NCBI RefSeq assembly: GCF_023520795.1 | Contig: NZ_CP046605.1 | Span: forward strand, 186,001 to 250,000 | Length of the DNA stretch: 64,000 bases | Source of the DNA: Corynebacterium accolens | Lineage (GTDB): Bacteria; Actinomycetota; Actinomycetes; Mycobacteriales; Mycobacteriaceae | Direction of reading: 5' to 3' | Part shown: one piece after another, positions 1-64,000 of the stretch | How the letters are laid out: every line of letters begins with the position of its first letter | Numbering within the stretch: the first letter of the stretch is position 1 | The notes under the pieces: generated by a model | What the model was told of the DNA's origin: nothing | What the model saw: the letters and a program-made list of their open reading frames with translations, nothing else | Database searches by the model: none | Translations under genes and position numbers: made by a program

Positions 1-1
1 G

Positions 2-385
2 GATTTGGCGGCTCTGGTTGGTGGTGATTGGCGTGAAAAGATCCGAATCTTGCCAGCTACTGCCGCCTATGTTGCGCGTTTGGAGGAGGTGTCCGGAAGC
101 GCGGTAGAGGTCGTGGCCCATCACTATGTCCGTTACCTCGGGGATGTCTCCGGGGGGCAGGTCATTGCTGCGCGCTTAGGTGCACTCTATGACATTGAAT
201 CGGATGCGCTGAACTTCTATGACTTCACTGCCATTGGCAAGATTCCCCCGTATCGCAAGGGGTATCGCGAGCGTCTAGATGGCCTTTCGCTGACCGCAGG
301 GGAACGGGAGGCCTTGCTGTCTGAGGCGCAGCGGGCGTTTGCTTTCAACTCGGGAATTTTCGCAGAACTAGATAAGCGTCACTGA
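2..385 (+). CDS. hmuO: Heme oxygenase, C-terminal part (gene starts before the window)
   Basis: Opens heme to release iron, with biliverdin and CO as products. The frame is open from the left edge (base 2), so only the last 127 or so residues are visible. They contain YLGDVSGGQ, which matches the distal-helix signature of bacterial heme oxygenases (usually LGDLSGGQ), followed by the expected helical C-terminus that ends FAELDKRH. The family is about 215 residues, so roughly the first 40 percent lies outside. The next gene encodes a secreted HtaA-domain protein behind a DtxR-like box, which fits a heme-iron acquisition locus. The true start and promoter cannot be seen. Confidence 0.9.
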   Translation, partial: DLAALVGGDWREKIRILPATAAYVARLEEVSGSAVEVVAHHYVRYLGDVSGGQVIAARLGALYDIESDALNFYDFTAIGKIPPYRKGYRERLDGLSLTAGEREALLSEAQRAFAFNSGIFAELDKRH

Positions 386-408
386 TTTACTTTTTCTAAT
401 CAATTAAC

Positions 409-427
409 TAAAGTAAGCCTTGCCTAA
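409..427 (+). promoter_or_regulatory. Candidate DtxR (iron repressor) box
   Basis: The 19-mer TAAAGTAAGCCTTGCCTAA matches the corynebacterial DtxR consensus TTAGGTTAGCCTAACCTAA at about 13 of 19 positions, including the AGCC core and the CCTAA end. It lies 46 bases upstream of the HtaA-domain gene and 24 bases after hmuO, where an iron operator is expected. Iron control of both kinds of gene by DtxR is established in Corynebacterium; use of this particular site is inferred. Confidence 0.6.
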
Positions 428-445
428 TATTGATAGGTAAGGCTT
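415..445 (+). repeat. 12-bp inverted repeat overlapping the DtxR box
   Basis: AAGCCTTGCCTA (415-426) and TAGGTAAGGCTT (434-445) are complementary at 11 of 12 positions, with a 7-base loop. It may be a second overlapping DtxR site, a hairpin ending hmuO, or both. No T-run follows the right arm, so a simple terminator is less likely. Confidence 0.55.
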
Positions 446-472
446 CACCACTGCTCTCAAGAGGAGAATCTC

Positions 473-1342
473 ATGAAAACAACATCTGTTATCGCAGCCG
501 GTGCGGTTGCACTCGGCACCTTTACGGTCCCTATGGCCACCGCAGCTGAGGCTCCGGCTGATGGTTCCACCGAGATCGCCGCTGTGGAATCCGGCCAACT
601 GAATTGGCCGATCAAAGAATCTTTCATTCATCACTTGGGTACCCCGTTTGCTAAAGGTGTCATTACCCCGGCTGAAGGCGCAGAAAAGGTGGGCAAGGAT
701 TTCACCTTCCCCGTCGATGTAGCCGAGACCACCCTAGACGCCGATGGCAACGGAACAATTGGTACCAAGGGGTCTGTGCACCTTCAGGGCTATCCAGGGC
801 TGGGGCCTAACGGTTCCTACGGTATGGACTTGATGTTTTCGGATATTAAGGTGGAAGTAAAAGGCCAAGATGCCACCATTACCGCGGACTATAAGCTTAC
901 CGGTGCTTCCGGCCCATTTAAGGACCAGCCTGTCGACCAATCCGGGGATGATGCTGCTATCTCTACCTTCAAGCTCTCCGAGCCTTTGGTGCCAGAGACT
1001 GGCAAGAGCTACGCCACGACCGATGCCCCGACCTCGTTTACCCAGACTGGCTCTGACATCTTCTTGGGCAAGTACCCGGTGGGGCAGCCACTAGATGATG
1101 CCGACACGGATTTCACCGTGGCATTCGAGGGTGCTTCCGCGAGCGATAAGCCGTCTGGCCAGGTGCCCCCAGAAAACAAGCCCTCCGAACAAAATCCTGC
1201 GGCCGATGGTTCTTCTCTAGGAAGCTCCTCCCTCGGCAAGCTGGATGGGGCTATTGCTGCCATTCTCGAGCGAGTGAAGAAAATCGGTTCTGCCTTTTCT
1301 AATCTGGTTCTTCCCGGCTTGAACCTGGCAAAGTACGTTTAA
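473..1342 (+). CDS. Secreted HtaA-domain heme-binding protein
   Basis: A 289-residue exported protein. Residues 1-25 form a signal peptide (MKTTSVIAAGAVALGTF..., cleavage near ATAAEA). The mature part opens with LNWPIKESFIHHL, the typical start of the HtaA (CR) domain that binds heme through conserved Tyr and His residues; the domain runs to about residue 215. A Pro/Ser-rich linker follows (residues 225-255), then an amphipathic C-terminus ending LNLAKYV without an obvious membrane anchor. ATG 473 has a good ribosome site (AAGAGGAGAA). The neighbouring hmuO and the DtxR-like box support a role in taking up host heme. It has one domain, like HtaB/HtaC-type proteins, rather than the two of HtaA, so I give no symbol. 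Confidence 0.82.
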   Translation: MKTTSVIAAGAVALGTFTVPMATAAEAPADGSTEIAAVESGQLNWPIKESFIHHLGTPFAKGVITPAEGAEKVGKDFTFPVDVAETTLDADGNGTIGTKGSVHLQGYPGLGPNGSYGMDLMFSDIKVEVKGQDATITADYKLTGASGPFKDQPVDQSGDDAAISTFKLSEPLVPETGKSYATTDAPTSFTQTGSDIFLGKYPVGQPLDDADTDFTVAFEGASASDKPSGQVPPENKPSEQNPAADGSSLGSSSLGKLDGAIAAILERVKKIGSAFSNLVLPGLNLAKYV

Positions 1343-1384
1343 GTAGGAAGAAATCTTATAACTGGGTACCGTCCCAGCACCTTA

Positions 1385-1433
1385 TCGTGGCCCCCGACCT
1401 AGTCTTCGACTATATCGGGGCCACGAATTTTTT
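1385..1433 (+). terminator. Rho-independent terminator after the HtaA-domain gene
   Basis: TCGTGGCCCC (1385-1394) pairs perfectly with GGGGCCACGA (1417-1426), and ATTTTTT follows. The following bases to 1580 hold no gene that I can see. Confidence 0.85.
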
Positions 1434-1580
1434 GCGCAGGGAGGGGCACCCTGCCGCCTTGGCATCGTCTGTGAATACTGGCTGCAAGCCGGCTAGGTAA
1501 TAGGGAATACCGGACATGGCCATTACACTAGGGCGAAGTTCAATCAGTCCGACTACGCGAATGCGAAGGTACAACTTCCC

Positions 1581-4235
1581 GTGGCTAAACTCCTTTACCG
1601 GCTAGGGCGCTGGTCTTTCCTTAATAAATGGAAGGTCATCGTTGCGTGGGTGGTGCTGCTTGCCGCCGTTGGTGGTGCCGCCGCCATGCTAATGAAGCCG
1701 ATGACTAGCGAGTTCGCTATCAAAGGCACCCCGTCCATCGATGCCACTTACAAGACGATGGACCTCTTCCCGGAGGGCGGCAATCCCGCCAACTCGCCGT
1801 CGGTGAACTTGGTATTCAAGGCCCCGGAGGGCCAAAAGCTTTCGGATTCCGCCAACGACAAGGCCATCGACGCGGTCATTTCCCACCTCGAGGATAACCT
1901 GGAGATGGGCGATACCATGCGCTTTGGCAACCCCCTTGAGGTCTCGCCGCGGCTGCAGGACGAGGTCATCCACCAGTTCACGGAGATGGGGCTGCCGGAA
2001 TCATCCGCGCGTGCCGATGCCGATAACCTCGCCATGGTCAACGAAGACGAGACCATTGCCTATACCACCTTCAATTTCGATGCCGAATCGCCCTATAGCG
2101 TGGAGCAGGCCGATAAGGACATCGTGACGGAAGCGATGGACATCGGCAGGCAGCAGGGACTTACCGTCGAGGCCGGCGGAGCCGGCTTTGGCGATGAGAT
2201 TCGGGTCAATTCCACCTCCGAGGTCATCGGCCTGGGCGTGGCCTTCCTCGTACTCATCTTTACCTTCGGTTCCCTGGTCGCCTCCGGAATGCCGTTGATT
2301 TCGGCCGTCATCGGGGTTGGCCTGGGCGCATGCGGCATGATGATTACCACGCACTGGATCGAGCTCAACAACATGACGCCGGTGCTGGCCATCATGATTG
2401 GCTTGGCGGTGGGCATCGACTATGCGCTGTTTATCCTGTCCCGCTACCGCGCCGAGCGGGCCCGCATGTCCGCCCCAGAGGCCGCCGGTATGGCGGCAGG
2501 AACGGCGGGCTCTTCCGTGGTCTTCGCCGGCACCACCGTCTTTACCGCGCTTTTTGCCCTGCTCATTGCGCGCATCGAATTCCTCACCGCCATGGGGCTT
2601 TCCGCGGCGGCCACCGTGGCCATCGCCGTCCTGGTCTCCCTCACGCTCATCCCCGCGATGCTCGGACTTTTGGGGGACAAGGCATTTGCCGGCCGCATCC
2701 CCGGCGTGGCCGGCAATTCTTCCCGCAAGGGCAAGGCGCGCCGCGGCCCGACCATGGGCAATCGCTGGGTACGGCTGGTACAAAAGGTGCCCGGCTTGGC
2801 GATGGCCCTCGTCGTCCTCTCCCTCGGCGCCATGACCGCCCCCGTGCTCCACATGGATTTGGCGCTGCCTGCCGATACCACCTCAAATCCCGATACCACC
2901 CAGCGCAAGGCCGCCGACCTGCTGGCCGAGGGCTTCGGACCCGGCATCAACGGGCCGTTCCTCGCGGTTGTCGATGCCCACACCATCAACGCCGATTCCG
3001 CCGCGCTCGCCCCATTGGTGGCAGCCCAGGGCGGACAGGACGAACCCGAGGAAAACGCCGGCGAGGGCGCCAGTGAGGCACCCGCCGAAGGCCCTGCCGA
3101 GCACCCGGCCGACCATGCGCCTGACAACGCGCCTGAGCCCGCGCCGAACGAGGCGCCCGACCAGCCAGCCGAGCACCCGGCAGAACACCCCGCGGATCAG
3201 CCAGCAGATCAACCCGGCGAACAGCCAGCGGAGCCGGAAATCGCCCCCGTCGCAGAGGTCGAGGACAAGGAAGCAGCTGCTGCGCCGAAGAGTGCCGAGG
3301 ATAAGGCGGCGCTTGCGTCCTTCCTCTACACCGCGGATCAATTAAAGACGCTCGGCGGGGTAAAGCACGCGCAGATCGTTGCAGTCAGCGATGACCAGCG
3401 CGCGGCACAAATCATGGTGACCCCGGAGACCTCGCCAACGGAAGCGGCAACCATTGATGTCGCGCACGCCCTGCGCTCTGCCACGAAGCAGATCGAAGGC
3501 ACCACCGGCACCGAAGTTGGCCTGACGGGCCTGACCGCCGTGCAGCTGGACATCACCGAGCGCCTGCGCGATGCGATGGCACCGTACCTCAGCATCGTGG
3601 TGGGGCTTGCGATCGTGCTGCTGCTCGTCGTCTTCCGCTCCCTCCTGGTGCCGCTGGTGGCGGGCTTGGGCTTCCTGCTTTCGGTTGGCGGCGCGTTCGG
3701 CCTGACGGTGCTGGTATGGCAAGACGGCCTGTGGGGCCTCGTCCCGGGCCCCGGCCCGCTGCTATCGTTCATGCCGATCTTCCTTATCGGCGTGACCTTC
3801 GGCCTGGCCATGGACTACCAGGTCTTCCTGGTCACGCGCATGCGCGAGCACATCGCGCGGCACCCGAAGGGCACGTCGGGGCCCTACAATGCCGTCGACG
3901 AGGCCACCATCACCGGCTTTACCCAGGGCGCGCGCGTGGTGACGGCCGCGGCGATCATCATGATTTCGGTCTTCGTGGCCTTTATCAACCAGCCGCTGCC
4001 GTTCATCCAGATCTTTGGCTTTGCCTTGGCGGCGGGCGTGCTTTTCGATGCCTTCTTTGTCCGCATGACCCTCGTCCCTGCCTCCATGTTCCTCATGGGC
4101 CGCGCTACGTGGTGGATGCCCAAGTGGCTGGATAAGATCCTGCCCACCGTAGACATCGAAGGCACCGCGCTTGAGGAAGAATGGGAAGCACAACACGGCC
4201 AGAAAGCCAGGGAAGAAGAGGAAGAAAAGGAATGA
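1581..4235 (+). CDS. MMPL/RND family membrane exporter
   Basis: An 884-residue transporter of the MMPL (MmpL3-like) branch of the RND superfamily, which moves lipids or small molecules across the inner membrane using the proton gradient. It has a first membrane helix near residue 20, a periplasmic domain, a bundle around 210-370, a second periplasmic region, and a second bundle around 665-845. The two proton-relay Asp-Tyr pairs are present: GIDYALFILSRYR in the first half and GLAMDYQVFLVTRMR in the second. Residues of about 480-570 form a Pro/Glu/Ala/Asp-rich insert with repeated EHPAD/DQPAD units in the second periplasmic loop. GTG 1581 is the first plausible start. The last bases overlap tgt as ATGA. 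Substrate unknown. Confidence 0.88.
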   Translation: MAKLLYRLGRWSFLNKWKVIVAWVVLLAAVGGAAAMLMKPMTSEFAIKGTPSIDATYKTMDLFPEGGNPANSPSVNLVFKAPEGQKLSDSANDKAIDAVISHLEDNLEMGDTMRFGNPLEVSPRLQDEVIHQFTEMGLPESSARADADNLAMVNEDETIAYTTFNFDAESPYSVEQADKDIVTEAMDIGRQQGLTVEAGGAGFGDEIRVNSTSEVIGLGVAFLVLIFTFGSLVASGMPLISAVIGVGLGACGMMITTHWIELNNMTPVLAIMIGLAVGIDYALFILSRYRAERARMSAPEAAGMAAGTAGSSVVFAGTTVFTALFALLIARIEFLTAMGLSAAATVAIAVLVSLTLIPAMLGLLGDKAFAGRIPGVAGNSSRKGKARRGPTMGNRWVRLVQKVPGLAMALVVLSLGAMTAPVLHMDLALPADTTSNPDTTQRKAADLLAEGFGPGINGPFLAVVDAHTINADSAALAPLVAAQGGQDEPEENAGEGASEAPAEGPAEHPADHAPDNAPEPAPNEAPDQPAEHPAEHPADQPADQPGEQPAEPEIAPVAEVEDKEAAAAPKSAEDKAALASFLYTADQLKTLGGVKHAQIVAVSDDQRAAQIMVTPETSPTEAATIDVAHALRSATKQIEGTTGTEVGLTGLTAVQLDITERLRDAMAPYLSIVVGLAIVLLLVVFRSLLVPLVAGLGFLLSVGGAFGLTVLVWQDGLWGLVPGPGPLLSFMPIFLIGVTFGLAMDYQVFLVTRMREHIARHPKGTSGPYNAVDEATITGFTQGARVVTAAAIIMISVFVAFINQPLPFIQIFGFALAAGVLFDAFFVRMTLVPASMFLMGRATWWMPKWLDKILPTVDIEGTALEEEWEAQHGQKAREEEEEKE

Positions 4236-5488
4236 AGGACTTAAGTTTCGACATCGATAAGCGCCTGCCCGAAGGCCCCGGCAAGCATGGCCGCAGTGGT
4301 GTTATCCACACCCCGCACGGCGATATCGCCACCCCGGCGTTTATCCCAGTGGCGACCAAGGCCACGGTAAAGACACTGACGCCGGAGCAGATTCGCGCCA
4401 CCGGAACGCAGGCCATTTTGTCCAATGCCTATCACCTCTACCTGCAGCCGGGCCACGACATCGTGGACGAGGCCGGCGGCGTGGCGAAATTCGAGAACTG
4501 GCACGGGCCGACCTACACCGATTCCGGCGGATTCCAGGTGATGTCTTTGGGCGTGGGCTTTAAAAAGGTCATCGCCATGGACTTGGCGGATCTCACCGAA
4601 AAGGATATTCGCGCCGCGAAAAGGGAGCGCATGGCCAAGGTGGATGAGGAAGGCGTGGATTTCCGCTCGATTATCGATGGCTCCAAGCACCGCTTTACGC
4701 CCGAAAAGTCCATGCAGATTCAGCACGGGCTGGGCGCGGATATCATGTTCGCCTTCGACGAGCTGACCACGCTCATTGATTCGCGCACCTACCAGGAGGA
4801 ATCCGTCGCCCGCACGCACCGGTGGGCACAGCGCTGCCTGGAAGAACACGACCGCCTTACCCGCGAGCGCTACCACCGCCCGAAGCAATCGCTGTGGGGC
4901 GTGGTGCAGGGAGCGCAATACGAGGACCTGCGCCGCCAGGCCACTCGCGGCCTCTTGGAGCTGGACCGCGCCGCGCGGGAGAAGGGCCAGCGCGGTTTCG
5001 GCGGTTTCGGCATCGGCGGCGCGCTGGAAAAGCAGAACCTCGGCACCATCGTGGGCTGGGTCTGCGATGAACTGCCGGACGATAAACCGCGCCACCTTCT
5101 CGGCATCTCCGAGCCCGATGACATCTTCACCGCAGTCGAAGCCGGCGCCGATACCTTCGACTGCGTCGCGCCGACTCGCTTGGCCCGCCGCGGCGGCGTC
5201 TACACGCTCGATGGCCGCCTCAACCTCACCAATGCGCGGTTCAAGCGGGACTTTAAGGGTGTAGACGAGGAGTTCGGCGGCTACGTCACGGAGAATTACT
5301 CGCGCGCCTACCTGCACCACCTGCTCAAGGCGAAGGAATTTTTGGCCGGTACGTTGTGCACCATCCACAACGTGGAATTCATGGTGCGGTTAGTGGACAA
5401 TATCCGCGCAGCGATCAACGGCGGCTACTACGAGGACTACCGCGATGAGTTCCTAGGCCGCTACTACGCGGCGTCGAAGGCGCGGTAA
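4232..5488 (+). CDS. tgt: Divergent tRNA-guanine(34) transglycosylase
   Basis: Exchanges guanine 34 of GUN-anticodon tRNAs for a queuosine-type base. ATG 4232 overlaps the MMPL stop (ATGA) and follows a purine-rich ribosome site, giving 418 residues. The catalytic landmarks are present: YTDSGGFQVMSLG and FDCVAPTRLARRGG, holding the two active-site aspartates. Two features differ from textbook enzymes. The substrate loop, normally IGGLAVGE, reads IGGALEKQN and seems shorter. The zinc site, normally C-x-C-x2-C before YSRAYLHHL, reads FGGYVTENYSRAYLHHL with all three cysteines missing. Neighbours are a YhhQ-type queuosine-precursor transporter and GluQ synthetase, so a salvage role is inferred. 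Its 3-prime end overlaps the convergent yhhQ by 25 bases. Confidence 0.9.
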   Translation: MKDLSFDIDKRLPEGPGKHGRSGVIHTPHGDIATPAFIPVATKATVKTLTPEQIRATGTQAILSNAYHLYLQPGHDIVDEAGGVAKFENWHGPTYTDSGGFQVMSLGVGFKKVIAMDLADLTEKDIRAAKRERMAKVDEEGVDFRSIIDGSKHRFTPEKSMQIQHGLGADIMFAFDELTTLIDSRTYQEESVARTHRWAQRCLEEHDRLTRERYHRPKQSLWGVVQGAQYEDLRRQATRGLLELDRAAREKGQRGFGGFGIGGALEKQNLGTIVGWVCDELPDDKPRHLLGISEPDDIFTAVEAGADTFDCVAPTRLARRGGVYTLDGRLNLTNARFKRDFKGVDEEFGGYVTENYSRAYLHHLLKAKEFLAGTLCTIHNVEFMVRLVDNIRAAINGGYYEDYRDEFLGRYYAASKAR

Positions 5489-6147
5489 TCCTCGCGCTTT
5501 TTCACCAGCTTGATAACCGTGGAGGTAATGGGCAAGAGGACGACCTCAATCAGCGTCTTCCACACAAAGCCCACCACCACGTAGTTGATGAAACCGCTCG
5601 TGGTGTCGATGCCGATGACGGGCGCGGCGATGGCGCAAAACAGCAAAGTATCGCCAAACTCGCCCACCACGGTGGAGGCAATCAGCCGGGAGAAAAGGCC
5701 CTTTTCGCCGGTGCGCTTCTTCATCGCGGTCAGCGTCCATGCGTTGAGCAGCTGGCCCACCAGGTAGCCGGCCAGGGAGGCCAAAACGATGCGCGGCACC
5801 AAGCCCAGCGTGGCGGCAAAGGCCTCCTGGCCCTCATAGAAATCCGCCGCGGGCAGCCAGATGGCGATGTAGAAACACACCACGGCGAGCAGGGCCATCG
5901 CAAAGCCGATGTAGATGGCGCGCCGGGTGGACTTGAATCCGTAGCACTCGGATAAAACGTCGCCCACGATATAGGCCAGCGGGAAGAGGAAGAAGGCGCC
6001 GTCGGTCACGAGCGGCCCAAGCTGGACGCCCTTGGTGGCGTTGATATTAGAAATCAAAAACGTCACGACGAAGATCGTGACGAGCCAGGGGTAGAGAGTG
6101 GAATGAACAGGGATGAAGCGCACTTGAGAGGAGGGGGATTTTTCCAT
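5464..6147 (-). CDS. yhhQ: YhhQ-type queuosine precursor transporter
   Basis: A 227-residue membrane protein of the VUT/YhhQ (COG1738) family, which imports preQ0, preQ1 or queuine. About six hydrophobic segments are visible. Family landmarks include [32 protein letters not shown] and [14 protein letters not shown] chose ATG 6147 ([11 protein letters not shown]) rather than the longer frame because the extra 31 residues are Arg/Gly-rich and cover the promoter of the divergent gluQ gene. It lies between tgt and gluQ, which together make a compact queuosine salvage set. The exact base imported cannot be read from the sequence. Confidence 0.85.
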
Positions 6148-6153
6148 GCCCAC

Positions 6154-6180
6154 TATTGTGCCAAACCGTATGCTGGGACT
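6154..6180. promoter_or_regulatory. Divergent yhhQ/gluQ promoter region with leaderless starts
   Basis: Only 33 bases separate the two start codons. On the plus strand, TATGCT (6169-6174) is followed by 7 bases and the gluQ ATG. On the minus strand, CACAAT (6160-6155) is followed by 7 bases and the yhhQ ATG. Both fit a sigma-A -10 box feeding a leaderless mRNA. The -10 for gluQ is convincing; the one for yhhQ is weak. Confidence 0.45.
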
Positions 6181-7074
6181 ATGAATTCCGCGACCACCGG
6201 GGCGGGCCGCTATGCCCCGAGCCCTTCTGGCGATCTCCACTTTGGCAACCTCCGCACGGCGCTTCTCGCGTGGCTCTACGCGCGCTCGACGGGGCGCAGG
6301 TTTGTGGTGCGGGTGGAGGACATCGACAAGCAGCGCTCCTCCCGCGCGGCGGCCGAGCGCCAGCTCGCGGACCTTGCGGCCCTAGGGCTGGAGTGGGATG
6401 GCGAGGTCATCTACCAGCAGGATCGCGAGGCCTCTTATGCCGCGGCGCTCCAGAAGCTGCCGGTCTACGAGTGCTACTGCTCGCGCAAGGATATCCGCGA
6501 AGCCTCCCGCGCTCCGCACGCCATTCCGGGCCAGTACCCGGGCACCTGCCGTGCGCTTTCCGATGCCCAACGTGCCACCAAACGCGCCCAGCTCGCCGCC
6601 CAAAACCGCCAGCCGGCGCTGCGCCTGCGCGCCGATGTCTCCACCTTCACCATCCACGACGCGCTGCACGGCGACTACACCGGTGACGTCGATGACTTCA
6701 TCCTGCGCCGCGGCGGGCAGGACGGCGGTTGGGCCTATAACCTGGCGGTGGTTGTGGATGATGCCTACCAGGGCATCGACCAGGTGGTCCGCGGCGACGA
6801 TCTCTTATCCTCCGCCCCGCGCCAGGCTTATCTTGCTTCCTTATTGGGGATTGCGCCGCCTACCTACGTGCACGTGCCGCTGGTCCTGAATTCCGCGGGC
6901 AAGCGCTTGGCCAAGCGCGATGGTGCGGTGACGATGCGGGATATGGGGGAGCAGAGGGGCATCGTCAAGCAGCTGGCGCAGTCTTTGGGCTATGAGGCGG
7001 AGACCGCCGCCGAGCTCTTGGCGCAATTCCGGCCGGAGGAATTGAGCCGCGAGCCGTATATTTGGCGCGCGTAA
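6181..7074 (+). CDS. gluQ: Glutamyl-Q tRNA(Asp) synthetase
   Basis: A 297-residue truncated glutamyl-tRNA synthetase paralogue that attaches glutamate to the queuosine base of tRNA-Asp, not to the tRNA end. It shows the class I nucleotide site [17 protein letters not shown] (HIGH equivalent), the KMSKS equivalent [10 protein letters not shown], and a zinc-binding pattern CYCSRKDI...YPGTC typical of YadB/GluQ. It lacks the anticodon-binding domain of a full GluRS, as expected. ATG 6181 was chosen over the upstream in-frame codon because family members begin just before GRYAPSPSG and TATGCT lies 7 bases upstream. Its substrate is Q-modified tRNA, which ties it to tgt and yhhQ next door. Confidence 0.92.
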
Positions 7075-7087
7075 TACTATCGAGCCC

Positions 7088-8680
7088 ATGGAAGTTTTAC
7101 TGGTTCTCATCGGGCTCATGCTGCTGACCGTCTTCGTCGTTGCGATCGGCGATAGGGTTGGGCTGCCGTGGCCCGCGCTGCTGACGATTATTACCGCCTG
7201 CGCCGTTTTCGTACCGGGGCTGCCGCAATTCGACATCCCTACCGAGCTCATCCTTCCCATCTTCTTGCCGCCGCTGTTGTGGGCGCTGGCGCGGCGCACG
7301 TCCTGGGGCGTGATTCGCGGGCAGTGGGTGACCATCCTGAGCCTGTCCGTGCTGCTTGTCGTCGCCACCACCCTCGCCGTGGGCGCGACCGCCTACGCAT
7401 TCCTGCCGGGAATTAGCATCGCCGCCGCCATCCTCATCGGCGCGGCCATCGCCCCGCCGGACCCCGTGGCCGTGGATGCGGTGGCCGAGCCCGCCGGCAT
7501 CCCGCGCCGCATCATCACCACCCTGCAAACGGAGGGGCTGTTTAACGATGCCGCCTCCATCGTCGCCTTCCACCTTGCGCTCGCCGCCGTGACCCAGGGC
7601 GGGGATATTTCCTTTGGCAGCGGCGTGCTGAGCTTCCTTTATTCGTCCGTCGTCGCGCTTGCCATTGGCTGGCTCATCGGGCGGCTGACGGCGCTGTTTA
7701 TTACCCACGTCCACGATGTGGTCGCGCGCAACGCCCTAACCTGGGTGGTTCCTTTTGCCACCTTCCTCGTGGCCGAGGAGCTGGAGGCCTCTGGCGTTAT
7801 CGCCGTGGTCATCGCCGCCGTCGAGCTCAACTCGCGCGCTGATATCCAGGCCGAGGACCGGCTTTCCGGCCAGTCTTTCTGGGAGACCATGGAGCTGCTG
7901 TTTACCGGTGTCGCCTTTGGCCTTATCGGGCTGACGGTTAATACCGCCATCGCGGAGGTCGGCTCGGATTTGTGGCACTCCGTCATGGTCGGCGTGATCC
8001 TTTCGCTGGTGGCCTTCGTGGTGCGTTTTGTGTGGATGTTCTTCTACTACCGCCTCAACGTCTCGCGCGGGCGCCCGCACGTTGCCCCGCTGCGGATGCA
8101 GGAGGTGCTGCTGATGACCTGGTCCGGCATGCGCGGCCTGGTGACCTTGGCGCTGGTTTTGTCCATTCCCACCGGCGTCTTCGCCTTCCACCACGAGCTG
8201 GCCGTTATCGCCCTGACCGTCCTGCTGGTCACCATGGTGCTGCCCGGCCTGCTGCTGCCGTGGTTGATGCGGCAGCTCGATCTCACCGAGGCCTCGCAGG
8301 CCGCCAACGATAAGATGCGCGCCGCGGTGGTTTCGCGGGCGCGCGCCGCCAGCATCGATGCGCTATCGCAATTCCGCCCCGAGGACGATGCCACCGGCGA
8401 GGCCGAAACGGTCGATCCGGAAATTTCCGCCAACGTCATCCAGTGGTTCGAGGACCGCCTGGGCGATGGCGAAAACCCCGCCGAGAATAACGACGAGCGC
8501 AAGCAGCGCGCCGAGGAGGCCCGCCGCGTCGCGCTGGAGGCCCGCCGCACCGCGCTCAACGCCGCCCAGAGCGAGCTCCTAGCCCTGCGCAAGGATCGGG
8601 CCTTCAATCCGGCCATCGTGGATGAGATACTGGAAGAGATCGACCGCATGGTCATCGGCACCAATCACCGGGAGATTTAG
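7088..8680 (+). CDS. Na+(K+)/H+ antiporter, CPA1 family
   Basis: A 530-residue monovalent cation/proton antiporter. Residues 1-400 hold 11-12 hydrophobic segments; the family motif around TEGLFNDAASIVAFHLAL contains the conserved Asn-Asp pair of CPA1 exchangers, with GAAIAPPDPVAVDAV and TWSGMRGLVTLALVL also typical. The last 130 residues are a charged cytoplasmic tail with coiled-coil character (ERKQRAEEARRVALEARR). ATG 7088 is preceded by TACTAT and 7 bases, suggesting a leaderless mRNA separate from gluQ. The likely role is pH and sodium homeostasis. Confidence 0.88.
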   Translation: MEVLLVLIGLMLLTVFVVAIGDRVGLPWPALLTIITACAVFVPGLPQFDIPTELILPIFLPPLLWALARRTSWGVIRGQWVTILSLSVLLVVATTLAVGATAYAFLPGISIAAAILIGAAIAPPDPVAVDAVAEPAGIPRRIITTLQTEGLFNDAASIVAFHLALAAVTQGGDISFGSGVLSFLYSSVVALAIGWLIGRLTALFITHVHDVVARNALTWVVPFATFLVAEELEASGVIAVVIAAVELNSRADIQAEDRLSGQSFWETMELLFTGVAFGLIGLTVNTAIAEVGSDLWHSVMVGVILSLVAFVVRFVWMFFYYRLNVSRGRPHVAPLRMQEVLLMTWSGMRGLVTLALVLSIPTGVFAFHHELAVIALTVLLVTMVLPGLLLPWLMRQLDLTEASQAANDKMRAAVVSRARAASIDALSQFRPEDDATGEAETVDPEISANVIQWFEDRLGDGENPAENNDERKQRAEEARRVALEARRTALNAAQSELLALRKDRAFNPAIVDEILEEIDRMVIGTNHREI

Positions 8681-8683
8681 CTC

Positions 8684-9019
8684 ATGGACCCACAACACTA
8701 TGCCGAGCTCGAGGACGCGATGGATTACCTCTACGATTTCCTCGATGAGGACTTAGCGGACCGCGTGCGCGCCGAGCGCGAGTTCGTTCCGGCGGGCTTA
8801 GAAAGCTTGCTTGCCGATGACTCCCTCGACGACTACGTCTGGCTCTGGATCAAGGATTCCGGGCCGAATGGCTTCCGGCAGTACCTGCGCGATGGCGGTT
8901 ATTCCGAGGCCGAGGTGCGCCAGACCTTTGCCTGGGCGCGCAGCGAGTGGGGCATGAATACCCCACCGCATATCGCGTGGCTTAAAGAGGACGGCTACGA
9001 GCCGCCGCGCATCGATTAG
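8684..9019 (+). CDS. Acidic conserved hypothetical protein
   Basis: A 111-residue acidic soluble protein with no signal peptide or membrane segment. I do not recognise a catalytic motif. Its start follows the antiporter stop by 3 bases with a GGGAGA ribosome site, so it is probably co-transcribed. The final bases overlap the convergent gene at 9016. The C-terminal half is rich in aromatic residues (TFAWARSEWGMNTPPHIAWL) and looks like a folded small domain. Confidence 0.7.
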   Translation: MDPQHYAELEDAMDYLYDFLDEDLADRVRAEREFVPAGLESLLADDSLDDYVWLWIKDSGPNGFRQYLRDGGYSEAEVRQTFAWARSEWGMNTPPHIAWLKEDGYEPPRID

Positions 9020-9264
9020 GCCAGGCGGTACGGCCCCGCCTTGCGCACCGCCGCATCGATGACCTCCGGATCCACCGTGACGGACTCGGAGTGCTTGATG
9101 ACGACATCCGCAGTGGCCTCCCCGGTCATCTCGAAGGTGGCTTGGCCCATTCCCGTATCGGCAAAGATGCCGTAGAGCTTTTGCAGGCACTTGCGCACGT
9201 CGTTGTCGTTGCGGACGCCTTCGATGGCGATGCGGGTTTCGGTGACGGAAGATTTATCAGTCAT
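9016..9264 (-). CDS. Small conserved hypothetical protein
   Basis: An 82-residue soluble protein beginning MTDKSSVTETRIAIEG. The alternating pattern IAIEGV...DVRKCLQKLYGIF...GQATFEMTG...ADVVIKH resembles a small ferredoxin-like alpha/beta fold such as HMA domains, but the metal-binding CxxC is absent. I chose ATG 9264 because a TAGAAT hexamer lies 8 bases upstream and the longer frame is low-complexity. It overlaps the convergent gene by 4 bases. Function unknown. Confidence 0.65.
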   Translation of the reverse strand: MTDKSSVTETRIAIEGVRNDNDVRKCLQKLYGIFADTGMGQATFEMTGEATADVVIKHSESVTVDPEVIDAAVRKAGPYRLA

Positions 9265-9289
9265 AGAAACAGATTCTAATCCTTCGGTG

Positions 9290-10831
9290 CTAGATGCGGC
9301 CGTTGAAGGCCTGGAGCGCGGAATCCTCGCGGGTGCCGCCGCGGCCATCGCCGTAGTCGGCGTAATCACCAATCCAGGCAATCCGCGATACCCACTTCAC
9401 GGCCTTATACCCGTGGTTCGACTCCACGCGGGCGCGCACTGGGGCGCCCAAGTGCAGATCGATGTCCTGGTCATTGCGAGAGATTGCCAAGATCGACTGA
9501 TCCTCCATGGCGGTCTCGATATCGAAGGCCGCGTAGAAAGGCTCGCGCGGGCGGTTATCGTACATCTTCTGCGCCAAACCATAGGACTCGATAAGCACGT
9601 AGTTGGCGCCTTCGGGGCGGGGGCAGAGTAGCTCGAGGACATCGACAAGCTTGGGACCTCCCCATTTCGAGGTCGCCGACCACCCCTGCATACAGGTATG
9701 CGTGGCGATGTAGGACGTCTGAGGTAGCTCCCGCAATTCTTCGAGGGTGACGGTCTTTTCAGTGCCGTTGACATCATCAGCCACGGTAATGGCGTAGTTC
9801 TGCCACCCATTGCGCTTGTACTCAGTCCACTCCGGGGACTCCTTTTCCGTTGGCGGCAGGCCGTTGGTCCAGTGGAAGGAGGAAATGGGCAGCGGCGAGT
9901 CCTTGGTTTCCTTGGGCTTGCGCGGGTGGAAGTGGTTCAGCGAAAGCTTGCGGCCAATTTCGGTGAACGAGACCAAGAAGTTATGTGCCCGGGCGCGGTC
10001 CGCCAAGGTCCAATAAGACAGGGCAACCCAGAAAATGATGACCGCCACGATGGTGATGATCACGGTGGTAAAGGCCTGCATATAGCGCTCGGTGGAGACG
10101 TCACCGAAGACGATGTGGACCATGTTGTGCTCGCGGTGTACGACGAATACCAGCACTACGTGGACCAAGATGAATGCGGACATCAACACCATGCCGATAA
10201 AGTGCAGCGACCGCGCGCCCTGGTGCCCGCCCAGCATCTTCACGAACCACGGGAAGCGCACGCGGATGGCCGGCGACATGCCCAGGCCAGTCACCATCAT
10301 GAAGGGCGCGACGATGAAGATGACGAAGGCGTAGGCGAGCTGCTGGAGGGCATCGTATGGCGTGAAGTGTTCGATGCCGGGCGCGCTGAGGCTGATATAG
10401 ACCTTGAAGGTATCCCAAGCCTCCGGGAAAATATCCCAGGACGTGGGGATGAGGCGCTGCCACAGGCCAGTGGCAAAGAGCAGCACGACATATACCAGGC
10501 CATTGAGGACCCACAACATGACCGATAGGCCGTGCCAGTGGCGGCCCAGGCCAACGTTTTCGCGGCCCGGCAGAGTCACGAGCGGCGACCACGAAAGCTC
10601 ATCCATCAAAGAGGTATATACGCCCTCTTTCTTGGGCAGCTTGCGCTTGGTAAATCGCAGCCATTCGGTGCCAGGGGCGCAGTCATTGCGCCACCACAGG
10701 CGCGGCATGGAAGAAAGCATTTCCAGCCCGGAGCGCAAGAGCATGCCGATGAGTACAAAGTTGATGAGGTGTGTCGCGCGAAGCCACAAAGGAAAATCGG
10801 GGTTTTCGCCGAGAGCCAAGACATAGTCCAT
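9290..10831 (-). CDS. Cytochrome b561-type membrane domain fused to a sulfite-oxidase-like molybdopterin domain
   Basis: A 513-residue fusion. Residues 1-290 contain about five membrane helices with histidines placed as heme ligands (RATHLINFV, GLGRHWHGL, RSLHFIGMV, ILVHVVLVFVVH), as in di-heme cytochromes b. Residues of about 310-513 are an oxidoreductase molybdopterin-binding domain: the cofactor cysteine is probably Cys380 in HTCMQGWSATSKWGG, followed by GLAQKMYDNRP and a GYKAVKWV C-terminus. In MsrP/MsrQ and related systems these two parts are separate proteins. The layout suggests electrons pass between the quinone pool and a substrate at the outer or inner face. Substrate unknown; a sulfoxide or another oxidised group is a guess. 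Confidence 0.82.
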   Translation of the reverse strand: MDYVLALGENPDFPLWLRATHLINFVLIGMLLRSGLEMLSSMPRLWWRNDCAPGTEWLRFTKRKLPKKEGVYTSLMDELSWSPLVTLPGRENVGLGRHWHGLSVMLWVLNGLVYVVLLFATGLWQRLIPTSWDIFPEAWDTFKVYISLSAPGIEHFTPYDALQQLAYAFVIFIVAPFMMVTGLGMSPAIRVRFPWFVKMLGGHQGARSLHFIGMVLMSAFILVHVVLVFVVHREHNMVHIVFGDVSTERYMQAFTTVIITIVAVIIFWVALSYWTLADRARAHNFLVSFTEIGRKLSLNHFHPRKPKETKDSPLPISSFHWTNGLPPTEKESPEWTEYKRNGWQNYAITVADDVNGTEKTVTLEELRELPQTSYIATHTCMQGWSATSKWGGPKLVDVLELLCPRPEGANYVLIESYGLAQKMYDNRPREPFYAAFDIETAMEDQSILAISRNDQDIDLHLGAPVRARVESNHGYKAVKWVSRIAWIGDYADYGDGRGGTREDSALQAFNGRI

Positions 10832-10847
10832 GGGGGAGGGTCCTAGT

Positions 10848-10879
10848 GAGATAGTTTATGGGGAAAAGGGGGCTATCTC
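10848..10879 (-). repeat. Inverted repeat upstream of the cytochrome b fusion gene
   Basis: GAGATAG (10848-10854) and CTATCTC (10873-10879) are perfectly complementary with an 18-base spacer, 17-48 bases before the start codon. The position suits an operator or a leader hairpin. No regulator is known for it. Confidence 0.35.
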
Positions 10880-10928
10880 TATTTTGACGGGTTTTCACGG
10901 ATTAAACAAGCAGGCTGTAGATACGCGA

Positions 10929-10956
10929 AAATCCCGACTCTTTCGAGCCGGGATTT
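10929..10956 (-). terminator. Terminator of tRNA-Ser (minus strand)
   Basis: The arms AAATCCCGACTC and GAGCCGGGATTT fold around a TTTC loop with one mismatch. On the minus strand the stem is followed by TTTTCGCG, just downstream of the tRNA. Confidence 0.75.
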
Positions 10957-10960
10957 CCAG

Positions 10961-11049
10961 TGGCGGAGGATGTGGGATTTGAACCCACGAGGGGCGTGAA
11001 CCCCGCACGCGTTCCAGGCGTGTGACATAGGCCGCTAGTCGAATCCTCC
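10961..11049 (-). tRNA. tRNA-Ser (anticodon GGA)
   Basis: The acceptor arms GGAGGAT and ATCCTCC pair, the CCA end is encoded, and the long variable arm is typical of serine tRNA. The anticodon stem CACGC/GCGTG encloses the loop CTGGAAC, giving anticodon GGA. The T arm contains GTTCAAATC. Confidence 0.95.
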
Positions 11050-11262
11050 GAGAAGAAACATTAGCAGCCGTGGCAATTAGAATGCCAATCGCCTGGTCAG
11101 TGCCGATTTTTGGGCAATTATTGGGTTTCGGTAGGGCAGGACCCGGCGCTCACCGAACTGCTGCCGCTTACCGATGCCCCCACAGCCTTCCGCCTCGCCC
11201 CAAGCGATGTCGGGCGGCGGTGTATTTGGCTTATGCGGGCCGTGGGCGTTAAGGTAAAGGCA
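11050..11262. other. Intergenic stretch, no confident gene
   Basis: I see no RNA or recognisable gene here. One plus-strand frame without a start codon reads like protein (ELLPLTDAPTAFRLAPSDVG) and runs into the SRP RNA gene, so a decayed gene end is possible. One copy of the repeated 12-mer GCTTACCGATGC lies at 11166-11177. Confidence 0.5.
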
Positions 11263-11348
11263 GGATTCCGCGTGGCGTCCATCCTCTGAACTCCCCCAGG
11301 GCAGGAATGCAGCAAGGGTCAGGAGGCTCTGACGGGTGCGCGGGGTCC
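11263..11348 (+). ncRNA. ffs: Signal recognition particle 4.5S RNA
   Basis: RNA component of the SRP, which targets membrane and secreted proteins. The conserved apical domain is clear in GGGCAGGAATGCAGCAAGG together with the AACTCCCCCAGG side of the symmetric loop. The ends GGATTCCGCG (11263-11272) and CGCGGGGTCC (11339-11348) pair fully with two G-U pairs. A run of six T (11350-11355) follows and likely terminates it. Confidence 0.95.
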
Positions 11349-11420
11349 CTTTTTTGTGCAGGGTGCGTTAGTATTGGTGGCTAAACGTCGCACCACACTA
11401 CGGAAGGTAAGACATAACTA

Positions 11421-12692
11421 ATGTCGCTTCTCACTCTGGAATCGTCCGCTTTGGCAGAACTTGCCACTAAAGTCCGCGAAGAATATGCGGACCTAAAAGC
11501 AAAGGGCCTCAAGCTGGATTTGACCCGTGGCAAGCCATCGAAGGCGCAGCTCGATCTCTCCAACGCGCTGTTATCGCTGCCGGGTGAGGGAAACTACACC
11601 GATTCTGAAGGCGCTGACCTGCGCAACTACGGCAACCTGAAGGGCGTGAAGAAGCTGCGTGAGCTGTGGGGCGAGTTAATCAATATTGACCCAGAGCTCT
11701 TGCTGGCCGGCGATAGCTCCTCGCTCAACATCATGTTCGACCTCATTTCTTGGTCCTATATCTTCGGCACCAATGATTCGCCGCACCCGTGGAGCGAGGA
11801 AGAAACCGTCAAGTGGATCTGCCCGGTTCCCGGCTATGACCGGCACTTTGCCATCACGGAGCTCTTCGGCTTTGAGCTGGTGACTGTGCCGATGGAAGAC
11901 GACGGCCCAGATGTCGAGGCCATCGCTAAGCTCGCCCAGGACCCACAGGTCAAGGGCATGTGGCTCATCCCCATGTTCTCCAACCCCACCGGCGTACTCA
12001 TCTCGGAGGAAAAGACCCGCCGCCTGGCAGAAATGGACACCGCGGCGCCCGATTTCCGCATCGTGTGGGATAACGCCTATGCAGTACACACGCTGACAGA
12101 GGAGTTTCCGGAAGTCTTGCCGGTGCTGGACATCGCCAAGCAGGGCGGGCACCCCAACCGCTTCTGGGCCATGTCCTCGAGCTCCAAGGTCACCTTCGCG
12201 GGCTCTGGCGTGAGCTTTTTCGGGTCCTCGGCGGAGAACCTTGATTGGTACCTGGCGAACGCGGGCATCCGCGGTATTGGGCCCAACAAGATTAACCAGT
12301 TCGCCCACGCCGAGTTCTTCGGCTCCGCGGACGGCGTGCGCGAGCTGATGCGCCGCCACGCCGAGCTGCTGGCGCCGAAGTTTGCCGCCGCGCGTCGCAT
12401 CTTGGACGAGCGCCTGGGCGAGTACGGCGTGGCGGAATGGACCGACCCAGCGGGCGGCTACTTCATTTCCATGGACGTCGTCGATGGCACCGCTACCCGC
12501 GTGTGGGAACTGGCCAAGGACGCCGGCATCGTGCTCACCAAGGCGGGCGCGGCCTACCCGCACGGCCGCGATGAGAATGACCGCAATATCCGCCTTGCGG
12601 TGTCGCTGCCGCCGCAGGAGGAAATCGAGGAAGCCATCGACGGCGTTGCCACCTGCGTGCTCCTGGCAGCCATCGAAAAGGCGGAGGGCTAA
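11421..12692 (+). CDS. aspT: Aspartate aminotransferase
   Basis: A 423-residue PLP enzyme of the subgroup used as the main aspartate aminotransferase in C. glutamicum; it moves the amino group between glutamate and oxaloacetate and so feeds the aspartate family (see lysC-asd in this window). LTRGKPSKAQLDLS near the N-terminus, PMFSNPTGVLIS, IVWDNAYAVH, and the PLP lysine in MSSSSKVTFAGSGVSFFGS are all visible, and DRNIRLAVSLP is the C-terminal carboxylate-binding arginine region. ATG 11421 follows GGAAGGTAAG. The cg0294-like protein matches in length. It sits between ffs and dnaX. Confidence 0.9.
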   Translation: MSLLTLESSALAELATKVREEYADLKAKGLKLDLTRGKPSKAQLDLSNALLSLPGEGNYTDSEGADLRNYGNLKGVKKLRELWGELINIDPELLLAGDSSSLNIMFDLISWSYIFGTNDSPHPWSEEETVKWICPVPGYDRHFAITELFGFELVTVPMEDDGPDVEAIAKLAQDPQVKGMWLIPMFSNPTGVLISEEKTRRLAEMDTAAPDFRIVWDNAYAVHTLTEEFPEVLPVLDIAKQGGHPNRFWAMSSSSKVTFAGSGVSFFGSSAENLDWYLANAGIRGIGPNKINQFAHAEFFGSADGVRELMRRHAELLAPKFAAARRILDERLGEYGVAEWTDPAGGYFISMDVVDGTATRVWELAKDAGIVLTKAGAAYPHGRDENDRNIRLAVSLPPQEEIEEAIDGVATCVLLAAIEKAEG

Positions 12693-12714
12693 AATCAACG
12701 CCGACGAATCCGCC

Positions 12715-13239
12715 GTGTGGCTTAGCGAGGTCATCCCGGCTCCGCTGGAGTTCCGGTACGTTGATGGGCGCAGGCTGGGTTTAGCCAGGCTTGCCGATGC
12801 CCAATCCCTCGCCCTCACCACCACCTTCAACGACGTCGATACCGGCCTGCGCAGCGATGCCGAAGGCCTAGATGTGCGCTGCGAACTCGTCACTGTGGCG
12901 CGCGTGGGCCAGCCCGAAGTCGCCGCCGCCGTGGGGGCTGCGGCCGCGAAGTTGGAGAAGGCGGGCGGCCTCTTGCCCGCGCAGCCCGGCGTCTTGCTGC
13001 CGTCGCTTTTGGATCTCCCCGGCGAGCCGTCCGTGCACCACGGGCTGCTCATCGCCCCGTACCTTTGGGGCGGGCAGACGCCGCAGTACCGCGAGGATGA
13101 CCGCCTGACGCTCGTGCTGCAGCTGGTCATGCTGACGGATGCGGAATATGCGTTTGGGGTGGAAGAGGGCGTCGGCAAGCTGCAGGAGGCAGTGGCCGAG
13201 CAGGGCATTGACCTGCTGGACTGGTCGCGCGAGGGTTAG
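12715..13239 (+). CDS. SUFU-domain-like protein
   Basis: A protein of about 174 residues that resembles bacterial Suppressor-of-fused domain proteins. The C-terminal part VLQLVMLTDAEYAFGVEEG followed by a C-terminal LLDWSREG fits the pattern of that family (hydrophobic strand, Leu-Thr-x-x-Glu, helix, final Arg). The middle has AAKLEKAGGLLPAQPGVLL and VHHGLLIAPYLWG, also typical. The start is uncertain: GTG 12715 is the first usable codon after the aspT stop at 12692, but no good ribosome site is seen. Bacterial SUFU proteins have no settled role; some sit in toxin-immunity loci, but nothing here suggests that. Confidence 0.65.
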   Translation: MWLSEVIPAPLEFRYVDGRRLGLARLADAQSLALTTTFNDVDTGLRSDAEGLDVRCELVTVARVGQPEVAAAVGAAAAKLEKAGGLLPAQPGVLLPSLLDLPGEPSVHHGLLIAPYLWGGQTPQYREDDRLTLVLQLVMLTDAEYAFGVEEGVGKLQEAVAEQGIDLLDWSREG

Positions 13240-13257
13240 CCGGTAAACTGGCTAACC

Positions 13258-16017
13258 GTGGCTTTATACCGGAAATACCGTCCAGCAACGTTTGCCGAGG
13301 TCGTGGGGCAAGAGCAGGTCACCACGCCGCTATCTGCCGCCCTCGACGCGGGGCGCATCAACCACGCCTACCTCTTTTCCGGCCCGCGCGGCTGCGGTAA
13401 GACGTCTTCGGCGCGGATTATGGCCCGCTCGCTCAACTGCGAGCACGGGCCCACGTCGACGCCGTGCGGCAAGTGCGATTCGTGCGTGTCGCTTGCGCCC
13501 GGCGGCCCGGGCAACCTGGACGTGACGGAGCTCGACGCCGCCTCGCACAATGGCGTGGAGGACATGCGCGAGCTGCGCGACCGCGCCTACTATGCGCCGG
13601 CGGAATCGCGCTATCGCATCTTCATCATCGACGAGGCGCACATGATTTCCCCGTCCGGCGCCAATGCGTTGCTCAAGGTGGTTGAAGAGCCGCCCGAGCA
13701 CGTGATTTTCATCTTTGCGACGACGGAGCCGGAAAAAATCATCGGCACCATTCGCTCCCGGACGCACCACTATCCCTTCCGCCTGCTTACCCCGCCCGCG
13801 ATGAAGGGGCTGCTGCAAAGGACCGTCGCCTCTGAGGGCGTGCAGGTCGAAGACGCCGTCTATCCCATGGTCATCGAGGCCGGCGGTGGCTCCCCGCGCG
13901 ATACCTTGTCGCTGTTGGACCAGCTTTTGGCCGGTGCGGGCCCCGATGGCTTGACCTATGACCTCGCGCGCCCGCTGCTGGGGGTTACGGACGTCACGCT
14001 TCTCGATGACACCATCGCTACCCTCGCCGAAAACGACAAGGCCGGCCTCTTCGCGCAGATCGACAACGTCATCGAGGCCGGCCACGACCCACGCCGCTTT
14101 GCGGTGGATCTGCTCGACCGCTTGCGCGACCTGATGATCCTGCAGGCAGTGCCGGGCGCCATCGATGCCGGCCTGGTTTCCGCGCCTACCGACCGCGCCG
14201 AGGTGCTCACCGCCCAAGCGCAGCGTTTTTCCGGCCCGCAGTTGACTTATCTTGCCTCCACCGTCAATGACCGCATCAGCGATCTGACCGGGGCCACCTC
14301 GCCGCGTCTGCTGCTCGAAATCATGTGCGCACACCTGCTCATCGGTACCTCGTCCGGCGCGGCGCCGGGTGCAGCTCTGGGCGCCGCGAGCCAGCCAGGC
14401 CAATTGCCTCAGGCCGCCCAACCCAGCGGCGCCCCGCAATCCGCACAGGCAAGCCAGCCCAACCAGGCCGGCCAAGGGGCACAATCGGCGCAGGCAGCGC
14501 AGTCAGGGCAGCCAGGACAATCGGGCCAGGCGGCACCCTCTGCGGGAAACGGCCCCGCCTTTTCGGGGGCCCAAGACCCGCAGTCGGCAGCGGCCGCCAT
14601 CATCGCGCGGCGCCGCGCAAAGTCCCAGGCCCAGCAAAACCAGCCTGCTCCGGGCTCCACCGCACCGGCGGAGCCACAGCAACGACAAAACCAGGCCGCC
14701 ACGGGCCCTACTGGCTCAGAGGTGCCTGCACAACAATCAAATCAAGCGGCCGCTGGCACCGAGGCACAGTCGGGGCAAGCAACATCACCGTCACCATCGT
14801 CTCAACCGGAGGCAACGGCGCAGCAATCGCGTGGCGAGCATGAGGGTCCTGCGCAGTCGGCGCAGGCCACCCCGGCTGAGCAGTCTGCGCAGCCAGCACC
14901 GGCGGCGCAACATGAACAGCCAGCGCAAACGGAGTCGACAGGGGCTGAGAATCAGGGACGATCTGAGTTGTCCCAAGAACAACCGAGCGCGGAGCATGCG
15001 CAATCGGCGCAGGCTGATTGGGCTGGCCAGGCTGGGCCGTCTGACCAGGTGGAGAAGTCAGAAAGAGCTGATGGGTCTGGGCGGCCTGAGCAGCAGTCCA
15101 CGGATTCGCAGTCTAGCGATGTGCCTGAAAAGGACGCTTCGGCTACCGAGGGAAGCGGCGACGCAAAAACTGACGTCGGCGCGGATCCATGGGGTCAGGA
15201 GCGCCAGGTTCCGCAGAATGCCCCAGCCCGCGGCAACGGCCAAGGGGAACCATTGGAGAAACCGGTGCCAGCGGCGACAGCACAGTCGGAGGGGCAGCAA
15301 CAAGCCCAGGCAGCGCAGGCGACAGTGCAGTCGGAGGGGCAGGGCCAGGGGGCATCGGCAAGCGGCGATGACGGTGACTTCGTGGAGGCAGTGAAGCGGA
15401 AATGGGTGGAGCTGAGGGGGAGCGTCGGCAAGCGGAATAAGGTTGCTGAAATCATGCTTGCCGAAGCCCGCGTGCTCGGGTTCCGCGATAATACGCTGAC
15501 GCTGGGGCATACCACCGGTGCGCTGGCAGAACGCATCAATGCGCCGGCGAATAATTCCGTCATTGTGGACGTGCTGCGGGAGGAATTCCAACGCGATATT
15601 GAGGTCAATTGCGTGGTGGGCACGGACCCGAAGACCGCCGGTTTCGATGCGCCGCGGGCCCCGCAAGCTAAACCCGAATGGAACCCCAACGCGCCCGAAC
15701 GCGAGCCCAGCGATGACAAGGAGGCGGAGAGTAAGCCCGGGTGGCGCTCGCGCATCGCCAAGGCAAGCGAGGTGGCGAAGCAGCGCGATGAGGAATTCGC
15801 GCGCACGCCGCAATTTAGCAACGGGGTGCCGCTGCCGCCTGAGCCGGAGGGCCCCGCGGACGAGCCGCCGCCGGAAGAACCGCCGGCCTATACCCGCGAT
15901 GACGAAGAACGCGACATGGTCGAAGCCGCGCAGTCCGCAGGCGAAATGGACCACCGCAGCGCCACCGAGGTGGCGATGGAGCTCGTGGAAAAGGAACTAG
16001 GTGCTCGCCGTGTCTAG
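13258..16017 (+). CDS. dnaX: DNA polymerase III gamma/tau subunit
   Basis: A 919-residue clamp-loader ATPase. Residues 1-240 form the AAA+ core with Walker A GPRGCGKTSSARIM, the four-cysteine zinc module CEHGPTSTPCGKCDSC, Walker B IIDEAHMIS, and sensor regions. Domain III follows to about residue 370. Residues 375-700 are an unusually long Gln/Ala/Ser/Pro-rich linker with many QSAQ/QAGQ/SGQ units. A tau-like C-terminal domain (about 700-920) would contact the polymerase and helicase. GTG 13258 starts immediately before ALYRKYRP, the normal N-terminus, with TAAACT 8 bases upstream. It heads a dnaX-ybaB-recR cluster. Confidence 0.95.
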   Translation: MALYRKYRPATFAEVVGQEQVTTPLSAALDAGRINHAYLFSGPRGCGKTSSARIMARSLNCEHGPTSTPCGKCDSCVSLAPGGPGNLDVTELDAASHNGVEDMRELRDRAYYAPAESRYRIFIIDEAHMISPSGANALLKVVEEPPEHVIFIFATTEPEKIIGTIRSRTHHYPFRLLTPPAMKGLLQRTVASEGVQVEDAVYPMVIEAGGGSPRDTLSLLDQLLAGAGPDGLTYDLARPLLGVTDVTLLDDTIATLAENDKAGLFAQIDNVIEAGHDPRRFAVDLLDRLRDLMILQAVPGAIDAGLVSAPTDRAEVLTAQAQRFSGPQLTYLASTVNDRISDLTGATSPRLLLEIMCAHLLIGTSSGAAPGAALGAASQPGQLPQAAQPSGAPQSAQASQPNQAGQGAQSAQAAQSGQPGQSGQAAPSAGNGPAFSGAQDPQSAAAAIIARRRAKSQAQQNQPAPGSTAPAEPQQRQNQAATGPTGSEVPAQQSNQAAAGTEAQSGQATSPSPSSQPEATAQQSRGEHEGPAQSAQATPAEQSAQPAPAAQHEQPAQTESTGAENQGRSELSQEQPSAEHAQSAQADWAGQAGPSDQVEKSERADGSGRPEQQSTDSQSSDVPEKDASATEGSGDAKTDVGADPWGQERQVPQNAPARGNGQGEPLEKPVPAATAQSEGQQQAQAAQATVQSEGQGQGASASGDDGDFVEAVKRKWVELRGSVGKRNKVAEIMLAEARVLGFRDNTLTLGHTTGALAERINAPANNSVIVDVLREEFQRDIEVNCVVGTDPKTAGFDAPRAPQAKPEWNPNAPEREPSDDKEAESKPGWRSRIAKASEVAKQRDEEFARTPQFSNGVPLPPEPEGPADEPPPEEPPAYTRDDEERDMVEAAQSAGEMDHRSATEVAMELVEKELGARRV

Positions 16018-16073
16018 GACTGTGGCACGGTAGACTCGGGCGGTAGCAAAGCTATTGAGAAAGGACGAAAGCT

Positions 16074-16442
16074 ATGGCTGAACAAGATTCCACCCCACAA
16101 CCTAATGACATGAATGACCTCATCGCGCAGGCCGCGCAGGTGCAGGCCGAGCTGCAGAAGGCGCAAGAAGAAATCCTGGCTACCAACGTCGAGGGCAGCG
16201 CGGGCAATGGCCTGGTTAAGGTGACCATGACCGGCGGCGCCGAGCTAGTAGACCTGCAGATTGATAAGTCCGTGGTTGACCCGGAGGACATCGATACGCT
16301 GCAGGACCTGGTGATGGGCGCGTTTAAGGATGCCCACGCCGCTGCGGGCAAGCTGGCACAGGAAAAGATTGGTCCCCTCTCGCAGGGCATGGGCGGCCAG
16401 GGTGGACCGTCGATGGATGACATGTTCGGCGGCAATTTCTAG
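16074..16442 (+). CDS. Nucleoid-associated protein, YbaB/EbfC family
   Basis: A 122-residue DNA-binding protein that forms a tweezer-like dimer. MNDLIAQAAQVQAELQKAQ begins the long helical arm; GLVKVTMTGGAELVDLQID and DLVMGAFKDAH are family-typical. The C-terminal tail is Gly/Met-rich. Its place between dnaX and recR is the usual one across bacteria. ATG 16074 has the ribosome site GAAAGGACGAAAG. Confidence 0.93.
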   Translation: MAEQDSTPQPNDMNDLIAQAAQVQAELQKAQEEILATNVEGSAGNGLVKVTMTGGAELVDLQIDKSVVDPEDIDTLQDLVMGAFKDAHAAAGKLAQEKIGPLSQGMGGQGGPSMDDMFGGNF

Positions 16443-16514
16443 CTGGGCGATATTCTAAAAAGGCCGTTGTCCCGATAGTGGGGCCGCGGCCTTGACGTAA
16501 TTTTGGGAGTTGTG

Positions 16515-17171
16515 GTGTTTGAAGGACCTCTGCAGGACCTCATTGATGAGTTTTCGCGCTTGCCGGGCATAGGCCCGAAGTCGGCGCAGCGTATCGCGTT
16601 TCATGTATTGCACATGGAACCGGAGGATATCGAGCGCCTGCAAAATGCCTTAGGCGGGGTGCGCGACGGCGTTACTTTCTGCCGCATTTGTTGCAATATT
16701 TCGCGCGAGGATGTGTGCCGGATTTGCATCAATTCGCAGCGCGACGCCTCGACCATTTGTGTTGTGGAGGAGCCGAAGGACATCCAGGTCATCGAGCGCA
16801 CGGGTGAGTACGAGGGCCGCTACCACGTCCTCGGCGGTGCGCTGGACCCGCTGGCCAATGTTGGGCCGAAGGATTTGAATATTTCCACGCTCCTCCAGCG
16901 CTTGGGTGGGGTGCTGCCGGATAGGGAATTGGCGGATTCCACGCCAGAAGCCCCGCTTTACGACGATACCCCCACCATCCACGAGGTCATCCTCGCCACC
17001 GATCCAAATACGGAGGGCGAGGCCACCGCGGCATACCTGGTGCGGTTATTGCGGGACTTCCCCGATTTAAAGATCACCAGATTGGCCTCCGGCATGCCGC
17101 TCGGAGGCGATTTGGAGTTCGTGGACGAGCTAACCTTGTCCCGTGCGCTTTCGGGGCGCTTAACCATTTAG
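16515..17171 (+). CDS. recR: Recombination mediator RecR
   Basis: A 218-residue ring-forming DNA repair protein of the RecFOR pathway. It has the helix-hairpin-helix region [17 protein letters not shown], the four-cysteine zinc finger [16 protein letters not shown], and the TOPRIM domain ([29 protein letters not shown]), ending [16 protein letters not shown] 16515 was chosen because the family begins [10 protein letters not shown] and GGGAG lies 5 bases upstream. The last gene of the dnaX-ybaB-recR group. Confidence 0.95.
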
Positions 17172-17234
17172 GCGTCCGCAGCATCGACCGCGGTGCCGTT
17201 CGGCAACGGCCCGGGACATTTGGTTTCTTGCGGT

Positions 17235-18335
17235 TTAAGGCACGGCGGCGGTGGGCCCGCGTGGCGCGCGGCCGGTGAAGACTGGGGGAGGCGCATTCGG
17301 CTCCGGTGGCGAGGCCGAGTCAGGTGGCGAGTCCGAATGTGACGGTGCAGCGGACCCCGGCGGGTGGGCTGGTCGGCCCGCGTGGCGCGGATGCGGCGGC
17401 AGCCAGGCGATGCGCCCGTTGACGCGCGCCATCCGCCCGCGCCCCGGAAGGCCGTTGATCGAATTGTGGTACGGGCACAAAAGGCACATATTCGCCGGGT
17501 GGGTGTGGCCGCCGCGGGCGTATTCGAAGATGTGGTGGGCTTGGCATTCGGCGGCGGGGCGCCTGCAAGAGGGCCAGGCGCAGCGCGCGCCTTCGGCCTC
17601 GAGCATGCGGCGCTGTTTGGCGGAGGCGTGGCGGGCGCGGTAGAGGTTGACGGGGCCTTCCTCGGGGTGGATGAGGGTGAAAAGCCCGGCGCCGGCGAGC
17701 GTGCGGCGGATAAGGTCGGCGCCGGTGATGGTGGCGCCGTTGGTCATGGCGAGGCGGACTTCGGAGCCCTCGCCGCGCAGGATCTTCAGGTAATCCGGCA
17801 GCTCGATGATGACATTGGTGGTCACGCTGGCCGGCGCGACGGCGCGGGAACCGGTGAGCCAGGCGAGGGGATCGCCCTTCGCGGTGGCCCAGATATCGGC
17901 CATTTCGGCGGCGGGACCGGTAAAGCTCAGCGTGGTTTTCTCGCCGTGCAGGATGCGGCGCCCACCGTCTTCGCGCTCGGGTGGCGGGGCGATGTCGCGC
18001 AGCAGGCGGGTGGCGGCGCGGGATACTTCGGCGGTGGTCCCGGCGGTGGCGCACAGCGTTTCGCGGAAGCGCCAGCGCTCGGTGGGATTCTTCACCCGCC
18101 GGGAGCGGCGCGCGATGAGCGCGAGCGTGTCCAGGCTGTGCTGGTTGCGGCGCGCGGCGGCTAGGGCGCGGCGTTGATAGCGCGAGTGGCTGGTGGGAGC
18201 GAGGAAAGCCTCGGCGGTGCGGCGCAGCTCGCTCGCTTGGTCCGCAGGCAGGGGCAGGTCAGCGGCAGCGTAGGCCTCTTCAATCAGGTCTACGCCGTGC
18301 TTGGCGATGTCCCCCAGTTGCTCCAATAACGTCAT
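17235..18335 (-). CDS. HNH endonuclease domain protein
   Basis: A 366-residue protein of the DUF222/13E12-type HNH family that is common in Actinobacteria. The N-terminal two thirds are helical and Arg/Ala-rich. The nuclease motif is at about residues 270-315: CAWPSCRRPAAECQAHHIF followed by CLLCPYHN, with four cysteines likely holding zinc and the His-His pair being catalytic. The last 45 residues are a Pro/Ser-rich tail. ATG 18335 has TAGGCT 7 bases upstream, suggesting a leaderless mRNA. These genes often sit in repeats or mobile regions, but flanking genes here are core. Biological role unknown. Confidence 0.82.
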   Translation of the reverse strand: MTLLEQLGDIAKHGVDLIEEAYAAADLPLPADQASELRRTAEAFLAPTSHSRYQRRALAAARRNQHSLDTLALIARRSRRVKNPTERWRFRETLCATAGTTAEVSRAATRLLRDIAPPPEREDGGRRILHGEKTTLSFTGPAAEMADIWATAKGDPLAWLTGSRAVAPASVTTNVIIELPDYLKILRGEGSEVRLAMTNGATITGADLIRRTLAGAGLFTLIHPEEGPVNLYRARHASAKQRRMLEAEGARCAWPSCRRPAAECQAHHIFEYARGGHTHPANMCLLCPYHNSINGLPGRGRMARVNGRIAWLPPHPRHAGRPAHPPGSAAPSHSDSPPDSASPPEPNAPPPVFTGRAPRGPTAAVP

Positions 18336-18386
18336 GCCCCGCAGCCTAGGGTTGGGGACTGGGAGCTACAAGGCGGCCGAGCCCGG

Positions 18387-18458
18387 CCTGTGGATAACTT
18401 GGCTCAAATCGGCCCTTTTGGGTCGTGAGGGCCGAGAATTGGCGAAGTTATCCACAGG
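18387..18458. repeat. Inverted pair of perfect DnaA boxes
   Basis: CCTGTGGATAACTT (18387-18400) and AAGTTATCCACAGG (18445-18458) form a perfect 14-bp inverted repeat. Each arm contains the consensus DnaA box TTATCCACA. The 44-base spacer holds a second inverted repeat, TCGGCCC...GGGCCGA. The region lies between gatD and the HNH gene, upstream of the latter. Confidence 0.65.
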
Positions 18459-18459
18459 T

Positions 18460-19233
18460 TTAGCGCTGGGAGCGCGGCGGCTCGGCGGCGTTGAAGCGCT
18501 CGGTGCGCAGGCGATCGACCGCGGGGATGTCCAGCGGATCGAGATCAGCGAGCGAGACGCCCATGGCTTGGGCGAGGAGCAGATCCGCGAGCTGCGGGTT
18601 CCGGGCCAGGGCGGGGCCGTGCATATAGGTGGCGATGACGCTGCCCTGCACGGCGCCTTCGTAGGTGCGCTGGGTGGAACCATCGGCGAGATCCGCGGTG
18701 GCGGCTTGGTCGGCGTTGCCGTTGCCGCGGGTGAGGGTTCCCAGCGGGCGGGCGGACGGACCGAGGATGGTCGCGCCCAAGTGATTTTCGAAGCCGGTGA
18801 GCGGCTCGGTGAGATCTGCGGTCACGCCGGCGCCGGTAGGGGTAGAAGACACTTCGCCGATGGCGCGGTCTTGCATGCCGGCGGTGGTGGCATCGATAAG
18901 CCCGACGCCATCGATGATGCGGCCGGAGGCGCGGAAGGACTCGCCCAGGACCTGCAGGCCGGCGCAAATGGCCAAGATGGGGCGGCCGGACGTGGCGGCG
19001 CGGGTTAGCCCGCCATCGGCAATGAGGTGTTCTGCGGCAAGAATCTGCGCGGTGTCTTCGCCGCCGCCGATGGTATAAATATCCAGCGTCTCGGGCACGG
19101 GTTCGCCAAGCCGGATGGGGTGAATCTCGGCGTCGAGGCCGCGCATGCGGGCGCGTTGGCGCAGCACGAGGGCGTTGCCGTCATCGCCGTAGGTGCCGAG
19201 GACATCGGGAAGCACTAGGCCGATATTAAGCAT
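18460..19233 (-). CDS. gatD: Lipid II isoglutaminyl synthase, glutamine amidotransferase subunit GatD
   Basis: A 257-residue CobB/CobQ-type glutaminase that supplies ammonia to MurT for amidation of the D-glutamate in lipid II. The nucleophile is Cys90 in PILAICAGLQVLGESF, and the catalytic histidine lies in VIATYMHGPALARNPQLAD. IYTIGGGEDTAQ is the usual early loop. It overlaps murT by 8 bases, so the two are translated together as a complex. The amidated stem peptide is needed for efficient cross-linking in Gram-positive cell walls. Confidence 0.92.
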   Translation of the reverse strand: MLNIGLVLPDVLGTYGDDGNALVLRQRARMRGLDAEIHPIRLGEPVPETLDIYTIGGGEDTAQILAAEHLIADGGLTRAATSGRPILAICAGLQVLGESFRASGRIIDGVGLIDATTAGMQDRAIGEVSSTPTGAGVTADLTEPLTGFENHLGATILGPSARPLGTLTRGNGNADQAATADLADGSTQRTYEGAVQGSVIATYMHGPALARNPQLADLLLAQAMGVSLADLDPLDIPAVDRLRTERFNAAEPPRSQR

Positions 19234-20503
19234 TATTAGCCTCCTTGGACAGGGCCTTTTTCAGATCGCGGAAGGCGGTGTAATTGGCAAGGACCTCGAT
19301 GCGGCCCTCGGGGCAGGCGGCGAGCGCATCCATGGGGTCCGGGATGAGCTCGTGGGTGATATCCGCGTAGACGAGGCGGACGGCAAGGTCGGTGCCGCGC
19401 TCACCGGCGGCCTTGACGCTGAGACCGTTAAAGCCCTCGAATTTTACGTCCCAGAGCCAGGACATGTCGATACCATCGGCAACCTGCCCGTTCGTGGCGA
19501 TGACCAGCCCATCGGCGCTGCGGTCCACCATGGACAGGGCCTCTTGCCAGCCGGCGGGGTTCTTGGCCAGCAGCAGGCGAATCTCGCGGCCCTTCCAGTG
19601 GATGGTGGAATACCGGCCGGCGACGTCATCGATGCTTTCTGCCGCGGCAATTGCGCGGTCCAAGTCCACGCCGAAGCCCTCGACGGCCGCGGCGATGGCC
19701 TGTGCCGCGTTGCCGCGATTGGCGCGGCCCGGCAACGCGAGGTTCAGCGGGTGCTTTGCGGTGGGGGTGATGACGCCATGCTTATCGATGCCCCACGTCG
19801 GCTGCGGGCGGCGGAACTCGCGGCCATCGGCAAGCGGCTTGACCGCGTACCAGTCATCCTCGGTGCGCACGACGTGGCCGCCGGTGCGCGGGCAGGTGAC
19901 GGAATCGCCGAGCCAGCCGGCGCCGGCGGAGACCCAAATGACGTTCTTGGCGTCATAGGCCACCGAGGTCATGAGCACGTCATCGCAATTGGCGATGACC
20001 AGCATGTCCGGGTGGGCCTCCACGGCGCCGCGGAGGGCGCGTTCGATCTTGTTGATCTCGCCTACGCGGTCGAGCTGATCGCGGGTGAGGTTGAGCAGGA
20101 CGAGCGCCTGCGGGTTGAGGTTATCGGCGACGTGCGGCACGTGCAGCTCGTCGACCTCGAGGACGAGGTGCGAGGCGTCCTTGCCCGCCATGAGCGCGGA
20201 GATGATGCCGGCGTCCATGTTATCGCCGCCGTCATTGGTGGCGACCTGGTGCTCGGCACGGACCGCGGCGGCGAGCATGCGGGTGGTGGTGGACTTGCCG
20301 TTGGTGCCGGTGACCAGCACGGCCGGGCGCCCGCCGCCCAGGTTGGTCATGATGGAGGGGTCAATGGCATTGGCGATAAGGCCGCCGATCATTCCGCCGG
20401 CGCCCCGGCCGGTGGCGCGGGAAGCGGTGGTGGCCAGCTTCGCGGCGGATGTCGCGGCGGTGGTGCGCAACTTCTTCAAGGCACCCGGGACTGAAAAACT
20501 CAT
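19226..20503 (-). CDS. murT: Lipid II isoglutaminyl synthase, Mur ligase-like subunit MurT
   Basis: A 425-residue Mur ligase homologue that activates the glutamate carboxylate of lipid II with ATP, using ammonia from GatD. The ATP-binding loop is VLVTGTNGKSTTTRML; VLLNLTRDQLDRVGEI is the next ligase signature. The region where many MurT proteins carry a Cys4 zinc ribbon has only one cysteine (VTCPRTGGHVV, then DDWYAV). The C-terminal DUF1727 domain ends with EVLANYTAFRDL. ATG 20503 is preceded by TACCCT and 7 bases, suggesting a leaderless murT-gatD mRNA. Confidence 0.92.
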   Translation of the reverse strand: MSFSVPGALKKLRTTAATSAAKLATTASRATGRGAGGMIGGLIANAIDPSIMTNLGGGRPAVLVTGTNGKSTTTRMLAAAVRAEHQVATNDGGDNMDAGIISALMAGKDASHLVLEVDELHVPHVADNLNPQALVLLNLTRDQLDRVGEINKIERALRGAVEAHPDMLVIANCDDVLMTSVAYDAKNVIWVSAGAGWLGDSVTCPRTGGHVVRTEDDWYAVKPLADGREFRRPQPTWGIDKHGVITPTAKHPLNLALPGRANRGNAAQAIAAAVEGFGVDLDRAIAAAESIDDVAGRYSTIHWKGREIRLLLAKNPAGWQEALSMVDRSADGLVIATNGQVADGIDMSWLWDVKFEGFNGLSVKAAGERGTDLAVRLVYADITHELIPDPMDALAACPEGRIEVLANYTAFRDLKKALSKEANNA

Positions 20504-20530
20504 GCCCCCTAGGGTAGTCGGGGAAGCGGC

Positions 20531-21970
20531 CTAGGCGTTGTTCTTGGGCGCCGAGCCGCCAGAATTTCGCCGCCCCCGGCCGCGCCCGCCGCGCCTGCGC
20601 CGCCGCTTCTGGCTCTTGCTCTGGTTATTTCCACCGCTTTTTTGCGGGGGCTGGCGCCGTGCAGTGGTGGGTTCTTCGATGCGGGTGAGGGCATCGAGAA
20701 ACGCGGCATCAGACATCAGCGGGATGCCCTTGCGTTGGGCGTGCATGGCTTTGCCCACGAGATCCGTGGTGACATTGCACACGACAAGCGATGCCTCGCG
20801 GGTGAGCTTTTCCGAATAGTTCAGCTCTTCGCGCATGAGGGCGGAGATAATCGTGTCCGGGTCCTCCAGGATTTCGGGGGCCACGACGATTTCCATGCCG
20901 CGGCGCAGCTCCTTGCCGGGCTCGTACTTGCCGGGGTTGTGGTGCTGCACGGGGGCTTCGGCCGCATCGACGCGCACGTGCGAGCGCTGCAGGCCAAAGC
21001 GGTCGGCGCGGACATCGTCCGGGGCATAGCTGCGCACCGGGCCGCGCTGCTGGTGCTGGTAGAGCTGGATGAGCAGCTCCGTCTCCTCCCGCGAGGTTTC
21101 CTGCTCCGGGCGCCGGGCGCGTTCCACCGTTGCCTTCGGATCGGCATCCAGGCCATTCTGCTTAGCGACGCCCCTCAGCCGCACATCATTCGACCGCACG
21201 CCTTGCGCATACGAGGTGGCCAAGGTATCGATGATGCGCACGGGGGCGGGCATGTGGCCCACCTTTTGGCGGCGTCGCTTGCCCTTGTTGCGACCGCGGT
21301 TGCGCGCGCGATTTTGGCGGGCGGCGGTCATCATGGCGCGGCGGGCCTCGGCGACGATAAAGCCCCAGGTATAGGGGATATCGTGGACGACGAGGGTGCG
21401 GCCATCGATAAGCTTATCCAGCGATTTGAGGATCCTGCTAAAAGCAGGGGCCTGTTCGATATCCGCGACGGTGAGCCCGTGGAGGTGGTGCGGGCCGGCG
21501 TCGATATCCGGCTTGAGCACGGCGTGGAAGCGCTGGCCAATATCGCCGGCATTATCGAAGGCCACCGCATCGATGGTGACTATGCGCCCGGTCGAGGGGT
21601 GGATGCCCGTGGTCTGCAGCGTGAGGGCTACGTAGGGGTGCTTGGTGACGGTCTCGGCTTTTTCCGGCTGCTTTTGCAGCGCGCTGTCCGCGCTGGATGC
21701 GGAGGACTCGGATGCTGTGGGGCTTGGAGCGGCCGAAGCGGCTGTATCGGCCGGAGTTTTCGGCTTCGCCGGCCCGCCGGAGGGGCGGACGGCGCGGCGC
21801 GGCCGAGACCGGCGCGGGCCCGGCTGCGCGGGGTCGGCGTCAGGATTGGCGGAGTCGGCTGCGGAGTGAGGGGACGCCTGGGCGTGGGTCCTAGCCGCAT
21901 GCTGGGACGCCATGGTCGCCGGCGAGGGAGCCTGCGGCGACCGTGGGGAGGGGCCAGGTGTGTTATTCAT
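20531..21970 (-). CDS. Exonuclease-like protein (DnaQ fold, degenerate) with BRCT-like C-terminus
   Basis: A 479-residue protein usually annotated as a DNA polymerase III epsilon subunit. Residues 1-108 are a Pro/Ser/Ala-rich tail. From residue 110 a DnaQ-type fold is recognisable (YVALTLQTTGIHP, HHLHGLTVADIEQAPAF, LVVHDIPYTWGFIV), but the acidic metal ligands are missing: DxE of Exo I reads T-L-Q, and the later aspartates are not obvious. Residues 350-430 look like a BRCT domain (LVVCNVTTDLVGKAMHA, GIPLMSDAAFLDAL). The end is a very basic Arg/Gly tail. ATG 21970 has TAGACT 7 bases upstream. A DNA- or RNA-binding scaffold is more likely than a nuclease. Confidence 0.72.
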   Translation of the reverse strand: MNNTPGPSPRSPQAPSPATMASQHAARTHAQASPHSAADSANPDADPAQPGPRRSRPRRAVRPSGGPAKPKTPADTAASAAPSPTASESSASSADSALQKQPEKAETVTKHPYVALTLQTTGIHPSTGRIVTIDAVAFDNAGDIGQRFHAVLKPDIDAGPHHLHGLTVADIEQAPAFSRILKSLDKLIDGRTLVVHDIPYTWGFIVAEARRAMMTAARQNRARNRGRNKGKRRRQKVGHMPAPVRIIDTLATSYAQGVRSNDVRLRGVAKQNGLDADPKATVERARRPEQETSREETELLIQLYQHQQRGPVRSYAPDDVRADRFGLQRSHVRVDAAEAPVQHHNPGKYEPGKELRRGMEIVVAPEILEDPDTIISALMREELNYSEKLTREASLVVCNVTTDLVGKAMHAQRKGIPLMSDAAFLDALTRIEEPTTARRQPPQKSGGNNQSKSQKRRRRRGGRGRGRRNSGGSAPKNNA

Positions 21971-22054
21971 CAACCTAAGTCTAGTATCCCGGAATTCCTG
22001 TGGCGGGACAGGGCGCGCCGGGCCTTTTCGTTGCCTAATCCGGTTTAGTGGACA

Positions 22055-22837
22055 CTAAACCGCGACGATGAATACGGTCACCAGCGCCACGACGGCGACT
22101 AGGGCTATGGCCGTGACCCACCACCCGGTGTGGCGCGTGGGCTCCGGGGTGGCGGTGACGGCGCGAAAGCTGCTGGTTTCGAAGGTCTCGGTCGCCGCCT
22201 GCGTGGTCGGGGTGGCCACGGCCACCGAGTCCTCGTTGGAGGCGGGAAGCGGGTCGCCGGCGTAGATGCTCAGCACACGATCGTTGCCGCGCGGGGCGTG
22301 GTAGGCGTGGGCGAGGATGGGGGCATCGGCAAGCGGGGGCAGCGAGGGACCCGGGGACAGTGTGGTGAGGAATTTAGGGCCGAAGAAGACGTCGACGGCG
22401 TTGGCGGAGGGCACGAGGTTGACCAGCACGTGCATCCGAGCCTGGGCGGGGATATCGAGATCCGCAGGGAGATCGGTGATATCGATGGGCGGGGCGTAGC
22501 CGAGCATCGTATAGGGCCCGCCGGGCGGATTATTCGCTGGCAGGCAGAGCCCGGGGCGGGGAAGCAGGAGGGTGACGTGGCCATCGGCATGCGGCTGGGC
22601 CGTGGCGGCCGGGGTGAGACCGGCGCGAAAAAGCAGGTCGATCTCGGGGTATTCCGCGCGGTCCGCGGCGCTAATGGTGCCGATCTGGTCGTGGGTTTCC
22701 ACGCTTAAACCACCCTCCTGGCTGGGAGCCAGAGTGACGGTGAATTCCTCCGTGCCCTTCACCGATGCACCGTGAATGGGCAAGGCCTGCACCGCGCCGA
22801 GGCCGCGGTGGGGGATGAGGTAGGTAGAAGAAGGCAT
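22055..22837 (-). CDS. Hypothetical protein with C-terminal membrane anchor
   Basis: A 260-residue protein of unknown family. No N-terminal signal peptide is visible; the last 22 residues are a hydrophobic helix (TGWWVTAIALVAVVALV...) ending FIVAV, so the bulk may face the cytoplasm as in tail-anchored proteins. The middle is Pro-rich, with PRPGLCLPANNPPGGPY and repeated PLADAP-type turns. It sits 34 bases downstream of leuA on the same strand. Function unknown. Confidence 0.7.
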   Translation of the reverse strand: MPSSTYLIPHRGLGAVQALPIHGASVKGTEEFTVTLAPSQEGGLSVETHDQIGTISAADRAEYPEIDLLFRAGLTPAATAQPHADGHVTLLLPRPGLCLPANNPPGGPYTMLGYAPPIDITDLPADLDIPAQARMHVLVNLVPSANAVDVFFGPKFLTTLSPGPSLPPLADAPILAHAYHAPRGNDRVLSIYAGDPLPASNEDSVAVATPTTQAATETFETSSFRAVTATPEPTRHTGWWVTAIALVAVVALVTVFIVAV

Positions 22838-22871
22838 AGTCGATCTTCTACCATGCCGGCCCGCGCCCGCG

Positions 22872-24781
<1,910 letters not shown>

Positions 24782-24785
24782 AGGT

Positions 24786-24839
24786 TTAGGCCGAAATCCC
24801 GCCGCGGCAGATAAGGAGTAGGTCGTTCCGCAATGTCAT
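24786..24839 (-). CDS. leuA leader peptide
   Basis: A 17-residue peptide, MTLRNDLLLICRGGISA, with three consecutive leucines (codons CTA CTC CTT) and isoleucine next to them, about 100 bases upstream of leuA. Ribosome stalling at these codons when charged tRNA-Leu is scarce would change the folding of the RNA downstream. Leader peptides before leuA have been proposed for actinobacteria from comparative work; this copy is read directly from the sequence. Its ATG lies exactly 7 bases after a -10 box, so the mRNA may begin at the start codon. Confidence 0.75.
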   Translation of the reverse strand: MTLRNDLLLICRGGISA

Positions 24840-24875
24840 ACCGGTCACACTACAGAGAATCTCACTGTGTGGCAA
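24840..24875 (-). promoter_or_regulatory. leuA promoter
   Basis: On the minus strand, TTGCCA (24875-24870) and TAGTGT (24852-24847) are separated by 17 bases. Seven bases later comes the leader peptide ATG at 24839, the predicted transcription start. Confidence 0.65.
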
Positions 24876-24923
24876 CATATTTCATTCAGCGGGACGCGCG
24901 GGCCCGTGGCGTACCATGCTGGT

Positions 24924-26015
24924 GTGCCTATCGCTCCTACCACCCGCCGCCCCACGGTGACGTCCACGCTGCGCTGCTGGTTTTATGCCACGCTCGTGGC
25001 GGTTGTAGGCACGGCGATTCGCCTCAGCGTGCTCGCGGCGATGGCCGCGGCGCAGGGCGATTCCCTGTGGGGGCTGCTGAATAAATGGGACGCCAACTAC
25101 TACGTGGGCATCGCCCGGGCGGGTTATGCCCCGGCTGATGAAACGACCCTTGCGTTTTTTCCCGGCTTCCCACTGGTGGTGCGGGCAGTCAGCAACCTGC
25201 TGGGCACGGAGGTTGCGGGCACGGCGATGGTCCTCAACCTCTTTTTCACCATCGCCTTGGCGGCGGGCGTTATGGCGCTGGCTAGGCAGATGGGGCTGGG
25301 CACGCGCGGCCAGGTGCTCGGCGCGACGGTGGTTACCAGCGCGCCCATGAGCATCGTTTTTGCCATGCCTTATACGGAGGCGCTCTTCGGCGCGCTCGCG
25401 ATCTGGGCAGTGGTGATGCTGCACGATCAGCGCTGGATTGCGGCCGGGGCGCTGATTTTTCTTGCCTCTTTCGTCCGCCTGACAGCGGTGGATCTCATCG
25501 TGGTTTTCGCGCTTATGGTGCTCTTTAAGGCGTGGCGCACCTGGTGGGCTTGGCTGAGCGTCGCGGTATCGGCGCTGCCCCTAGCTGGCTATATCTGGTG
25601 GGCCAATCGCCATTTATCCGGCGCCGGCGGGTACTTCGGCCTGCAGGAGAAGCACTGGAATTCCGGTTTCGATGGTGGCCGGGCGACGGTGTCCTGGGTG
25701 GCGGAGACGCTGTCTAGCGCCACGAACGGCGGGTATCTGCTCAGCGCCGCGGTGATCATCGCCGCCCCCATCTGCCTGCTGCTGGCCTGGGGGCGCCTGC
25801 CGCTGCCAGCCTGGCTCTTTGCCGCGGTGCTGATGGCTAATGTGCTGCTTTCCGATGGCATCATGCACTCCCGCCCCCGCCTCTTACTGCCCGCAGCGGT
25901 GGTCTTGGTGCCGTGGGTGGGCAAGAAGGGGGCATCGGCAAGCGTGGGTGCCTGGGTGCTCTTCGGGGCCTGGTTTTCGGCCTATATGCTGGCCGTATTC
26001 GAGTGGGCCATCTAG
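24924..26015 (+). CDS. Polytopic membrane protein, PIG-V-like GT-C mannosyltransferase candidate
   Basis: A 363-residue protein with about nine hydrophobic segments. After the first helix it has NKWDANYYVGIARAGY and FFPGFPLVVR, the pattern of PIG-V/GT-C glycosyltransferases, where the acidic residue in WDxxxY is likely catalytic. These enzymes use polyprenyl-phosphate sugars outside the membrane. GTG 24924 (VPIAPTTRR) was chosen because TACCAT lies 6 bases upstream and the longer frame would extend into the leuA promoter. It ends inside the convergent next gene by 4 bases. Acceptor unknown; an arabinomannan or lipoglycan role is speculative. Confidence 0.68.
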   Translation: MPIAPTTRRPTVTSTLRCWFYATLVAVVGTAIRLSVLAAMAAAQGDSLWGLLNKWDANYYVGIARAGYAPADETTLAFFPGFPLVVRAVSNLLGTEVAGTAMVLNLFFTIALAAGVMALARQMGLGTRGQVLGATVVTSAPMSIVFAMPYTEALFGALAIWAVVMLHDQRWIAAGALIFLASFVRLTAVDLIVVFALMVLFKAWRTWWAWLSVAVSALPLAGYIWWANRHLSGAGGYFGLQEKHWNSGFDGGRATVSWVAETLSSATNGGYLLSAAVIIAAPICLLLAWGRLPLPAWLFAAVLMANVLLSDGIMHSRPRLLLPAAVVLVPWVGKKGASASVGAWVLFGAWFSAYMLAVFEWAI

Positions 26016-26890
26016 CTGCGCTGGCTGACCGGGTTGCGCGACAAAATGATGGTCGCGGCGATCATGACGCCGAGCGCGGCCATCATGACGAGCCAGCCGG
26101 CGGTGGAATCGATGAGGAATTTCTCGCCCAAGACCATATAGCCCAAGCCGAAGGCGACGATGGGCTCGAAGATGGTCATGGCCGGCAGCGACTGTGCGAG
26201 CGGGCCGGCGTTGAAGGAGTATTGCTGCACGACGGTGCCGGTCAGGGCGAGGCCGATGAGGCCGTAGAACTGCCAGCTGCCCACCAGGACGCTCAGGCCC
26301 TCGTGGGTGAAGATATCCACCACGGCCTTCGATAGCAGGGCGACGAAGCCGTAGATGACGCCGCAGGCGGTGCCCAGGGCGAGCGGGCGTTGCTCTCGGA
26401 ATTTATGGCCGGCCACGCCCAACGCGACCAGGGTGGCCAGGCCCAATAGCAGCGCGGGCCACCACTGGCTCCACTCTGGCCGGGGATTGCCGGCGACGGG
26501 GCGGCCGTAGACCACCATCACGCCGACCGCTACCGTGAGTGCAATGGACCAGAAGGTCTCGTGCACGGGCATGGGGCGCTTGGCATACCAGGCCGAAAGC
26601 GGCAGGGTAAACATGAGCGAGAGCACCAAAATGGGCTGGACCACCAGCAAGGTACCAAAGCCCAGGGCGACGACCTGGAGGCCGTAGGCGAGGATGGCCG
26701 CGCCGGTGCCGACCCACCACAGTGGGTTGGTCATGGCGGAGCGCATGACTGAATCGTCTGCTTCAAGGGCGATGCGGTGGCGAACGACCGTGCCCCAAGC
26801 AACCGTAAGCGCGGAGGCGAGCGCGAAGAATACGGCCAGGAAGTTGCTTAACACCCGCTCAACGCTAGTAAAAAAGTGACGGAGATGCAT
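26012..26890 (-). CDS. DMT superfamily transporter
   Basis: A 292-residue protein with about ten hydrophobic helices, in two halves as in EamA-type drug/metabolite transporters. VERVLSNFLAVFFALASAL opens it, and the second half has FEPIVAFGLGYMVLGEKF, the usual EamA helix. ATG 26890 (MHLRHFF) is the start that best fits; an upstream in-frame start adds a low-complexity stretch. It converges with the preceding gene, overlapping by 4 bases, and diverges from lysC. Substrate unknown. Confidence 0.78.
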   Translation of the reverse strand: MHLRHFFTSVERVLSNFLAVFFALASALTVAWGTVVRHRIALEADDSVMRSAMTNPLWWVGTGAAILAYGLQVVALGFGTLLVVQPILVLSLMFTLPLSAWYAKRPMPVHETFWSIALTVAVGVMVVYGRPVAGNPRPEWSQWWPALLLGLATLVALGVAGHKFREQRPLALGTACGVIYGFVALLSKAVVDIFTHEGLSVLVGSWQFYGLIGLALTGTVVQQYSFNAGPLAQSLPAMTIFEPIVAFGLGYMVLGEKFLIDSTAGWLVMMAALGVMIAATIILSRNPVSQRS

Positions 26891-27094
26891 TTTGCTTGGC
26901 GATGCCGCCCCCGGCCCACCGCCTTGCGTGTGCACGGGGGTGGGTGTGAATAAAATAAAAGTATTGTTTCGGAATTATGATGAGGTGTAGCGCCTTGCGG
27001 GGTAGCATAGGAATTTGACTAGTGTCCGACAGGTATTTCTGTGGCGCGCCTGCGCCCAGGAGTGCCTTTTAAAACGAAAGGTGGCAACCACACC
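26891..27094 (+). promoter_or_regulatory. lysC upstream region
   Basis: This 204-base AT-richer gap holds the lysC promoter and part of the divergent DMT transporter promoter. I cannot place a convincing -35/-10 pair. The lysC ribosome site is GAAAGGTGGC at 27076-27085. Confidence 0.4.
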
Positions 27095-29426
<2,332 letters not shown>

Positions 29427-29441
29427 CCGCAAGGTACCACC

Positions 29442-29478
29442 GCGCCGGGCAGAGCTGCGAAGCCTTGCCCGGCGCTTT
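29442..29478 (+). terminator. Terminator after lysC-asd
   Basis: GCGCCGGGCA (29442-29451) pairs perfectly with TGCCCGGCGC (29466-29475), followed by TTT. The short T-run makes it a moderate terminator. Confidence 0.65.
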
Positions 29479-29485
29479 GCAATAT

Positions 29486-29536
29486 GAAAAATCGGCTCCT
29501 CGCTTCCCACCGCGGGAAGGAGGAGCCGAATTGTAT
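29486..29536. terminator. Bidirectional terminator between asd and the YkvI-like gene
   Basis: TCGGCTCCTC (29492-29501) pairs with GAGGAGCCGA (29520-29529); the inner CTTCCC/GGGAAG extends the stem. On the minus strand it is followed by TTTTT, so it mainly serves the minus-strand transporter gene. Confidence 0.8.
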
Positions 29537-29553
29537 TTAGTGGCGCTTAAACC

Positions 29554-30912
29554 TTAGTCTTCGTCTTTCTTGCCAAAGTCCAAGTCGCTGTCGACGGAAG
29601 GTACTTCCGGCTTCGTGTGCTGGACGTAGGTGACGGAAGGTGCGGGCTCTGAACGGTCGTAGTCGAGCTCATCGTCCTCTTCGAGCTCCTCGTGGATATC
29701 CTCGGCGAGGTGATCGATAAATTCCTGCGTCCCCATATTGGATGCTGCGGCTAGCATGCGCAGCTCGCGCTCATTCTTCTTGGTAAAGCGCTCGCGAGGG
29801 TCGAGCTTGCGGGCGACGAGATCGTGGGCACGCATGCGGCGATCGGATTCATCGGCAAGCATGCCGCGGTTTTTAATGCGGTTATAAACCATCACGAAAA
29901 TCATCAGTAGGCCGAGGTAACCCAGGATGGGGTAGACGTTGCTGACCAGGGACTGGAAGCCGATGAAGGACAGGATGAAGCCAATGATGCAGGATGCGGC
30001 GTATACGGGGTAGAAGCGCTTCGGGTTATTGCGGGTCAGGCGCTTGCCCAGGGCGTAGAACATACCGATGGCCGTGTTAAAGACCATGCCGTAGATGACG
30101 AAGGTCATCAAGATGCCGAGAACCGGGTGGATGCCGGTAATCAGCTTCAGGACCGGCATGTCCTCGCCGTTGACGTCCTTGGCCTCGAAGAAGAGGGCGA
30201 AGACGAGCAGGGCCAGCAGGATGAGGTAGAGGAAACCACCGATGAGGCCGCCGATGCCCACGGCGCGGTTATCCAGGAAGTTACCGCCGATGACGATGGA
30301 CATGGACACGGCCGTCATGACGTTCAGGCCGGTGTAGTTCAGGGCGGAAAGCCACCAGTTAGGCAGCGAGGTATTGACGTTATCGATGGCCCAGGTATTC
30401 AGGGACGCGAAGTCCACATCGGCCGTGAGGATGGTGTAGCCGGTGGCCAGCACCACGAAGACGATGATGAACGGGGTGATGGTGCCGATGACGCGGGTAA
30501 CGCGGTCTACATCCATAAGGCCCACCAGCAGCACGAGGATCAGCATGACGGTGCCGCCGACCCACACGGGGATGCTGGGGAATTGCTGGTTGATATTGGA
30601 GCCACCACCGGCGAACATGACGAAGCCGATGGAAAACAGCGTAATCAGCGTGGACCAGTCCAAGATCTTGGCGGTGACTGGTGAAGCGATCTTGTTGTAG
30701 ACAGCGGTGTGTTCCACCGCCTGGAAATAGGAGCCCAGCTGCAGGATGGACACGCCGGTGACCATCATGAGGGCGGCGGCGAGGGCGATGCCCCACAGGC
30801 CCCATTCACCGAAAGCTACGAAGTACTGCATGGCTTCTTGGCCCGAGGCAAAGCCTGCGCCCACCACGACGCCAATAAACGCCATGGAAATTCCGATTGC
30901 GCGTTTAATCAT
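29554..30912 (-). CDS. YkvI-like membrane transporter
   Basis: A 452-residue protein with ten to eleven hydrophobic helices in the first 350 residues, beginning MIKRAIGISMAFIGVVVGAG, with GAGFASGQEAMQYF matching the YkvI family (distant APC-fold relatives). The last 100 residues are a charged, acidic cytoplasmic tail (HEELEEDDELDYDRSE). ATG 30912 was chosen by the position of the first helix; the longer frame has a basic unrelated stretch that covers the upstream inverted repeat. In C. glutamicum a gene of this type also lies between asd and sigC. Substrate unknown. Confidence 0.8.
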   Translation of the reverse strand: MIKRAIGISMAFIGVVVGAGFASGQEAMQYFVAFGEWGLWGIALAAALMMVTGVSILQLGSYFQAVEHTAVYNKIASPVTAKILDWSTLITLFSIGFVMFAGGGSNINQQFPSIPVWVGGTVMLILVLLVGLMDVDRVTRVIGTITPFIIVFVVLATGYTILTADVDFASLNTWAIDNVNTSLPNWWLSALNYTGLNVMTAVSMSIVIGGNFLDNRAVGIGGLIGGFLYLILLALLVFALFFEAKDVNGEDMPVLKLITGIHPVLGILMTFVIYGMVFNTAIGMFYALGKRLTRNNPKRFYPVYAASCIIGFILSFIGFQSLVSNVYPILGYLGLLMIFVMVYNRIKNRGMLADESDRRMRAHDLVARKLDPRERFTKKNERELRMLAAASNMGTQEFIDHLAEDIHEELEEDDELDYDRSEPAPSVTYVQHTKPEVPSVDSDLDFGKKDED

Positions 30913-31017
30913 GAGGGGAGAAACTCTCTTACTCACACTCGCCGGGCCCGGCTTTGGGAACGCGCGGGCCCGGATCGACGGTCGATTTATCACGTGTGTG
31001 TATCTAATAGAATCACA

Positions 31018-31043
31018 TTTCAGCCGTGACTTCACAGCTGAAA
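31018..31043 (-). repeat. Inverted repeat upstream of the YkvI-like gene
   Basis: TTTCAGC (31018-31024) and GCTGAAA (31037-31043) with a 12-base spacer, about 110 bases before the start codon. It may be an operator; the regulator is unknown. The flanking bases 31036-31172 hold no gene that I can see. Confidence 0.35.
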
Positions 31044-31172
31044 TCGCGTCACTTTAGTATTTTTCTACCCCGACCTCAGGCCGCATGCGCCCGCTGCGCT
31101 GCCCTAAGTACCTGCACTTTGATAAGTATTGCGGCGAAAGTATGCGTCTAGGCGCTCGAACATTCGGGGGTA

Positions 31173-31715
31173 TTAATTTGCGCCCTCGATGAGGTCCTTG
31201 CGGGCGCGCGCCACGCGGGAGCGGATGGTGCCAACGCGCACCCCGGCAATCTTGGCCGCTTCCTCATAGGTATAGCCCAGCACCTGGGTGAGGATGAGGG
31301 CTTCGCGGCGGTCGGCTGGCAGGGCATCGATAAGCGCACGGGCATCGATCCAATCGCTCCAGGAACCGGAATTTTCCGCGGCGGAGCTCATGGCGTCCTC
31401 GTATTGCGTGGCGGATTTGCGGGGCCGGGCCATATCGTGGCGGATATTATCCACCCACACGCGCCGGGCCAGCGAGAGCAGCCACGTGCGCGCGGAAGAG
31501 CGGGCGGCAAAGCGCGGCAAGGCACCGATGACGCGCAGGTAGGTCTCTTGGGTGAGGTCGTCGGCGATTTCGGGGCCGCCCAGGTGGGCGAGCAGGCGCC
31601 AGACGTCATCCTGGGTGGCCTTGATGAACTCCGTAAGCGCTGCTCGGTCGCCGCGCCCAGCCCGGAGGGCGAGCTCGGTGACGCGGGCGTCGTCTGCTGC
31701 GGAGTGGTGGGTCAC
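31173..31715 (-). CDS. sigC: ECF-type RNA polymerase sigma factor SigC
   Basis: A 180-residue extracytoplasmic-function sigma factor. Region 2 contains DDVWRLLAHLGG and IADDLTQETYLRVIGALPRF; region 4 has LPADRREALILTQVLGYTYE and the recognition helix IAGVRVGTIRSRVARARKDL. GTG 31715 gives VTHHSAADD and has TAGATT 7 bases upstream, so the mRNA is likely leaderless; family alignment supports the same start. No anti-sigma gene is adjacent. Its location between the YkvI-like gene and katA is the same as in C. glutamicum, where SigC responds to the state of the aerobic respiratory chain. Confidence 0.9.
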   Translation of the reverse strand: MTHHSAADDARVTELALRAGRGDRAALTEFIKATQDDVWRLLAHLGGPEIADDLTQETYLRVIGALPRFAARSSARTWLLSLARRVWVDNIRHDMARPRKSATQYEDAMSSAAENSGSWSDWIDARALIDALPADRREALILTQVLGYTYEEAAKIAGVRVGTIRSRVARARKDLIEGAN

Positions 31716-31898
31716 CTGAATGAATCTACCAGTAGCTCCTGGATTTCTTATCCAAGGTTGCGGTGGCTGGGGCACGAGCAATCAACACATGCGCGCGCAA
31801 AGTAGCGCGGCGCCGTTAAACGTAGTAAACTATGGGTTGTCCGTGATTGATAATTGACCCCAAATTATCGACTGATTGCCAGGAGGCAAAGACATACC

Positions 31899-33449
31899 AT
31901 GACTAATTCCACTGCTGATGACATCCTGAACAAGGGACAGCGTCCCGCAGGTAAGGGCACTACGACCCGCCCGTCCGGCCAGCCCGTGCCGTCCGAGAAC
32001 ACGTCCGTGACCGCCGGCCCCCAGGGCCCAGTTGCGCTCAACGATATTCACCTCATTGAAAAGCTCGCCCACTTCAACCGCGAGCGCGTGCCCGAGCGTA
32101 CCCCGCACGCCAAGGGCCACGGCGCCTACGGTGAGCTGCACATCACCGAAGACGTGTCCGCCTACACCAAGGCCAAGGTCTTCCAGAAGGGCACCGTCAC
32201 CCCGATGATGGGCCGTTTTTCCACCGTCGCCGGCGAGCAGGGCTCCCCGGATACCTGGCGCGACGTGCACGGCTTTGCCCTGCGCTTCTACACCGAAGAC
32301 GGCAACTTCGACATCGTGGGCAATAACACCCCGGTATTCTTCCTGCGCGATGGCATGAAGTTCCCGGACTTCATCCACTCCCAAAAGCGTCTGGGTGCTA
32401 ATGGCCTGCGCGATGCCGATATGCAGTGGGATTTCTGGACCCGCAACCCGGAATCCGCCCACCAGGTGACCTACCTGATGGGTGACCGCGGCACCCCGAA
32501 GACCACCCGCCACCAAAACGGCTACGGGTCCCACACCTTCCAGTGGGTCAACGAAGACGGCGAGGCCTTCTGGGTGAAGTACCACTTCATCTCCCGCCAG
32601 GGCGTAGAGAACTTCACCGATGAAGAGGCCACCGTGGAAGCCGGTAAGAACCCGGATAGCCACCGCGCGGACCTCTACAACGCCATCGAAGAGGGCAACT
32701 ACCCCATCTGGGACGTCAAGGTGCAGATCATGCCGCTTGCTGAGGCTGAAGACTACCGCTTCAACCCCTTCGATCTGACCAAGGTCTGGTCCAAGAAGGA
32801 TTACCCATTGCACGATGTGGGCTACTTCGAGCTCAACCGCAACCCGCGCAATTTCTTTGCCCAGATTGAGCAGGTTGCACTCGATCCCTCCAATATCGTG
32901 CCGGGCGTTGGCCTGTCCCCGGATAAGATGCTCCAGGCCCGCGTCTTTGCCTACGCGGATCAGCAGCGCTACCGCATCGGGCCGAATTACAAGCAGCTGC
33001 CGGTCAACCAGCCGCGCAATGCGGCGAAGGTCAATACCTACGAGCACGAGGGCCCGATGCAGTATTTCTACAATGCTCCAGAGGATCCGGTGTACTCGCC
33101 CAACCGCCATGCGAAGGGCGCGGGCGTGCTTGACGATGCCTCCGTAAACAACCGCGAGGACCTCGAGACCACCACTGCGGCAGACTTCTATGTGAACCCG
33201 GACCCCCACGGCCAGGACTTGGTCCGCGCGCCGTACGTGCGCCACGCGGAAGACGATGACTTCGTCCAAGCTCGCGACCTGTACGAAAACGTCTACGACG
33301 ACGCCGCCAAGGAGCGCCTGGTCACCAATATCACCAACGCGATGGCCGGCGTCTCCGAAGAAACCGAAGAGCGCGTGTACCAGTACTGGACCAACGTCCA
33401 CCCGGACTTGGGTCAGCGCGTGCGCGAGGTCTTCGCTGAAAAGAAGTAG
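31899..33449 (+). CDS. katA: Catalase
   Basis: A 516-residue small-subunit heme catalase that breaks down hydrogen peroxide. Catalytic histidine in ERTPHAKGHGAYGEL, catalytic asparagine in VGNNTPVFFLRDG, and the heme-ligand tyrosine in RVFAYADQQRYRIG are all present. GFALRFYTEDGNFD is the usual early motif. ATG 31899 follows a strong ribosome site AGGAGGC at 31881-31887; the longer upstream frame is not needed. A terminator follows. Sits next to sigC as in C. glutamicum. Confidence 0.97.
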   Translation: MTNSTADDILNKGQRPAGKGTTTRPSGQPVPSENTSVTAGPQGPVALNDIHLIEKLAHFNRERVPERTPHAKGHGAYGELHITEDVSAYTKAKVFQKGTVTPMMGRFSTVAGEQGSPDTWRDVHGFALRFYTEDGNFDIVGNNTPVFFLRDGMKFPDFIHSQKRLGANGLRDADMQWDFWTRNPESAHQVTYLMGDRGTPKTTRHQNGYGSHTFQWVNEDGEAFWVKYHFISRQGVENFTDEEATVEAGKNPDSHRADLYNAIEEGNYPIWDVKVQIMPLAEAEDYRFNPFDLTKVWSKKDYPLHDVGYFELNRNPRNFFAQIEQVALDPSNIVPGVGLSPDKMLQARVFAYADQQRYRIGPNYKQLPVNQPRNAAKVNTYEHEGPMQYFYNAPEDPVYSPNRHAKGAGVLDDASVNNREDLETTTAADFYVNPDPHGQDLVRAPYVRHAEDDDFVQARDLYENVYDDAAKERLVTNITNAMAGVSEETEERVYQYWTNVHPDLGQRVREVFAEKK

Positions 33450-33494
33450 CCCGCCGCTGCGGTTGTACTGCTTCTTAGGTGCATAAAACACAAG

Positions 33495-33547
33495 GCCGCC
33501 TTCGACCATCTGCTGTGAGCTGGGGCAGTTGGTCGGAGGCGGCTTTT
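33495..33547 (+). terminator. katA terminator
   Basis: GCCGCCTTCGACCA and TGGTCGGAGGCGGC form a long stem with one mismatch, followed by TTTT. It also lies downstream of the convergent secreted-protein gene. Confidence 0.85.
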
Positions 33548-33566
33548 GTGGTTTTTCTACGCTGGG

Positions 33567-34124
33567 CTAGTTGCAGCGGCGCATATCGTCTGCAACGAAT
33601 TGAGGCGCGCCCTGGTTAAGCCATTTATCCACGTCATAGCACGGCTCGCTCATCCCCGAGGTGGCTTGGCCAATTGGGCGGATGACCGTCCATGTGTCAT
33701 CGACAAAGTGGGCCCATACGAGCCAATCTGTTTGGTTTTGACCAAAGTGTGCCCAAGTGCCATCGCAATCGAGCACCACAATATTGCTCATATCGGGGGC
33801 TAGGGGAGCAAAGGATGCTGGTGAGCAATCGCCCTTTGCTTGCTTGGCAGTAGTGGTGACCGTGACCTCTTGCGGGGTGGGCTGCTGCGCGTGCGTCTGT
33901 GCGGGCGAGGTTGCTGGGGCATCGGATGTAGTAGCCGTCGTCTCCTCCGCGGAGCTTGAGCTCGAGCTGGAGCTGGATTGCGCCACGGCATCAGAAAACT
34001 GGGGCTCACTGGGGTTGGCGGAGTTATCGGCATCATCGGCGCGGGACACCAGTGCCATGCTCAGCGGAAACGCGGCCGCGCAGGCTAGCGTGCGGGAGAG
34101 AACGGATTTTCGGGGGATAGGCAT
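33567..34124 (-). CDS. Secreted hypothetical protein with serine-rich linker
   Basis: A 185-residue exported protein. The signal peptide is residues 1-28 (RTLACAAAFPLSMALVSRA). Residues 45-95 are a low-complexity Ser/Thr/Ala linker including nine consecutive serines. The C-terminal 85 residues form a small domain with four cysteines (GDCSPASF, VLDCDGTW, EPCYDV, RRCN), likely two disulfides, and several tryptophans. ATG 34124 has TACTAT 6 bases upstream, divergent from the next gene. Function unknown. Confidence 0.75.
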   Translation of the reverse strand: MPIPRKSVLSRTLACAAAFPLSMALVSRADDADNSANPSEPQFSDAVAQSSSSSSSSSAEETTATTSDAPATSPAQTHAQQPTPQEVTVTTTAKQAKGDCSPASFAPLAPDMSNIVVLDCDGTWAHFGQNQTDWLVWAHFVDDTWTVIRPIGQATSGMSEPCYDVDKWLNQGAPQFVADDMRRCN

Positions 34125-34208
34125 GTCTTAATAGTAGATTCTCTTTGTTATGCGCGGGGATCGGCGCGCCTGCAGAAAGGGAATGACCTGCAGCGATAGG
34201 TTACTAGC

Positions 34209-35672
34209 ATGACCAAAAGCCTTGCCTCGACCGCGTCTACTGCGTCCGCGAGTTCCTCGCGGTGGCGCACGCTCTTATTGCTCGTATTGCTCGCCGTACC
34301 ACTTATCGTTGGTACCGCAGTGGCGACCTGGTCGCAGTGGGAGCCGGCGCACGCGTGGTCGAGCGCCGCGCAGCCTTATGGCGCACCGCAGGCGAATTCG
34401 GCATCGCCAGAGCTCAAGGAAGCTGCCGAGGCCGCCAGCCGCGCCCAGGCGCAGGCCAGCATCTTGAAATCCGGGGCGGACCGGTTGAACAAGGGCACCA
34501 GCGAGCTGGATAAGGGCGCGGGCGAGCTAGGAGAGGGCGTCGAAAAGCTCGCTGGCGGTTCGCAAGAGCTGGTGGCGGGGCTGAACCAGCTGCAGTCGGG
34601 GACGAATACCCTCGGCGGAGGGGCGACGGAGCTGGCCAATACCGTTGGCGGGGCCGTCGACCAGGTCGTGGGCCTGGGAGCCGTCCAAGGCCAAATCCTG
34701 GAGGCCATCGATGGCACGGTGCGCGATTTGGAGGGAAATGATTCCAAGGAAGCGAAGCAAGTGCGCTCGCAACTGGGGGATCTGCGCAAGCAGGTGGAAA
34801 ATTTCCGCCTCGATGAATCCCTGACCGGGGAGTTGAAGAAGCTCAAGGATGGCTCGCGCGATCTCTCCAATCAGCTGGCGGTAAATGGCTATGCCTACCA
34901 CGATGGCATCAACCAGGCCGTGGCTGGCGCGCAGCAGCTCAACCAGTCCATCGCGGAGCTTAATAGCCGCGTGGATGAGGCACTCGATGGGGTGGGCAAG
35001 CTTGACGATGGCGCCGGCAAGCTCACCGGCATGGCAGAACAAAACCAATCGAACCTGGGCGAGGTGCAGCGCTCGTTGCCTCCCGCGCACGTGGCGGCGG
35101 GCGAGGATGCGCGCCAGCTGAGCCCGGTCATCGCCATGCTCATTTCCGCGCTCGTCTTGCTGGCCGGATCCGCCGCCGGTGTGGCGTGGAAACTGGGATT
35201 CCGCCCGTGGCTGATGGTCCTCGGCGGATCGCTGGCAGCGGTGGCCATCGGGGAGATCCTGCTTTACGTCCTATCCATCGGCCTTACCCCCATCGCCGCC
35301 GTGGCCGCCGGCGGGGCGCTCTTCCTGGGTGCCCTGTCCTCCGCGCTTATCGTGCGCGGCCTGCTCGAACTGTGCGGCATGACCGTGGGGTCCATCCTCG
35401 CTGCGCTCTTTGGCATTGGGCAGACCGCGTTGGTGGGCTGGCTGTGGAAATCCGCGGCCATCGCCGGGGTGGACAAGGTATGGCAGGTAGTGGCCAACCT
35501 TTTGCCGCTGAACTGGACGACGGCCGCCGTGACCGTGGCTGGCAACGACGGGGAGGCCGTGGTGCTGTGGACGGGCCTTGGCGTCTTGGGCGCTATCACT
35601 CTGGTGGGCCTGAGTGCAGTGAAATGGCTCGTTCCTGTCAAAAAGAGTCAAAAATCCGGCGCTAAAGTATGA
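34209..35672 (+). CDS. Membrane protein with XXXLXXG heptad repeats (YhgE/Pip-like)
   Basis: A 487-residue envelope protein. One helix near the N-terminus (RTLLLLVLLAVPLIVGTAV) is followed by an extracytoplasmic coiled region (about 65-300) with repeated Leu-x-x-Gly units such as LNKGTSELDKGAGELGEG and VEKLAGGSQELVAGL. The C-terminal 180 residues have about six membrane helices. This is the YhgE/Pip architecture, related to phage infection proteins and to parts of ABC-2 or type VII secretion accessory proteins. ATG 34209 lies 6 bases after TAGGTT. Function unknown; an envelope export role is plausible. Confidence 0.75.
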   Translation: MTKSLASTASTASASSSRWRTLLLLVLLAVPLIVGTAVATWSQWEPAHAWSSAAQPYGAPQANSASPELKEAAEAASRAQAQASILKSGADRLNKGTSELDKGAGELGEGVEKLAGGSQELVAGLNQLQSGTNTLGGGATELANTVGGAVDQVVGLGAVQGQILEAIDGTVRDLEGNDSKEAKQVRSQLGDLRKQVENFRLDESLTGELKKLKDGSRDLSNQLAVNGYAYHDGINQAVAGAQQLNQSIAELNSRVDEALDGVGKLDDGAGKLTGMAEQNQSNLGEVQRSLPPAHVAAGEDARQLSPVIAMLISALVLLAGSAAGVAWKLGFRPWLMVLGGSLAAVAIGEILLYVLSIGLTPIAAVAAGGALFLGALSSALIVRGLLELCGMTVGSILAALFGIGQTALVGWLWKSAAIAGVDKVWQVVANLLPLNWTTAAVTVAGNDGEAVVLWTGLGVLGAITLVGLSAVKWLVPVKKSQKSGAKV

Positions 35673-35707
35673 AAATTTATACTTAAATAGACAAAAGCTT
35701 GTATAAA

Positions 35708-35726
35708 GCTGGCAATATTTGCCAGC
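35708..35726. repeat. Perfect 19-base palindrome
   Basis: GCTGGCAATATTTGCCAGC reads the same on both strands except for the centre. It lies about 25 bases upstream of the candidate -10 box of the RNA at 35763. This position suits a dimeric repressor or activator site. No regulator is known for it. Confidence 0.55.
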
Positions 35727-35751
35727 GCTATGGCTGGAATACGATAAGTGT

Positions 35752-35872
35752 TATTCTTACTAGTGCTCACACCGCCTACTTAGGGGGTAGGCGAGCGGCT
35801 TGCGCCGTTGTGAGTGATAGGGAATAGGGACGACGCGGTGCTGTAGGGGCGCCGCGTCGTTTCCCGTTTTTT
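35752..35872 (+). ncRNA. Candidate structured RNA with terminator
   Basis: After a TATTCT box (35752-35757) the sequence folds into a three-way junction: closing stem CTCACA (35766-35771)/TGTGAG (35809-35814), hairpin GCCTAC/GTAGGC (35774-35792), and hairpin CGGC/GCCG (35796-35807). A strong terminator follows: CGACGCGGTG (35831-35840) with CGCCGCGTCG (35850-35859), extended by GGGA/TCCC and ending in GTTTTTT. It may be an independent small RNA of about 105 bases, or a leader that controls the transporter gene at 36026. I do not recognise the family. No open frame of note is present. Confidence 0.6.
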
Positions 35873-35948
35873 ACCCAAAGCTATATATCCACGGTGGGTG
35901 AGGGTTGTTTTATGCGCCCACCGGCAGGAATGTGCGCTACCACACAGT

Positions 35949-35984
35949 AATGTTTAACATTAGCCATACGTCTTTTGGCTAATG
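35949..35984 (+). promoter_or_regulatory. Two inverted repeats before the citrate-type transporter
   Basis: AATGTTTAACATT (35949-35961) is a near-perfect palindrome. It runs into ATTAGCC (35960-35966) and GGCTAAT (35978-35984), a 7-bp inverted repeat with 11-base spacer. Both lie 40-75 bases upstream of the start codon, so they may be operators for substrate or carbon control. Confidence 0.45.
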
Positions 35985-36025
35985 GCGTGCGCCATACGGG
36001 CGCCAGTGACATTTAAAGGAGCGCA

Positions 36026-37390
36026 ATGCAGACCTCCCTCGGGCTGACCCTGATGGGACTGGCCATCATCTTTGTAACGGTGGGCATCCTCATCCGCGGC
36101 CGCGTTAATCCCATCATTCCCATGACCTTGGTACCCGTCATCGGCGCTGTGATAGCCGGTTTCGGCATAGAAGATATCGCGGATTTCTTTGGCGAAGGCT
36201 TAAGCTCTGTCATCAACGTCGTGGTGATGTTCATCTTCGCCATTATCTTCTTCGGCATCCTGCAGGATGTGGGCCTTTTTACCCCTGTAATCCGCAGCCT
36301 TATCAAGGCGACACGCGGCAATGTCATGGCCGTGACCATAGGTACGGCAGCGATCGGCATCGTGGCGCACCTCGATGGATCGGGTTCCACGACCTTCCTT
36401 ATTACGATTCCCGCATTGCTGCCGCTGTACCGGGCGCTGCACATGTCGCGCTACGTCCTGATTACCATCGTGGCCCTGGCCGCTTCAGTGATGAATATGG
36501 TCCCGTGGGGCGGGCCGCTGGGGCGCGCCGGTGCGGTGGTTGAGCAAGACCCCAACGATATCTGGCTGCACCTATTGCCCATCCAGGGTGTGGCGGTGGT
36601 CCTCATCTTCGCCATCGCCGCCCTATTGGGGTGGCGCGAAAAGCGCCGCTTGGCCAAGCTGCAGGAAAGCGGCGAGATTAAGGGTGCCATTTCAGTGGAC
36701 GTGAATTCGTTGGCGGATGATTTTTCCGCCAAGCAGGCCGAAGAACAGCAGAAACTTGGGTTCAGGTACCGGAAAGCCCGGTGGGTGACCATCGCGAATA
36801 TCGTCGTCGCCTTGGCCGTGCTCGCCGCCCTGCTTTCGGGCTTGTTGCCACCAGCGCCCGCATTCCTCATTGCTACCACCATTGCCTTGGTGGTCAACTT
36901 TGACGGCGCGATGGAGCAGGGCGACGCCTTGCGGCGCCACGCCCCCAACGCCTTGTCCATGGCCGGAGTGATCATCGCGGCCGCGATGTTCTTGGGCGTG
37001 CTCAATGAGACCAAGATGCTAGAAGAAATCGCGCTGAGCCTGGTGAATATCCTGCCGGAAAGCGTGGCGCCGTATTTGCACGTCATCGTGGGATTCTTTG
37101 GGGTTCCGCTGGATCTGTTGACCTCCACGGATGCGTACTACTTCTCGGTACTGCCCATTGTCCAGGGCACGGTGGAGTCCTTCGGCGTCAGCGGTATGGG
37201 CGCTGCGAGCGCACTTATCATCGGCAACGTGGTGGGAACCTTCGTCTCCCCATTTTCGCCGGCGCTGTGGTTGGCGTTGGGACTGGCGGACGGTCAGATG
37301 GGCAAGTACCTCAAGATAGCCTTCCCCATCGCATGGGTATTTTCCATCTTCCTCGTTGCCATCGCATTCTTTACCGGAATGCTGACCTAA
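36026..37390 (+). CDS. CitMHS-family citrate/metal-citrate transporter
   Basis: A 454-residue membrane protein with 11-12 hydrophobic helices. The family is shown by the length, FIFAIIFFGILQDVGLFTPV, AHLDGSGSTTFLITIPALLPL, MNMVPWGGPLGRAG, and the C-terminal LLTSTDAYYFSVLPIV with GNVVGTFVSPFSPALWLALGL. CitMHS proteins import citrate in complex with Mg or Ca by proton symport. C. glutamicum has such a transporter (citH). The ribosome site AAAGGAGCG precedes ATG 36026. Upstream inverted repeats and a candidate leader RNA suggest regulation. Confidence 0.88.
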   Translation: MQTSLGLTLMGLAIIFVTVGILIRGRVNPIIPMTLVPVIGAVIAGFGIEDIADFFGEGLSSVINVVVMFIFAIIFFGILQDVGLFTPVIRSLIKATRGNVMAVTIGTAAIGIVAHLDGSGSTTFLITIPALLPLYRALHMSRYVLITIVALAASVMNMVPWGGPLGRAGAVVEQDPNDIWLHLLPIQGVAVVLIFAIAALLGWREKRRLAKLQESGEIKGAISVDVNSLADDFSAKQAEEQQKLGFRYRKARWVTIANIVVALAVLAALLSGLLPPAPAFLIATTIALVVNFDGAMEQGDALRRHAPNALSMAGVIIAAAMFLGVLNETKMLEEIALSLVNILPESVAPYLHVIVGFFGVPLDLLTSTDAYYFSVLPIVQGTVESFGVSGMGAASALIIGNVVGTFVSPFSPALWLALGLADGQMGKYLKIAFPIAWVFSIFLVAIAFFTGMLT

Positions 37391-37395
37391 GTAGC

Positions 37396-37417
37396 GGGCC
37401 CTGGAATCCAAGGGCCC
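37396..37417 (+). terminator. Hairpin after the CitMHS gene
   Basis: GGGCCCT (37396-37402) and AGGGCCC (37411-37417) with an 8-base loop. No T-run follows; termination strength is uncertain. Confidence 0.45.
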
Positions 37418-37427
37418 TGTAGGCATG

Positions 37428-37454
37428 GAAAAAGCCCGCAGTTTCCTGCGGGCT
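37428..37454 (-). terminator. tRNA-Pro terminator
   Basis: AGCCCGCAG and CTGCGGGCT form a perfect 9-bp stem with a TTTC loop. On the minus strand TTTTTCC follows the stem, directly after the tRNA. Confidence 0.85.
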
Positions 37455-37458
37455 ACTG

Positions 37459-37532
<74 letters not shown>

Positions 37533-37599
37533 GTCACTGCTTAAAAGCAGTACTGAGATACTTTAACGCACGGTGAATGAGATCGGCAAAACGGCAGGT

Positions 37600-38487
37600 C
37601 TAGTCCACCTCAGTGATCCTCAGCAGGGTGGCCGAGGGGCGGCAGAATAAACGCACAGGGGCGAATTTGGACGTGCCCAAGCCATTGGAGACGTGCATCT
37701 TCATCGGGCCGAAATCGTGCAGGCCCTGTGCGCGCGGGCGGTCGATGCCACAGTTGGTCACGATGGCGCGCGACCCAGGCAGGCACACCTGCCCACCGTG
37801 GGTATGGCCGGAGAGGGAAAGCTGATACCCATCGGCGGCGAATTTTTCGAGCACTCGCGGCTCGGGGGCGTGGAGGAGCGCGAGCGAGAGATCGGCATCC
37901 TCGTGCGGCGGGCCGGCGACTTCGGAATAATCGTCCAAGTCGTGGTGCGGATCATCCACACCAGCTACGGCGAGGCGGACATTGCCCACCTTGAACTCGT
38001 GGCGGGCTTGGTTGCCGTCGTACCAGCCGTGCTCCACGAAGGCCGCGCGCATGCCGCGCCAGGGCAGGTCAACGTAGGAAGGCTCGCGCTTTTTACCCAG
38101 CAGGTATTTGAAGGGGTTGACCGGGCGGGGTGCCCAATAATCATTGGTGCCGAATACGAAGACGCCGGGCCGGGCAAGCAGCGGGCCGAGCGCGCGCAGG
38201 GTATCGGGCACGGCCTGTTTATCGGAAAGATTATCGCCGGTATTGACCACGAGGTCTGGATCCAGCGCATCGAGGGCAGAGACCCAATCGATCTTGGTCT
38301 GTTGCCCCGGGATCATGTGCAGGTCAGAAATATGCAGCAGGCGGAACTCTTCTTCGCCGCGCAGGGTGCCTTTGGGCAGGAGCGGAAGAGTATATTCCTT
38401 GAGCTCGAATTTGTTGAGCTCGCTAAAGCCCCAAGCAGCAACACCTAGGCCGGCGGCGACGCCGCCAAGAATCCGTTGAAGTTTCAC
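37600..38487 (-). CDS. Membrane-anchored metallophosphoesterase
   Basis: A 295-residue protein of the calcineurin-like phosphoesterase superfamily. A short N-terminal hydrophobic segment (LGGVAAGLGVAAWGF) probably anchors it. Metal-binding motifs are complete: LLHISDLHMIPG (D-x-H), VVNTGDNLSD (GDN), VFGTNDYW (a variant of GNHD), and LSLSGHTHGGQVCLPG (GHTHxG). GTG 38487 was chosen over the long upstream frame because TAGTGT lies 7 bases before it and the extra 69 residues are antisense to yqeY. In C. glutamicum and M. tuberculosis it is next to a PBP gene. Substrate unknown. Confidence 0.85.
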   Translation of the reverse strand: MKLQRILGGVAAGLGVAAWGFSELNKFELKEYTLPLLPKGTLRGEEEFRLLHISDLHMIPGQQTKIDWVSALDALDPDLVVNTGDNLSDKQAVPDTLRALGPLLARPGVFVFGTNDYWAPRPVNPFKYLLGKKREPSYVDLPWRGMRAAFVEHGWYDGNQARHEFKVGNVRLAVAGVDDPHHDLDDYSEVAGPPHEDADLSLALLHAPEPRVLEKFAADGYQLSLSGHTHGGQVCLPGSRAIVTNCGIDRPRAQGLHDFGPMKMHVSNGLGTSKFAPVRLFCRPSATLLRITEVD

Positions 38488-38530
38488 AGCTTCTACACTA
38501 CCTGCCTTAAATGGACGTATATTGAAAGGC

Positions 38531-38995
38531 ATGAGCGAGCTAAAAGATACTATCCGAGCAGATCTGAAAACGTCGATGAAGGCCAAGGAAAAGCAGCGCA
38601 CCAGCGCCATTCGCGCGCTGCTCGCGGCAATCCAGGCCGAGGAAACTACCGGCTCCCGCCACGAGCTGGAGGATGAAGACATCCTCAAGGTCATCGCGCG
38701 CGAGATTAAAAAGCGCCGCGAGTCCGCGGAGGTCTATGAAGAAAACGGCCGCCCGGAATTGGCAGAGGCTGAGCTTGTCGATGTCCCCTTTTTCGAGGCC
38801 TACCAGCCGCGCCAGCTCGATGACGCGGAGCTTAAGGCCTTGGTAGAAGAGGCAATTGCTGAGGTAGAAAAGGAAAACGGTGAAGCACCCACCATGAAGC
38901 AGATGGGTGCGGTTATGAAGGTGGCCAACGCAAAAGCCGCCGGCCAGGCCGACGGCAAGCGCCTTTCCGCAGAGGTAAAAGGCCAGCTTAATTAA
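38531..38995 (+). CDS. GatB/YqeY domain protein
   Basis: A 154-residue soluble protein with the YqeY domain, which resembles the tRNA-binding tail of GatB. Starts MSELKDTIRADLKTSMKAKE; RTSAIRALLAAIQAEE and VIAREIKKRRESAEVYEENG are typical, and GEAPTMKQMGAVMKVANAK matches the second half. ATG 38531 lies 7 bases after TATATT. Function in tRNA metabolism is inferred from the fold only. Confidence 0.88.
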   Translation: MSELKDTIRADLKTSMKAKEKQRTSAIRALLAAIQAEETTGSRHELEDEDILKVIAREIKKRRESAEVYEENGRPELAEAELVDVPFFEAYQPRQLDDAELKALVEEAIAEVEKENGEAPTMKQMGAVMKVANAKAAGQADGKRLSAEVKGQLN

Positions 38996-38998
38996 GCT

Positions 38999-41470
38999 TT
39001 AGCGGCCGAGGAGGCTGCGGATATCGTTGCGGAAGTTATCGATATCTTCTTGGCGGATTCCAAAGTCCTCAGGACTGAGGTTGAAATCGCCGGCACCATG
39101 TCCTCCCTCGTTGCTCACACCGGTAGTGTTCGCGCTGCCGGTGTTATTTTGTGCGCCGGTGGCATTCGCACTGCCGACGCCGCTGGAGGGGGATTGGGTG
39201 GCAGGGGAGCCATCGGAAAGCTGCAGCGTAATCTCCGCACCTTCCTTCTTGCCGTCCTTGCCGGTAATCGCGCGCACCACGCGGCCGTAGGGGACGTCCC
39301 CGCCGACGACGCGCGAGGTCTTTACCACGTAGCCGCGGGCCTCAAGGGCGCTGCGGGCCTGGGACTCGCTTTGCCCACGCACGCTATCGAGCAGCTTATC
39401 CCCGGTGGTGCCGTCATCGTATTTCTTATTGTAATTGGGCAGCCCGCTCTGGGTAGCCCGCGGCAGCTGCGAAGCCATGGTGAAAAATGTCTGCGCGGGC
39501 TCCAAACCACCAAAGAGGTTGCCGGCGCCGGTGCACTGGCGCACGGGTGAGGTACACAGCGGCTGGGTATCGGTGCCGTCGTTATAAATATAAGGAGCGG
39601 CGGCGAGCCCGTCGTTGAATCCCAAAAAAGCCGAGGACTGGTTGGACTCGGTGGTGCCGGTCTTGGCGGCGATGGGGGAGCTAAAACCGGCGGCCTGGGC
39701 GGCGTCCTTGGCGGTGCCCTGCGTGGCATCTTCAGACAGCGCATTGGACAGGGCGTGGGCCACGTCTTGGTCTACTGCCTGCTCGCACGGGGTTTCCTTG
39801 AGGTAGACCTCGTTGCCGTTTTTATCCAGGACCTTGTCAATGGGGTTGGGCTCGCACCACCGGCCATTGGAGGCAATGGTGGCGCCCACATTGGATAGCT
39901 CCAGCGGATTGACCGGGGTGGGGCCCAGGGTAAAGGAACCGGAATTGGCGTCCTTCGTGCGCTGAGCAATGGAGGTGTCCTTATCAAAGGTGCCCTTGTC
40001 GCCGTAGGAGCGCAGGCCAAGGCGCACCGCCATATCCACGATGGGCGCCACGCCAACCTGCTCGGTGAGCTTGATAAACGGCGTATTGGGCGAGTGTGCC
40101 AGCGCCTCTTGCAGCGACATTGTGGCCTTATAATTGCCCGCGTTCTCCACGCAGTAGCGGTTGGCGGGGCAGTTATCGGCGCCGCCGTGGCCAAGGCCTT
40201 CGGCCTCGTAGCGGGTGGGCACATCCACCGTATTTTTAATGCCGTAGCCAGCCTCGATGGCGGCCGCGGCGGTAAAGGTCTTAAAGACGGAGCCGGCACC
40301 ATTGCCCACCAAGGAGTTGGGCTGGGGCAGGAGGGTCTCATTATTGTCCTGGTCCAGCCCGTACGCGCGGGAGGAGACCATGGCCAAGACCTTGCGGTCC
40401 GACGTGCCCGGCTCAATAACGTCCATGACCTCGGCCACACCCTGGGCATCCGGGTTGGTATGCGATTGCACCGCGGATAGCGCCGTATCCTGCACCTGCG
40501 GATCCAGCGTGGTCTTTACGGTGTATCCACCGTGGGCGAGCTGGTCTTGGTCGATGCCCTTTTCTTCGAGGTACTGTAGCACAAAGTCGCAGAAAAAGCC
40601 GCGATCACCTGCGCCGATGCAGCCATTGTCCAGGGTATTGGGCTGCTTGCCGACGCCCAATTCTTCCCCCTTATACTCATCCGCTTCCGCCTGCTCCAGG
40701 TAGCCGTTATCCACCATGGATTGGAGCACGACGTTGCGGCGGTCAAGCACCTCTTCCTCATTGGTAAAGGGGTTGAGGCGCTCCGAGGACTGCACCATGC
40801 CCGCGAGCATCGCCGCCTGCGGCACCGTGAGGTCCGCGGCATGGCTATCAAAGTAGGTCCGCGCGGCGGCCTCCACGCCGTAGGCATGGTTACCAAAGGA
40901 GACCAGGTTGAGGTAATTGGTGAGGATTTCCTTCTTATCCAATTCCTCATTCATCTGGGTTGCCATGCGCATTTCGCGCAGCTTGCGGGTGGCGGACTGC
41001 TCGGTCGCCGCGGCCCGTTCTTCATCGGTCTGCGCGGAGACCAGCAGGAGGTAGTTCTTGACGTACTGCTGGTCAATGGTGGACGCACCCTGGGAGACCC
41101 CGCCGGAGGTGAGGTTGGTCCACAGGGCGCGGAAATTGCCTTGGAGATCGACGCCGCCGTGTTCGTAGAAGCGCTCATCCTCAATGGAGACGATGGCGTT
41201 TTTCATCGCGTCCGAAATCTCATCGCCACTTACGGGGTGGCGGCGTTGACTATAGACATAGGCCATATCTTTGCCCGAGGCGTCTTGCACCGTGGTGACG
41301 CCGGGGATATTGCCCGCTGTTAAGTCTTGCAGGTCCGATTGCATGGTCTGGTTGGTGCGGGCGATCGCCACGCCGGAAATGCCCGCAAAGGGGGCGAGCG
41401 CGAGCGCGATGAGCGCGGCTACCAAGACCGTGGACAGGGCTATCTTGGACAAAGATTTGAAGACAGTCAC
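38999..41470 (-). CDS. Class A penicillin-binding protein (bifunctional)
   Basis: An 823-residue peptidoglycan synthase with one N-terminal membrane helix (IALSTVLVAALIALALAPF). Glycosyltransferase domain: SIEDERFYEHGGVDLQG, GASTIDQQYVKNYLLL and KKEILTNYLNLVSFG. Transpeptidase domain: active-site serine in GAGSVFKTFTAAAA, then SPN in AHSPNTPFIKL and AAKTGTTESNQSSAFLG. A PASTA-like repeat (DSVRGQSESQARSALEARGY) and a Gly/Asn/Thr-rich tail close it. GTG 41470 was chosen because TAGGGT lies 7 bases upstream and it places the helix near the start. It corresponds to PBP1b/PonA2 neighbours of whcA. Divergent from whcA. Confidence 0.93.
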   Translation of the reverse strand: MTVFKSLSKIALSTVLVAALIALALAPFAGISGVAIARTNQTMQSDLQDLTAGNIPGVTTVQDASGKDMAYVYSQRRHPVSGDEISDAMKNAIVSIEDERFYEHGGVDLQGNFRALWTNLTSGGVSQGASTIDQQYVKNYLLLVSAQTDEERAAATEQSATRKLREMRMATQMNEELDKKEILTNYLNLVSFGNHAYGVEAAARTYFDSHAADLTVPQAAMLAGMVQSSERLNPFTNEEEVLDRRNVVLQSMVDNGYLEQAEADEYKGEELGVGKQPNTLDNGCIGAGDRGFFCDFVLQYLEEKGIDQDQLAHGGYTVKTTLDPQVQDTALSAVQSHTNPDAQGVAEVMDVIEPGTSDRKVLAMVSSRAYGLDQDNNETLLPQPNSLVGNGAGSVFKTFTAAAAIEAGYGIKNTVDVPTRYEAEGLGHGGADNCPANRYCVENAGNYKATMSLQEALAHSPNTPFIKLTEQVGVAPIVDMAVRLGLRSYGDKGTFDKDTSIAQRTKDANSGSFTLGPTPVNPLELSNVGATIASNGRWCEPNPIDKVLDKNGNEVYLKETPCEQAVDQDVAHALSNALSEDATQGTAKDAAQAAGFSSPIAAKTGTTESNQSSAFLGFNDGLAAAPYIYNDGTDTQPLCTSPVRQCTGAGNLFGGLEPAQTFFTMASQLPRATQSGLPNYNKKYDDGTTGDKLLDSVRGQSESQARSALEARGYVVKTSRVVGGDVPYGRVVRAITGKDGKKEGAEITLQLSDGSPATQSPSSGVGSANATGAQNNTGSANTTGVSNEGGHGAGDFNLSPEDFGIRQEDIDNFRNDIRSLLGR

Positions 41471-41615
41471 CCCCAATACCCTACGTGGTCTGCCTGGCAA
41501 TGGGGAAGGTGACCTGCACCCCCTAAAGTGTGACCTCGTAGACAATTCCGCGTTCTAGTGAATAGACTCAGGCCTCGGTACATAGTATTCCGTCTGGGAA
41601 GGAGAACACTCACCC

Positions 41616-41939
41616 ATGACCGTTCGAGTGAAGACTGCGGGAATGTCCAATACAGCCCGAAATCCCGAGCGTGGTGAGTGGGTCACTCAAGCAAAGTGCC
41701 GCAATGAGGACCCGGATGCATTATTCGTGCGCGGCGCTGAACAGCGCAAAGCCGCCGTCATTTGCCGCCACTGCCCGGTATTAACGGAATGCCGGGCGGA
41801 TGCCCTTGATAACCGTGTGGAATTTGGCGTGTGGGGCGGGTTGACCGAGCGCCAGCGCCGCGCGCTGCTGCGCAAGAACCCCCACATCACAGACTGGGCC
41901 AATTACCTGGCTAAGGGCGGCGAACTCGTCGGCATTTAA
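41616..41939 (+). CDS. whcA: WhiB-family iron-sulfur regulator (WhcA/WhiB4 type)
   Basis: A 107-residue protein with the four cysteines of the [4Fe-4S] cluster (C28, C50, C53, C59) in QAKCRNEDPD and VICRHCPVLTECR, and the family turn FGVWGGLTERQRRALL followed by a basic region. The divergent PBP gene and the downstream RidA/MBL genes match the order around whiB4 in M. tuberculosis and whcA in C. glutamicum, where the protein represses oxidative-stress genes. ATG 41616 has GGAAGGAGAAC upstream. Confidence 0.88.
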   Translation: MTVRVKTAGMSNTARNPERGEWVTQAKCRNEDPDALFVRGAEQRKAAVICRHCPVLTECRADALDNRVEFGVWGGLTERQRRALLRKNPHITDWANYLAKGGELVGI

Positions 41940-42029
41940 GGCGTTCAGAGGGGTAATTGCCCGCCCGCCAGCGGTGACGCTCCGGAATAGGGGCGGCATA
42001 AGTCGTATTAAATCGCTAGAATGAAACCC

Positions 42030-42188
42030 ATGACTAAATGGGAATACGCAACCGCACCAGTACTGACCCACGCCACCAAGCAGATTCTTGACTCTTGGGG
42101 CGAAGACGGATGGGAATTGGTCTCCATCACCCCTGGCCCGAACCCGGAGAACGTGGTGGCCTACTTCAAGCGCGAGGTGGCAGAGTAA
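42030..42188 (+). CDS. Small DUF4177-like protein
   Basis: A 52-residue protein starting MTKWEYATAPVLTHATKQIL and ending YFKRE VAE. The arrangement EYATAPV...LDSWGEDGWELVSITPG fits DUF4177, a small domain of unknown role. A gene of this type lies at the same place in M. tuberculosis. ATG 42030 follows TAGAAT by 7 bases; another in-frame ATG is at 42021. Its stop is immediately followed by the RidA start (TAAATG), so they are co-translated. Confidence 0.75.
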   Translation: MTKWEYATAPVLTHATKQILDSWGEDGWELVSITPGPNPENVVAYFKREVAE

Positions 42189-42647
42189 ATGAGCTTTTCC
42201 GCTCGCTTGAAAGAGCTAGGGGTGGAACTGCCGGGCGTCGCTAAGCCGCTGGCTTCTTATGTGCCAGCGCTGCGCGTGGGCAATCAGGTATGGACTTCTG
42301 GCCAGCTTCCCCTGGTGGAAGGCTCCTTGCCGGTGACCGGCAAGGTGGGCGCTGAGGTCACCACGGAACAGGCCCAAGAACAGGCCCGCACCGCCGTGCT
42401 CAATGCCTTGGCCGCTGTCGATGCAGAGATCGGGCTGGACAATATCTCCCGCGTGATCAAGCTCGTTGGCTTCGTGGCGTCGGATCCCGGCTACGAGGAT
42501 CAGCCAGCGGTGGTCAACGGGGCATCGGATTTCATTGGGGAGGTATTCGGCGAAGCTGGCACGCACGCTCGTTCTGCAGTCGGCGTTGCGGCCTTGCCAA
42601 AGAACGCCCCGGTGGAGATCGAATTGATCGTAGAGATCGCTGAGTGA
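42189..42647 (+). CDS. RidA-family protein
   Basis: A 152-residue member of the YjgF/YER057c/UK114 (RidA) family, which hydrolyses reactive enamine/imine intermediates from PLP enzymes. Landmarks: VPALRVGNQVWTSGQLPL, EQARTAVLNALAAVDAEIG and FGEAGTHARSAVGVAALP. This long branch (starting SARLKELGVELP) is the type next to whiB4 and crp in mycobacteria. Starts right at the stop of the small upstream gene. Confidence 0.88.
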   Translation: MSFSARLKELGVELPGVAKPLASYVPALRVGNQVWTSGQLPLVEGSLPVTGKVGAEVTTEQAQEQARTAVLNALAAVDAEIGLDNISRVIKLVGFVASDPGYEDQPAVVNGASDFIGEVFGEAGTHARSAVGVAALPKNAPVEIELIVEIAE

Positions 42648-42665
42648 TCGGATAGGCTGGTAGGC

Positions 42666-43499
42666 ATGGAGCACCCCGCATATAGTCAATTGCGTCCCGT
42701 AAGCCAATCCGTTGGCGTAGTTCTTTGTGATAATCCCAGCTATACCGCCCTCGAGGGCACGAATACCTGGATTATTAGTGCCGCTGAAGACTCCCGGTCG
42801 ATCGTCGTAGATCCGGGGCCGGAGGATGAAGGCCACCTCAACGTTGTGCATCGTCATGCTGGTGAGGTGGCTTTAATTCTGCTTACCCACCGCCACGATG
42901 ATCACGCTTCGGGCGCGCAGCGGCTCCGGCAGATGACTGGCGCGCCCATCCGCGCCTTCGATCCCAGCTATTGCAATGGCGCGGAGGCGTTACAGAAGGG
43001 TGAGATCCTGACTTTGGAGGGCATCACCCCGCAGCTGGAGGTCCTGCACACGCCGGGCCACACCGCGGACTCCACGTCCTTCTTCGTGTGGAGCGGGGAG
43101 GTGGAAAATTCCCGGCTAGAAGGCATTATCACCGGCGATACCATCGCGGGGCGTCACACCGTTTTGCTTTCTGAAACCGACGGCGATTTGGCCGATTACC
43201 TGCATGCTCTGGACGTGTTGGAATCCCGCGGCAAGGATGTTCCGCTCTTCCCGGGCCATGGTCCGGATTTGGAGGATACCTCGCAGGTGGCGCGCAAATA
43301 CATTGACCGCCGTCACTACCGCCTGGATCAGATCCGGGAAATCCGCTCCCGGCTGGGCGATGACGTGGATCTGACCACCCTGGTCAATGAAATGTATGAC
43401 GATGTGGATCCGGTGCTGCGCCATGCCGCAGAGCAGTCCACGCGCACCGCGTTGAAGTACCTCGACGGCACCGGCACCGGTTCCGGTACCGATAACTAA
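42666..43499 (+). CDS. Metallo-beta-lactamase fold hydrolase
   Basis: A 277-residue hydrolase. The two-metal motif is LLTHRHDDHASGAQRL; further ligands lie in VLHTPGHTADSTSFF, IITGDTIAGRH and LFPGHGPDLED, as in glyoxalase II and LACTB2-like enzymes. The C-terminal helical part (RRHYRLDQIREIRSRLG) is typical of that group. ATG 42666 lies 7 bases after TAGGCT. It precedes glxR convergently. Substrate unknown. Confidence 0.87.
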   Translation: MEHPAYSQLRPVSQSVGVVLCDNPSYTALEGTNTWIISAAEDSRSIVVDPGPEDEGHLNVVHRHAGEVALILLTHRHDDHASGAQRLRQMTGAPIRAFDPSYCNGAEALQKGEILTLEGITPQLEVLHTPGHTADSTSFFVWSGEVENSRLEGIITGDTIAGRHTVLLSETDGDLADYLHALDVLESRGKDVPLFPGHGPDLEDTSQVARKYIDRRHYRLDQIREIRSRLGDDVDLTTLVNEMYDDVDPVLRHAAEQSTRTALKYLDGTGTGSGTDN

Positions 43500-43533
43500 C
43501 GCGCGTCGCGGCAGGCAGCCGACTAAAACGCTT

Positions 43534-43582
43534 ATTCCCTCCGCCCCTAGTGCTTGTGCACGGGGGACGGAGGGAATTTTTT
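43534..43582. terminator. Bidirectional terminator between the MBL hydrolase and glxR
   Basis: ATTCCCTCCG (43534-43543) pairs with CGGAGGGAAT (43568-43577); TTTTTT follows on the plus strand and a T-rich stretch on the minus strand (AAGCGTTTT). Confidence 0.85.
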
Positions 43583-44264
43583 AGCGCGCGCGGCGGGCGA
43601 GGTGCTCGGTATCGACGATGAGCACGGACTTGCCCTCGAGGCGAATCCAGCCGCGGTGGGCGAAGGTAGCCAGGGCCTTGTTGACGGTCTCGCGGGAAGC
43701 GCCGACCAGCTGGGCAATCTCTTCCTGGGTGAGATCGTGGTTGACGCGCAGCGCGCTGCCTTCCTGGACGCCGAAGCGGTTAGCCAGTTGCAGCAGGGTC
43801 TTGGCAACGCGGCCGGGCACATCGGTGAAGATGAGGTCCGCCAGGTTGGCGTTGGTGCGGCGCAGGCGGCGGGCCAGCACGCGCAGCAGCTGCTGGGCGA
43901 TGGCGGGGTGATCGCTAACCCACTTATCCAGTAGCTCGGAGTTCATGGTGGCGGCCTGGACCTCAGTCACGCAGACGGCGGACGAGGTGCGTGGGCCTGG
44001 ATCGAAGATGGAGAGCTCGCCGAACATATCGGACGGGCCCATCACGGTCAGGAGGTTTTCGCGGCCATCCGGGGCGTGGCGGGCGAGCTTAATCTTGCCG
44101 GAGGTGATGATATACAAACGGTCACCGGGCTCGCCTTCATCGAAGATGGTGGTACCGCGCGGGAAGCGCACTGTCTCCATCTGCTCGAGAAGATTCTGCA
44201 CTGCTACGGGATCAACGCCTTGGAAGATTCCGGCGCGGGAGAGGGTGTCCTGTACGCCTTCCAC
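43581..44264 (-). CDS. glxR: cAMP receptor protein-type global regulator GlxR
   Basis: A 227-residue CRP/FNR regulator. The cyclic nucleotide domain has [20 protein letters not shown] and [19 protein letters not shown], including the phosphate-binding Arg-Thr-Ser. The DNA-binding helix-turn-helix is [21 protein letters not shown]. The corynebacterial homologue controls hundreds of genes with sites TGTGANNTANNTCACA. GTG 44264 follows AAGGAG. The position opposite nth is as in C. glutamicum and as crp (Rv3676) in M. tuberculosis. I found no convincing GlxR site in its own upstream region. Confidence 0.95.
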
Positions 44265-44488
44265 GTTTTACTCCTTGGATGTCGACTGCGATAAGTCACT
44301 AAAGTGCTTGGGCCACATCCTTTTGCGGGCTCCAGGGAGGCACGCTAATGCGGAACAAGCGGGGTCAATTTTTTAGCGTACCCCATTTTACAGTGCAGTT
44401 CGTCACTTTTGGGCACTGCCCTAGTTTCGTTCACATAACAGAAATGGGATCACTTACGCCCCTAGCGTTACAGCCTGCGCGTTTTCTG

Positions 44489-44578
44489 CTAATCCGCGAA
44501 GACAATCGCTTCCAGTTTTTCCATGAGGAGGGCAAAAAGGGCGATGCCAAGCGGAACGAAAATAACAAGTGAAATCAT
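44489..44578 (-). CDS. Candidate single-helix small membrane protein
   Basis: A 29-residue frame reading MISLVIFVPLGIALFALL then MEKLEAIVFAD: one hydrophobic helix followed by a short amphipathic tail. ATG 44578 lies 8 bases after TAGGAT, and the gene is divergent from nth with overlapping promoter elements. A membrane protein gene lies between nth and crp in M. tuberculosis too, but it is larger. No family recognised; it could be chance. Confidence 0.4.
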   Translation of the reverse strand: MISLVIFVPLGIALFALLMEKLEAIVFAD

Positions 44579-44606
44579 GTATTCCCATCCTACTAAGCTT
44601 GGCGGC

Positions 44607-45260
44607 ATGAGTTCATCACTGCCGGCCACCGCGGCCCCGAGCAAGAGAGCGCCCGTCATTAATGAACGATTGGCGCATGAACACCCCGATGCGCGGTGCG
44701 AGCTCGATTTTGATTCGCCCCTCCAGCTTTTGGTGGCCACGGTGCTTTCCGCACAGTGCACGGACGCGCGCGTGAACTCGGTAACCCCTGAGCTGTTTCG
44801 CACCTATCCCACCGCGGCCGATTATGCGGCGGCTAGGCGGGAAGATTTGGAGGCGATCCTGCGGCCGCTGGGGTTTCAGCGGGCGAAGGCGGGGCACCTC
44901 ATGGGCATCGGCGAGCGCCTCGTTTCTGAATTCGACGGTGAGGTGCCACAGACCGTAAAGGAATTGACCTCCCTGCCTGGGGTGGGCCGCAAGACGGCGC
45001 TGGTGGTGCTGGGCGATGCCTTCGGGATTCCCGGCCTTACCGTGGATACGCACTTTAGTCGCCTGATGCAGCGCCTGGAGCTGACGGGGGAGAAGACGCC
45101 GGTGAAGATAGAAAGGGACATCGCCAAGCTCATTGCAGAGGCCGAGTGGACGATGTTTTCCCACCGCGTCATTTTTCACGGCCGGCGGGTCTGCCATGCC
45201 CGGAACCCGGAGTGTGGGAATTGCGTGGTGCGGGATCTGTGCCCGGCTGCATTAAGCTAG
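44607..45260 (+). CDS. nth: Endonuclease III
   Basis: A 217-residue DNA glycosylase/AP lyase that removes oxidised pyrimidines. It has LLVATVLSAQCTDARVN, the helix-hairpin-helix LTSLPGVGRKTALVVLG with the catalytic lysine, VDTHFSRLMQR with the catalytic aspartate, and the four cluster cysteines in VCHARNPECGNCVVRDLCP. ATG 44607 was chosen because TAAGCT lies 7 bases upstream. Followed by a thioredoxin-like gene after 4 bases. Confidence 0.95.
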   Translation: MSSSLPATAAPSKRAPVINERLAHEHPDARCELDFDSPLQLLVATVLSAQCTDARVNSVTPELFRTYPTAADYAAARREDLEAILRPLGFQRAKAGHLMGIGERLVSEFDGEVPQTVKELTSLPGVGRKTALVVLGDAFGIPGLTVDTHFSRLMQRLELTGEKTPVKIERDIAKLIAEAEWTMFSHRVIFHGRRVCHARNPECGNCVVRDLCPAALS

Positions 45261-45264
45261 CGGT

Positions 45265-45855
45265 ATGAAAAAATACGTCTTCGGCACCGTCATTGCGGCC
45301 ATTGTCATCGCTGTCCTCGTGGTGGTGGGGGTCATGCAGCTGCGTGGGGATGACACCGGCGCGGGTGAATCGGCGCAGGCCCCTGGCATGGAATCGGGCA
45401 CGGCGGGCGACCAGGACGTGGCCGAGCGCCCAGATTGCCCCGCGGGGCCCATCGCCGGGGTGGATCTGGAATGCCTGGGCGGCGATGATGCCGGTGAGGG
45501 GGACAAGGCGGATGAGGGAATTACCATTGCCAACGTGTGGGCGTGGTGGTGCGAGCCGTGCCGCGCGGAATTGCCCTACTTGGACGAGGTGGCAGAATCC
45601 CACCCGGACTGGAAGGTCATTGGGGTGCACGCGGATAAAAACGCCGCCAACGGGGCCGCGTTCCTCAATGACGTGGGGGTAGACCTGCCGAGCTTCCAGG
45701 ATCCGGATAATAGCTTCGCGGGCACGCTGGGCCTGCCGGGCGTGGTTCCCGTGACAGTGATCCTCCGCGATGGCGAAGTGATAAAGCAGGCGGCCCAGCC
45801 GTTTACCTCTGCGGACGAGATTGAAAAGACGGTCAAGGAGGCGCTTGCCGGATGA
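45265..45855 (+). CDS. Membrane-anchored TlpA/ResA-like thioredoxin
   Basis: A 196-residue protein with an N-terminal helix (VFGTVIAAIVIAVLVVVGV) and an extracytoplasmic thioredoxin domain. The redox pair is C96 and C99 in VWAWWCEPCRAELPYL; GVVPVTVILRDGEVI contains the cis-proline. Two further cysteines (C58, C70) lie before the domain. It overlaps the next gene by 4 bases (ATGA). TlpA-like proteins reduce disulfides for cytochrome c or other envelope proteins. The gene order nth-thioredoxin-nudix-marP is conserved in M. tuberculosis (Rv3674c-Rv3671c). Confidence 0.87.
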   Translation: MKKYVFGTVIAAIVIAVLVVVGVMQLRGDDTGAGESAQAPGMESGTAGDQDVAERPDCPAGPIAGVDLECLGGDDAGEGDKADEGITIANVWAWWCEPCRAELPYLDEVAESHPDWKVIGVHADKNAANGAAFLNDVGVDLPSFQDPDNSFAGTLGLPGVVPVTVILRDGEVIKQAAQPFTSADEIEKTVKEALAG

Positions 45856-46553
45856 GTAAAGTATGGCCCGAATACACACCCGAGTGGATAAAACCCGCGC
45901 TGGGCGTCGATACGAGTCAGGTGCAAGAGCTCATTGGTAAGCGGCAGGCCTCGCAGCTCAATGGCTCCGAGGAAGAGGTGCCAACCAAGCGGGAAGCCGC
46001 GGTGCTGATGCTACTGAGCGGAAACAGCGTGGAGGATGGCGAAATTTTGCTCACGCACCGCTCGCCGTCGATGCGCTCGCACTCCGGCCAGATTGCCTTC
46101 CCGGGCGGCCGGCGGGATCCGGGCGATACGTCGCTGGTTGATACCGCGCTGCGGGAGGCATGGGAGGAAACCGACCTGCAGCGCCATACGGTCACGCCCT
46201 TAGAACAGTGGGAACAGCTGCACATTCGCGCCACGGGCAATCCGGTCAGCCCGATTTTGGCCCATTGGAAGCAGCCGGGCGAGGTCTATCCCGCAAGCCC
46301 GGCGGAGACCGATGATGTGTTCTTCGTCCCGATTAGGGAGCTCATTGACCCCCGTAACCGCCTGCTGGTGGGCTTCAAGCAATGGCAAGGCCCGGCGTTT
46401 TATGCCAATGATTACGTGATTTGGGGGTTTACTGCCGGGGTGCTGGCAGCATTATTGGAGCATTCTGGGTGGAGCGTACCGTGGGATAACAATTCGGTCA
46501 TAGACCTGCGTGACACCCTCAAAAAGTCCCGCAATAATGAGAAGATGTCCTAA
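45852..46553 (+). CDS. NUDIX hydrolase (CoA pyrophosphatase type)
   Basis: A 233-residue hydrolase. The Nudix box is complete: GGRRDPGDTSLVDTALREAW followed by EETDL, preceded by MRSHSGQIAFPG, the motif of the CoA diphosphatase branch (NudL). The start overlaps the thioredoxin gene as ATGA. It likely cleaves CoA or related nucleotides; substrate is by family only. Confidence 0.88.
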   Translation: MSKVWPEYTPEWIKPALGVDTSQVQELIGKRQASQLNGSEEEVPTKREAAVLMLLSGNSVEDGEILLTHRSPSMRSHSGQIAFPGGRRDPGDTSLVDTALREAWEETDLQRHTVTPLEQWEQLHIRATGNPVSPILAHWKQPGEVYPASPAETDDVFFVPIRELIDPRNRLLVGFKQWQGPAFYANDYVIWGFTAGVLAALLEHSGWSVPWDNNSVIDLRDTLKKSRNNEKMS

Positions 46554-46615
46554 TTGCCCGCGCGCTTGAGGCGCCGGGAGACGCACGAGATTTCGATAGA
46601 GAAAGAACCAAAGCC

Positions 46616-47812
46616 ATGACTGCTGCGCTCATTGTTGACGGCCTGATTGTGCTTGCCGTGTTAGCAGCATTGCTCAGTGGTTGGCGCAATGGTGCGCTCG
46701 CCGCGGTGCTCTCCGCCATCGGCGTGGGCGCGGGCCTCGTGGTGGGCATCGCCGTAGCCCCCAGCGTATTGCGCACAGTGGACGAGCCTTCGCTGCGCCT
46801 GCTCCTGCTCGTGGGCATCCTGGTTTTGCTGGTGGGCATCGGGCAGATCATCGGTTCTTCCTTGGGCACCAGCGTGCGCGATCGCATGAAGGCGCGCAGC
46901 ACCCAACGAATAGATTCGCTCTTCGGCGCGGTCTTTCAGTCCTTCATCGCGCTCATTGTCATCTGGATGATTTCCATTCCCGTGGCCACCAATCTGGGCG
47001 GTTCTGCGGGGCAGGGTCTGCGCGATTCCCGCATCCTGAGCAACCTCAATGCGGCCGCCCCGCCGCGCCTGGCTTCCCTTCCCAATGGCGTGGCGGCGTT
47101 GCTCAATGAATCGGGCCTTCCGCCCCTGGTTTCGCCGTGGGAGAAGTCCATCAGCGGCGAGGATGTTGAGGACCCGGCCCCAGACGTGCAGGACCCGGAG
47201 CTGGTGCGCAGCATTCGCCCGTCCATCATTCACGTGCTTGGCGATGCCGAAGAGTGCTCCCGCCGCCTCATGGGTTCCGGTTTCGTGGTGGACAATGACT
47301 ATGTGGTCACCAATGCCCACGTGGTGGCCGGCACCCAAACGGTGAGGCTGGATACAAAGCTCGGGCTGAAAGACGCCACGGTGGTCTACTACAACCCAGA
47401 GGTCGATATCGCCGTCTTGCACGCGCCGGATTTGGGCATCCAGCCCCTGCCGTGGGCGCAGCAGCCGGCCCAGACCGGCGACGATGCCATCGTCATGGGC
47501 TTCCCGCACTCCGGCCCCTTTAATGCGGAAATGGCCCGCGTGCGCGATCGCATCACCATCGCCGGGCCAGATATCTACTCCCAAGGCCGGGTAGAGCGCG
47601 ATTCCTATACGGTGCGCGGCAATATCCAACAGGGCAATTCCGGCGGCCCGCTGGTCAATACCGCGGGCGAGGTCTTGGGCGTTATCTTCGGCGCCTCAGT
47701 AGATGATTCTGAGACCGGATACGCGCTGACCGCAGACGAGGTCATCGGCCACATTGGGGATGTCACCCAATTGCAGCGCCCGGTAGAAACCGGCGAGTGC
47801 GTGGCGCACTAG
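46616..47812 (+). CDS. MarP-type membrane serine protease
   Basis: A 398-residue protein with four N-terminal membrane helices (CvpA-like, 1-125) and a trypsin-fold protease outside. The triad is His235 (VTNAHVVAGT), Asp264 (EVDIAVLHA) and Ser342 (QQGNSGGPLVN). Cys214 and Cys395 sit where M. tuberculosis MarP has its regulatory disulfide. The mycobacterial enzyme is required for acid resistance and cleaves the peptidoglycan hydrolase RipA. The hairpin after the stop separates it from the convergent hydrolase gene. Confidence 0.92.
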   Translation: MTAALIVDGLIVLAVLAALLSGWRNGALAAVLSAIGVGAGLVVGIAVAPSVLRTVDEPSLRLLLLVGILVLLVGIGQIIGSSLGTSVRDRMKARSTQRIDSLFGAVFQSFIALIVIWMISIPVATNLGGSAGQGLRDSRILSNLNAAAPPRLASLPNGVAALLNESGLPPLVSPWEKSISGEDVEDPAPDVQDPELVRSIRPSIIHVLGDAEECSRRLMGSGFVVDNDYVVTNAHVVAGTQTVRLDTKLGLKDATVVYYNPEVDIAVLHAPDLGIQPLPWAQQPAQTGDDAIVMGFPHSGPFNAEMARVRDRITIAGPDIYSQGRVERDSYTVRGNIQQGNSGGPLVNTAGEVLGVIFGASVDDSETGYALTADEVIGHIGDVTQLQRPVETGECVAH

Positions 47813-47827
47813 CTTTCGTATTAGATC

Positions 47828-47852
47828 CGCGTGGGGAATGTCTCCCCACGCG
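47828..47852. terminator. Hairpin between the convergent marP-like and hydrolase genes
   Basis: CGCGTGGGG (47828-47836) and CCCCACGCG (47844-47852) form a perfect 9-bp stem with a 7-base loop. No T-run on either side; placed where both genes end. Confidence 0.6.
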
Positions 47853-47854
47853 CC

Positions 47855-48763
47855 CTACGCGTCGAGCCATCGGCGCAGCTCGTCGACGAACTCCTCGGGG
47901 GCCTCGAGGAAGGGCAGGTTCTTGGCCCCTGGGATCGAGGTGGCGCTAAATCCCGCGCGGGCGCGCAGGGCCGCCCGCTGGATGACGGGGTTCCACAATC
48001 GCTGTTGGGCGTGGATGAAAAGGACGGGGCGCTTGACGGCTAATTCGGACCAGTTCAAGGGCACCACGGCGGTGCGCATCCGGTGATTCCACAGGATCCC
48101 GCGGCGCACCTTGCCAATCTGGGAGGCGCGCAGGCGCAGGGCAAGGATGGACTCTAGGGTGGCATCGGCAAGCGCGGGCCCCGTATCCAAACTGAGCTCC
48201 TTGCGGTAGGCTCGGGGGCTAAGCAGCAGGGTATTCGCGCGGGTGACCTTTGGTAGGTGGCAGAGCAGGGAACGCAGGATCATCCACCCAAAGTCCCAGG
48301 GGCGCGCGGCGATGGCGCGGCGGATATCAACCGGGTGCGCGGCCGAGACCGACACCAAGCCGCGGACGCGATTGGGGCGCTCGGCGGCCAGGCACCAGGC
48401 CACCGCGCCACCGGTATCGGCGCCGACGATATAGGCATCCTCGTGGCCCAAGGCCTGGATGAGGCCATCCAGATCTCCGACCAAGGTGCGGATATCCTGG
48501 CCGGGATCGATGGGCGGCTTATCGGACATGCCAAAGCCGCGCATATCCACCGCGGCGACGTGATACCCGCACTGCGCGAGGGGACCGATGACCTCCTGAA
48601 AATCGAACCAGCCGCCAAAAGCGCCGTGAATAAAAACAACGAGGGGATCGGCGCTATCGCCCGCTATGGCCACGTGCAGGCGGATGCCCCGGGTGTGGAC
48701 AAACTCGTGCGCAAAGGGTCCTTCCAGCTCAACCGTGGAGGGGGGAAGTGGTGCTAAGGCCAT
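47855..48763 (-). CDS. Alpha/beta hydrolase, epoxide-hydrolase-like (EphE type)
   Basis: A 302-residue hydrolase. The nucleophile elbow reads VGADTGGAVAW, so the nucleophile would be aspartate as in epoxide hydrolases and dehalogenases; FIHGAFGGWFDF is the oxyanion loop, and AVDMRGFGMSDKP follows. The C-terminal position of the catalytic histidine (usually PGAGHxxxxEAP) reads PGAKNLPFLEAP, so histidine seems absent. ATG 48763 (MALAPLPPS) was chosen over an upstream TTG. The order marP-hydrolase-membrane protein is as in M. tuberculosis (Rv3671c-Rv3669). Activity is doubtful. Confidence 0.8.
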   Translation of the reverse strand: MALAPLPPSTVELEGPFAHEFVHTRGIRLHVAIAGDSADPLVVFIHGAFGGWFDFQEVIGPLAQCGYHVAAVDMRGFGMSDKPPIDPGQDIRTLVGDLDGLIQALGHEDAYIVGADTGGAVAWCLAAERPNRVRGLVSVSAAHPVDIRRAIAARPWDFGWMILRSLLCHLPKVTRANTLLLSPRAYRKELSLDTGPALADATLESILALRLRASQIGKVRRGILWNHRMRTAVVPLNWSELAVKRPVLFIHAQQRLWNPVIQRAALRARAGFSATSIPGAKNLPFLEAPEEFVDELRRWLDA

Positions 48764-48841
48764 GGAGGGCAAGGCGCCTTTCTATGTGTACAGAAAATCC
48801 GCCCCAGGAAAGGCTGAGGCGGATCTAATAGTGCGTGCGGT

Positions 48842-49345
48842 TTAGGTATACAGGCCGTGAGTGTCCTTGCGGTCCAGCGACTTCTGCGCCTTGCCCGGAA
48901 TCAGGTTCTTGAGTTCCTTGGTGGAATCTATGGTCTTCTGCGGCGCCTTGACCTTCTTGACGTTCTTGACGCCGAGCAGGGCGAGGGCACCGGCTGCCAC
49001 GATCATCACGAGGAAGACGATCAAGTAAGCGGCCCAGCGATCTAGCCAGAGCGCGAGGAGCTCAGCGACGAAGATGAAAAAGAAGAAAGAGCTGTACAGC
49101 GCGATGGTGCCGGCCGCACCGAAGAAACCGGCGCCGATGCCGCCCTTCTTTGCGGACTGCGCCAGCTCCGTCTTGGCCAGCTCTACCTCAGAGCGCACGA
49201 GCTGGGACATCTGCTCGGTGGCGTTGGAGACCAACTTGCCGATGGAGGTTTCGGAGGACGATGCATCAACATCGCTCAAAGGAATCGAATTAACCTTTGG
49301 TGCGAATTGATCGGTGCCGTCAGTAAATAATCCATCGTTGCTCAC
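48842..49345 (-). CDS. Membrane protein of the holin-X/DUF1469 type
   Basis: A 167-residue protein. A helical segment with LVSNATEQMSQLVRSEVELAKTEL is followed by two adjacent membrane helices (TIALYSSFFFFIFVAELLAL and AAYLIVFLVMIVAAGALAL) and a basic cytoplasmic tail. This is the pattern of actinobacterial phage-holin superfamily proteins, but the gene lies in core context, with the counterpart Rv3669 in M. tuberculosis. GTG 49345 has GAGGAG upstream. A role in the envelope is likely; lysis function should not be assumed. Confidence 0.75.
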   Translation of the reverse strand: MSNDGLFTDGTDQFAPKVNSIPLSDVDASSSETSIGKLVSNATEQMSQLVRSEVELAKTELAQSAKKGGIGAGFFGAAGTIALYSSFFFFIFVAELLALWLDRWAAYLIVFLVMIVAAGALALLGVKNVKKVKAPQKTIDSTKELKNLIPGKAQKSLDRKDTHGLYT

Positions 49346-49477
49346 GATTAATTCTCCTCGTTTTCATCTAAACCTTGTAACGGCCCCAATGATAATAGAT
49401 ACAGCGCGGTTTTACGGTGCCACGCCAAAAGGTAGGGGCCTTCGGGGCTCGGGGCGTCTAGGGCTATCCTAATGTAT

Positions 49478-50188
49478 ATGCCAGAAAATGACTCGTTATC
49501 CCCGCTATTTCGCCTCCCGGGGGTGAAAGAAGGTGCGGACAAAGCCGCGGCTGCCATCGCGCGCGCCCACCGCAGGCCGGCCGGGCTGCGCAGGTATGAG
49601 GTCATCTCCGCGGAGTCCTTGATGCGGGGCGCGCGCGCCAGCGTGGCCTTGGATGGACATGCCATCCCCCCGCACCCTGGCCCGGGCGATGTGGAAAGCG
49701 GTCCGCTTGCCGGCGCGGTCAGCGCGTATTCCGTAGCAGCGCCTGAGGTGGTGGATTCTACCGTCCGCTCCTTTGCCCGCGCGCCGCTGCAAGTGCTCGC
49801 GCGCATCGACGTCGCTGCCGGCGGCAACGGGATTCCCAGCGGCGATAGCGCGCGCTTGCAAGGCTTGGCGCGCCTGATTGCGCAGGGGAGCGGCCCGGCA
49901 TTCCGCGATCTTTTGCCAAGCGTCGTGCATGCCGAAATCGCGGCAGGCGAATTCTTTGGCCCGCGCAGCGGCGTGGTGGCGCGGGTTGCCGCCCGCCTGG
50001 TCGCCATACACACCGGCTTCGATCCCCGCGGGTTCGCCGTGCCAGAGGTGTATTTCCACCGCCATTCCACGGCCTACCGCGAGTGCCGCGCGAGCTACCG
50101 CGACAGCCCCGGCGAGGTGGTGCTTTTTCACCTCTCCGCCTGGGAGGTAGGCGGCAAAGAAGCCGATGCCATCGCCCGCGCGGCCTAA
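49478..50188 (+). CDS. Fic-like protein without the catalytic motif
   Basis: A 236-residue protein. GARASVALDGHAIP resembles the N-terminal segment of Fic/DOC proteins (S-x-E-G region), and the later LPSVVHAEIAAGEFFGPRSG followed by VVARVAARLVAIHTGF resembles the Fic core helices. The signature HxFxxGNGR is replaced by GEFFGPRSGVVAR, so the catalytic histidine is missing. ATG 49478 was chosen because TATCCT lies 7 bases upstream; a further in-frame ATG is at 49472. It precedes the 6C RNA and tad genes. Relationship to Fic is inferred from pattern only. Confidence 0.55.
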   Translation: MPENDSLSPLFRLPGVKEGADKAAAAIARAHRRPAGLRRYEVISAESLMRGARASVALDGHAIPPHPGPGDVESGPLAGAVSAYSVAAPEVVDSTVRSFARAPLQVLARIDVAAGGNGIPSGDSARLQGLARLIAQGSGPAFRDLLPSVVHAEIAAGEFFGPRSGVVARVAARLVAIHTGFDPRGFAVPEVYFHRHSTAYRECRASYRDSPGEVVLFHLSAWEVGGKEADAIARAA

Positions 50189-50269
50189 CCGTACGCTCGT
50201 ACCCGGTAGGCGGTGAACATCCATTCGGTGCAGGTCAGCGCCGTGCAGGTAGATAATTTTTCTTAGCTG

Positions 50270-50298
50270 TTGTGATCGGGTAGTGAACGTGTCATAAT
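50270..50298 (+). promoter_or_regulatory. Promoter of 6C RNA
   Basis: TTGTGA (50270-50275) and CATAAT (50293-50298) are separated by 17 bases; transcription should begin near 50305. Confidence 0.6.
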
Positions 50299-50304
50299 AA
50301 TCGG

Positions 50305-50400
50305 TGCAAGGCCCCGATATACTGTGCGGCCTGCCCCGGCTCGCCCCCCGAGGCCGGGTTACTGACGGCCCGCGCGCACCCCCGATGCGCGGGCCGTCAC
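50305..50400 (+). ncRNA. 6C small RNA
   Basis: Two C-loop hairpins define this actinobacterial RNA. The first carries the loop in CTCGCCCCCCGAG (six C, 50340-50352) inside a CCCGG/CCGGG stem. The second has the strong stem GACGGCCCGCGC (50364-50375)/GCGCGGGCCGTC (50387-50398) with a loop of five C. The M. tuberculosis 6C (B11) lies at the same place, next to the ssd gene, and a 6C RNA is known in C. glutamicum. The exposed C-rich loops bind G-rich ribosome sites of target mRNAs. Confidence 0.85.
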
Positions 50401-50412
50401 CTATATCTACGG

Positions 50413-50483
50413 TTATCCACAAGGCTTTGTAGAAATTTCAACTAACTGAGCGCTAAGTGGTAGCTTTTGCCCTTTTATCCACA
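50413..50483 (+). promoter_or_regulatory. Two direct DnaA boxes before the tad locus
   Basis: TTATCCACA occurs at 50413-50421 and 50475-50483, both on the plus strand and both perfect consensus DnaA boxes. They lie between the 6C RNA and ssd. The rest of the gap (50189-50269 and 50484-50537) shows nothing else I can name. Confidence 0.6.
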
Positions 50484-50537
50484 GGCGGGAAGTCCCATCC
50501 CTAGTGCAGCCGAGGCGGGTGCTTCAGGCTAGGGGGC

Positions 50538-51608
50538 ATGAATACAGCACAGTCTCGCTCCACCATCGTCGTTGCCATAGGCGAGGAAGCCTTGCGCGCC
50601 GAGGCGGTCCATGCCGCCGCCGCGACCAGCCACGAGGTCATTACGGTCACCGATCCCCGCGATATTCCGCGCAGCCTCGCCGGGGCCTATACGGTTCTGG
50701 TCGATGCGCTCATGGCGCGCGTTCTCGCCTCGGCCCAAGCCGCACAGGCCACGCCCGCCCCGGTGCTTTTCCTCGCCGCGGACCCAGGGCCCATCGATTA
50801 TGAGGCGGCGCTTGCCTGCCATGCGGACCGCGCCTTTATTATCCCCGCGGAGATTAAAGACCTGCTGGCGGCTATTGCCCAGGCAGCGCACCCGCCGGAA
50901 GATCGCCCCGGTAGTGCTACCATCGCGGTGGTGGGCGCCAGCGGTGGGGTAGGCACCTCCACCTTTGCCGCGGTCCTGGCGCGTTCCCACTGCACGGCGG
51001 GCGAACAGGCGCGGGCGCTGCTTATCGATGCCACCGCGCACTCCGGCGGCCTCGATCTCCTCCTCGGCGTGGAAACCGCGCCAGGTGCTCGCTGGCCGGA
51101 GCTCAATATTGGCGATGGCAGCATCGACGCCGCCGATCTCTACCGCGCCTTGCCTTCTACCGCCGATGGCATAGCGGTGCTATCCGCAGCGCGCAGTACG
51201 GTGAAAGACACCTTCACGCTAGATGCCACGCTTTTGGCGGCGGCGACGTCTGCGGCACACGCGGGAGAGGGCTTGTGCGTGGTGGATTGCACGGCGGAAA
51301 ATATCCCTGCTTCCTGCACGCACGTGGTGCTGGTGGTGGCAGCGGAGGTGCGCTCGGCAGCGGCGGCCGCACAACTCATCCTGCGCCTGGATGAGGCGCG
51401 GCGCGACATCGTGGTGGTCCTGCGCCAACGGCAGTGGGCGGCTCTCAGCGCTCCAGAGGTAGAAGACATCATCCACCACCGGGTCAGCGCCCAATTGCCC
51501 ACCGTGCGCGGGCTCACCCGCAGCATCGAGATCGGTGGATTACCGGCCCGGCTCCCCGCGGCGCTTGCTAAGACCGCCCGTGCGGTGCGCGAGGAGGTAG
51601 GGGCATGA
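50538..51608 (+). CDS. ssd: CpaE/Ssd-like septum-site or Tad-associated ATPase
   Basis: A 356-residue protein: N-terminal receiver-like part (1-125), then a MinD/ParA-type ATPase domain with the loop VVGASGGVGTSTFAAVLAR and LLIDATAHSGGLDLLLG. The P-loop deviates from standard Walker A (no GKT), as noted for the M. tuberculosis Ssd (Rv3660c) and the helicase/secretion-neighbourhood CpaE-like family. It likely places or drives the Tad machine; an effect on septum formation is known for the mycobacterial protein. First of seven consecutive tad genes; its stop overlaps tadA (ATGA). Confidence 0.85.
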   Translation: MNTAQSRSTIVVAIGEEALRAEAVHAAAATSHEVITVTDPRDIPRSLAGAYTVLVDALMARVLASAQAAQATPAPVLFLAADPGPIDYEAALACHADRAFIIPAEIKDLLAAIAQAAHPPEDRPGSATIAVVGASGGVGTSTFAAVLARSHCTAGEQARALLIDATAHSGGLDLLLGVETAPGARWPELNIGDGSIDAADLYRALPSTADGIAVLSAARSTVKDTFTLDATLLAAATSAAHAGEGLCVVDCTAENIPASCTHVVLVVAAEVRSAAAAAQLILRLDEARRDIVVVLRQRQWAALSAPEVEDIIHHRVSAQLPTVRGLTRSIEIGGLPARLPAALAKTARAVREEVGA

Positions 51609-52807
51609 GCGCGGCGATGGATAGTTCGGCCGAAACCATGGAAAAGACCATGGAGAAGATGCAGCGCGTCATTGCCGCCGAGCCGGATCTGGTGCACGAC
51701 GCCTCTAGCTTGGCCCGGCGGATCCGCGAGGAAGCAGGGGTTATCAGTGACGTCGCCGTGGTGGATCTGCTCCGGCGCCTGCGCCAAGATGCCACCGGCA
51801 TGGGGCCACTGGATGCCTTATTGGCCCGGCAGGGCGTCACCGATGTCGTGGTCAACGGACCCGAAGACGTCTTTATGGACCGCGGTGAGGGATTAGAGCG
51901 CAGCGATATCACCTTTCGCAACGATGGGGAGGTGCGCCAGCTCGCCTCCCGGTTGGCCGCGGCCTCGGGCACGCGGCTTGATGATGCCCAGCCTTTTGCC
52001 GATGGCCGCGTCACGCGCCCCGATGGCGTCGTGCTCCGCGTGCATGCACTTCTAAGCCCACCCGCAGTGGGCGGGACGTGCATTAGCCTGCGCGTATTGC
52101 GGCAGGCACAAACCACCTTGCCGCAGTTGGTGGCCAATGGCACCGTGCCGGAAGACATCGGCCAGCTGCTTGCCGCGATGGTGAAAAAGCGAGTGTCCTT
52201 CCTCGTTATTGGCGGTACCGGTTCCGGCAAGACGACGCTGCTCTCGGCGCTATTGGGAACCGTATCGGAGCGCGAGCGCATCGTGGTTATCGAAGATACG
52301 GCGGAGCTATCACCGCACCACCCGCATTGCGTGAGCATCGTCTCGCGCCGGGCAAACGCGGAAGGCAGCGGCGAAATCACGATGGCGCAGTTGCTGCGGC
52401 AGGCGCTGCGCATGCGCCCGGACCGCATCGTCGTCGGCGAGATTCGTGGTCCAGAGGTAGTCGATCTGCTCGCCGCGCTCAATACCGGCCACGATGGCGG
52501 CGCGGGTACCTTGCACGCCAACTCCCTCTTTGAGGTACCCGCCCGCATGGAGGCCCTCGGCGCGCTCGGCGGCCTGGACCGCAGCGCCCTGCACTCGCAA
52601 TTGGCGGCCGCCGTCAGCGTGGTTCTCACCATGGAGCGCACGCCACACGGACGGCGCCTGGCCCATATCGGCGTCTTAGAAGGCAATCCGGTCACCCCGC
52701 GCATCATCTGGAGCGCAACCGAGGGGCCCGCGCCCGGCTTTGCGGAATTCTCCGCTTCCCTGTTGGAGGAACAGCGCGAAGAAGAAGGGGGTCAGGCGGA
52801 TGCTTAG
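51605..52807 (+). CDS. tadA: Tad/Flp pilus assembly ATPase
   Basis: A 400-residue type II/IV secretion ATPase (CpaF/TadA) that powers pilus assembly. Walker A is VIGGTGSGKTTLLSALLG; the Asp box is VVIEDTAELSPH; Walker B is IVVGEIRGPEVVDLL; the His box is GTLHANSLFEVPARME. The N-terminal part DVVVNGPEDVFMDRGEG is typical. Start overlaps ssd and its end overlaps tadB (8 bases), so the genes form one operon. Confidence 0.95.
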   Translation: MSAAMDSSAETMEKTMEKMQRVIAAEPDLVHDASSLARRIREEAGVISDVAVVDLLRRLRQDATGMGPLDALLARQGVTDVVVNGPEDVFMDRGEGLERSDITFRNDGEVRQLASRLAAASGTRLDDAQPFADGRVTRPDGVVLRVHALLSPPAVGGTCISLRVLRQAQTTLPQLVANGTVPEDIGQLLAAMVKKRVSFLVIGGTGSGKTTLLSALLGTVSERERIVVIEDTAELSPHHPHCVSIVSRRANAEGSGEITMAQLLRQALRMRPDRIVVGEIRGPEVVDLLAALNTGHDGGAGTLHANSLFEVPARMEALGALGGLDRSALHSQLAAAVSVVLTMERTPHGRRLAHIGVLEGNPVTPRIIWSATEGPAPGFAEFSASLLEEQREEEGGQADA

Positions 52808-53579
52808 CTTCTTATTGCTCGCCGCAGCCCTCTTGCTGTCTGCGCCCTCGAGCGCGGCCCGCATCGCCGGAAAGGGCAGCCGTATAAAGGCCAGCTCCTT
52901 GGTCATCTTGGGTGCCGTATTCTGCGGCAGCTTGGTCTTCTTTTCGGTCGGGCGGATGAGCATTGCGGTCGCGGCAGCGATCATCGCTTGGTGCGTGTCG
53001 TGGTATATCAAGGACATCATGGTCGCCCGCACGCGCCGGCGCGGCCGCGAGGCCCTGGCCGGATACTTTGGGGTCGTCACCGCTGACCTGCGCGCCGGGG
53101 CAACCCTGGCAAGTGCGCTAACACGCGGGGCGGAGTCCCTTCCCGCGACGACGCCGCGGGATATGAGCGCAGCCTTAGAATCCACCGCTACCGCCGTGGC
53201 GCGCGGTGCGCCCCCACACGTGGCGCTCTCTGGCGCCCATGCGGATGCGGAACTTACCCGGCTGGGCCACCTGCTCGAATTATCTACTCAGCATGGCATC
53301 GGGGTAGCCAGCCTCTTTGAGCAGGCCCAAAGCCGGATGGATGCGCTGCGCCGCCACCACCAATCCACCGCGGCCGGGCTGCAAGGACCCCAAGCTACGG
53401 CCACGGTCTTGGCGTGTCTTCCCATTGCGGGCATCGCCATGGGCGGGGCGATGGGGGCCAATTCGCTGGGCTTCTTGCTCGGCGGGGGATTAGGGGGAAT
53501 CCTACTGGTCATCGGGGTGGGGCTTGCCTGCGGCGGCTTTGCTTGGTCCCGCGTCATTATCAGGAAGGCGGCACCATGA
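52800..53579 (+). CDS. tadB: Tad inner-membrane platform protein TadB
   Basis: A 259-residue type II secretion F-domain protein. Two N-terminal membrane helices, then a helical domain with GYFGVVTADLRAGATLASAL and a second conserved part ELSTQHGIGVASLFEQAQ, then two C-terminal helices. ATG 52800 lies inside the tadA end; the longer frame is a shadow. It would form the membrane platform with TadC. Confidence 0.87.
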   Translation: MLSFLLLAAALLLSAPSSAARIAGKGSRIKASSLVILGAVFCGSLVFFSVGRMSIAVAAAIIAWCVSWYIKDIMVARTRRRGREALAGYFGVVTADLRAGATLASALTRGAESLPATTPRDMSAALESTATAVARGAPPHVALSGAHADAELTRLGHLLELSTQHGIGVASLFEQAQSRMDALRRHHQSTAAGLQGPQATATVLACLPIAGIAMGGAMGANSLGFLLGGGLGGILLVIGVGLACGGFAWSRVIIRKAAP

Positions 53580-54199
53580 TGGCCTTTATCTGCTTAGCGC
53601 TGGCCGTACTCGTTGGGCTGCCGGCCACCAAGGGGCGGCTGGGACCTGCTACGGCACAGAACGCAGCGCAACACACGGCGAAGACCCCGCGCGCCGGCCC
53701 AAGAAAGCGCGATGGCGCAACAGTGCGCGGGGGATTGATGAGCAAACTCCAGCCCTCTACCACCGTGGATCCACTCCTCGTGGCCGGGGATATCGAGCTT
53801 TTCGCAGCTTGCCTGAGTGCGGGCCTGACGGTGCATGCGGCTGCTACGGCAGTTGCGCGCACGGCAGAGGCCGATACCCAGCACCTGTGGGAGACGGTAT
53901 CCGCGCTCCTAGGAGTTGGCGTGCCCACGGAATCTGCATGGGACCACATGAAGGGCCATGCGGGATTAGAGGACGTGGCGGGGCTTGTCATCTTATCGGG
54001 CCAGTCCGGCGCCACCATAGCCGCCGGATGCACGCGAATCTGTACTTCTTTGCGCGCCGAAGCATCTGCTCACGCTACGGCTAAAGCAGAGCGGGCAGGA
54101 GTATTCATTGCCCTCCCGCTGGCGGTGTGCTTCCTGCCAGCATTCATCGTTCTAGGCCTCGCGCCCGTAGTGATCAGCTTGGGCGCACAGCTTTTCTAG
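53576..54199 (+). CDS. tadC: Tad inner-membrane platform protein TadC
   Basis: A 207-residue F-domain protein, shorter than usual. One N-terminal helix, a linker, then the domain ELFAACLSAGLTVHAAATAV and DVAGLVILSGQSGATIAAGC, ending with a hydrophobic C-terminus. ATG 53576 overlaps the tadB stop (ATGA). Pairs with TadB. Confidence 0.85.
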   Translation: MMAFICLALAVLVGLPATKGRLGPATAQNAAQHTAKTPRAGPRKRDGATVRGGLMSKLQPSTTVDPLLVAGDIELFAACLSAGLTVHAAATAVARTAEADTQHLWETVSALLGVGVPTESAWDHMKGHAGLEDVAGLVILSGQSGATIAAGCTRICTSLRAEASAHATAKAERAGVFIALPLAVCFLPAFIVLGLAPVVISLGAQLF

Positions 54200-54257
54200 A
54201 TGCACCATTTTTCACTTCTACTCAACCACCACACCTTTTAAGAAAGGACTCTCCATT

Positions 54258-54461
54258 ATGTCTGCACTATTTATTAAGTACTCCCAGCTCACCCGCGCCC
54301 TCGTCCGCAACGATGAGGGGATGAGCACCATTGAATACGCCATGGGATCGCTTGCGGCTGCGGCACTTGCCGGCGTGCTGTACATGGTCATTAACGGCGG
54401 CGGCGTGGTCGATGCCATCGAGGGAATTATCACCGATGCGCTATCGAATACCCCGAGCTAA
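54258..54461 (+). CDS. Flp-type pilin (DUF4244)
   Basis: A 67-residue prepilin-like protein. After a basic leader (RALVRNDEGMSTIEYAMG) comes a hydrophobic helix (SLAAAALAGVLYMVING). The sequence Gly-Met-Ser-Thr-x-Glu-Tyr matches the prepilin peptidase site, with Glu as the conserved fifth residue. AAGAAAGGA precedes ATG 54258. It is the likely pilus subunit. No prepilin peptidase gene is in the window. Confidence 0.88.
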   Translation: MSALFIKYSQLTRALVRNDEGMSTIEYAMGSLAAAALAGVLYMVINGGGVVDAIEGIITDALSNTPS

Positions 54462-54494
54462 CCGGGCGCACTAGAACACAAGAAAGGAGGAATC

Positions 54495-54809
54495 ATGCGC
54501 ACGGTAGTCGATGACGATGGTTCCGTGACCATCGAAGCCGCCCTGGCATTAAGCTCCCTCGTCCTCGTGGCGGCGGGCATCATCGGTGCGATCGCGACGA
54601 TGGCGTCCTATATCGCGGCGGTGGATATGGCGGGCGCGGCGGCTAGGTCGCACGCCATCGGCGTCGAGTACCAACCGGCCCGCGAGGATGCCCGGGTGAG
54701 CGTGCGGGAAAGCGCGGGGCTTATTCGGGCATCGGTAAGCGTCGATGCTCCCATCGGCACCATGAGCGCGGAGGCGGTCTTTCCCGCGGAGGTGGCTGGC
54801 AATGACTAG
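54495..54809 (+). CDS. TadE-like pseudopilin
   Basis: A 104-residue protein with the prepilin-type pattern DDDGSVTIEAALALSSLVLV: short leader, Gly, then Thr-x-Glu and a hydrophobic helix. A small C-terminal domain follows. It has the ribosome site AAGAAAGGAGG and overlaps the next gene by 8 bases. TadE-like proteins are minor pilins. Confidence 0.8.
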   Translation: MRTVVDDDGSVTIEAALALSSLVLVAAGIIGAIATMASYIAAVDMAGAAARSHAIGVEYQPAREDARVSVRESAGLIRASVSVDAPIGTMSAEAVFPAEVAGND

Positions 54810-55125
54810 CAGGCTCCGCGGTGAGGACGGGTACGCCACCATCGCCGCCACCGGAATCATCGTCGCCATCATCAGCTTATTGCTGGTCATCGCGGCGGTG
54901 GGGTCTCGCGTGACCGCGCGCCACGAAGCGCAGGTAGCCGCGGACCTTGCCGCCGTGGCCGGCGCGTGGGCCTTGGCCACCGGCAAGGATGCGTGTGCGG
55001 CCGCAGAGAGCGCCGCGCGGGAAAACGGCGCGAGCCTCGAGGAATGCACCGACAATGCACCCGATATCATCGCCGTTGCTGCGGTGCGCGGCCAGAGCGC
55101 CACCGCCAAGGCGGGCCCAGTCTAA
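54802..55125 (+). CDS. TadE-like (Rv3654c-type) secreted minor protein
   Basis: A 107-residue protein: RLRGEDGYATIAATGIIVAI shows the leader and helix, followed by VTARHEAQVAADLAAVAGAW, which is typical of the helicase/secretion-neighbourhood TadE-like family. Two cysteines (DACAA, EECTD) may form a disulfide. The last gene of the tad operon; it overlaps the convergent helicase by 4 bases. In M. tuberculosis the related protein is secreted. Confidence 0.78.
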   Translation: MTSRLRGEDGYATIAATGIIVAIISLLLVIAAVGSRVTARHEAQVAADLAAVAGAWALATGKDACAAAESAARENGASLEECTDNAPDIIAVAAVRGQSATAKAGPV

Positions 55126-57494
55126 ACCGCGGCCTCCTGCGTCATGGTAACGAGCGCGCCGAGCAGCTTGATGGCACCGTCCTTGCTCAGTGGGTTATTG
55201 CCATTGCCGCACTTGGGCGATTGCACGCACGATGGGCACCCGGCCTCGCAGGGGCAGGAGCGCACCGCCTCAAAGGTGGCCGCGATCCACTCGGGGAAGC
55301 GGCGGAAGCCTTCTTCGGCAAACCCGGCGCCGCCGGGGTGGCCGTCGTAGACAAAGACGGTGGGAAGCTGCGTATCCGCGTGCAATGCGGTGGATACGCC
55401 GCCGATATCCCAGCGGTCGCAGGTGGCGATAAGCGGCAACAGCCCAATGGCGGCGTGTTCGGCCGCATGCAGGGTGCCGGGGATATCGGCGGCGGTAATG
55501 CCCATCGCAGAAAGTGCCAGCGGGTCGATGGTATAAGCCACGGCGCGGGTGGTCAGCCGCTGCTCGGGGAGATCGAGGGGGATATCGTCGCCGATGGTGC
55601 CATCGGCAAGCCGCACCTGGTACCCGGTGACGCGGTCGGTGACCTCGACCTCCACGTCCGCCACCCACAGGCCCGGGGAATAATTGACCAGGTTATCGGC
55701 CTCGCGCACGATGCGAATATCCGTAGTAGAGCGCGGGGTGGTCGAATACTCGGGGGTCTCCGGGCGGGCGAGCGCCACATAATCGGATAGGATGAGCTCC
55801 TCGATGACAAAACTTTCGCCCTGGTGCAGGTAGACCGCGCCGGGGTGGACCTGGCTGGTCGCGCGCGCTGCATCGATGGTGCCCAATAGCCGGCCATCTG
55901 AGGCATCCACGATCATGACCTCCTCGCCCGCCCCGCCGCGCAGCGATACTGCCGAGTGGGCGGTTTCCGGCGAGAGCTCCTCCGCGATGGAGGCGGGAAT
56001 GGGCACGGCAAACCACCCGCGCTCCCGGCGGCGCACGAGGCCTTGCTCCGCAAGCTGGTGGATGACCTCGCTGGCACCCCACTCAGCAATGGTGGCATCA
56101 TCCAGCGGTTTTTCCACCGCCGCGCAGTAGATATGGCCAAAGAGGATATAGGGGTTCGTGGGGTTAAAGACGCTTGCTTCCACCGGTTTTCCCAGTAGCG
56201 CATCGGGGTGGTGCACCAGGTAGGTATCCATGGGCTCATCGCGGGCGACGAGCACCACGAGCGAGCCTTGCCCGCGGCGGCCCGCGCGCCCGGCCTGCTG
56301 CCAAAAACTAGCCACCGTGCCCGGAAACCCCGCGGTAACCACGGCATCGAGCCCGCCGACGTCGATGCCCAGCTCGAGGGCGGAGGTGGTGGCGACGCCT
56401 AATAAGGAGGCATCGTCAAGCGCCTGCTCCAACCGGCGGCGGTCCTCGGCCAGGTAGCCGGCGCGGTAGGCGGCGATGCGCTGCGCGAAATCAGGCCGGC
56501 CCAAGCTGCCAGAGAGGGTCTCGGCGGCGACCATCGCCACGACCTCGGCGGAGCGGCGGGAGCGCACGAAAGTCATGGTCCGGGCGCCTTCCGCTATGAA
56601 GGTCGCCATCATCTCGGCGGACTCGGTGGTGGCCGCGCGCCGCACGGGGGCGCCGTGCTCGCCCTCCGCGCCCTCCAAGAACCCAGGCTCCCAGAGCGCG
56701 ACCGTGCGCGCGCCGGTGGGGGCGGAATCCTCAGTAATCGCGTGCGCCGGGCGGCCGGTGAGGCGTTCGGCATGCCGGGCCGGGTCATTCATGGTTGCGG
56801 AGGCATAAATGATGGTGGGACGCGATCCATAATGCCGGCACAGGCGGAGCAAGCGGCGCAGAACCAGGGCCACATTGGCGCCGAATACGCCCCGATAGGA
56901 GTGGCATTCATCGATGACGATGAACTCCAGGTGGCGCAGCACCCGCGCCCACCGCGCGTGCGCGGCCAGCATGGACATGTGCACCATATCGGGATTGGAA
57001 AACACCAGGCGCGAATGATCGCGCACGCCCGTCCGCGACTCCTGGGGCGTATCGCCGTCATAGGGCGCCGGCACCACGTTCTTGAGCTCCGGAATCCCGC
57101 GGCACAGCTCGAGCGCGGATTGCAGCTGGTCCGATCCCAGGGCCTTGGTGGGGGTGAGGTAGAGCGCGCACGCGGTCTGATCCTCTGCCAGCCGGGTGAG
57201 GATGGGCAGCTGGTAGCCCAAGGATTTGCCGGACGAGGTGCCGGTAGAAATCACGGCGTCGCGGCCCTGCCACGCGCATTCGGCGAGCTCGGCTTGGTGC
57301 GCATAGAGCTTGCCGATGCCCCCATCTACCACCTTCTCCTTCAACCCCGGCAGCACCCACTCAGGCCAGTCGGCGTAGCGCGCCCGCTTTGCCGGGAGCG
57401 TGGTGTGAAACGTCAGGGTGGACTCAGAAAGGCGCCGCTGGATGAGTTCTAGGAGCTCTTCACCAATGGGGTTATCGCCAGCCGGGTGAGACAA
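55122..57494 (-). CDS. DEAD/DEAH box helicase with C-terminal DUF1998 domain
   Basis: A 790-residue superfamily 2 helicase. Motif [18 protein letters not shown], motif [11 protein letters not shown] (a DECH box), motif [12 protein letters not shown], motif [17 protein letters not shown]. The C-terminal domain carries a four-cysteine cluster [20 protein letters not shown], which probably holds zinc. This type is related to the MrfA/Hrq1 repair helicases. TTG 57494 starts it with AAGGGGGT upstream. It is adjacent to tad genes across Actinobacteria (Rv3649 in M. tuberculosis), though no functional link is known. Confidence 0.92.
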
Positions 57495-57674
57495 TTTTTA
57501 CCCCCTTGTGAGTTAAATCTATCGCTTTGGCGTGGAACGTGTCACACTGTTGACAGGCCAATGTTGTCTTGGTGCGGTTTTATACTTCACGGTACTGCTC
57601 GAGGACCCATTTACCGAATAACTACCGGCGCGGCAATCCGCGCTACCTCTTTAAGAAAAGGAACTCAGTTCACC

Positions 57675-57878
57675 ATGACACAAGGAACCGTTAAGTGGTT
57701 TAACTCCGAAAAGGGATACGGCTTCATCGAGCGCGAGGACGGCGGCGGAGACATCTTCGTGCATTACTCCGAAATCCAGGGCAGCGGCTTCCGCACCTTG
57801 GAAGAAAACCAGAAGGTCAGCTTCGAGGTTGGATCCGGCCCGAAGGGCGACCAGGCGCAGGCCGTTTCCATCCTCTAA
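57675..57878 (+). CDS. cspA: Cold shock protein
   Basis: A 67-residue nucleic-acid chaperone: [20 protein letters not shown] has RNP1 (KGYGFIE), followed by [10 protein letters not shown] (RNP2). The long 5-prime stretch from about 57550 (TTGACA at 57558-57563 region) holds the promoter and leader. Ribosome site AAGAAAAGGAA. As in M. tuberculosis, it is divergent from the helicase and near topA. Confidence 0.95.
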
Positions 57879-57920
57879 ACCCCAGGGGGTTTAGAGCCCC
57901 AGGGGGTTAGAGCCCTAGGG
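57876..57920. repeat. Short tandem repeats with a hairpin after cspA
   Basis: The unit TTAGAGCCCCAGGGGGT is repeated about two and a half times with changes, starting at the cspA stop. AAACCCC and GGGGTTT (57877-57892) are complementary. It may act as a terminator for cspA and for dedA, which converge here, although no T-run is seen. Confidence 0.5.
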
Positions 57921-58544
57921 CGTTTCGGCGTAGCCGCGGCGGGTATCCCACCACTCCATGATGCTGTTTTGGGCCTTTTGCAGTCCCAAGCCGATGAAGA
58001 TGGCGGCGATAATGCTGATGACCATCGCAAATAGTGGGGTATCGGAAAACGCCATGCCGCCCACATAACCAATGGCCAGGGCCTGGAATACCCAGAGCAT
58101 CACGCCAATGGTGTCGAAGAAGAGGAAGACCGGCCAGGGAAAGCGCATTGACCCCAGCAAAATGGTCATAAAGAGCCTGGCTGAGGGGATAAAGCGGGCA
58201 ATAATAATGGCCGCGCCGCCGCCGCGGCGCACATTGCGTTTTACCCAGGAGAGGGCCTCGTAGGCCTTCGTTCCTTTTTGAATGCGGTTAAGCAGCGGCA
58301 TGAACCGCGTGCCCAGCAAAAAGCACAGGTTATCGCCCAACATGGCTGCTACGAGCGCCACAAAGAACATGGTGGGCAGGTGCGGAAATCCCTGAGAACC
58401 GGACCAAGCGCCGACCATATTCAGTGGGATCTCGGAGGGGAGCACTGGAAAGAAGCAGTCCCCGAAAATGAGCAGGCCCACGATGGGATAAACCCACTCC
58501 GTGCCCATGATGGCTTCAATCCACATGGTTACTGTGTCAACCAT
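57915..58544 (-). CDS. DedA family membrane protein
   Basis: A 209-residue membrane protein of the DedA/SNARE-associated family. It has GLLIFGDCFFPVLPSEIPL (the Glu in the re-entrant loop), AAMLGDNLCFLLG, and ARFIPSARLFMTILLGSMRF with the conserved arginines. ATG 58544 follows GGAGG. DedA proteins recycle undecaprenyl phosphate or other lipids and support membrane homeostasis. Confidence 0.9.
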   Translation of the reverse strand: MVDTVTMWIEAIMGTEWVYPIVGLLIFGDCFFPVLPSEIPLNMVGAWSGSQGFPHLPTMFFVALVAAMLGDNLCFLLGTRFMPLLNRIQKGTKAYEALSWVKRNVRRGGGAAIIIARFIPSARLFMTILLGSMRFPWPVFLFFDTIGVMLWVFQALAIGYVGGMAFSDTPLFAMVISIIAAIFIGLGLQKAQNSIMEWWDTRRGYAETP

Positions 58545-58790
58545 CTAATCCTCCACGGGGTGTGTTGTGGGTGTGCTATCGTCCCCAACAATGCTTTCAC
58601 AGCTGCTGGACTTTCTAAAAAGGTCAGTATAGACCGGTTCGGTGGGGGTGCGAAGCGCCCCCTACACAGCCTTTTGGTGTTACCGAGTATATGGTGCGAA
58701 GAACGGTATAAACCACCTGTGTACGCTAGGGGCGATTGCTGAAAGCGCACAAATTTTAATGTTCGCATCATCGAAAGGGATGAAGTCGAA

Positions 58791-61784
58791 GTGGCAGAAG
58801 CGGCCGAGCCGGGCAAAACTTTAGTGATTGTGGAGTCGGCAACTAAGGCGAAAAAGATCCAGCCGTACCTGGGAGATAACTACATCGTGGAGGCCTCCGT
58901 GGGCCATATCCGCGATCTCCCGCGGGGCGCTGCCGACGTGCCGGCGAAGTTCAAGAAGGAATCTTGGGCCCGCTTGGGTGTTAACCCGGAAGATGACTTC
59001 GCCCCGCTTTACGTCGTTAGCCCGGATAAAAAGAAAAAGGTCGCTGACCTTAAATCCAAGCTGAAGCAGTGCGATAGCCTCCTCCTGGCAACAGACCCGG
59101 ACCGCGAGGGCGAGGCCATTGCTTGGCACCTGCTAGAGGTTTTAAAGCCCAAGGTGCCGGTGCGCCGCATGGTCTTTAATGAGATCACCAAGTCCGCCAT
59201 CCTGGAGGCGGCGGAAAACACCCGCGACTTGGACTATGACCTTATCGATGCCCAAGAAACCCGCCGCATCCTCGACCGCCTCTATGGCTACGAAGTCTCG
59301 CCGGTGTTGTGGAAGAAGGTCATGCCGCGCCTTTCGGCCGGGCGCGTGCAGTCGGTGGCCACGCGGGTCATCGTCGAGCGCGAGCGCGAACGCATGGCGT
59401 TTATCTCCGCCGATTACTGGGATTTGCTCGCCACCTTGGACGCGGGAACCGGCAGCGGCGAGGGCCCGTCGGCCTTTGACGCGCGCCTGACCGCGGTCAA
59501 TGGCAAGCGCGTGGCTGTGGGCCGCGATTTTGACGATCGCGGAAACGTGAAGACCAAGGACGTTATCGTCATCACCCAGCCGCAGGCAGAAGCCTTGGAA
59601 AAGGCCCTGCAGGGCGCGAGCATGACAGTAGCCGGGGTAGAGCACAAGCCTTATACCCGCAAGCCTTATGCGCCGTTTATGACCTCGACGCTGCAGCAGG
59701 AGGCGGGCCGGCGCCTGCACTTTACCTCTGAACGCACGATGCGCATTGCACAGCGCCTTTACGAAAACGGCCACATTACGTATATGCGTACGGACTCCTC
59801 TTCGCTGTCCAAACAGGGCTTGAACGCCGCGCGTAGCTCCGCTACCAGCATTTATGGCGAAGAATACGTCTCGGATTCCCCGCGCGTTTATGACCGCCGC
59901 GTCAAAAACTCGCAGGAGGCGCACGAGGCGATCCGCCCCGCCGGCGAGTCCTTTGCCACCCCAGGCCAGCTGTCTAGCCAGCTGGATGCGGAGGAATTTA
60001 AGCTTTATGACCTGATTTGGAAGCGCACCGTGGCCTCGCAGATGGCCGATGCCAAGGGCACCTCCATGAAGGTGGCGGTCGCCGGCACCGCGACCACGGA
60101 TAATGGCGCCTATGATGTCGAGTTCTCTGCAACCGGCCGCACCATTACCTTCCCGGGTTTCTTGAAGGCTTACGGCGCCGACGAGGATACGAGCAAGAAG
60201 AGCGAGAACCGCCTGCCGCACCTGGAGCAAGGCCGCGATCTGAAGGCCGAAGAGGTCTCGGCAGAAGGCCACTCCACCAACCCGCCGGCGCGCTATACCG
60301 AAGCCAGCCTGGTGAAAAAGATGGAAGACTTGGGCATCGGGCGCCCGTCGACGTATGCCTCTATCATCAAGACCATCCAGGACCGCGGCTACGTGGTCTC
60401 GCGCGGCAACGCCCTGGTTCCCTCTTGGGTAGCCTTCGCCGTGGTGGGCCTCTTGGAGGAAAACTTCACCGAGCTGGTGGATTATGACTTCACCTCGTCC
60501 ATGGAAGATGAGCTGGACTCGATTGCCACCGGCACGGAGGATGGCACGGACTGGCTCAACGGCTTTTACTTTGGCAACGCTGAGGCCAACGAGCACAAGG
60601 CGGCCTCCATTGCGCGGCATGGCGGGCTGAAATCGCTTATCGATGTCAACCTCGAGGCCATCGATGCCCGCAAGGTCAACTCGCTCAAGCTCTATACCGA
60701 TTCGGAGGGCCGCGAGGTCTTCGTGCGCGTCGGCCGCTACGGGCCCTATATCGAGCGCGCGATCGGCACCAACGAGGACGGCAGCGTGGAATACCAGCGC
60801 GCCAACCTCTCGGAGACGGTGACCCCGGATGGGCTGAATGAACAGCTGGCGGAAAAGCTCTTTGCTACTTCGCAGGGCGGGCGCCAGCTGGGCGAAAACC
60901 CTGAAAACGGCCGCATGGTGGTGGCTAAGGAAGGCCGCTTTGGCCCCTATGTCACCGAGGTCGTCCGCGATGATGAGCGGGAACAGGCCGAGGCGGAGGC
61001 CTTGGAGATCGTCGCGAAGGAGCGCGCCGAAGAGGATAAACAGCGCGCCGAGGAAGGCAAGCGCGCCAAGAATTGGGAGACCAAGACAGCCGCGAAGCAA
61101 AAGGAAAAGCGCATCAATGACTACATTGATGAGAAGCTGAAGCCGGGCACGGCCTCGCTTTTTAGCTCGATGGAGCCGCTGACCGTCACGCTGGAACAGG
61201 CCCTTGAGCTGCTATCCCTGCCGCGCGAGGTGGGCGTGGACGACGGGGAGATGATCACCGCCCAAAACGGCCGTTACGGCCCGTACCTGAAGAAGGGCAC
61301 GGATTCGCGCTCGCTGGCTAAGGAAGAGCAGATCTTTAGCATCACCTTGGATGAGGCCCGCCGCATCTATGCGGAGCCGAAGCGTCGTGGCCGCGCGGCC
61401 GCACAGCCGCCGCTGAAGCAGCTCGGCGATAATGACGTTTCGGGCAAGCCTATGACCGTTAAGGATGGCCGCTTCGGCCCGTACGTCACGGACGGCACCA
61501 CCAATGCGTCCCTGCGCCGCGGCGACGATCCGGAGCAGCTTACCGATGCCCGCGCCAACGAGCTCCTTTCCGAGCGCCGCGCCAAAGAGGCCTCTGGGGA
61601 GACGAAGAAGAAGTCCACGAAGAAGTCTTCTAAGAAGAGCACAAAGAAGTCGACCAAGAAATCGACGAAGAAGGCAACAAAGAAGTCCAGCAAGAAGGCC
61701 ACTAAGAAGGGCACGAAGAAATCCAGCTCGAAGCCTTCGCCCGGCACGAAGAACGTGGTTAAAGCCGGCTCGCGGAAGAAATAA
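58791..61784 (+). CDS. topA: DNA topoisomerase I
   Basis: A 997-residue type IA topoisomerase that relaxes negative supercoils. TOPRIM: LVIVESATKAKKIQPYLG and LLATDPDREGEAIAWHLL. The active-site tyrosine is in ITYMRTDSSSLSKQG. The C-terminal part has four GRYGPY/GRFGPYV-type repeats (TopA C-terminal repeat of Actinobacteria, no zinc fingers), and the tail (about 930-997) is almost only Lys/Ser/Thr repeats, which bind DNA. GTG 58791 lies just before EAAEPGKTLVIVE; weak ribosome site AAAGGGATGAAG. Confidence 0.96.
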   Translation: MAEAAEPGKTLVIVESATKAKKIQPYLGDNYIVEASVGHIRDLPRGAADVPAKFKKESWARLGVNPEDDFAPLYVVSPDKKKKVADLKSKLKQCDSLLLATDPDREGEAIAWHLLEVLKPKVPVRRMVFNEITKSAILEAAENTRDLDYDLIDAQETRRILDRLYGYEVSPVLWKKVMPRLSAGRVQSVATRVIVERERERMAFISADYWDLLATLDAGTGSGEGPSAFDARLTAVNGKRVAVGRDFDDRGNVKTKDVIVITQPQAEALEKALQGASMTVAGVEHKPYTRKPYAPFMTSTLQQEAGRRLHFTSERTMRIAQRLYENGHITYMRTDSSSLSKQGLNAARSSATSIYGEEYVSDSPRVYDRRVKNSQEAHEAIRPAGESFATPGQLSSQLDAEEFKLYDLIWKRTVASQMADAKGTSMKVAVAGTATTDNGAYDVEFSATGRTITFPGFLKAYGADEDTSKKSENRLPHLEQGRDLKAEEVSAEGHSTNPPARYTEASLVKKMEDLGIGRPSTYASIIKTIQDRGYVVSRGNALVPSWVAFAVVGLLEENFTELVDYDFTSSMEDELDSIATGTEDGTDWLNGFYFGNAEANEHKAASIARHGGLKSLIDVNLEAIDARKVNSLKLYTDSEGREVFVRVGRYGPYIERAIGTNEDGSVEYQRANLSETVTPDGLNEQLAEKLFATSQGGRQLGENPENGRMVVAKEGRFGPYVTEVVRDDEREQAEAEALEIVAKERAEEDKQRAEEGKRAKNWETKTAAKQKEKRINDYIDEKLKPGTASLFSSMEPLTVTLEQALELLSLPREVGVDDGEMITAQNGRYGPYLKKGTDSRSLAKEEQIFSITLDEARRIYAEPKRRGRAAAQPPLKQLGDNDVSGKPMTVKDGRFGPYVTDGTTNASLRRGDDPEQLTDARANELLSERRAKEASGETKKKSTKKSSKKSTKKSTKKSTKKATKKSSKKATKKGTKKSSSKPSPGTKNVVKAGSRKK

Positions 61785-61810
61785 GCGCGGAAATAAGTAA
61801 GGTGGCGGGC

Positions 61811-62569
61811 ATGAATGATTTTCTTGCCCGCACCGAGGAAGGCACCGCGGCCTTAACCCGCGCGGTGTCTGAAACTTTTGCCGATGTCACCGACCCAGCC
61901 CGGCGCACGCCGCAGGGCTGGCGGCGTTTTGCGTACCTAGCGCTAGGCGAGTCCACGGTGTGGTCCCGCCTCTTTGGTTTGAAAAAGGCCCACGCCGTCA
62001 CGAGCGCGCCGCTTTTGCCCCTTTTGGCGGCGGAGGCGCAGGACCCCACCCTGAGCCCCGCCTTGTTGGCCGGCGCGGTGGGGCAGGCGGAAAAATCGCG
62101 CCGCTTGCATCACCCCTCTTTCCTTGGGGTGGCAGGCGTTACCGCTAGCCACGCGGCGTATTCGTGGGTGCTCTATCGGCGCGGCGCGCGCAACGATGCC
62201 CGCGGGTGGGGCCTGCGCGCCATCGCTTGGGCGGCGGCGCTCTTCGCCACGCGCAAGCAGCCCACTCGGACCGCGGTAGCGGTGGGCGGCGCGGCGGTGC
62301 TGACCACCTCGGCGCTGGCGGGCGATCCGCGCCTGCGTACTGATGCGACGAAGGGCTTGAGCCACGGCGCCAATCTCTTGGTCGCGGCGGAAGGCCTGAC
62401 GGCGCTGCGGGCGTGGCTGTCTTTTGCTGAGTCTCAGCAGAAGATGCGGATACTGAAGAAAAACAAGAAACAGGCCAAGCCCACGAAGGCGGCCCGGGCG
62501 GTGGGTGCGGCGGAGGCCGGCGCCTTTGCCTTGGGGCACTTCCTGCTAGTCGATGCCCTGACTAGGTAA
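61811..62569 (+). CDS. Hypothetical protein with basic C-terminus
   Basis: A 252-residue protein. Helical and Ala-rich, with some hydrophobic segments (GWGLRAIAWAAALFATRK, AVGGAAVLTTSALAG) that could be membrane helices and a basic stretch KKNKKQAKPTKAARAVG near the end. ATG 61811 was chosen because TAAGGT lies 7 bases upstream; another in-frame GTG at 61802 is inside that box. Its end is 8 bases from the IS boundary, but the last residues look intact. Function unknown. Confidence 0.65.
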   Translation: MNDFLARTEEGTAALTRAVSETFADVTDPARRTPQGWRRFAYLALGESTVWSRLFGLKKAHAVTSAPLLPLLAAEAQDPTLSPALLAGAVGQAEKSRRLHHPSFLGVAGVTASHAAYSWVLYRRGARNDARGWGLRAIAWAAALFATRKQPTRTAVAVGGAAVLTTSALAGDPRLRTDATKGLSHGANLLVAAEGLTALRAWLSFAESQQKMRILKKNKKQAKPTKAARAVGAAEAGAFALGHFLLVDALTR

Positions 62570-62586
62570 GATCTGTGATGTCTAGT

Positions 62587-62708
62587 GACTTTTTGGACTC
62601 GGAGTCCATTGACTTTTTGGACGCGGAGTCCAGTTAGTTTTTTGACGCGGAGTCCAGGAAGTTTATGGACAGGATGTCTAACGACTTTTTGGACTCTGGC
62701 TTCTTGAC
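62587..62708 (+). repeat. Array of five ~24-base repeats at the IS left end
   Basis: Units start at 62587, 62611, 62636, 62660 and 62683. The first two read GACTTTTTGGAC then TCGGAGTCCATT or GCGGAGTCCAGTT; the third is AGTTTTTTGACGCGGAGTCC; the fourth is AGTTTATGGACAGGATGTC; the fifth is GACTTTTTGGACTCTGGCTT. The inner GGACTCGGAGTCC is itself palindromic. Such arrays bind transposase at several sites in complex elements; simple IS elements usually have one site per end. Confidence 0.7.
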
Positions 62709-62717
62709 AATGTGGGG

Positions 62718-64000
62718 ATGGCAATTCCCATTACTCTCCGCAAGAAGATAGCGGATTTCGACCCCATCCGTGAGGGCATCACGGTCCAGCAGTTCTGCAA
62801 GAACATCGGCGTATCGAAGCAGACGTACTACAACATCAAAGCACGTATCGCCGAACGCGGGCGGGCTGGCATCGTGCCCGACAGCACGGCACCGCTGAAC
62901 CCGCGACGGGTCTACGATGACAAGATTCGACAACAGGTCCTGCAAGCTCGCGGTACGTTAAGAGCCCGCGGCCAAGACTGCGGCCCATGGTCAATCTTCT
63001 ACTTCTTCCTCGACGAACTCGGCTACGACCAACCACCGTCACGAGCTTTAATCGCACAATGGTTGCACGAGGCTGGCGTCGCTGACATCAATGCACGTAA
63101 ACGACCGCGTAAGTCCTACAGGCACTTTGCCAGGGGCGAAGTCAATGAACTGTGGCAGATCGATGCGTTTGCCTACAGACTCTTCGATGTGCCTCACACG
63201 CAAGTGACTATCTACCAAGTCGTCGACGATGCCAGCCGCTTCGACGTCGGCTCCCAAGCTTTTGGAACTCCAGAAAACGGCACCGATGCCCGCATCACGC
63301 TAAGTGGAGCCATTGATGCTTACGGACTTCCCCAAGAAGTCCTCTCTGACAACGGTGATGCCTTTGCCACCTACCATCGCGGCCGGCTGTCGCAAACCGA
63401 ACGCTGGCTCGCCAGCCTGGGAGTTCAATCAAGTGCGGGCTTTGCTCCCACGACGCAAGGCAAAGACGAGCGATCGCACCAAACCATGACCAGGTTTTTG
63501 GATGCTCGTACCCCGACGACGCTGGCGCAGGTCCAACAGCTGATTGTCGACTACCGCAACTTCTACAACACACGCCGTCGCCACCAAGGACTTCTCAGGG
63601 GCAAGATGCACATCACCCCAGCCCAAGCCTGGGAGATTATCTCGCATGCCCAGCCACCGACGCAGCCGATTGACCCAGATGTTTTATGGACAAAAATCGC
63701 GAAACAATATCACCGGATTCACCCCGACAACCAGGCAGATGCTTTAGCAGCCGACACAGTGGTCGCGACAGATAATGCCCTGCCTGAAGTTGCAGCTTCA
63801 GACAGGGCACCAAGTAACGACACTCAGGCGATCCAGCAAGATACACCCCATGCCGATTCCTCAACCGTAATGCCAAGCTCTACCGGTGTAAATGCACTCT
63901 GGCCTATCCCGGACAAGCTGTGGATCAACAAAAGCGGGGTGGTACGCGTTATGGGGCACGGCCTCTACGTCGGGCTGCGCTTCAAAAATCGAGCCATCTA
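62718..64000 (+). CDS. IS481-family transposase, partial (runs off the window)
   Basis: At least 427 residues, open at the right edge. An N-terminal helix-turn-helix (TVQQFCKNIGVSKQTYYNI) precedes an integrase-core domain. The DDE residues are D149 (ELWQIDAFAYRL), D211 (LSDNGDAFATYH) and E251 (QGKDERSHQTMTRFLDAR); NFYNTRRRHQGLL and ITPAQAW are IS481 hallmarks. A C-terminal extension (about 330-427) is Asp/Ala/Thr-rich and then has WINKSGVVRVMGHGLYVGL, seen in longer corynebacterial members. No stop or frameshift is visible, so it may be active. ATG 62718 is the first start after the repeats. Confidence 0.85.
   Translation, partial: MAIPITLRKKIADFDPIREGITVQQFCKNIGVSKQTYYNIKARIAERGRAGIVPDSTAPLNPRRVYDDKIRQQVLQARGTLRARGQDCGPWSIFYFFLDELGYDQPPSRALIAQWLHEAGVADINARKRPRKSYRHFARGEVNELWQIDAFAYRLFDVPHTQVTIYQVVDDASRFDVGSQAFGTPENGTDARITLSGAIDAYGLPQEVLSDNGDAFATYHRGRLSQTERWLASLGVQSSAGFAPTTQGKDERSHQTMTRFLDARTPTTLAQVQQLIVDYRNFYNTRRRHQGLLRGKMHITPAQAWEIISHAQPPTQPIDPDVLWTKIAKQYHRIHPDNQADALAADTVVATDNALPEVAASDRAPSNDTQAIQQDTPHADSSTVMPSSTGVNALWPIPDKLWINKSGVVRVMGHGLYVGLRFKNRAI

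Follow-up and report, generated by a model that had tools for sequence, protein, structure and literature searches.

Two Gram-negative families are known to take up DNA with a bias towards motifs that abound in their own genomes, and to our knowledge no uptake-type sequence is known outside the Pasteurellaceae and Neisseriaceae, so that one in Corynebacterium would be the first. In the USS of the Pasteurellaceae, AT-rich segments lie 3' of a core, and the spelling differs between subclades; the DUS reportedly lacks flanking motifs (PMC1626085, in the portion consulted). A motif of Corynebacterium accolens resembles both. Like the USS, it is present in hundreds of copies or more, carries a conserved composition on the 3' side of its core only, and has subclade-specific spelling (PMC1626085, in part); like the DUS, whose dialects are conserved within species and congruent with phylogeny, it is without an obvious counterpart in some family members (PMC3630211, in part). 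At the same time, it belongs to neither group. Its core is GCTTNNCGAYGCC, whereas USS cores are AAGTGCGGT or ACAAGCGGT, and its tail is C-rich and about 37 bp long where the USS has two AT-rich segments, so that the ANNNGCGGT core with AT-rich 3' segments is not what we find here (PMC1626085, in part); moreover, it is found in an actinobacterium that has a Tad pilus, and its uptake bias is putative. The CTG core at +6 to +8 that is common to all DUS dialects is missing from GCTTGCCGATGCC (PMC3630211, in part), and with a strict site every 3.8 kb the motif is sparser than USS and DUS, for which roughly one per kb is given (PMC1626085, in part). Judging from its sequence properties, we think it somewhat likely that the motif serves Corynebacterium as a DNA uptake sequence, with dialects that differ between clades.

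The window, a 64-kb stretch of the C. accolens chromosome, holds nine exact copies of the 12-mer GCTTRCCGATGC, compared with a mean of 0.06 in dinucleotide shuffles, and none of 100 shuffles reached nine; for GCTTGCCGAT the count is 11 against 0.34. The over-representation claimed in a preliminary description of this DNA is thus real and in fact larger than was claimed. That description had listed eight 12-mer copies, having overlooked the one at 57308–57319 (+), and had placed the last at 61548–61559, 10 bases away from its true position at 61538–61549 (+), while its five further core positions (8809, 19826, 29249, 29851 and 55602) were all correct. Genome-wide, there are 645 matches to GCTTRYCGAYG in 2.47 Mb (308 forward and 337 reverse) against eight for the reversed control (four and four); as in genomes with DNA uptake sequences, the hundreds of copies are shared about equally between the strands. 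The 12-mer defines the motif too narrowly; what is actually repeated is GCTTNNCGAYGCC with a C-rich tail after it.

The full element is directional and approximately 50 bp long, with GCTTNNCGAYGCC at its head, then about 37 bp that are C-rich and G-poor on the same strand, ending near +49. C exceeds G in the tail of 132 of the 137 sense sites, all 47 antisense sites and 12 of 15 intergenic sites, and this composition comes mainly from wobble positions, on whichever strand of the gene can provide them; in several other species the tail is weak.

We compared sites in the window with the same places in two genomes, G105 and G219 (82% identity at aligned positions between the sister pairs; tail counts are given below as C and G). 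The GACG form stands in both G105 and G219 at these GCTTGCCGATG cores: 8809–8857 (+, sense, a weak tail of C12 G9), 12789–12837 (+, sense, C20 G3), 29249–29297 (+, sense, putative asd, C21 G8), 48125–48173 (−, core at 48163, sense, C18 G8), and two in a DECH helicase gene, 55563–55611 (−, core at 55601, sense, C17 G7) and 57308–57356 (+, antisense, C20 G3), the latter with a change of codon 60 from Ile to Val. The same is true of a pair of opposed, overlapping sites with neutral tails, a GCTTATCGATG core at 19780–19828 (+, antisense, C15 G14) and a GCTTGCCGATG core at 19825 in 19787–19835 (−, sense, C16 G13), as well as of GCTTATCGATG cores at 21365–21413 (−, core at 21403, sense, C17 G6), 31287–31335 (−, core at 31325, sense, C20 G7) and 60635–60683 (+, sense, putative topA, C14 G9), and of GCTTACCGATG cores at 54692–54740 (−, core at 54730, antisense in a tadE-like gene, C18 G8) and 61538–61586 (+, sense, putative topA, C17 G9). 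Elsewhere, GCTTGCCGACG takes the place in G105 of the GCTTATCGATG core at 4252–4262 (element 4214–4262, −, antisense to the gene at 4232–5488, C12 G2) and of the GCTTGTCGATG core of 38773–38821 (+, sense, C16 G8); GCTTGTCGACG replaces in G219 the GCTTATCGATG core of 51020–51068 (+, sense in a cpaE/ssd-like gene, C19 G9); and the GCTTGCCGATG core at 25933 (25895–25943, −, antisense, C20 G5) has a GACG form in G219 and GAAG in G105. Two GCTTGCCGATG sites are conserved in neither genome, 22286–22334 (−, core at 22324, sense, C23 G7) and 29812–29860 (−, core at 29850, sense, C16 G9). The sole exception to the switch is the GCTTGTCGATG core at 6321 (6283–6331, −, antisense, C20 G7), which retains CGATG in both.

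The remaining window sites are a GCTTGTCGATG core at 9640 (9602–9650, −, sense, C19 G8), a GCTTACCGATG core at 11166–11214 (+, intergenic, C18 G9), a GCTTGCCGATG core at 15353 (15315–15363, −, antisense to the gene at 13303–16017, a putative dnaX, C20 G8) and a GCTTATCGATG core at 18891 (18853–18901, −, sense, C16 G10), together with three antisense cores already spelled with GACG, GCTTGCCGACG, at 13132–13180 (−, core at 13170, C17 G4), 15385–15433 (−, core at 15423, C20 G3) and 40645–40693 (+, C17 G3). Our gene calls place the copy at 11166 between genes, in keeping with the single intergenic copy first reported.

The suggestion that this is a signal in the DNA and not protein conservation is well supported. 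In 464 kb sampled from this genome (19% of it; gene calls by our own script), all 52 sense copies of GCTTGCCGATG are read in the frame G|CTT|GCC|GAT, which bears out the Leu-Ala-Asp reading noted earlier, and CTT is indeed a minor codon there, accounting for 1264 of the 11,087 that encode Leu; a further 16 copies are antisense and 11 intergenic. Under a synonymous-codon null, 1.2 sense and 2.5 antisense copies are expected, giving 45-fold and 6-fold excesses, a gap that we read as coding constraint, and a Markov null predicts 0.07 intergenic copies, making intergenic sites the most enriched class relative to expectation. An artefact of codon usage, protein repeats or chance, which would account for the plausible Leu-Ala-Asp run of the sense frame, is scarcely credible given that intergenic copies exist and the reversed pattern is near zero, and an origin in codon usage or chance is refuted by the 60 synonymous shuffles, none of which gave more than four sense copies. 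We regard the motif as a DNA-level signal because of this excess on both gene strands and between genes, because the strand-specific tail sits mainly in wobble positions of the available gene strand, and because spelling changes in concert between sister species, at one antisense site even at the cost of an amino-acid change.

Rho sites are C-rich and G-poor, and a signal acting in RNA, such as a Rho utilisation site or a regulatory RNA target, would fit the tail composition, the sense orientation of 137 of 199 sites and the greater excess in the sense direction. Nevertheless, this is very improbable: the 47 antisense sites carry the same tail on the strand that is not mRNA, intergenic sites are the most enriched, and prophage stretches lack the motif.

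Beyond C. accolens, 187 of 242 Corynebacterium genomes carry 100 or more copies, in every case at least 7.5-fold over the genome's own control, while no comparable excess was seen in 199 other genomes of the same order. The preliminary description had proposed comparisons with a codon-aware null and with close relatives; the frequency is far above the null and relatives are enriched, so that neither of the outcomes it named as contradicting its reading was seen. Of 36 motif-rich genomes checked, six use the GATG spelling at 92–98% of sites and the remaining 30 at 1–9%, and a third spelling form is present in eight of 44 motif-poor genomes. These dialects cluster on a TadA tree of 26 hand-picked genomes with a poorly resolved backbone (none of 200 shuffles scored as low), and such clade-specific variants congruent with phylogeny are what is expected of DNA uptake sequences. 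At sites common to the two sister pairs, GATG had become GACG jointly at 16 of the 17 that retain CGAYG, compared with about half of ordinary in-frame GAT-G codons undergoing the same GAT-G to GAC-G change. Taken together, the core is a DNA-level signal of the genus as a whole; its spelling follows clade and shifts in concert between sister pairs, and it is, as described below, scarce around prophage terminases.

Dialects, drive-like accumulation and phage depletion would fit any sequence-biased gene exchange, and the machinery does not single out Tad/ComEC, so the motif might serve another route, either conjugation-like or by vesicle-borne transfer of chromosomal DNA, instead of pilus uptake. 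We know of no exchange process but uptake with motifs of such abundance, however, and consider another route quite improbable.

Seven putative prophage stretches, taken as the surroundings of terminases in four genomes, contain seven copies of the motif against 38.3 expected, the scarcity in recently acquired mobile DNA that would be expected of DNA uptake sequences. On the other hand, replication strand has no visible influence: on a GC-skew map that puts the origin close to position 1 and the terminus between 1.25 and 1.35 Mb, sites in the 464 kb divide into 78 leading and 74 lagging. Strand-biased segregation, one of four options first offered, is unsupported because of this split, which also sets the motif apart from Chi/KOPS-like polar sequences; uptake or recombination is the best fit among the four.

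Chi sites, which are 5–8 nt long, are likewise an over-represented and oriented recombination signal. A helicase-nuclease (AdnAB or RecB-family) might recognise the core while crossing the tail and switch to recombination, in which case spelling would follow the enzyme and phages would lack the motif because it marks self DNA. Consistent with this, PDDEXK_1 proteins occur in all 80 genomes searched, many of those among the matches listed belonging to open frames some 1000 residues long, and prophage depletion and one-sided structure would fit as well. But the core of 11–13 bp with its tail of about 37 bp is far longer than a Chi site, leading-strand bias is absent, and the nuclease family is not distributed in step with the motif, making such a signal rather unlikely.

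HIP1 of cyanobacteria is likewise highly iterated and takes alternate forms in some genomes, and shows that such motifs can accompany methyltransferases (PMC4390886, in part). That the motif is bound or modified throughout the genome by a protein of nucleoid organisation or HIP1-like methylation, and plays no role in DNA transfer, is unlikely: HIP1 is palindromic whereas GCTTNNCGAYGCC is not and is directional, a compositional tail of about 37 bp is unexpected for a methylation site, and a housekeeping role does not predict depletion in prophage stretches of the same chromosomes. Methylation alone accounts for neither the tail nor the prophage scarcity.

The likenesses to USS and DUS suggest by analogy that Corynebacterium, a common inhabitant of human skin and the nose, exchanges DNA in a manner like Haemophilus and Neisseria. 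In uptake-sequence genomes one orientation is commoner in reading frames (PMC2346458, in part), and the Corynebacterium motif is alike in this respect. The literature that we searched yielded neither a description of the motif nor any account of Corynebacterium being naturally transformed. Under the uptake reading, a surface receptor would bind the core along with the lower tail, DNA in a matching dialect would be preferentially taken up and recombined, and copies would build up because recombination favours donor DNA bearing the motif; altered receptor specificity would then lead to genome-wide re-spelling of sites. The tail, being one-sided, may determine the strand or end that is admitted to ComEC first, possibly a new mode of recognition in which strand composition, beyond the core word, sets which DNA strand enters. 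The wider proposition, a genus-wide directional exchange signal of about 50 bp with dialects in a Gram-positive mycolic-acid genus, its strand-specific C-rich tail being read by some receptor, appears to us evenly poised. If the system works in Actinobacteria, independent evolution with a different pilus is suggested; many corynebacteria would exchange chromosomal genes inside dialect groups, the motif would be a simple genomic marker of exchange partners, and adding the element to DNA could be a practical key to the genetics of species that are hard to transform.

Such an uptake sequence would probably be served by a Tad/Flp pilus with ComEA and ComEC. In the actinobacterium Micrococcus luteus, tad genes are required for transformation, and the combination of tad locus and ComEA/ComEC, the machine suspected here, is frequent in actinobacteria, although the term 'uptake sequence' is absent from the main text of that paper (PMC4322843, in part). 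The C. accolens genome has the pilus, ComEA and ComEC, as expected of a host with uptake machinery. TadA and a TadE-like protein occur in 80 of 80 genomes (E ≤ 0.001), the ComEA family is above cut-off in 77 of 80, and ComEC is found in 241 of 242 Corynebacterium genomes; since motif-less genomes have Tad, ComEA and ComEC too, the machinery does not track the motif. One genome with the motif, G128, has among the matches listed a single, weak ComEA-family match, in a 789-residue frame. The receptor would most likely be a component of the Tad/Flp pilus, either a minor pilin or a part that binds DNA, acting together with ComEA. When six genomes were compared on a small scale, no residues emerged as candidates for the receptor, and the concerted re-spelling between sister pairs that are 82% identical offers a ready-made natural experiment for finding it.

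Candidate machinery, with a putative link to the motif, lies in the window itself. The Tad/Flp locus starts with a cpaE/Ssd homologue at 50538–51608 (+; TIGR03815, E 6e-59), followed by the TadA ATPase at 51605–52807 (+; TIGR03819, E 4e-139). A candidate Flp-type major pilin at 54258–54461 (+), to which a profile search assigned no NCBIfam name, contains GMSTIEY in its translation and fits the Flp processing site G/XXXXEY (PMC4322843, in part). Two possible DNA receptors are encoded downstream, a TadE-like minor pilin at 54495–54809 (+; NF041390, E 3e-07, under the curated cut-off) and an Rv3654c-family TadE-like protein at 54802–55125 (+; TIGR03816, E 2e-20).

The 12-base word reported in the preliminary description is strongly over-represented: GCTTRCCGATGC occurs in 9 copies in the window, compared with 0.06 by dinucleotide shuffle, and GCTTGCCGAT in 11 copies, compared with 0.34. 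Most of the places listed for it were correct, but a copy at 57308-57319 had been missed and the last copy was placed 10 bases off. Across the genome, a single contig of 2,465,625 bp in which the window spans 186001-250000, GCTTGCCGATGC is found 114 times on the forward and 95 times on the reverse strand, and its reversed control not at all. In a 464-kb sample (the window together with 20 other 20-kb stretches, 19% of the genome), some stretches of which were placed at listed GCTTGCCGATGC sites, the core GCTTGCCGATG has 79 copies against 2.5 expected by a Markov model, and at every word length from 9 to 14 the top rank belongs to the core or to words extending it. When synonymous codons were shuffled within each gene (60 shuffles, with gene calls made by our own script), the 52 sense copies of the core compared with 1.17 (largest of 60, 4) and the 16 antisense copies with 2.5 (largest 5), and the 11 intergenic copies compared with 0.07 under a first-order Markov model. 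Since copies exceed the codon null on both gene strands as well as the intergenic null, the excess lies at the DNA level, as had first been proposed, and the synonymous shuffles rule out protein conservation as its cause. The fold over the null is 45 in sense and 6 in antisense; we attribute the larger sense value, without proof, to coding constraint.

The 12-mer is real, but to it is added a second part that was not visible at first, a C-rich tail. Between about +12 and +48 on the motif strand, the frequency of C climbs to about 0.43 and that of G drops to about 0.23, compared with 0.32 and 0.31 elsewhere, and base composition upstream of the core is normal, so the element is directional and approximately 50 bp long. 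Among 199 GCTT[AGT]NCGATG sites, the 134 main-frame sense sites have a third-codon C fraction of 0.57-0.96 from +12 to +48, except for 0.36 at +18, falling to 0.37 at +51; at antisense sites the rise in C is largely at the wobble positions of that gene itself. Sites with more C than G in the tail number 132/137 in sense, 47/47 in antisense and 12/15 between genes, the tails of this last group having a weak second half (C minus G of 0.05 at +30 to +48). The window holds 50 GCTTNNCGAYG sites, of which 27 have the strict form GCTTRYCGAYG (24 spelled GATG and 3 GACG), and where two opposed sites, 19780 and 19825, have overlapping tails, both are neutral in composition. Two intergenic sites 15.6 kb apart in one sampled stretch (L003:4293 and L003:19881; about 269293 and 284881 on the contig) resemble each other in their surroundings over about 90 bases, as though both belonged to a longer intergenic repeat. 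Another pair 271 bp apart, L010:4478 and L010:4749, has a common upstream flank and a downstream GTGAGCGCGAAGGG, a word itself enriched in the 464-kb sample, and may represent another family of repeats in which the motif occurs.

Alignment of the window to orthologous DNA of two relatives that use the GACG spelling, G105 and G219 (82% identity at aligned positions), showed that shared sites have been re-spelled in concert. Of 22 GCTTRYCGATG sites with aligned G105 sequence, 16 read CGACG there, 1 reads CGATG and 5 have neither; for the 21 with aligned G219 sequence, the corresponding counts were 16, 1 and 4. In-frame GAT-G codons outside the motif in G105 (n=215) read GACG 82 times and GATG 85 times (16:1 vs 82:85, Fisher p 2e-4), and the difference from CGATG anywhere else is larger still (16:1 vs 40:155, p 1e-9). 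The sister genome of the same GATG dialect, G151, keeps CGATG at 24 of 24 sites. Few sites are shared with more distant GATG genomes: G128 has GATG at 4, GACG at 2 and neither at 7, compared with frame-matched 30:87 (p 0.05), and G096 has 5, 1 and 8, compared with 47:34 (p 0.4). At antisense site 57308, the switch replaces ATC (Ile) by GTC (Val) at helicase codon 60 in both G105 and G219. Fourfold-degenerate C is also retained at a higher rate within sense tails than outside them in G105 (132/162 vs 2931/4172, p 0.002), G219 (126/156 vs 2999/4225, p 0.007) and G151 (193/200 vs 4746/5299, p 0.0005), with no extra retention in G128 (73/112 vs 2075/3036) or G096 (65/97 vs 1431/2290).

The motif extends through much of the genus, in more than one spelling. 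At least 17 copies of GCTTGCCGATGC were present in 19 of 242 Corynebacterium genomes, and an unbiased word-and-skew search of five species poor in this word (G105, G219, G001, G149 and G010) recovered GCTTGCCGACG in G105, GCTTGTCGACG with GCTTGCCGACG in G219 and GCTTATCGACG in G001, each accompanied by a downstream excess of C. No clear motif emerged from the samples of G149 and G010 by this search; G149 nevertheless has 481 copies of GCTTRYCGAYG by pattern count, missed by the word search on 80 kb. Counted this way, 187 of the 242 genomes have at least 100 copies, 3 have 60-99 and 52 fewer than 60, with reversed-control totals of at most 31. Outside the genus, 199 genomes from 60 genera of the order show the pattern near its control level, at most about threefold above. 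Pooling 118 sites from ten further species shows the tail as well, most strongly between +12 and about +40, but it is weak in several species, such as G060 and G043, and in samples of G026 and G003.

Among 36 motif-rich genomes, hand-chosen (of 80 searched) with at least 361 copies each, GATG makes up 92-98% of strict sites in six (G000, the source genome, with G096, G106, G128, G151 and G164) and 1-9% in the other 30; genomes outside the 36 may be mixed, and G003 has 13 GATG and 3 GACG among the 16 matches listed. Eight of 44 motif-lacking genomes (G006, G017, G036, G048, G142, G213, G230 and G241) show clear enrichment of a third form, TWTYCGACGCC, which reaches 250 copies vs 9 for the control in G213, and in G048 the C-rich tail goes with it (9 sites of TATYCGACGCC). 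Many GACG genomes, e.g. G037 (157 vs 9), have an excess of this form too, because GCTTNNCGACGCC sites can contain it, and it can therefore serve as a marker only where the main motif is absent. All spellings have CGAYGCC in common. A search for other iterated motifs in motif-lacking G010, G020, G028, G042, G065, G071, G131, G048 and G241 found a related one in the last two; the top words of G028 and G020 look like locally repeated genes instead of a signal. In four stretches of G028 (L354-L357), the long words TAGGTGACCTT, ACGAACTCGAA and GTGCCGTCCGG are strongly repeated and probably belong to a gene or array present in several copies. In a 26-genome TadA tree, whose backbone is poorly resolved and in which two rows are long branches, four dialect labels need 8 changes vs a shuffled mean of 12.5 (none of 200 shuffles needed so few), and the GATG pair G000 and G151 joins the GACG pair G105 and G219 in a four-row group with support 100/100.

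A role in segregation, one option raised in the preliminary description, did not hold up. GC skew stays positive as far as 1.245 Mb and, from 1.35 Mb on, is mostly negative (a later stretch, L018, is slightly positive). Assuming an origin near position 1, sampled sites number 78 leading and 74 lagging, and on these counts KOPS-like polarity is rejected. Sites are scarce in prophage: 140 kb surrounding 7 terminase genes, which come from 4 of the 40 genomes with the motif, contain 7 sites vs 38.3 predicted from chromosomal density, and 4 of the 7 stretches contain none; as the stretches follow terminases and not prophage borders, some of the 7 sites may lie outside. Viral contigs scanned with a 14-mer gave almost all single matches, among the matches listed, and a phage search with the DECH helicase gave one weak match. 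A plasmid search with an IS element query returned 5 records, too few for a test of mobile DNA. The low-site stretch L012 has, by reading, some IS genes and otherwise ordinary ones, those in L012:1-5400, close to the likely replication terminus, reading like IS3-like and IS256-like transposases.

Taken together, the high copy number on both strands, one-sided tail, clade dialects, concerted re-spelling and scarcity in prophage fit USS/DUS-like sequences, and we consider a DNA uptake sequence the most likely reading, if by a modest degree; confidence is slightly lowered by G128, which has no convincing ComEA match. High both-strand copy number, a core with a one-sided compositional tail and clade dialects are described for USS and DUS in PMC1626085 and PMC3630211. 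The defining cores of the Pasteurellaceae USS and Neisseriaceae DUS are absent from the Corynebacterium motif, which thus lies outside both sequence families, although on the uptake reading it would work like them. The rival explanations are a Chi-like signal, a protein-binding or modification site, or another route of DNA transfer. Among the literature matches listed, we found no description of the motif, and matches to motif strings were incidental only.

Transformation of Micrococcus luteus, also an actinobacterium, is reported to need tad genes (PMC4322843). The window carries a tad locus with CpaE/Ssd, TadA, a Flp-like pilin (processing site GMSTIEY), two TadE-like proteins, two frames that lack an NCBIfam match and sit where TadB and TadC would be, and a neighbouring DECH helicase. 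ComEC is found in 241 of 242 genomes, and TadA, TadE-like protein (over cut-off in 79) and PDDEXK_1 nucleases in 80 of the 80 searched, as is the ComEA family at E <= 0.001, with 77 over cut-off and G028, G206 and G128 below. The one ComEA-family match listed for G128, a genome with the motif, falls within a frame of 789 residues and probably represents a different protein; this genome may lack ComEA or carry a broken or divergent copy. Presence of these proteins does not explain which genomes lack the motif and, being near-universal, neither supports nor excludes the uptake reading, showing only that a machine is available in the source genome. TadA scores in the 80 genomes fall into classes of 366-416, 440-449 and 453-487 bits that partly track motif presence: all 36 genomes with the motif are in the top class (at least 454.6), and 33 of the 44 without it fall below 450. 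As 11 motif-lacking genomes score above 450, we read this separation as phylogeny, not cause. Across nine tad-locus and neighbouring proteins in six genomes, dialect-tracking residues numbered 0-8 per protein, with no standout.

Beside the helicase and tad locus lies a cold-shock protein gene (CspE/CspD-like, 57675-57878). Further over-represented words in the window are GCTTGGCCAAGC (4 copies), GAGCAGATC/GATCTGCTC (7) and GTTATCCACA (4), the last resembling a DnaA box.
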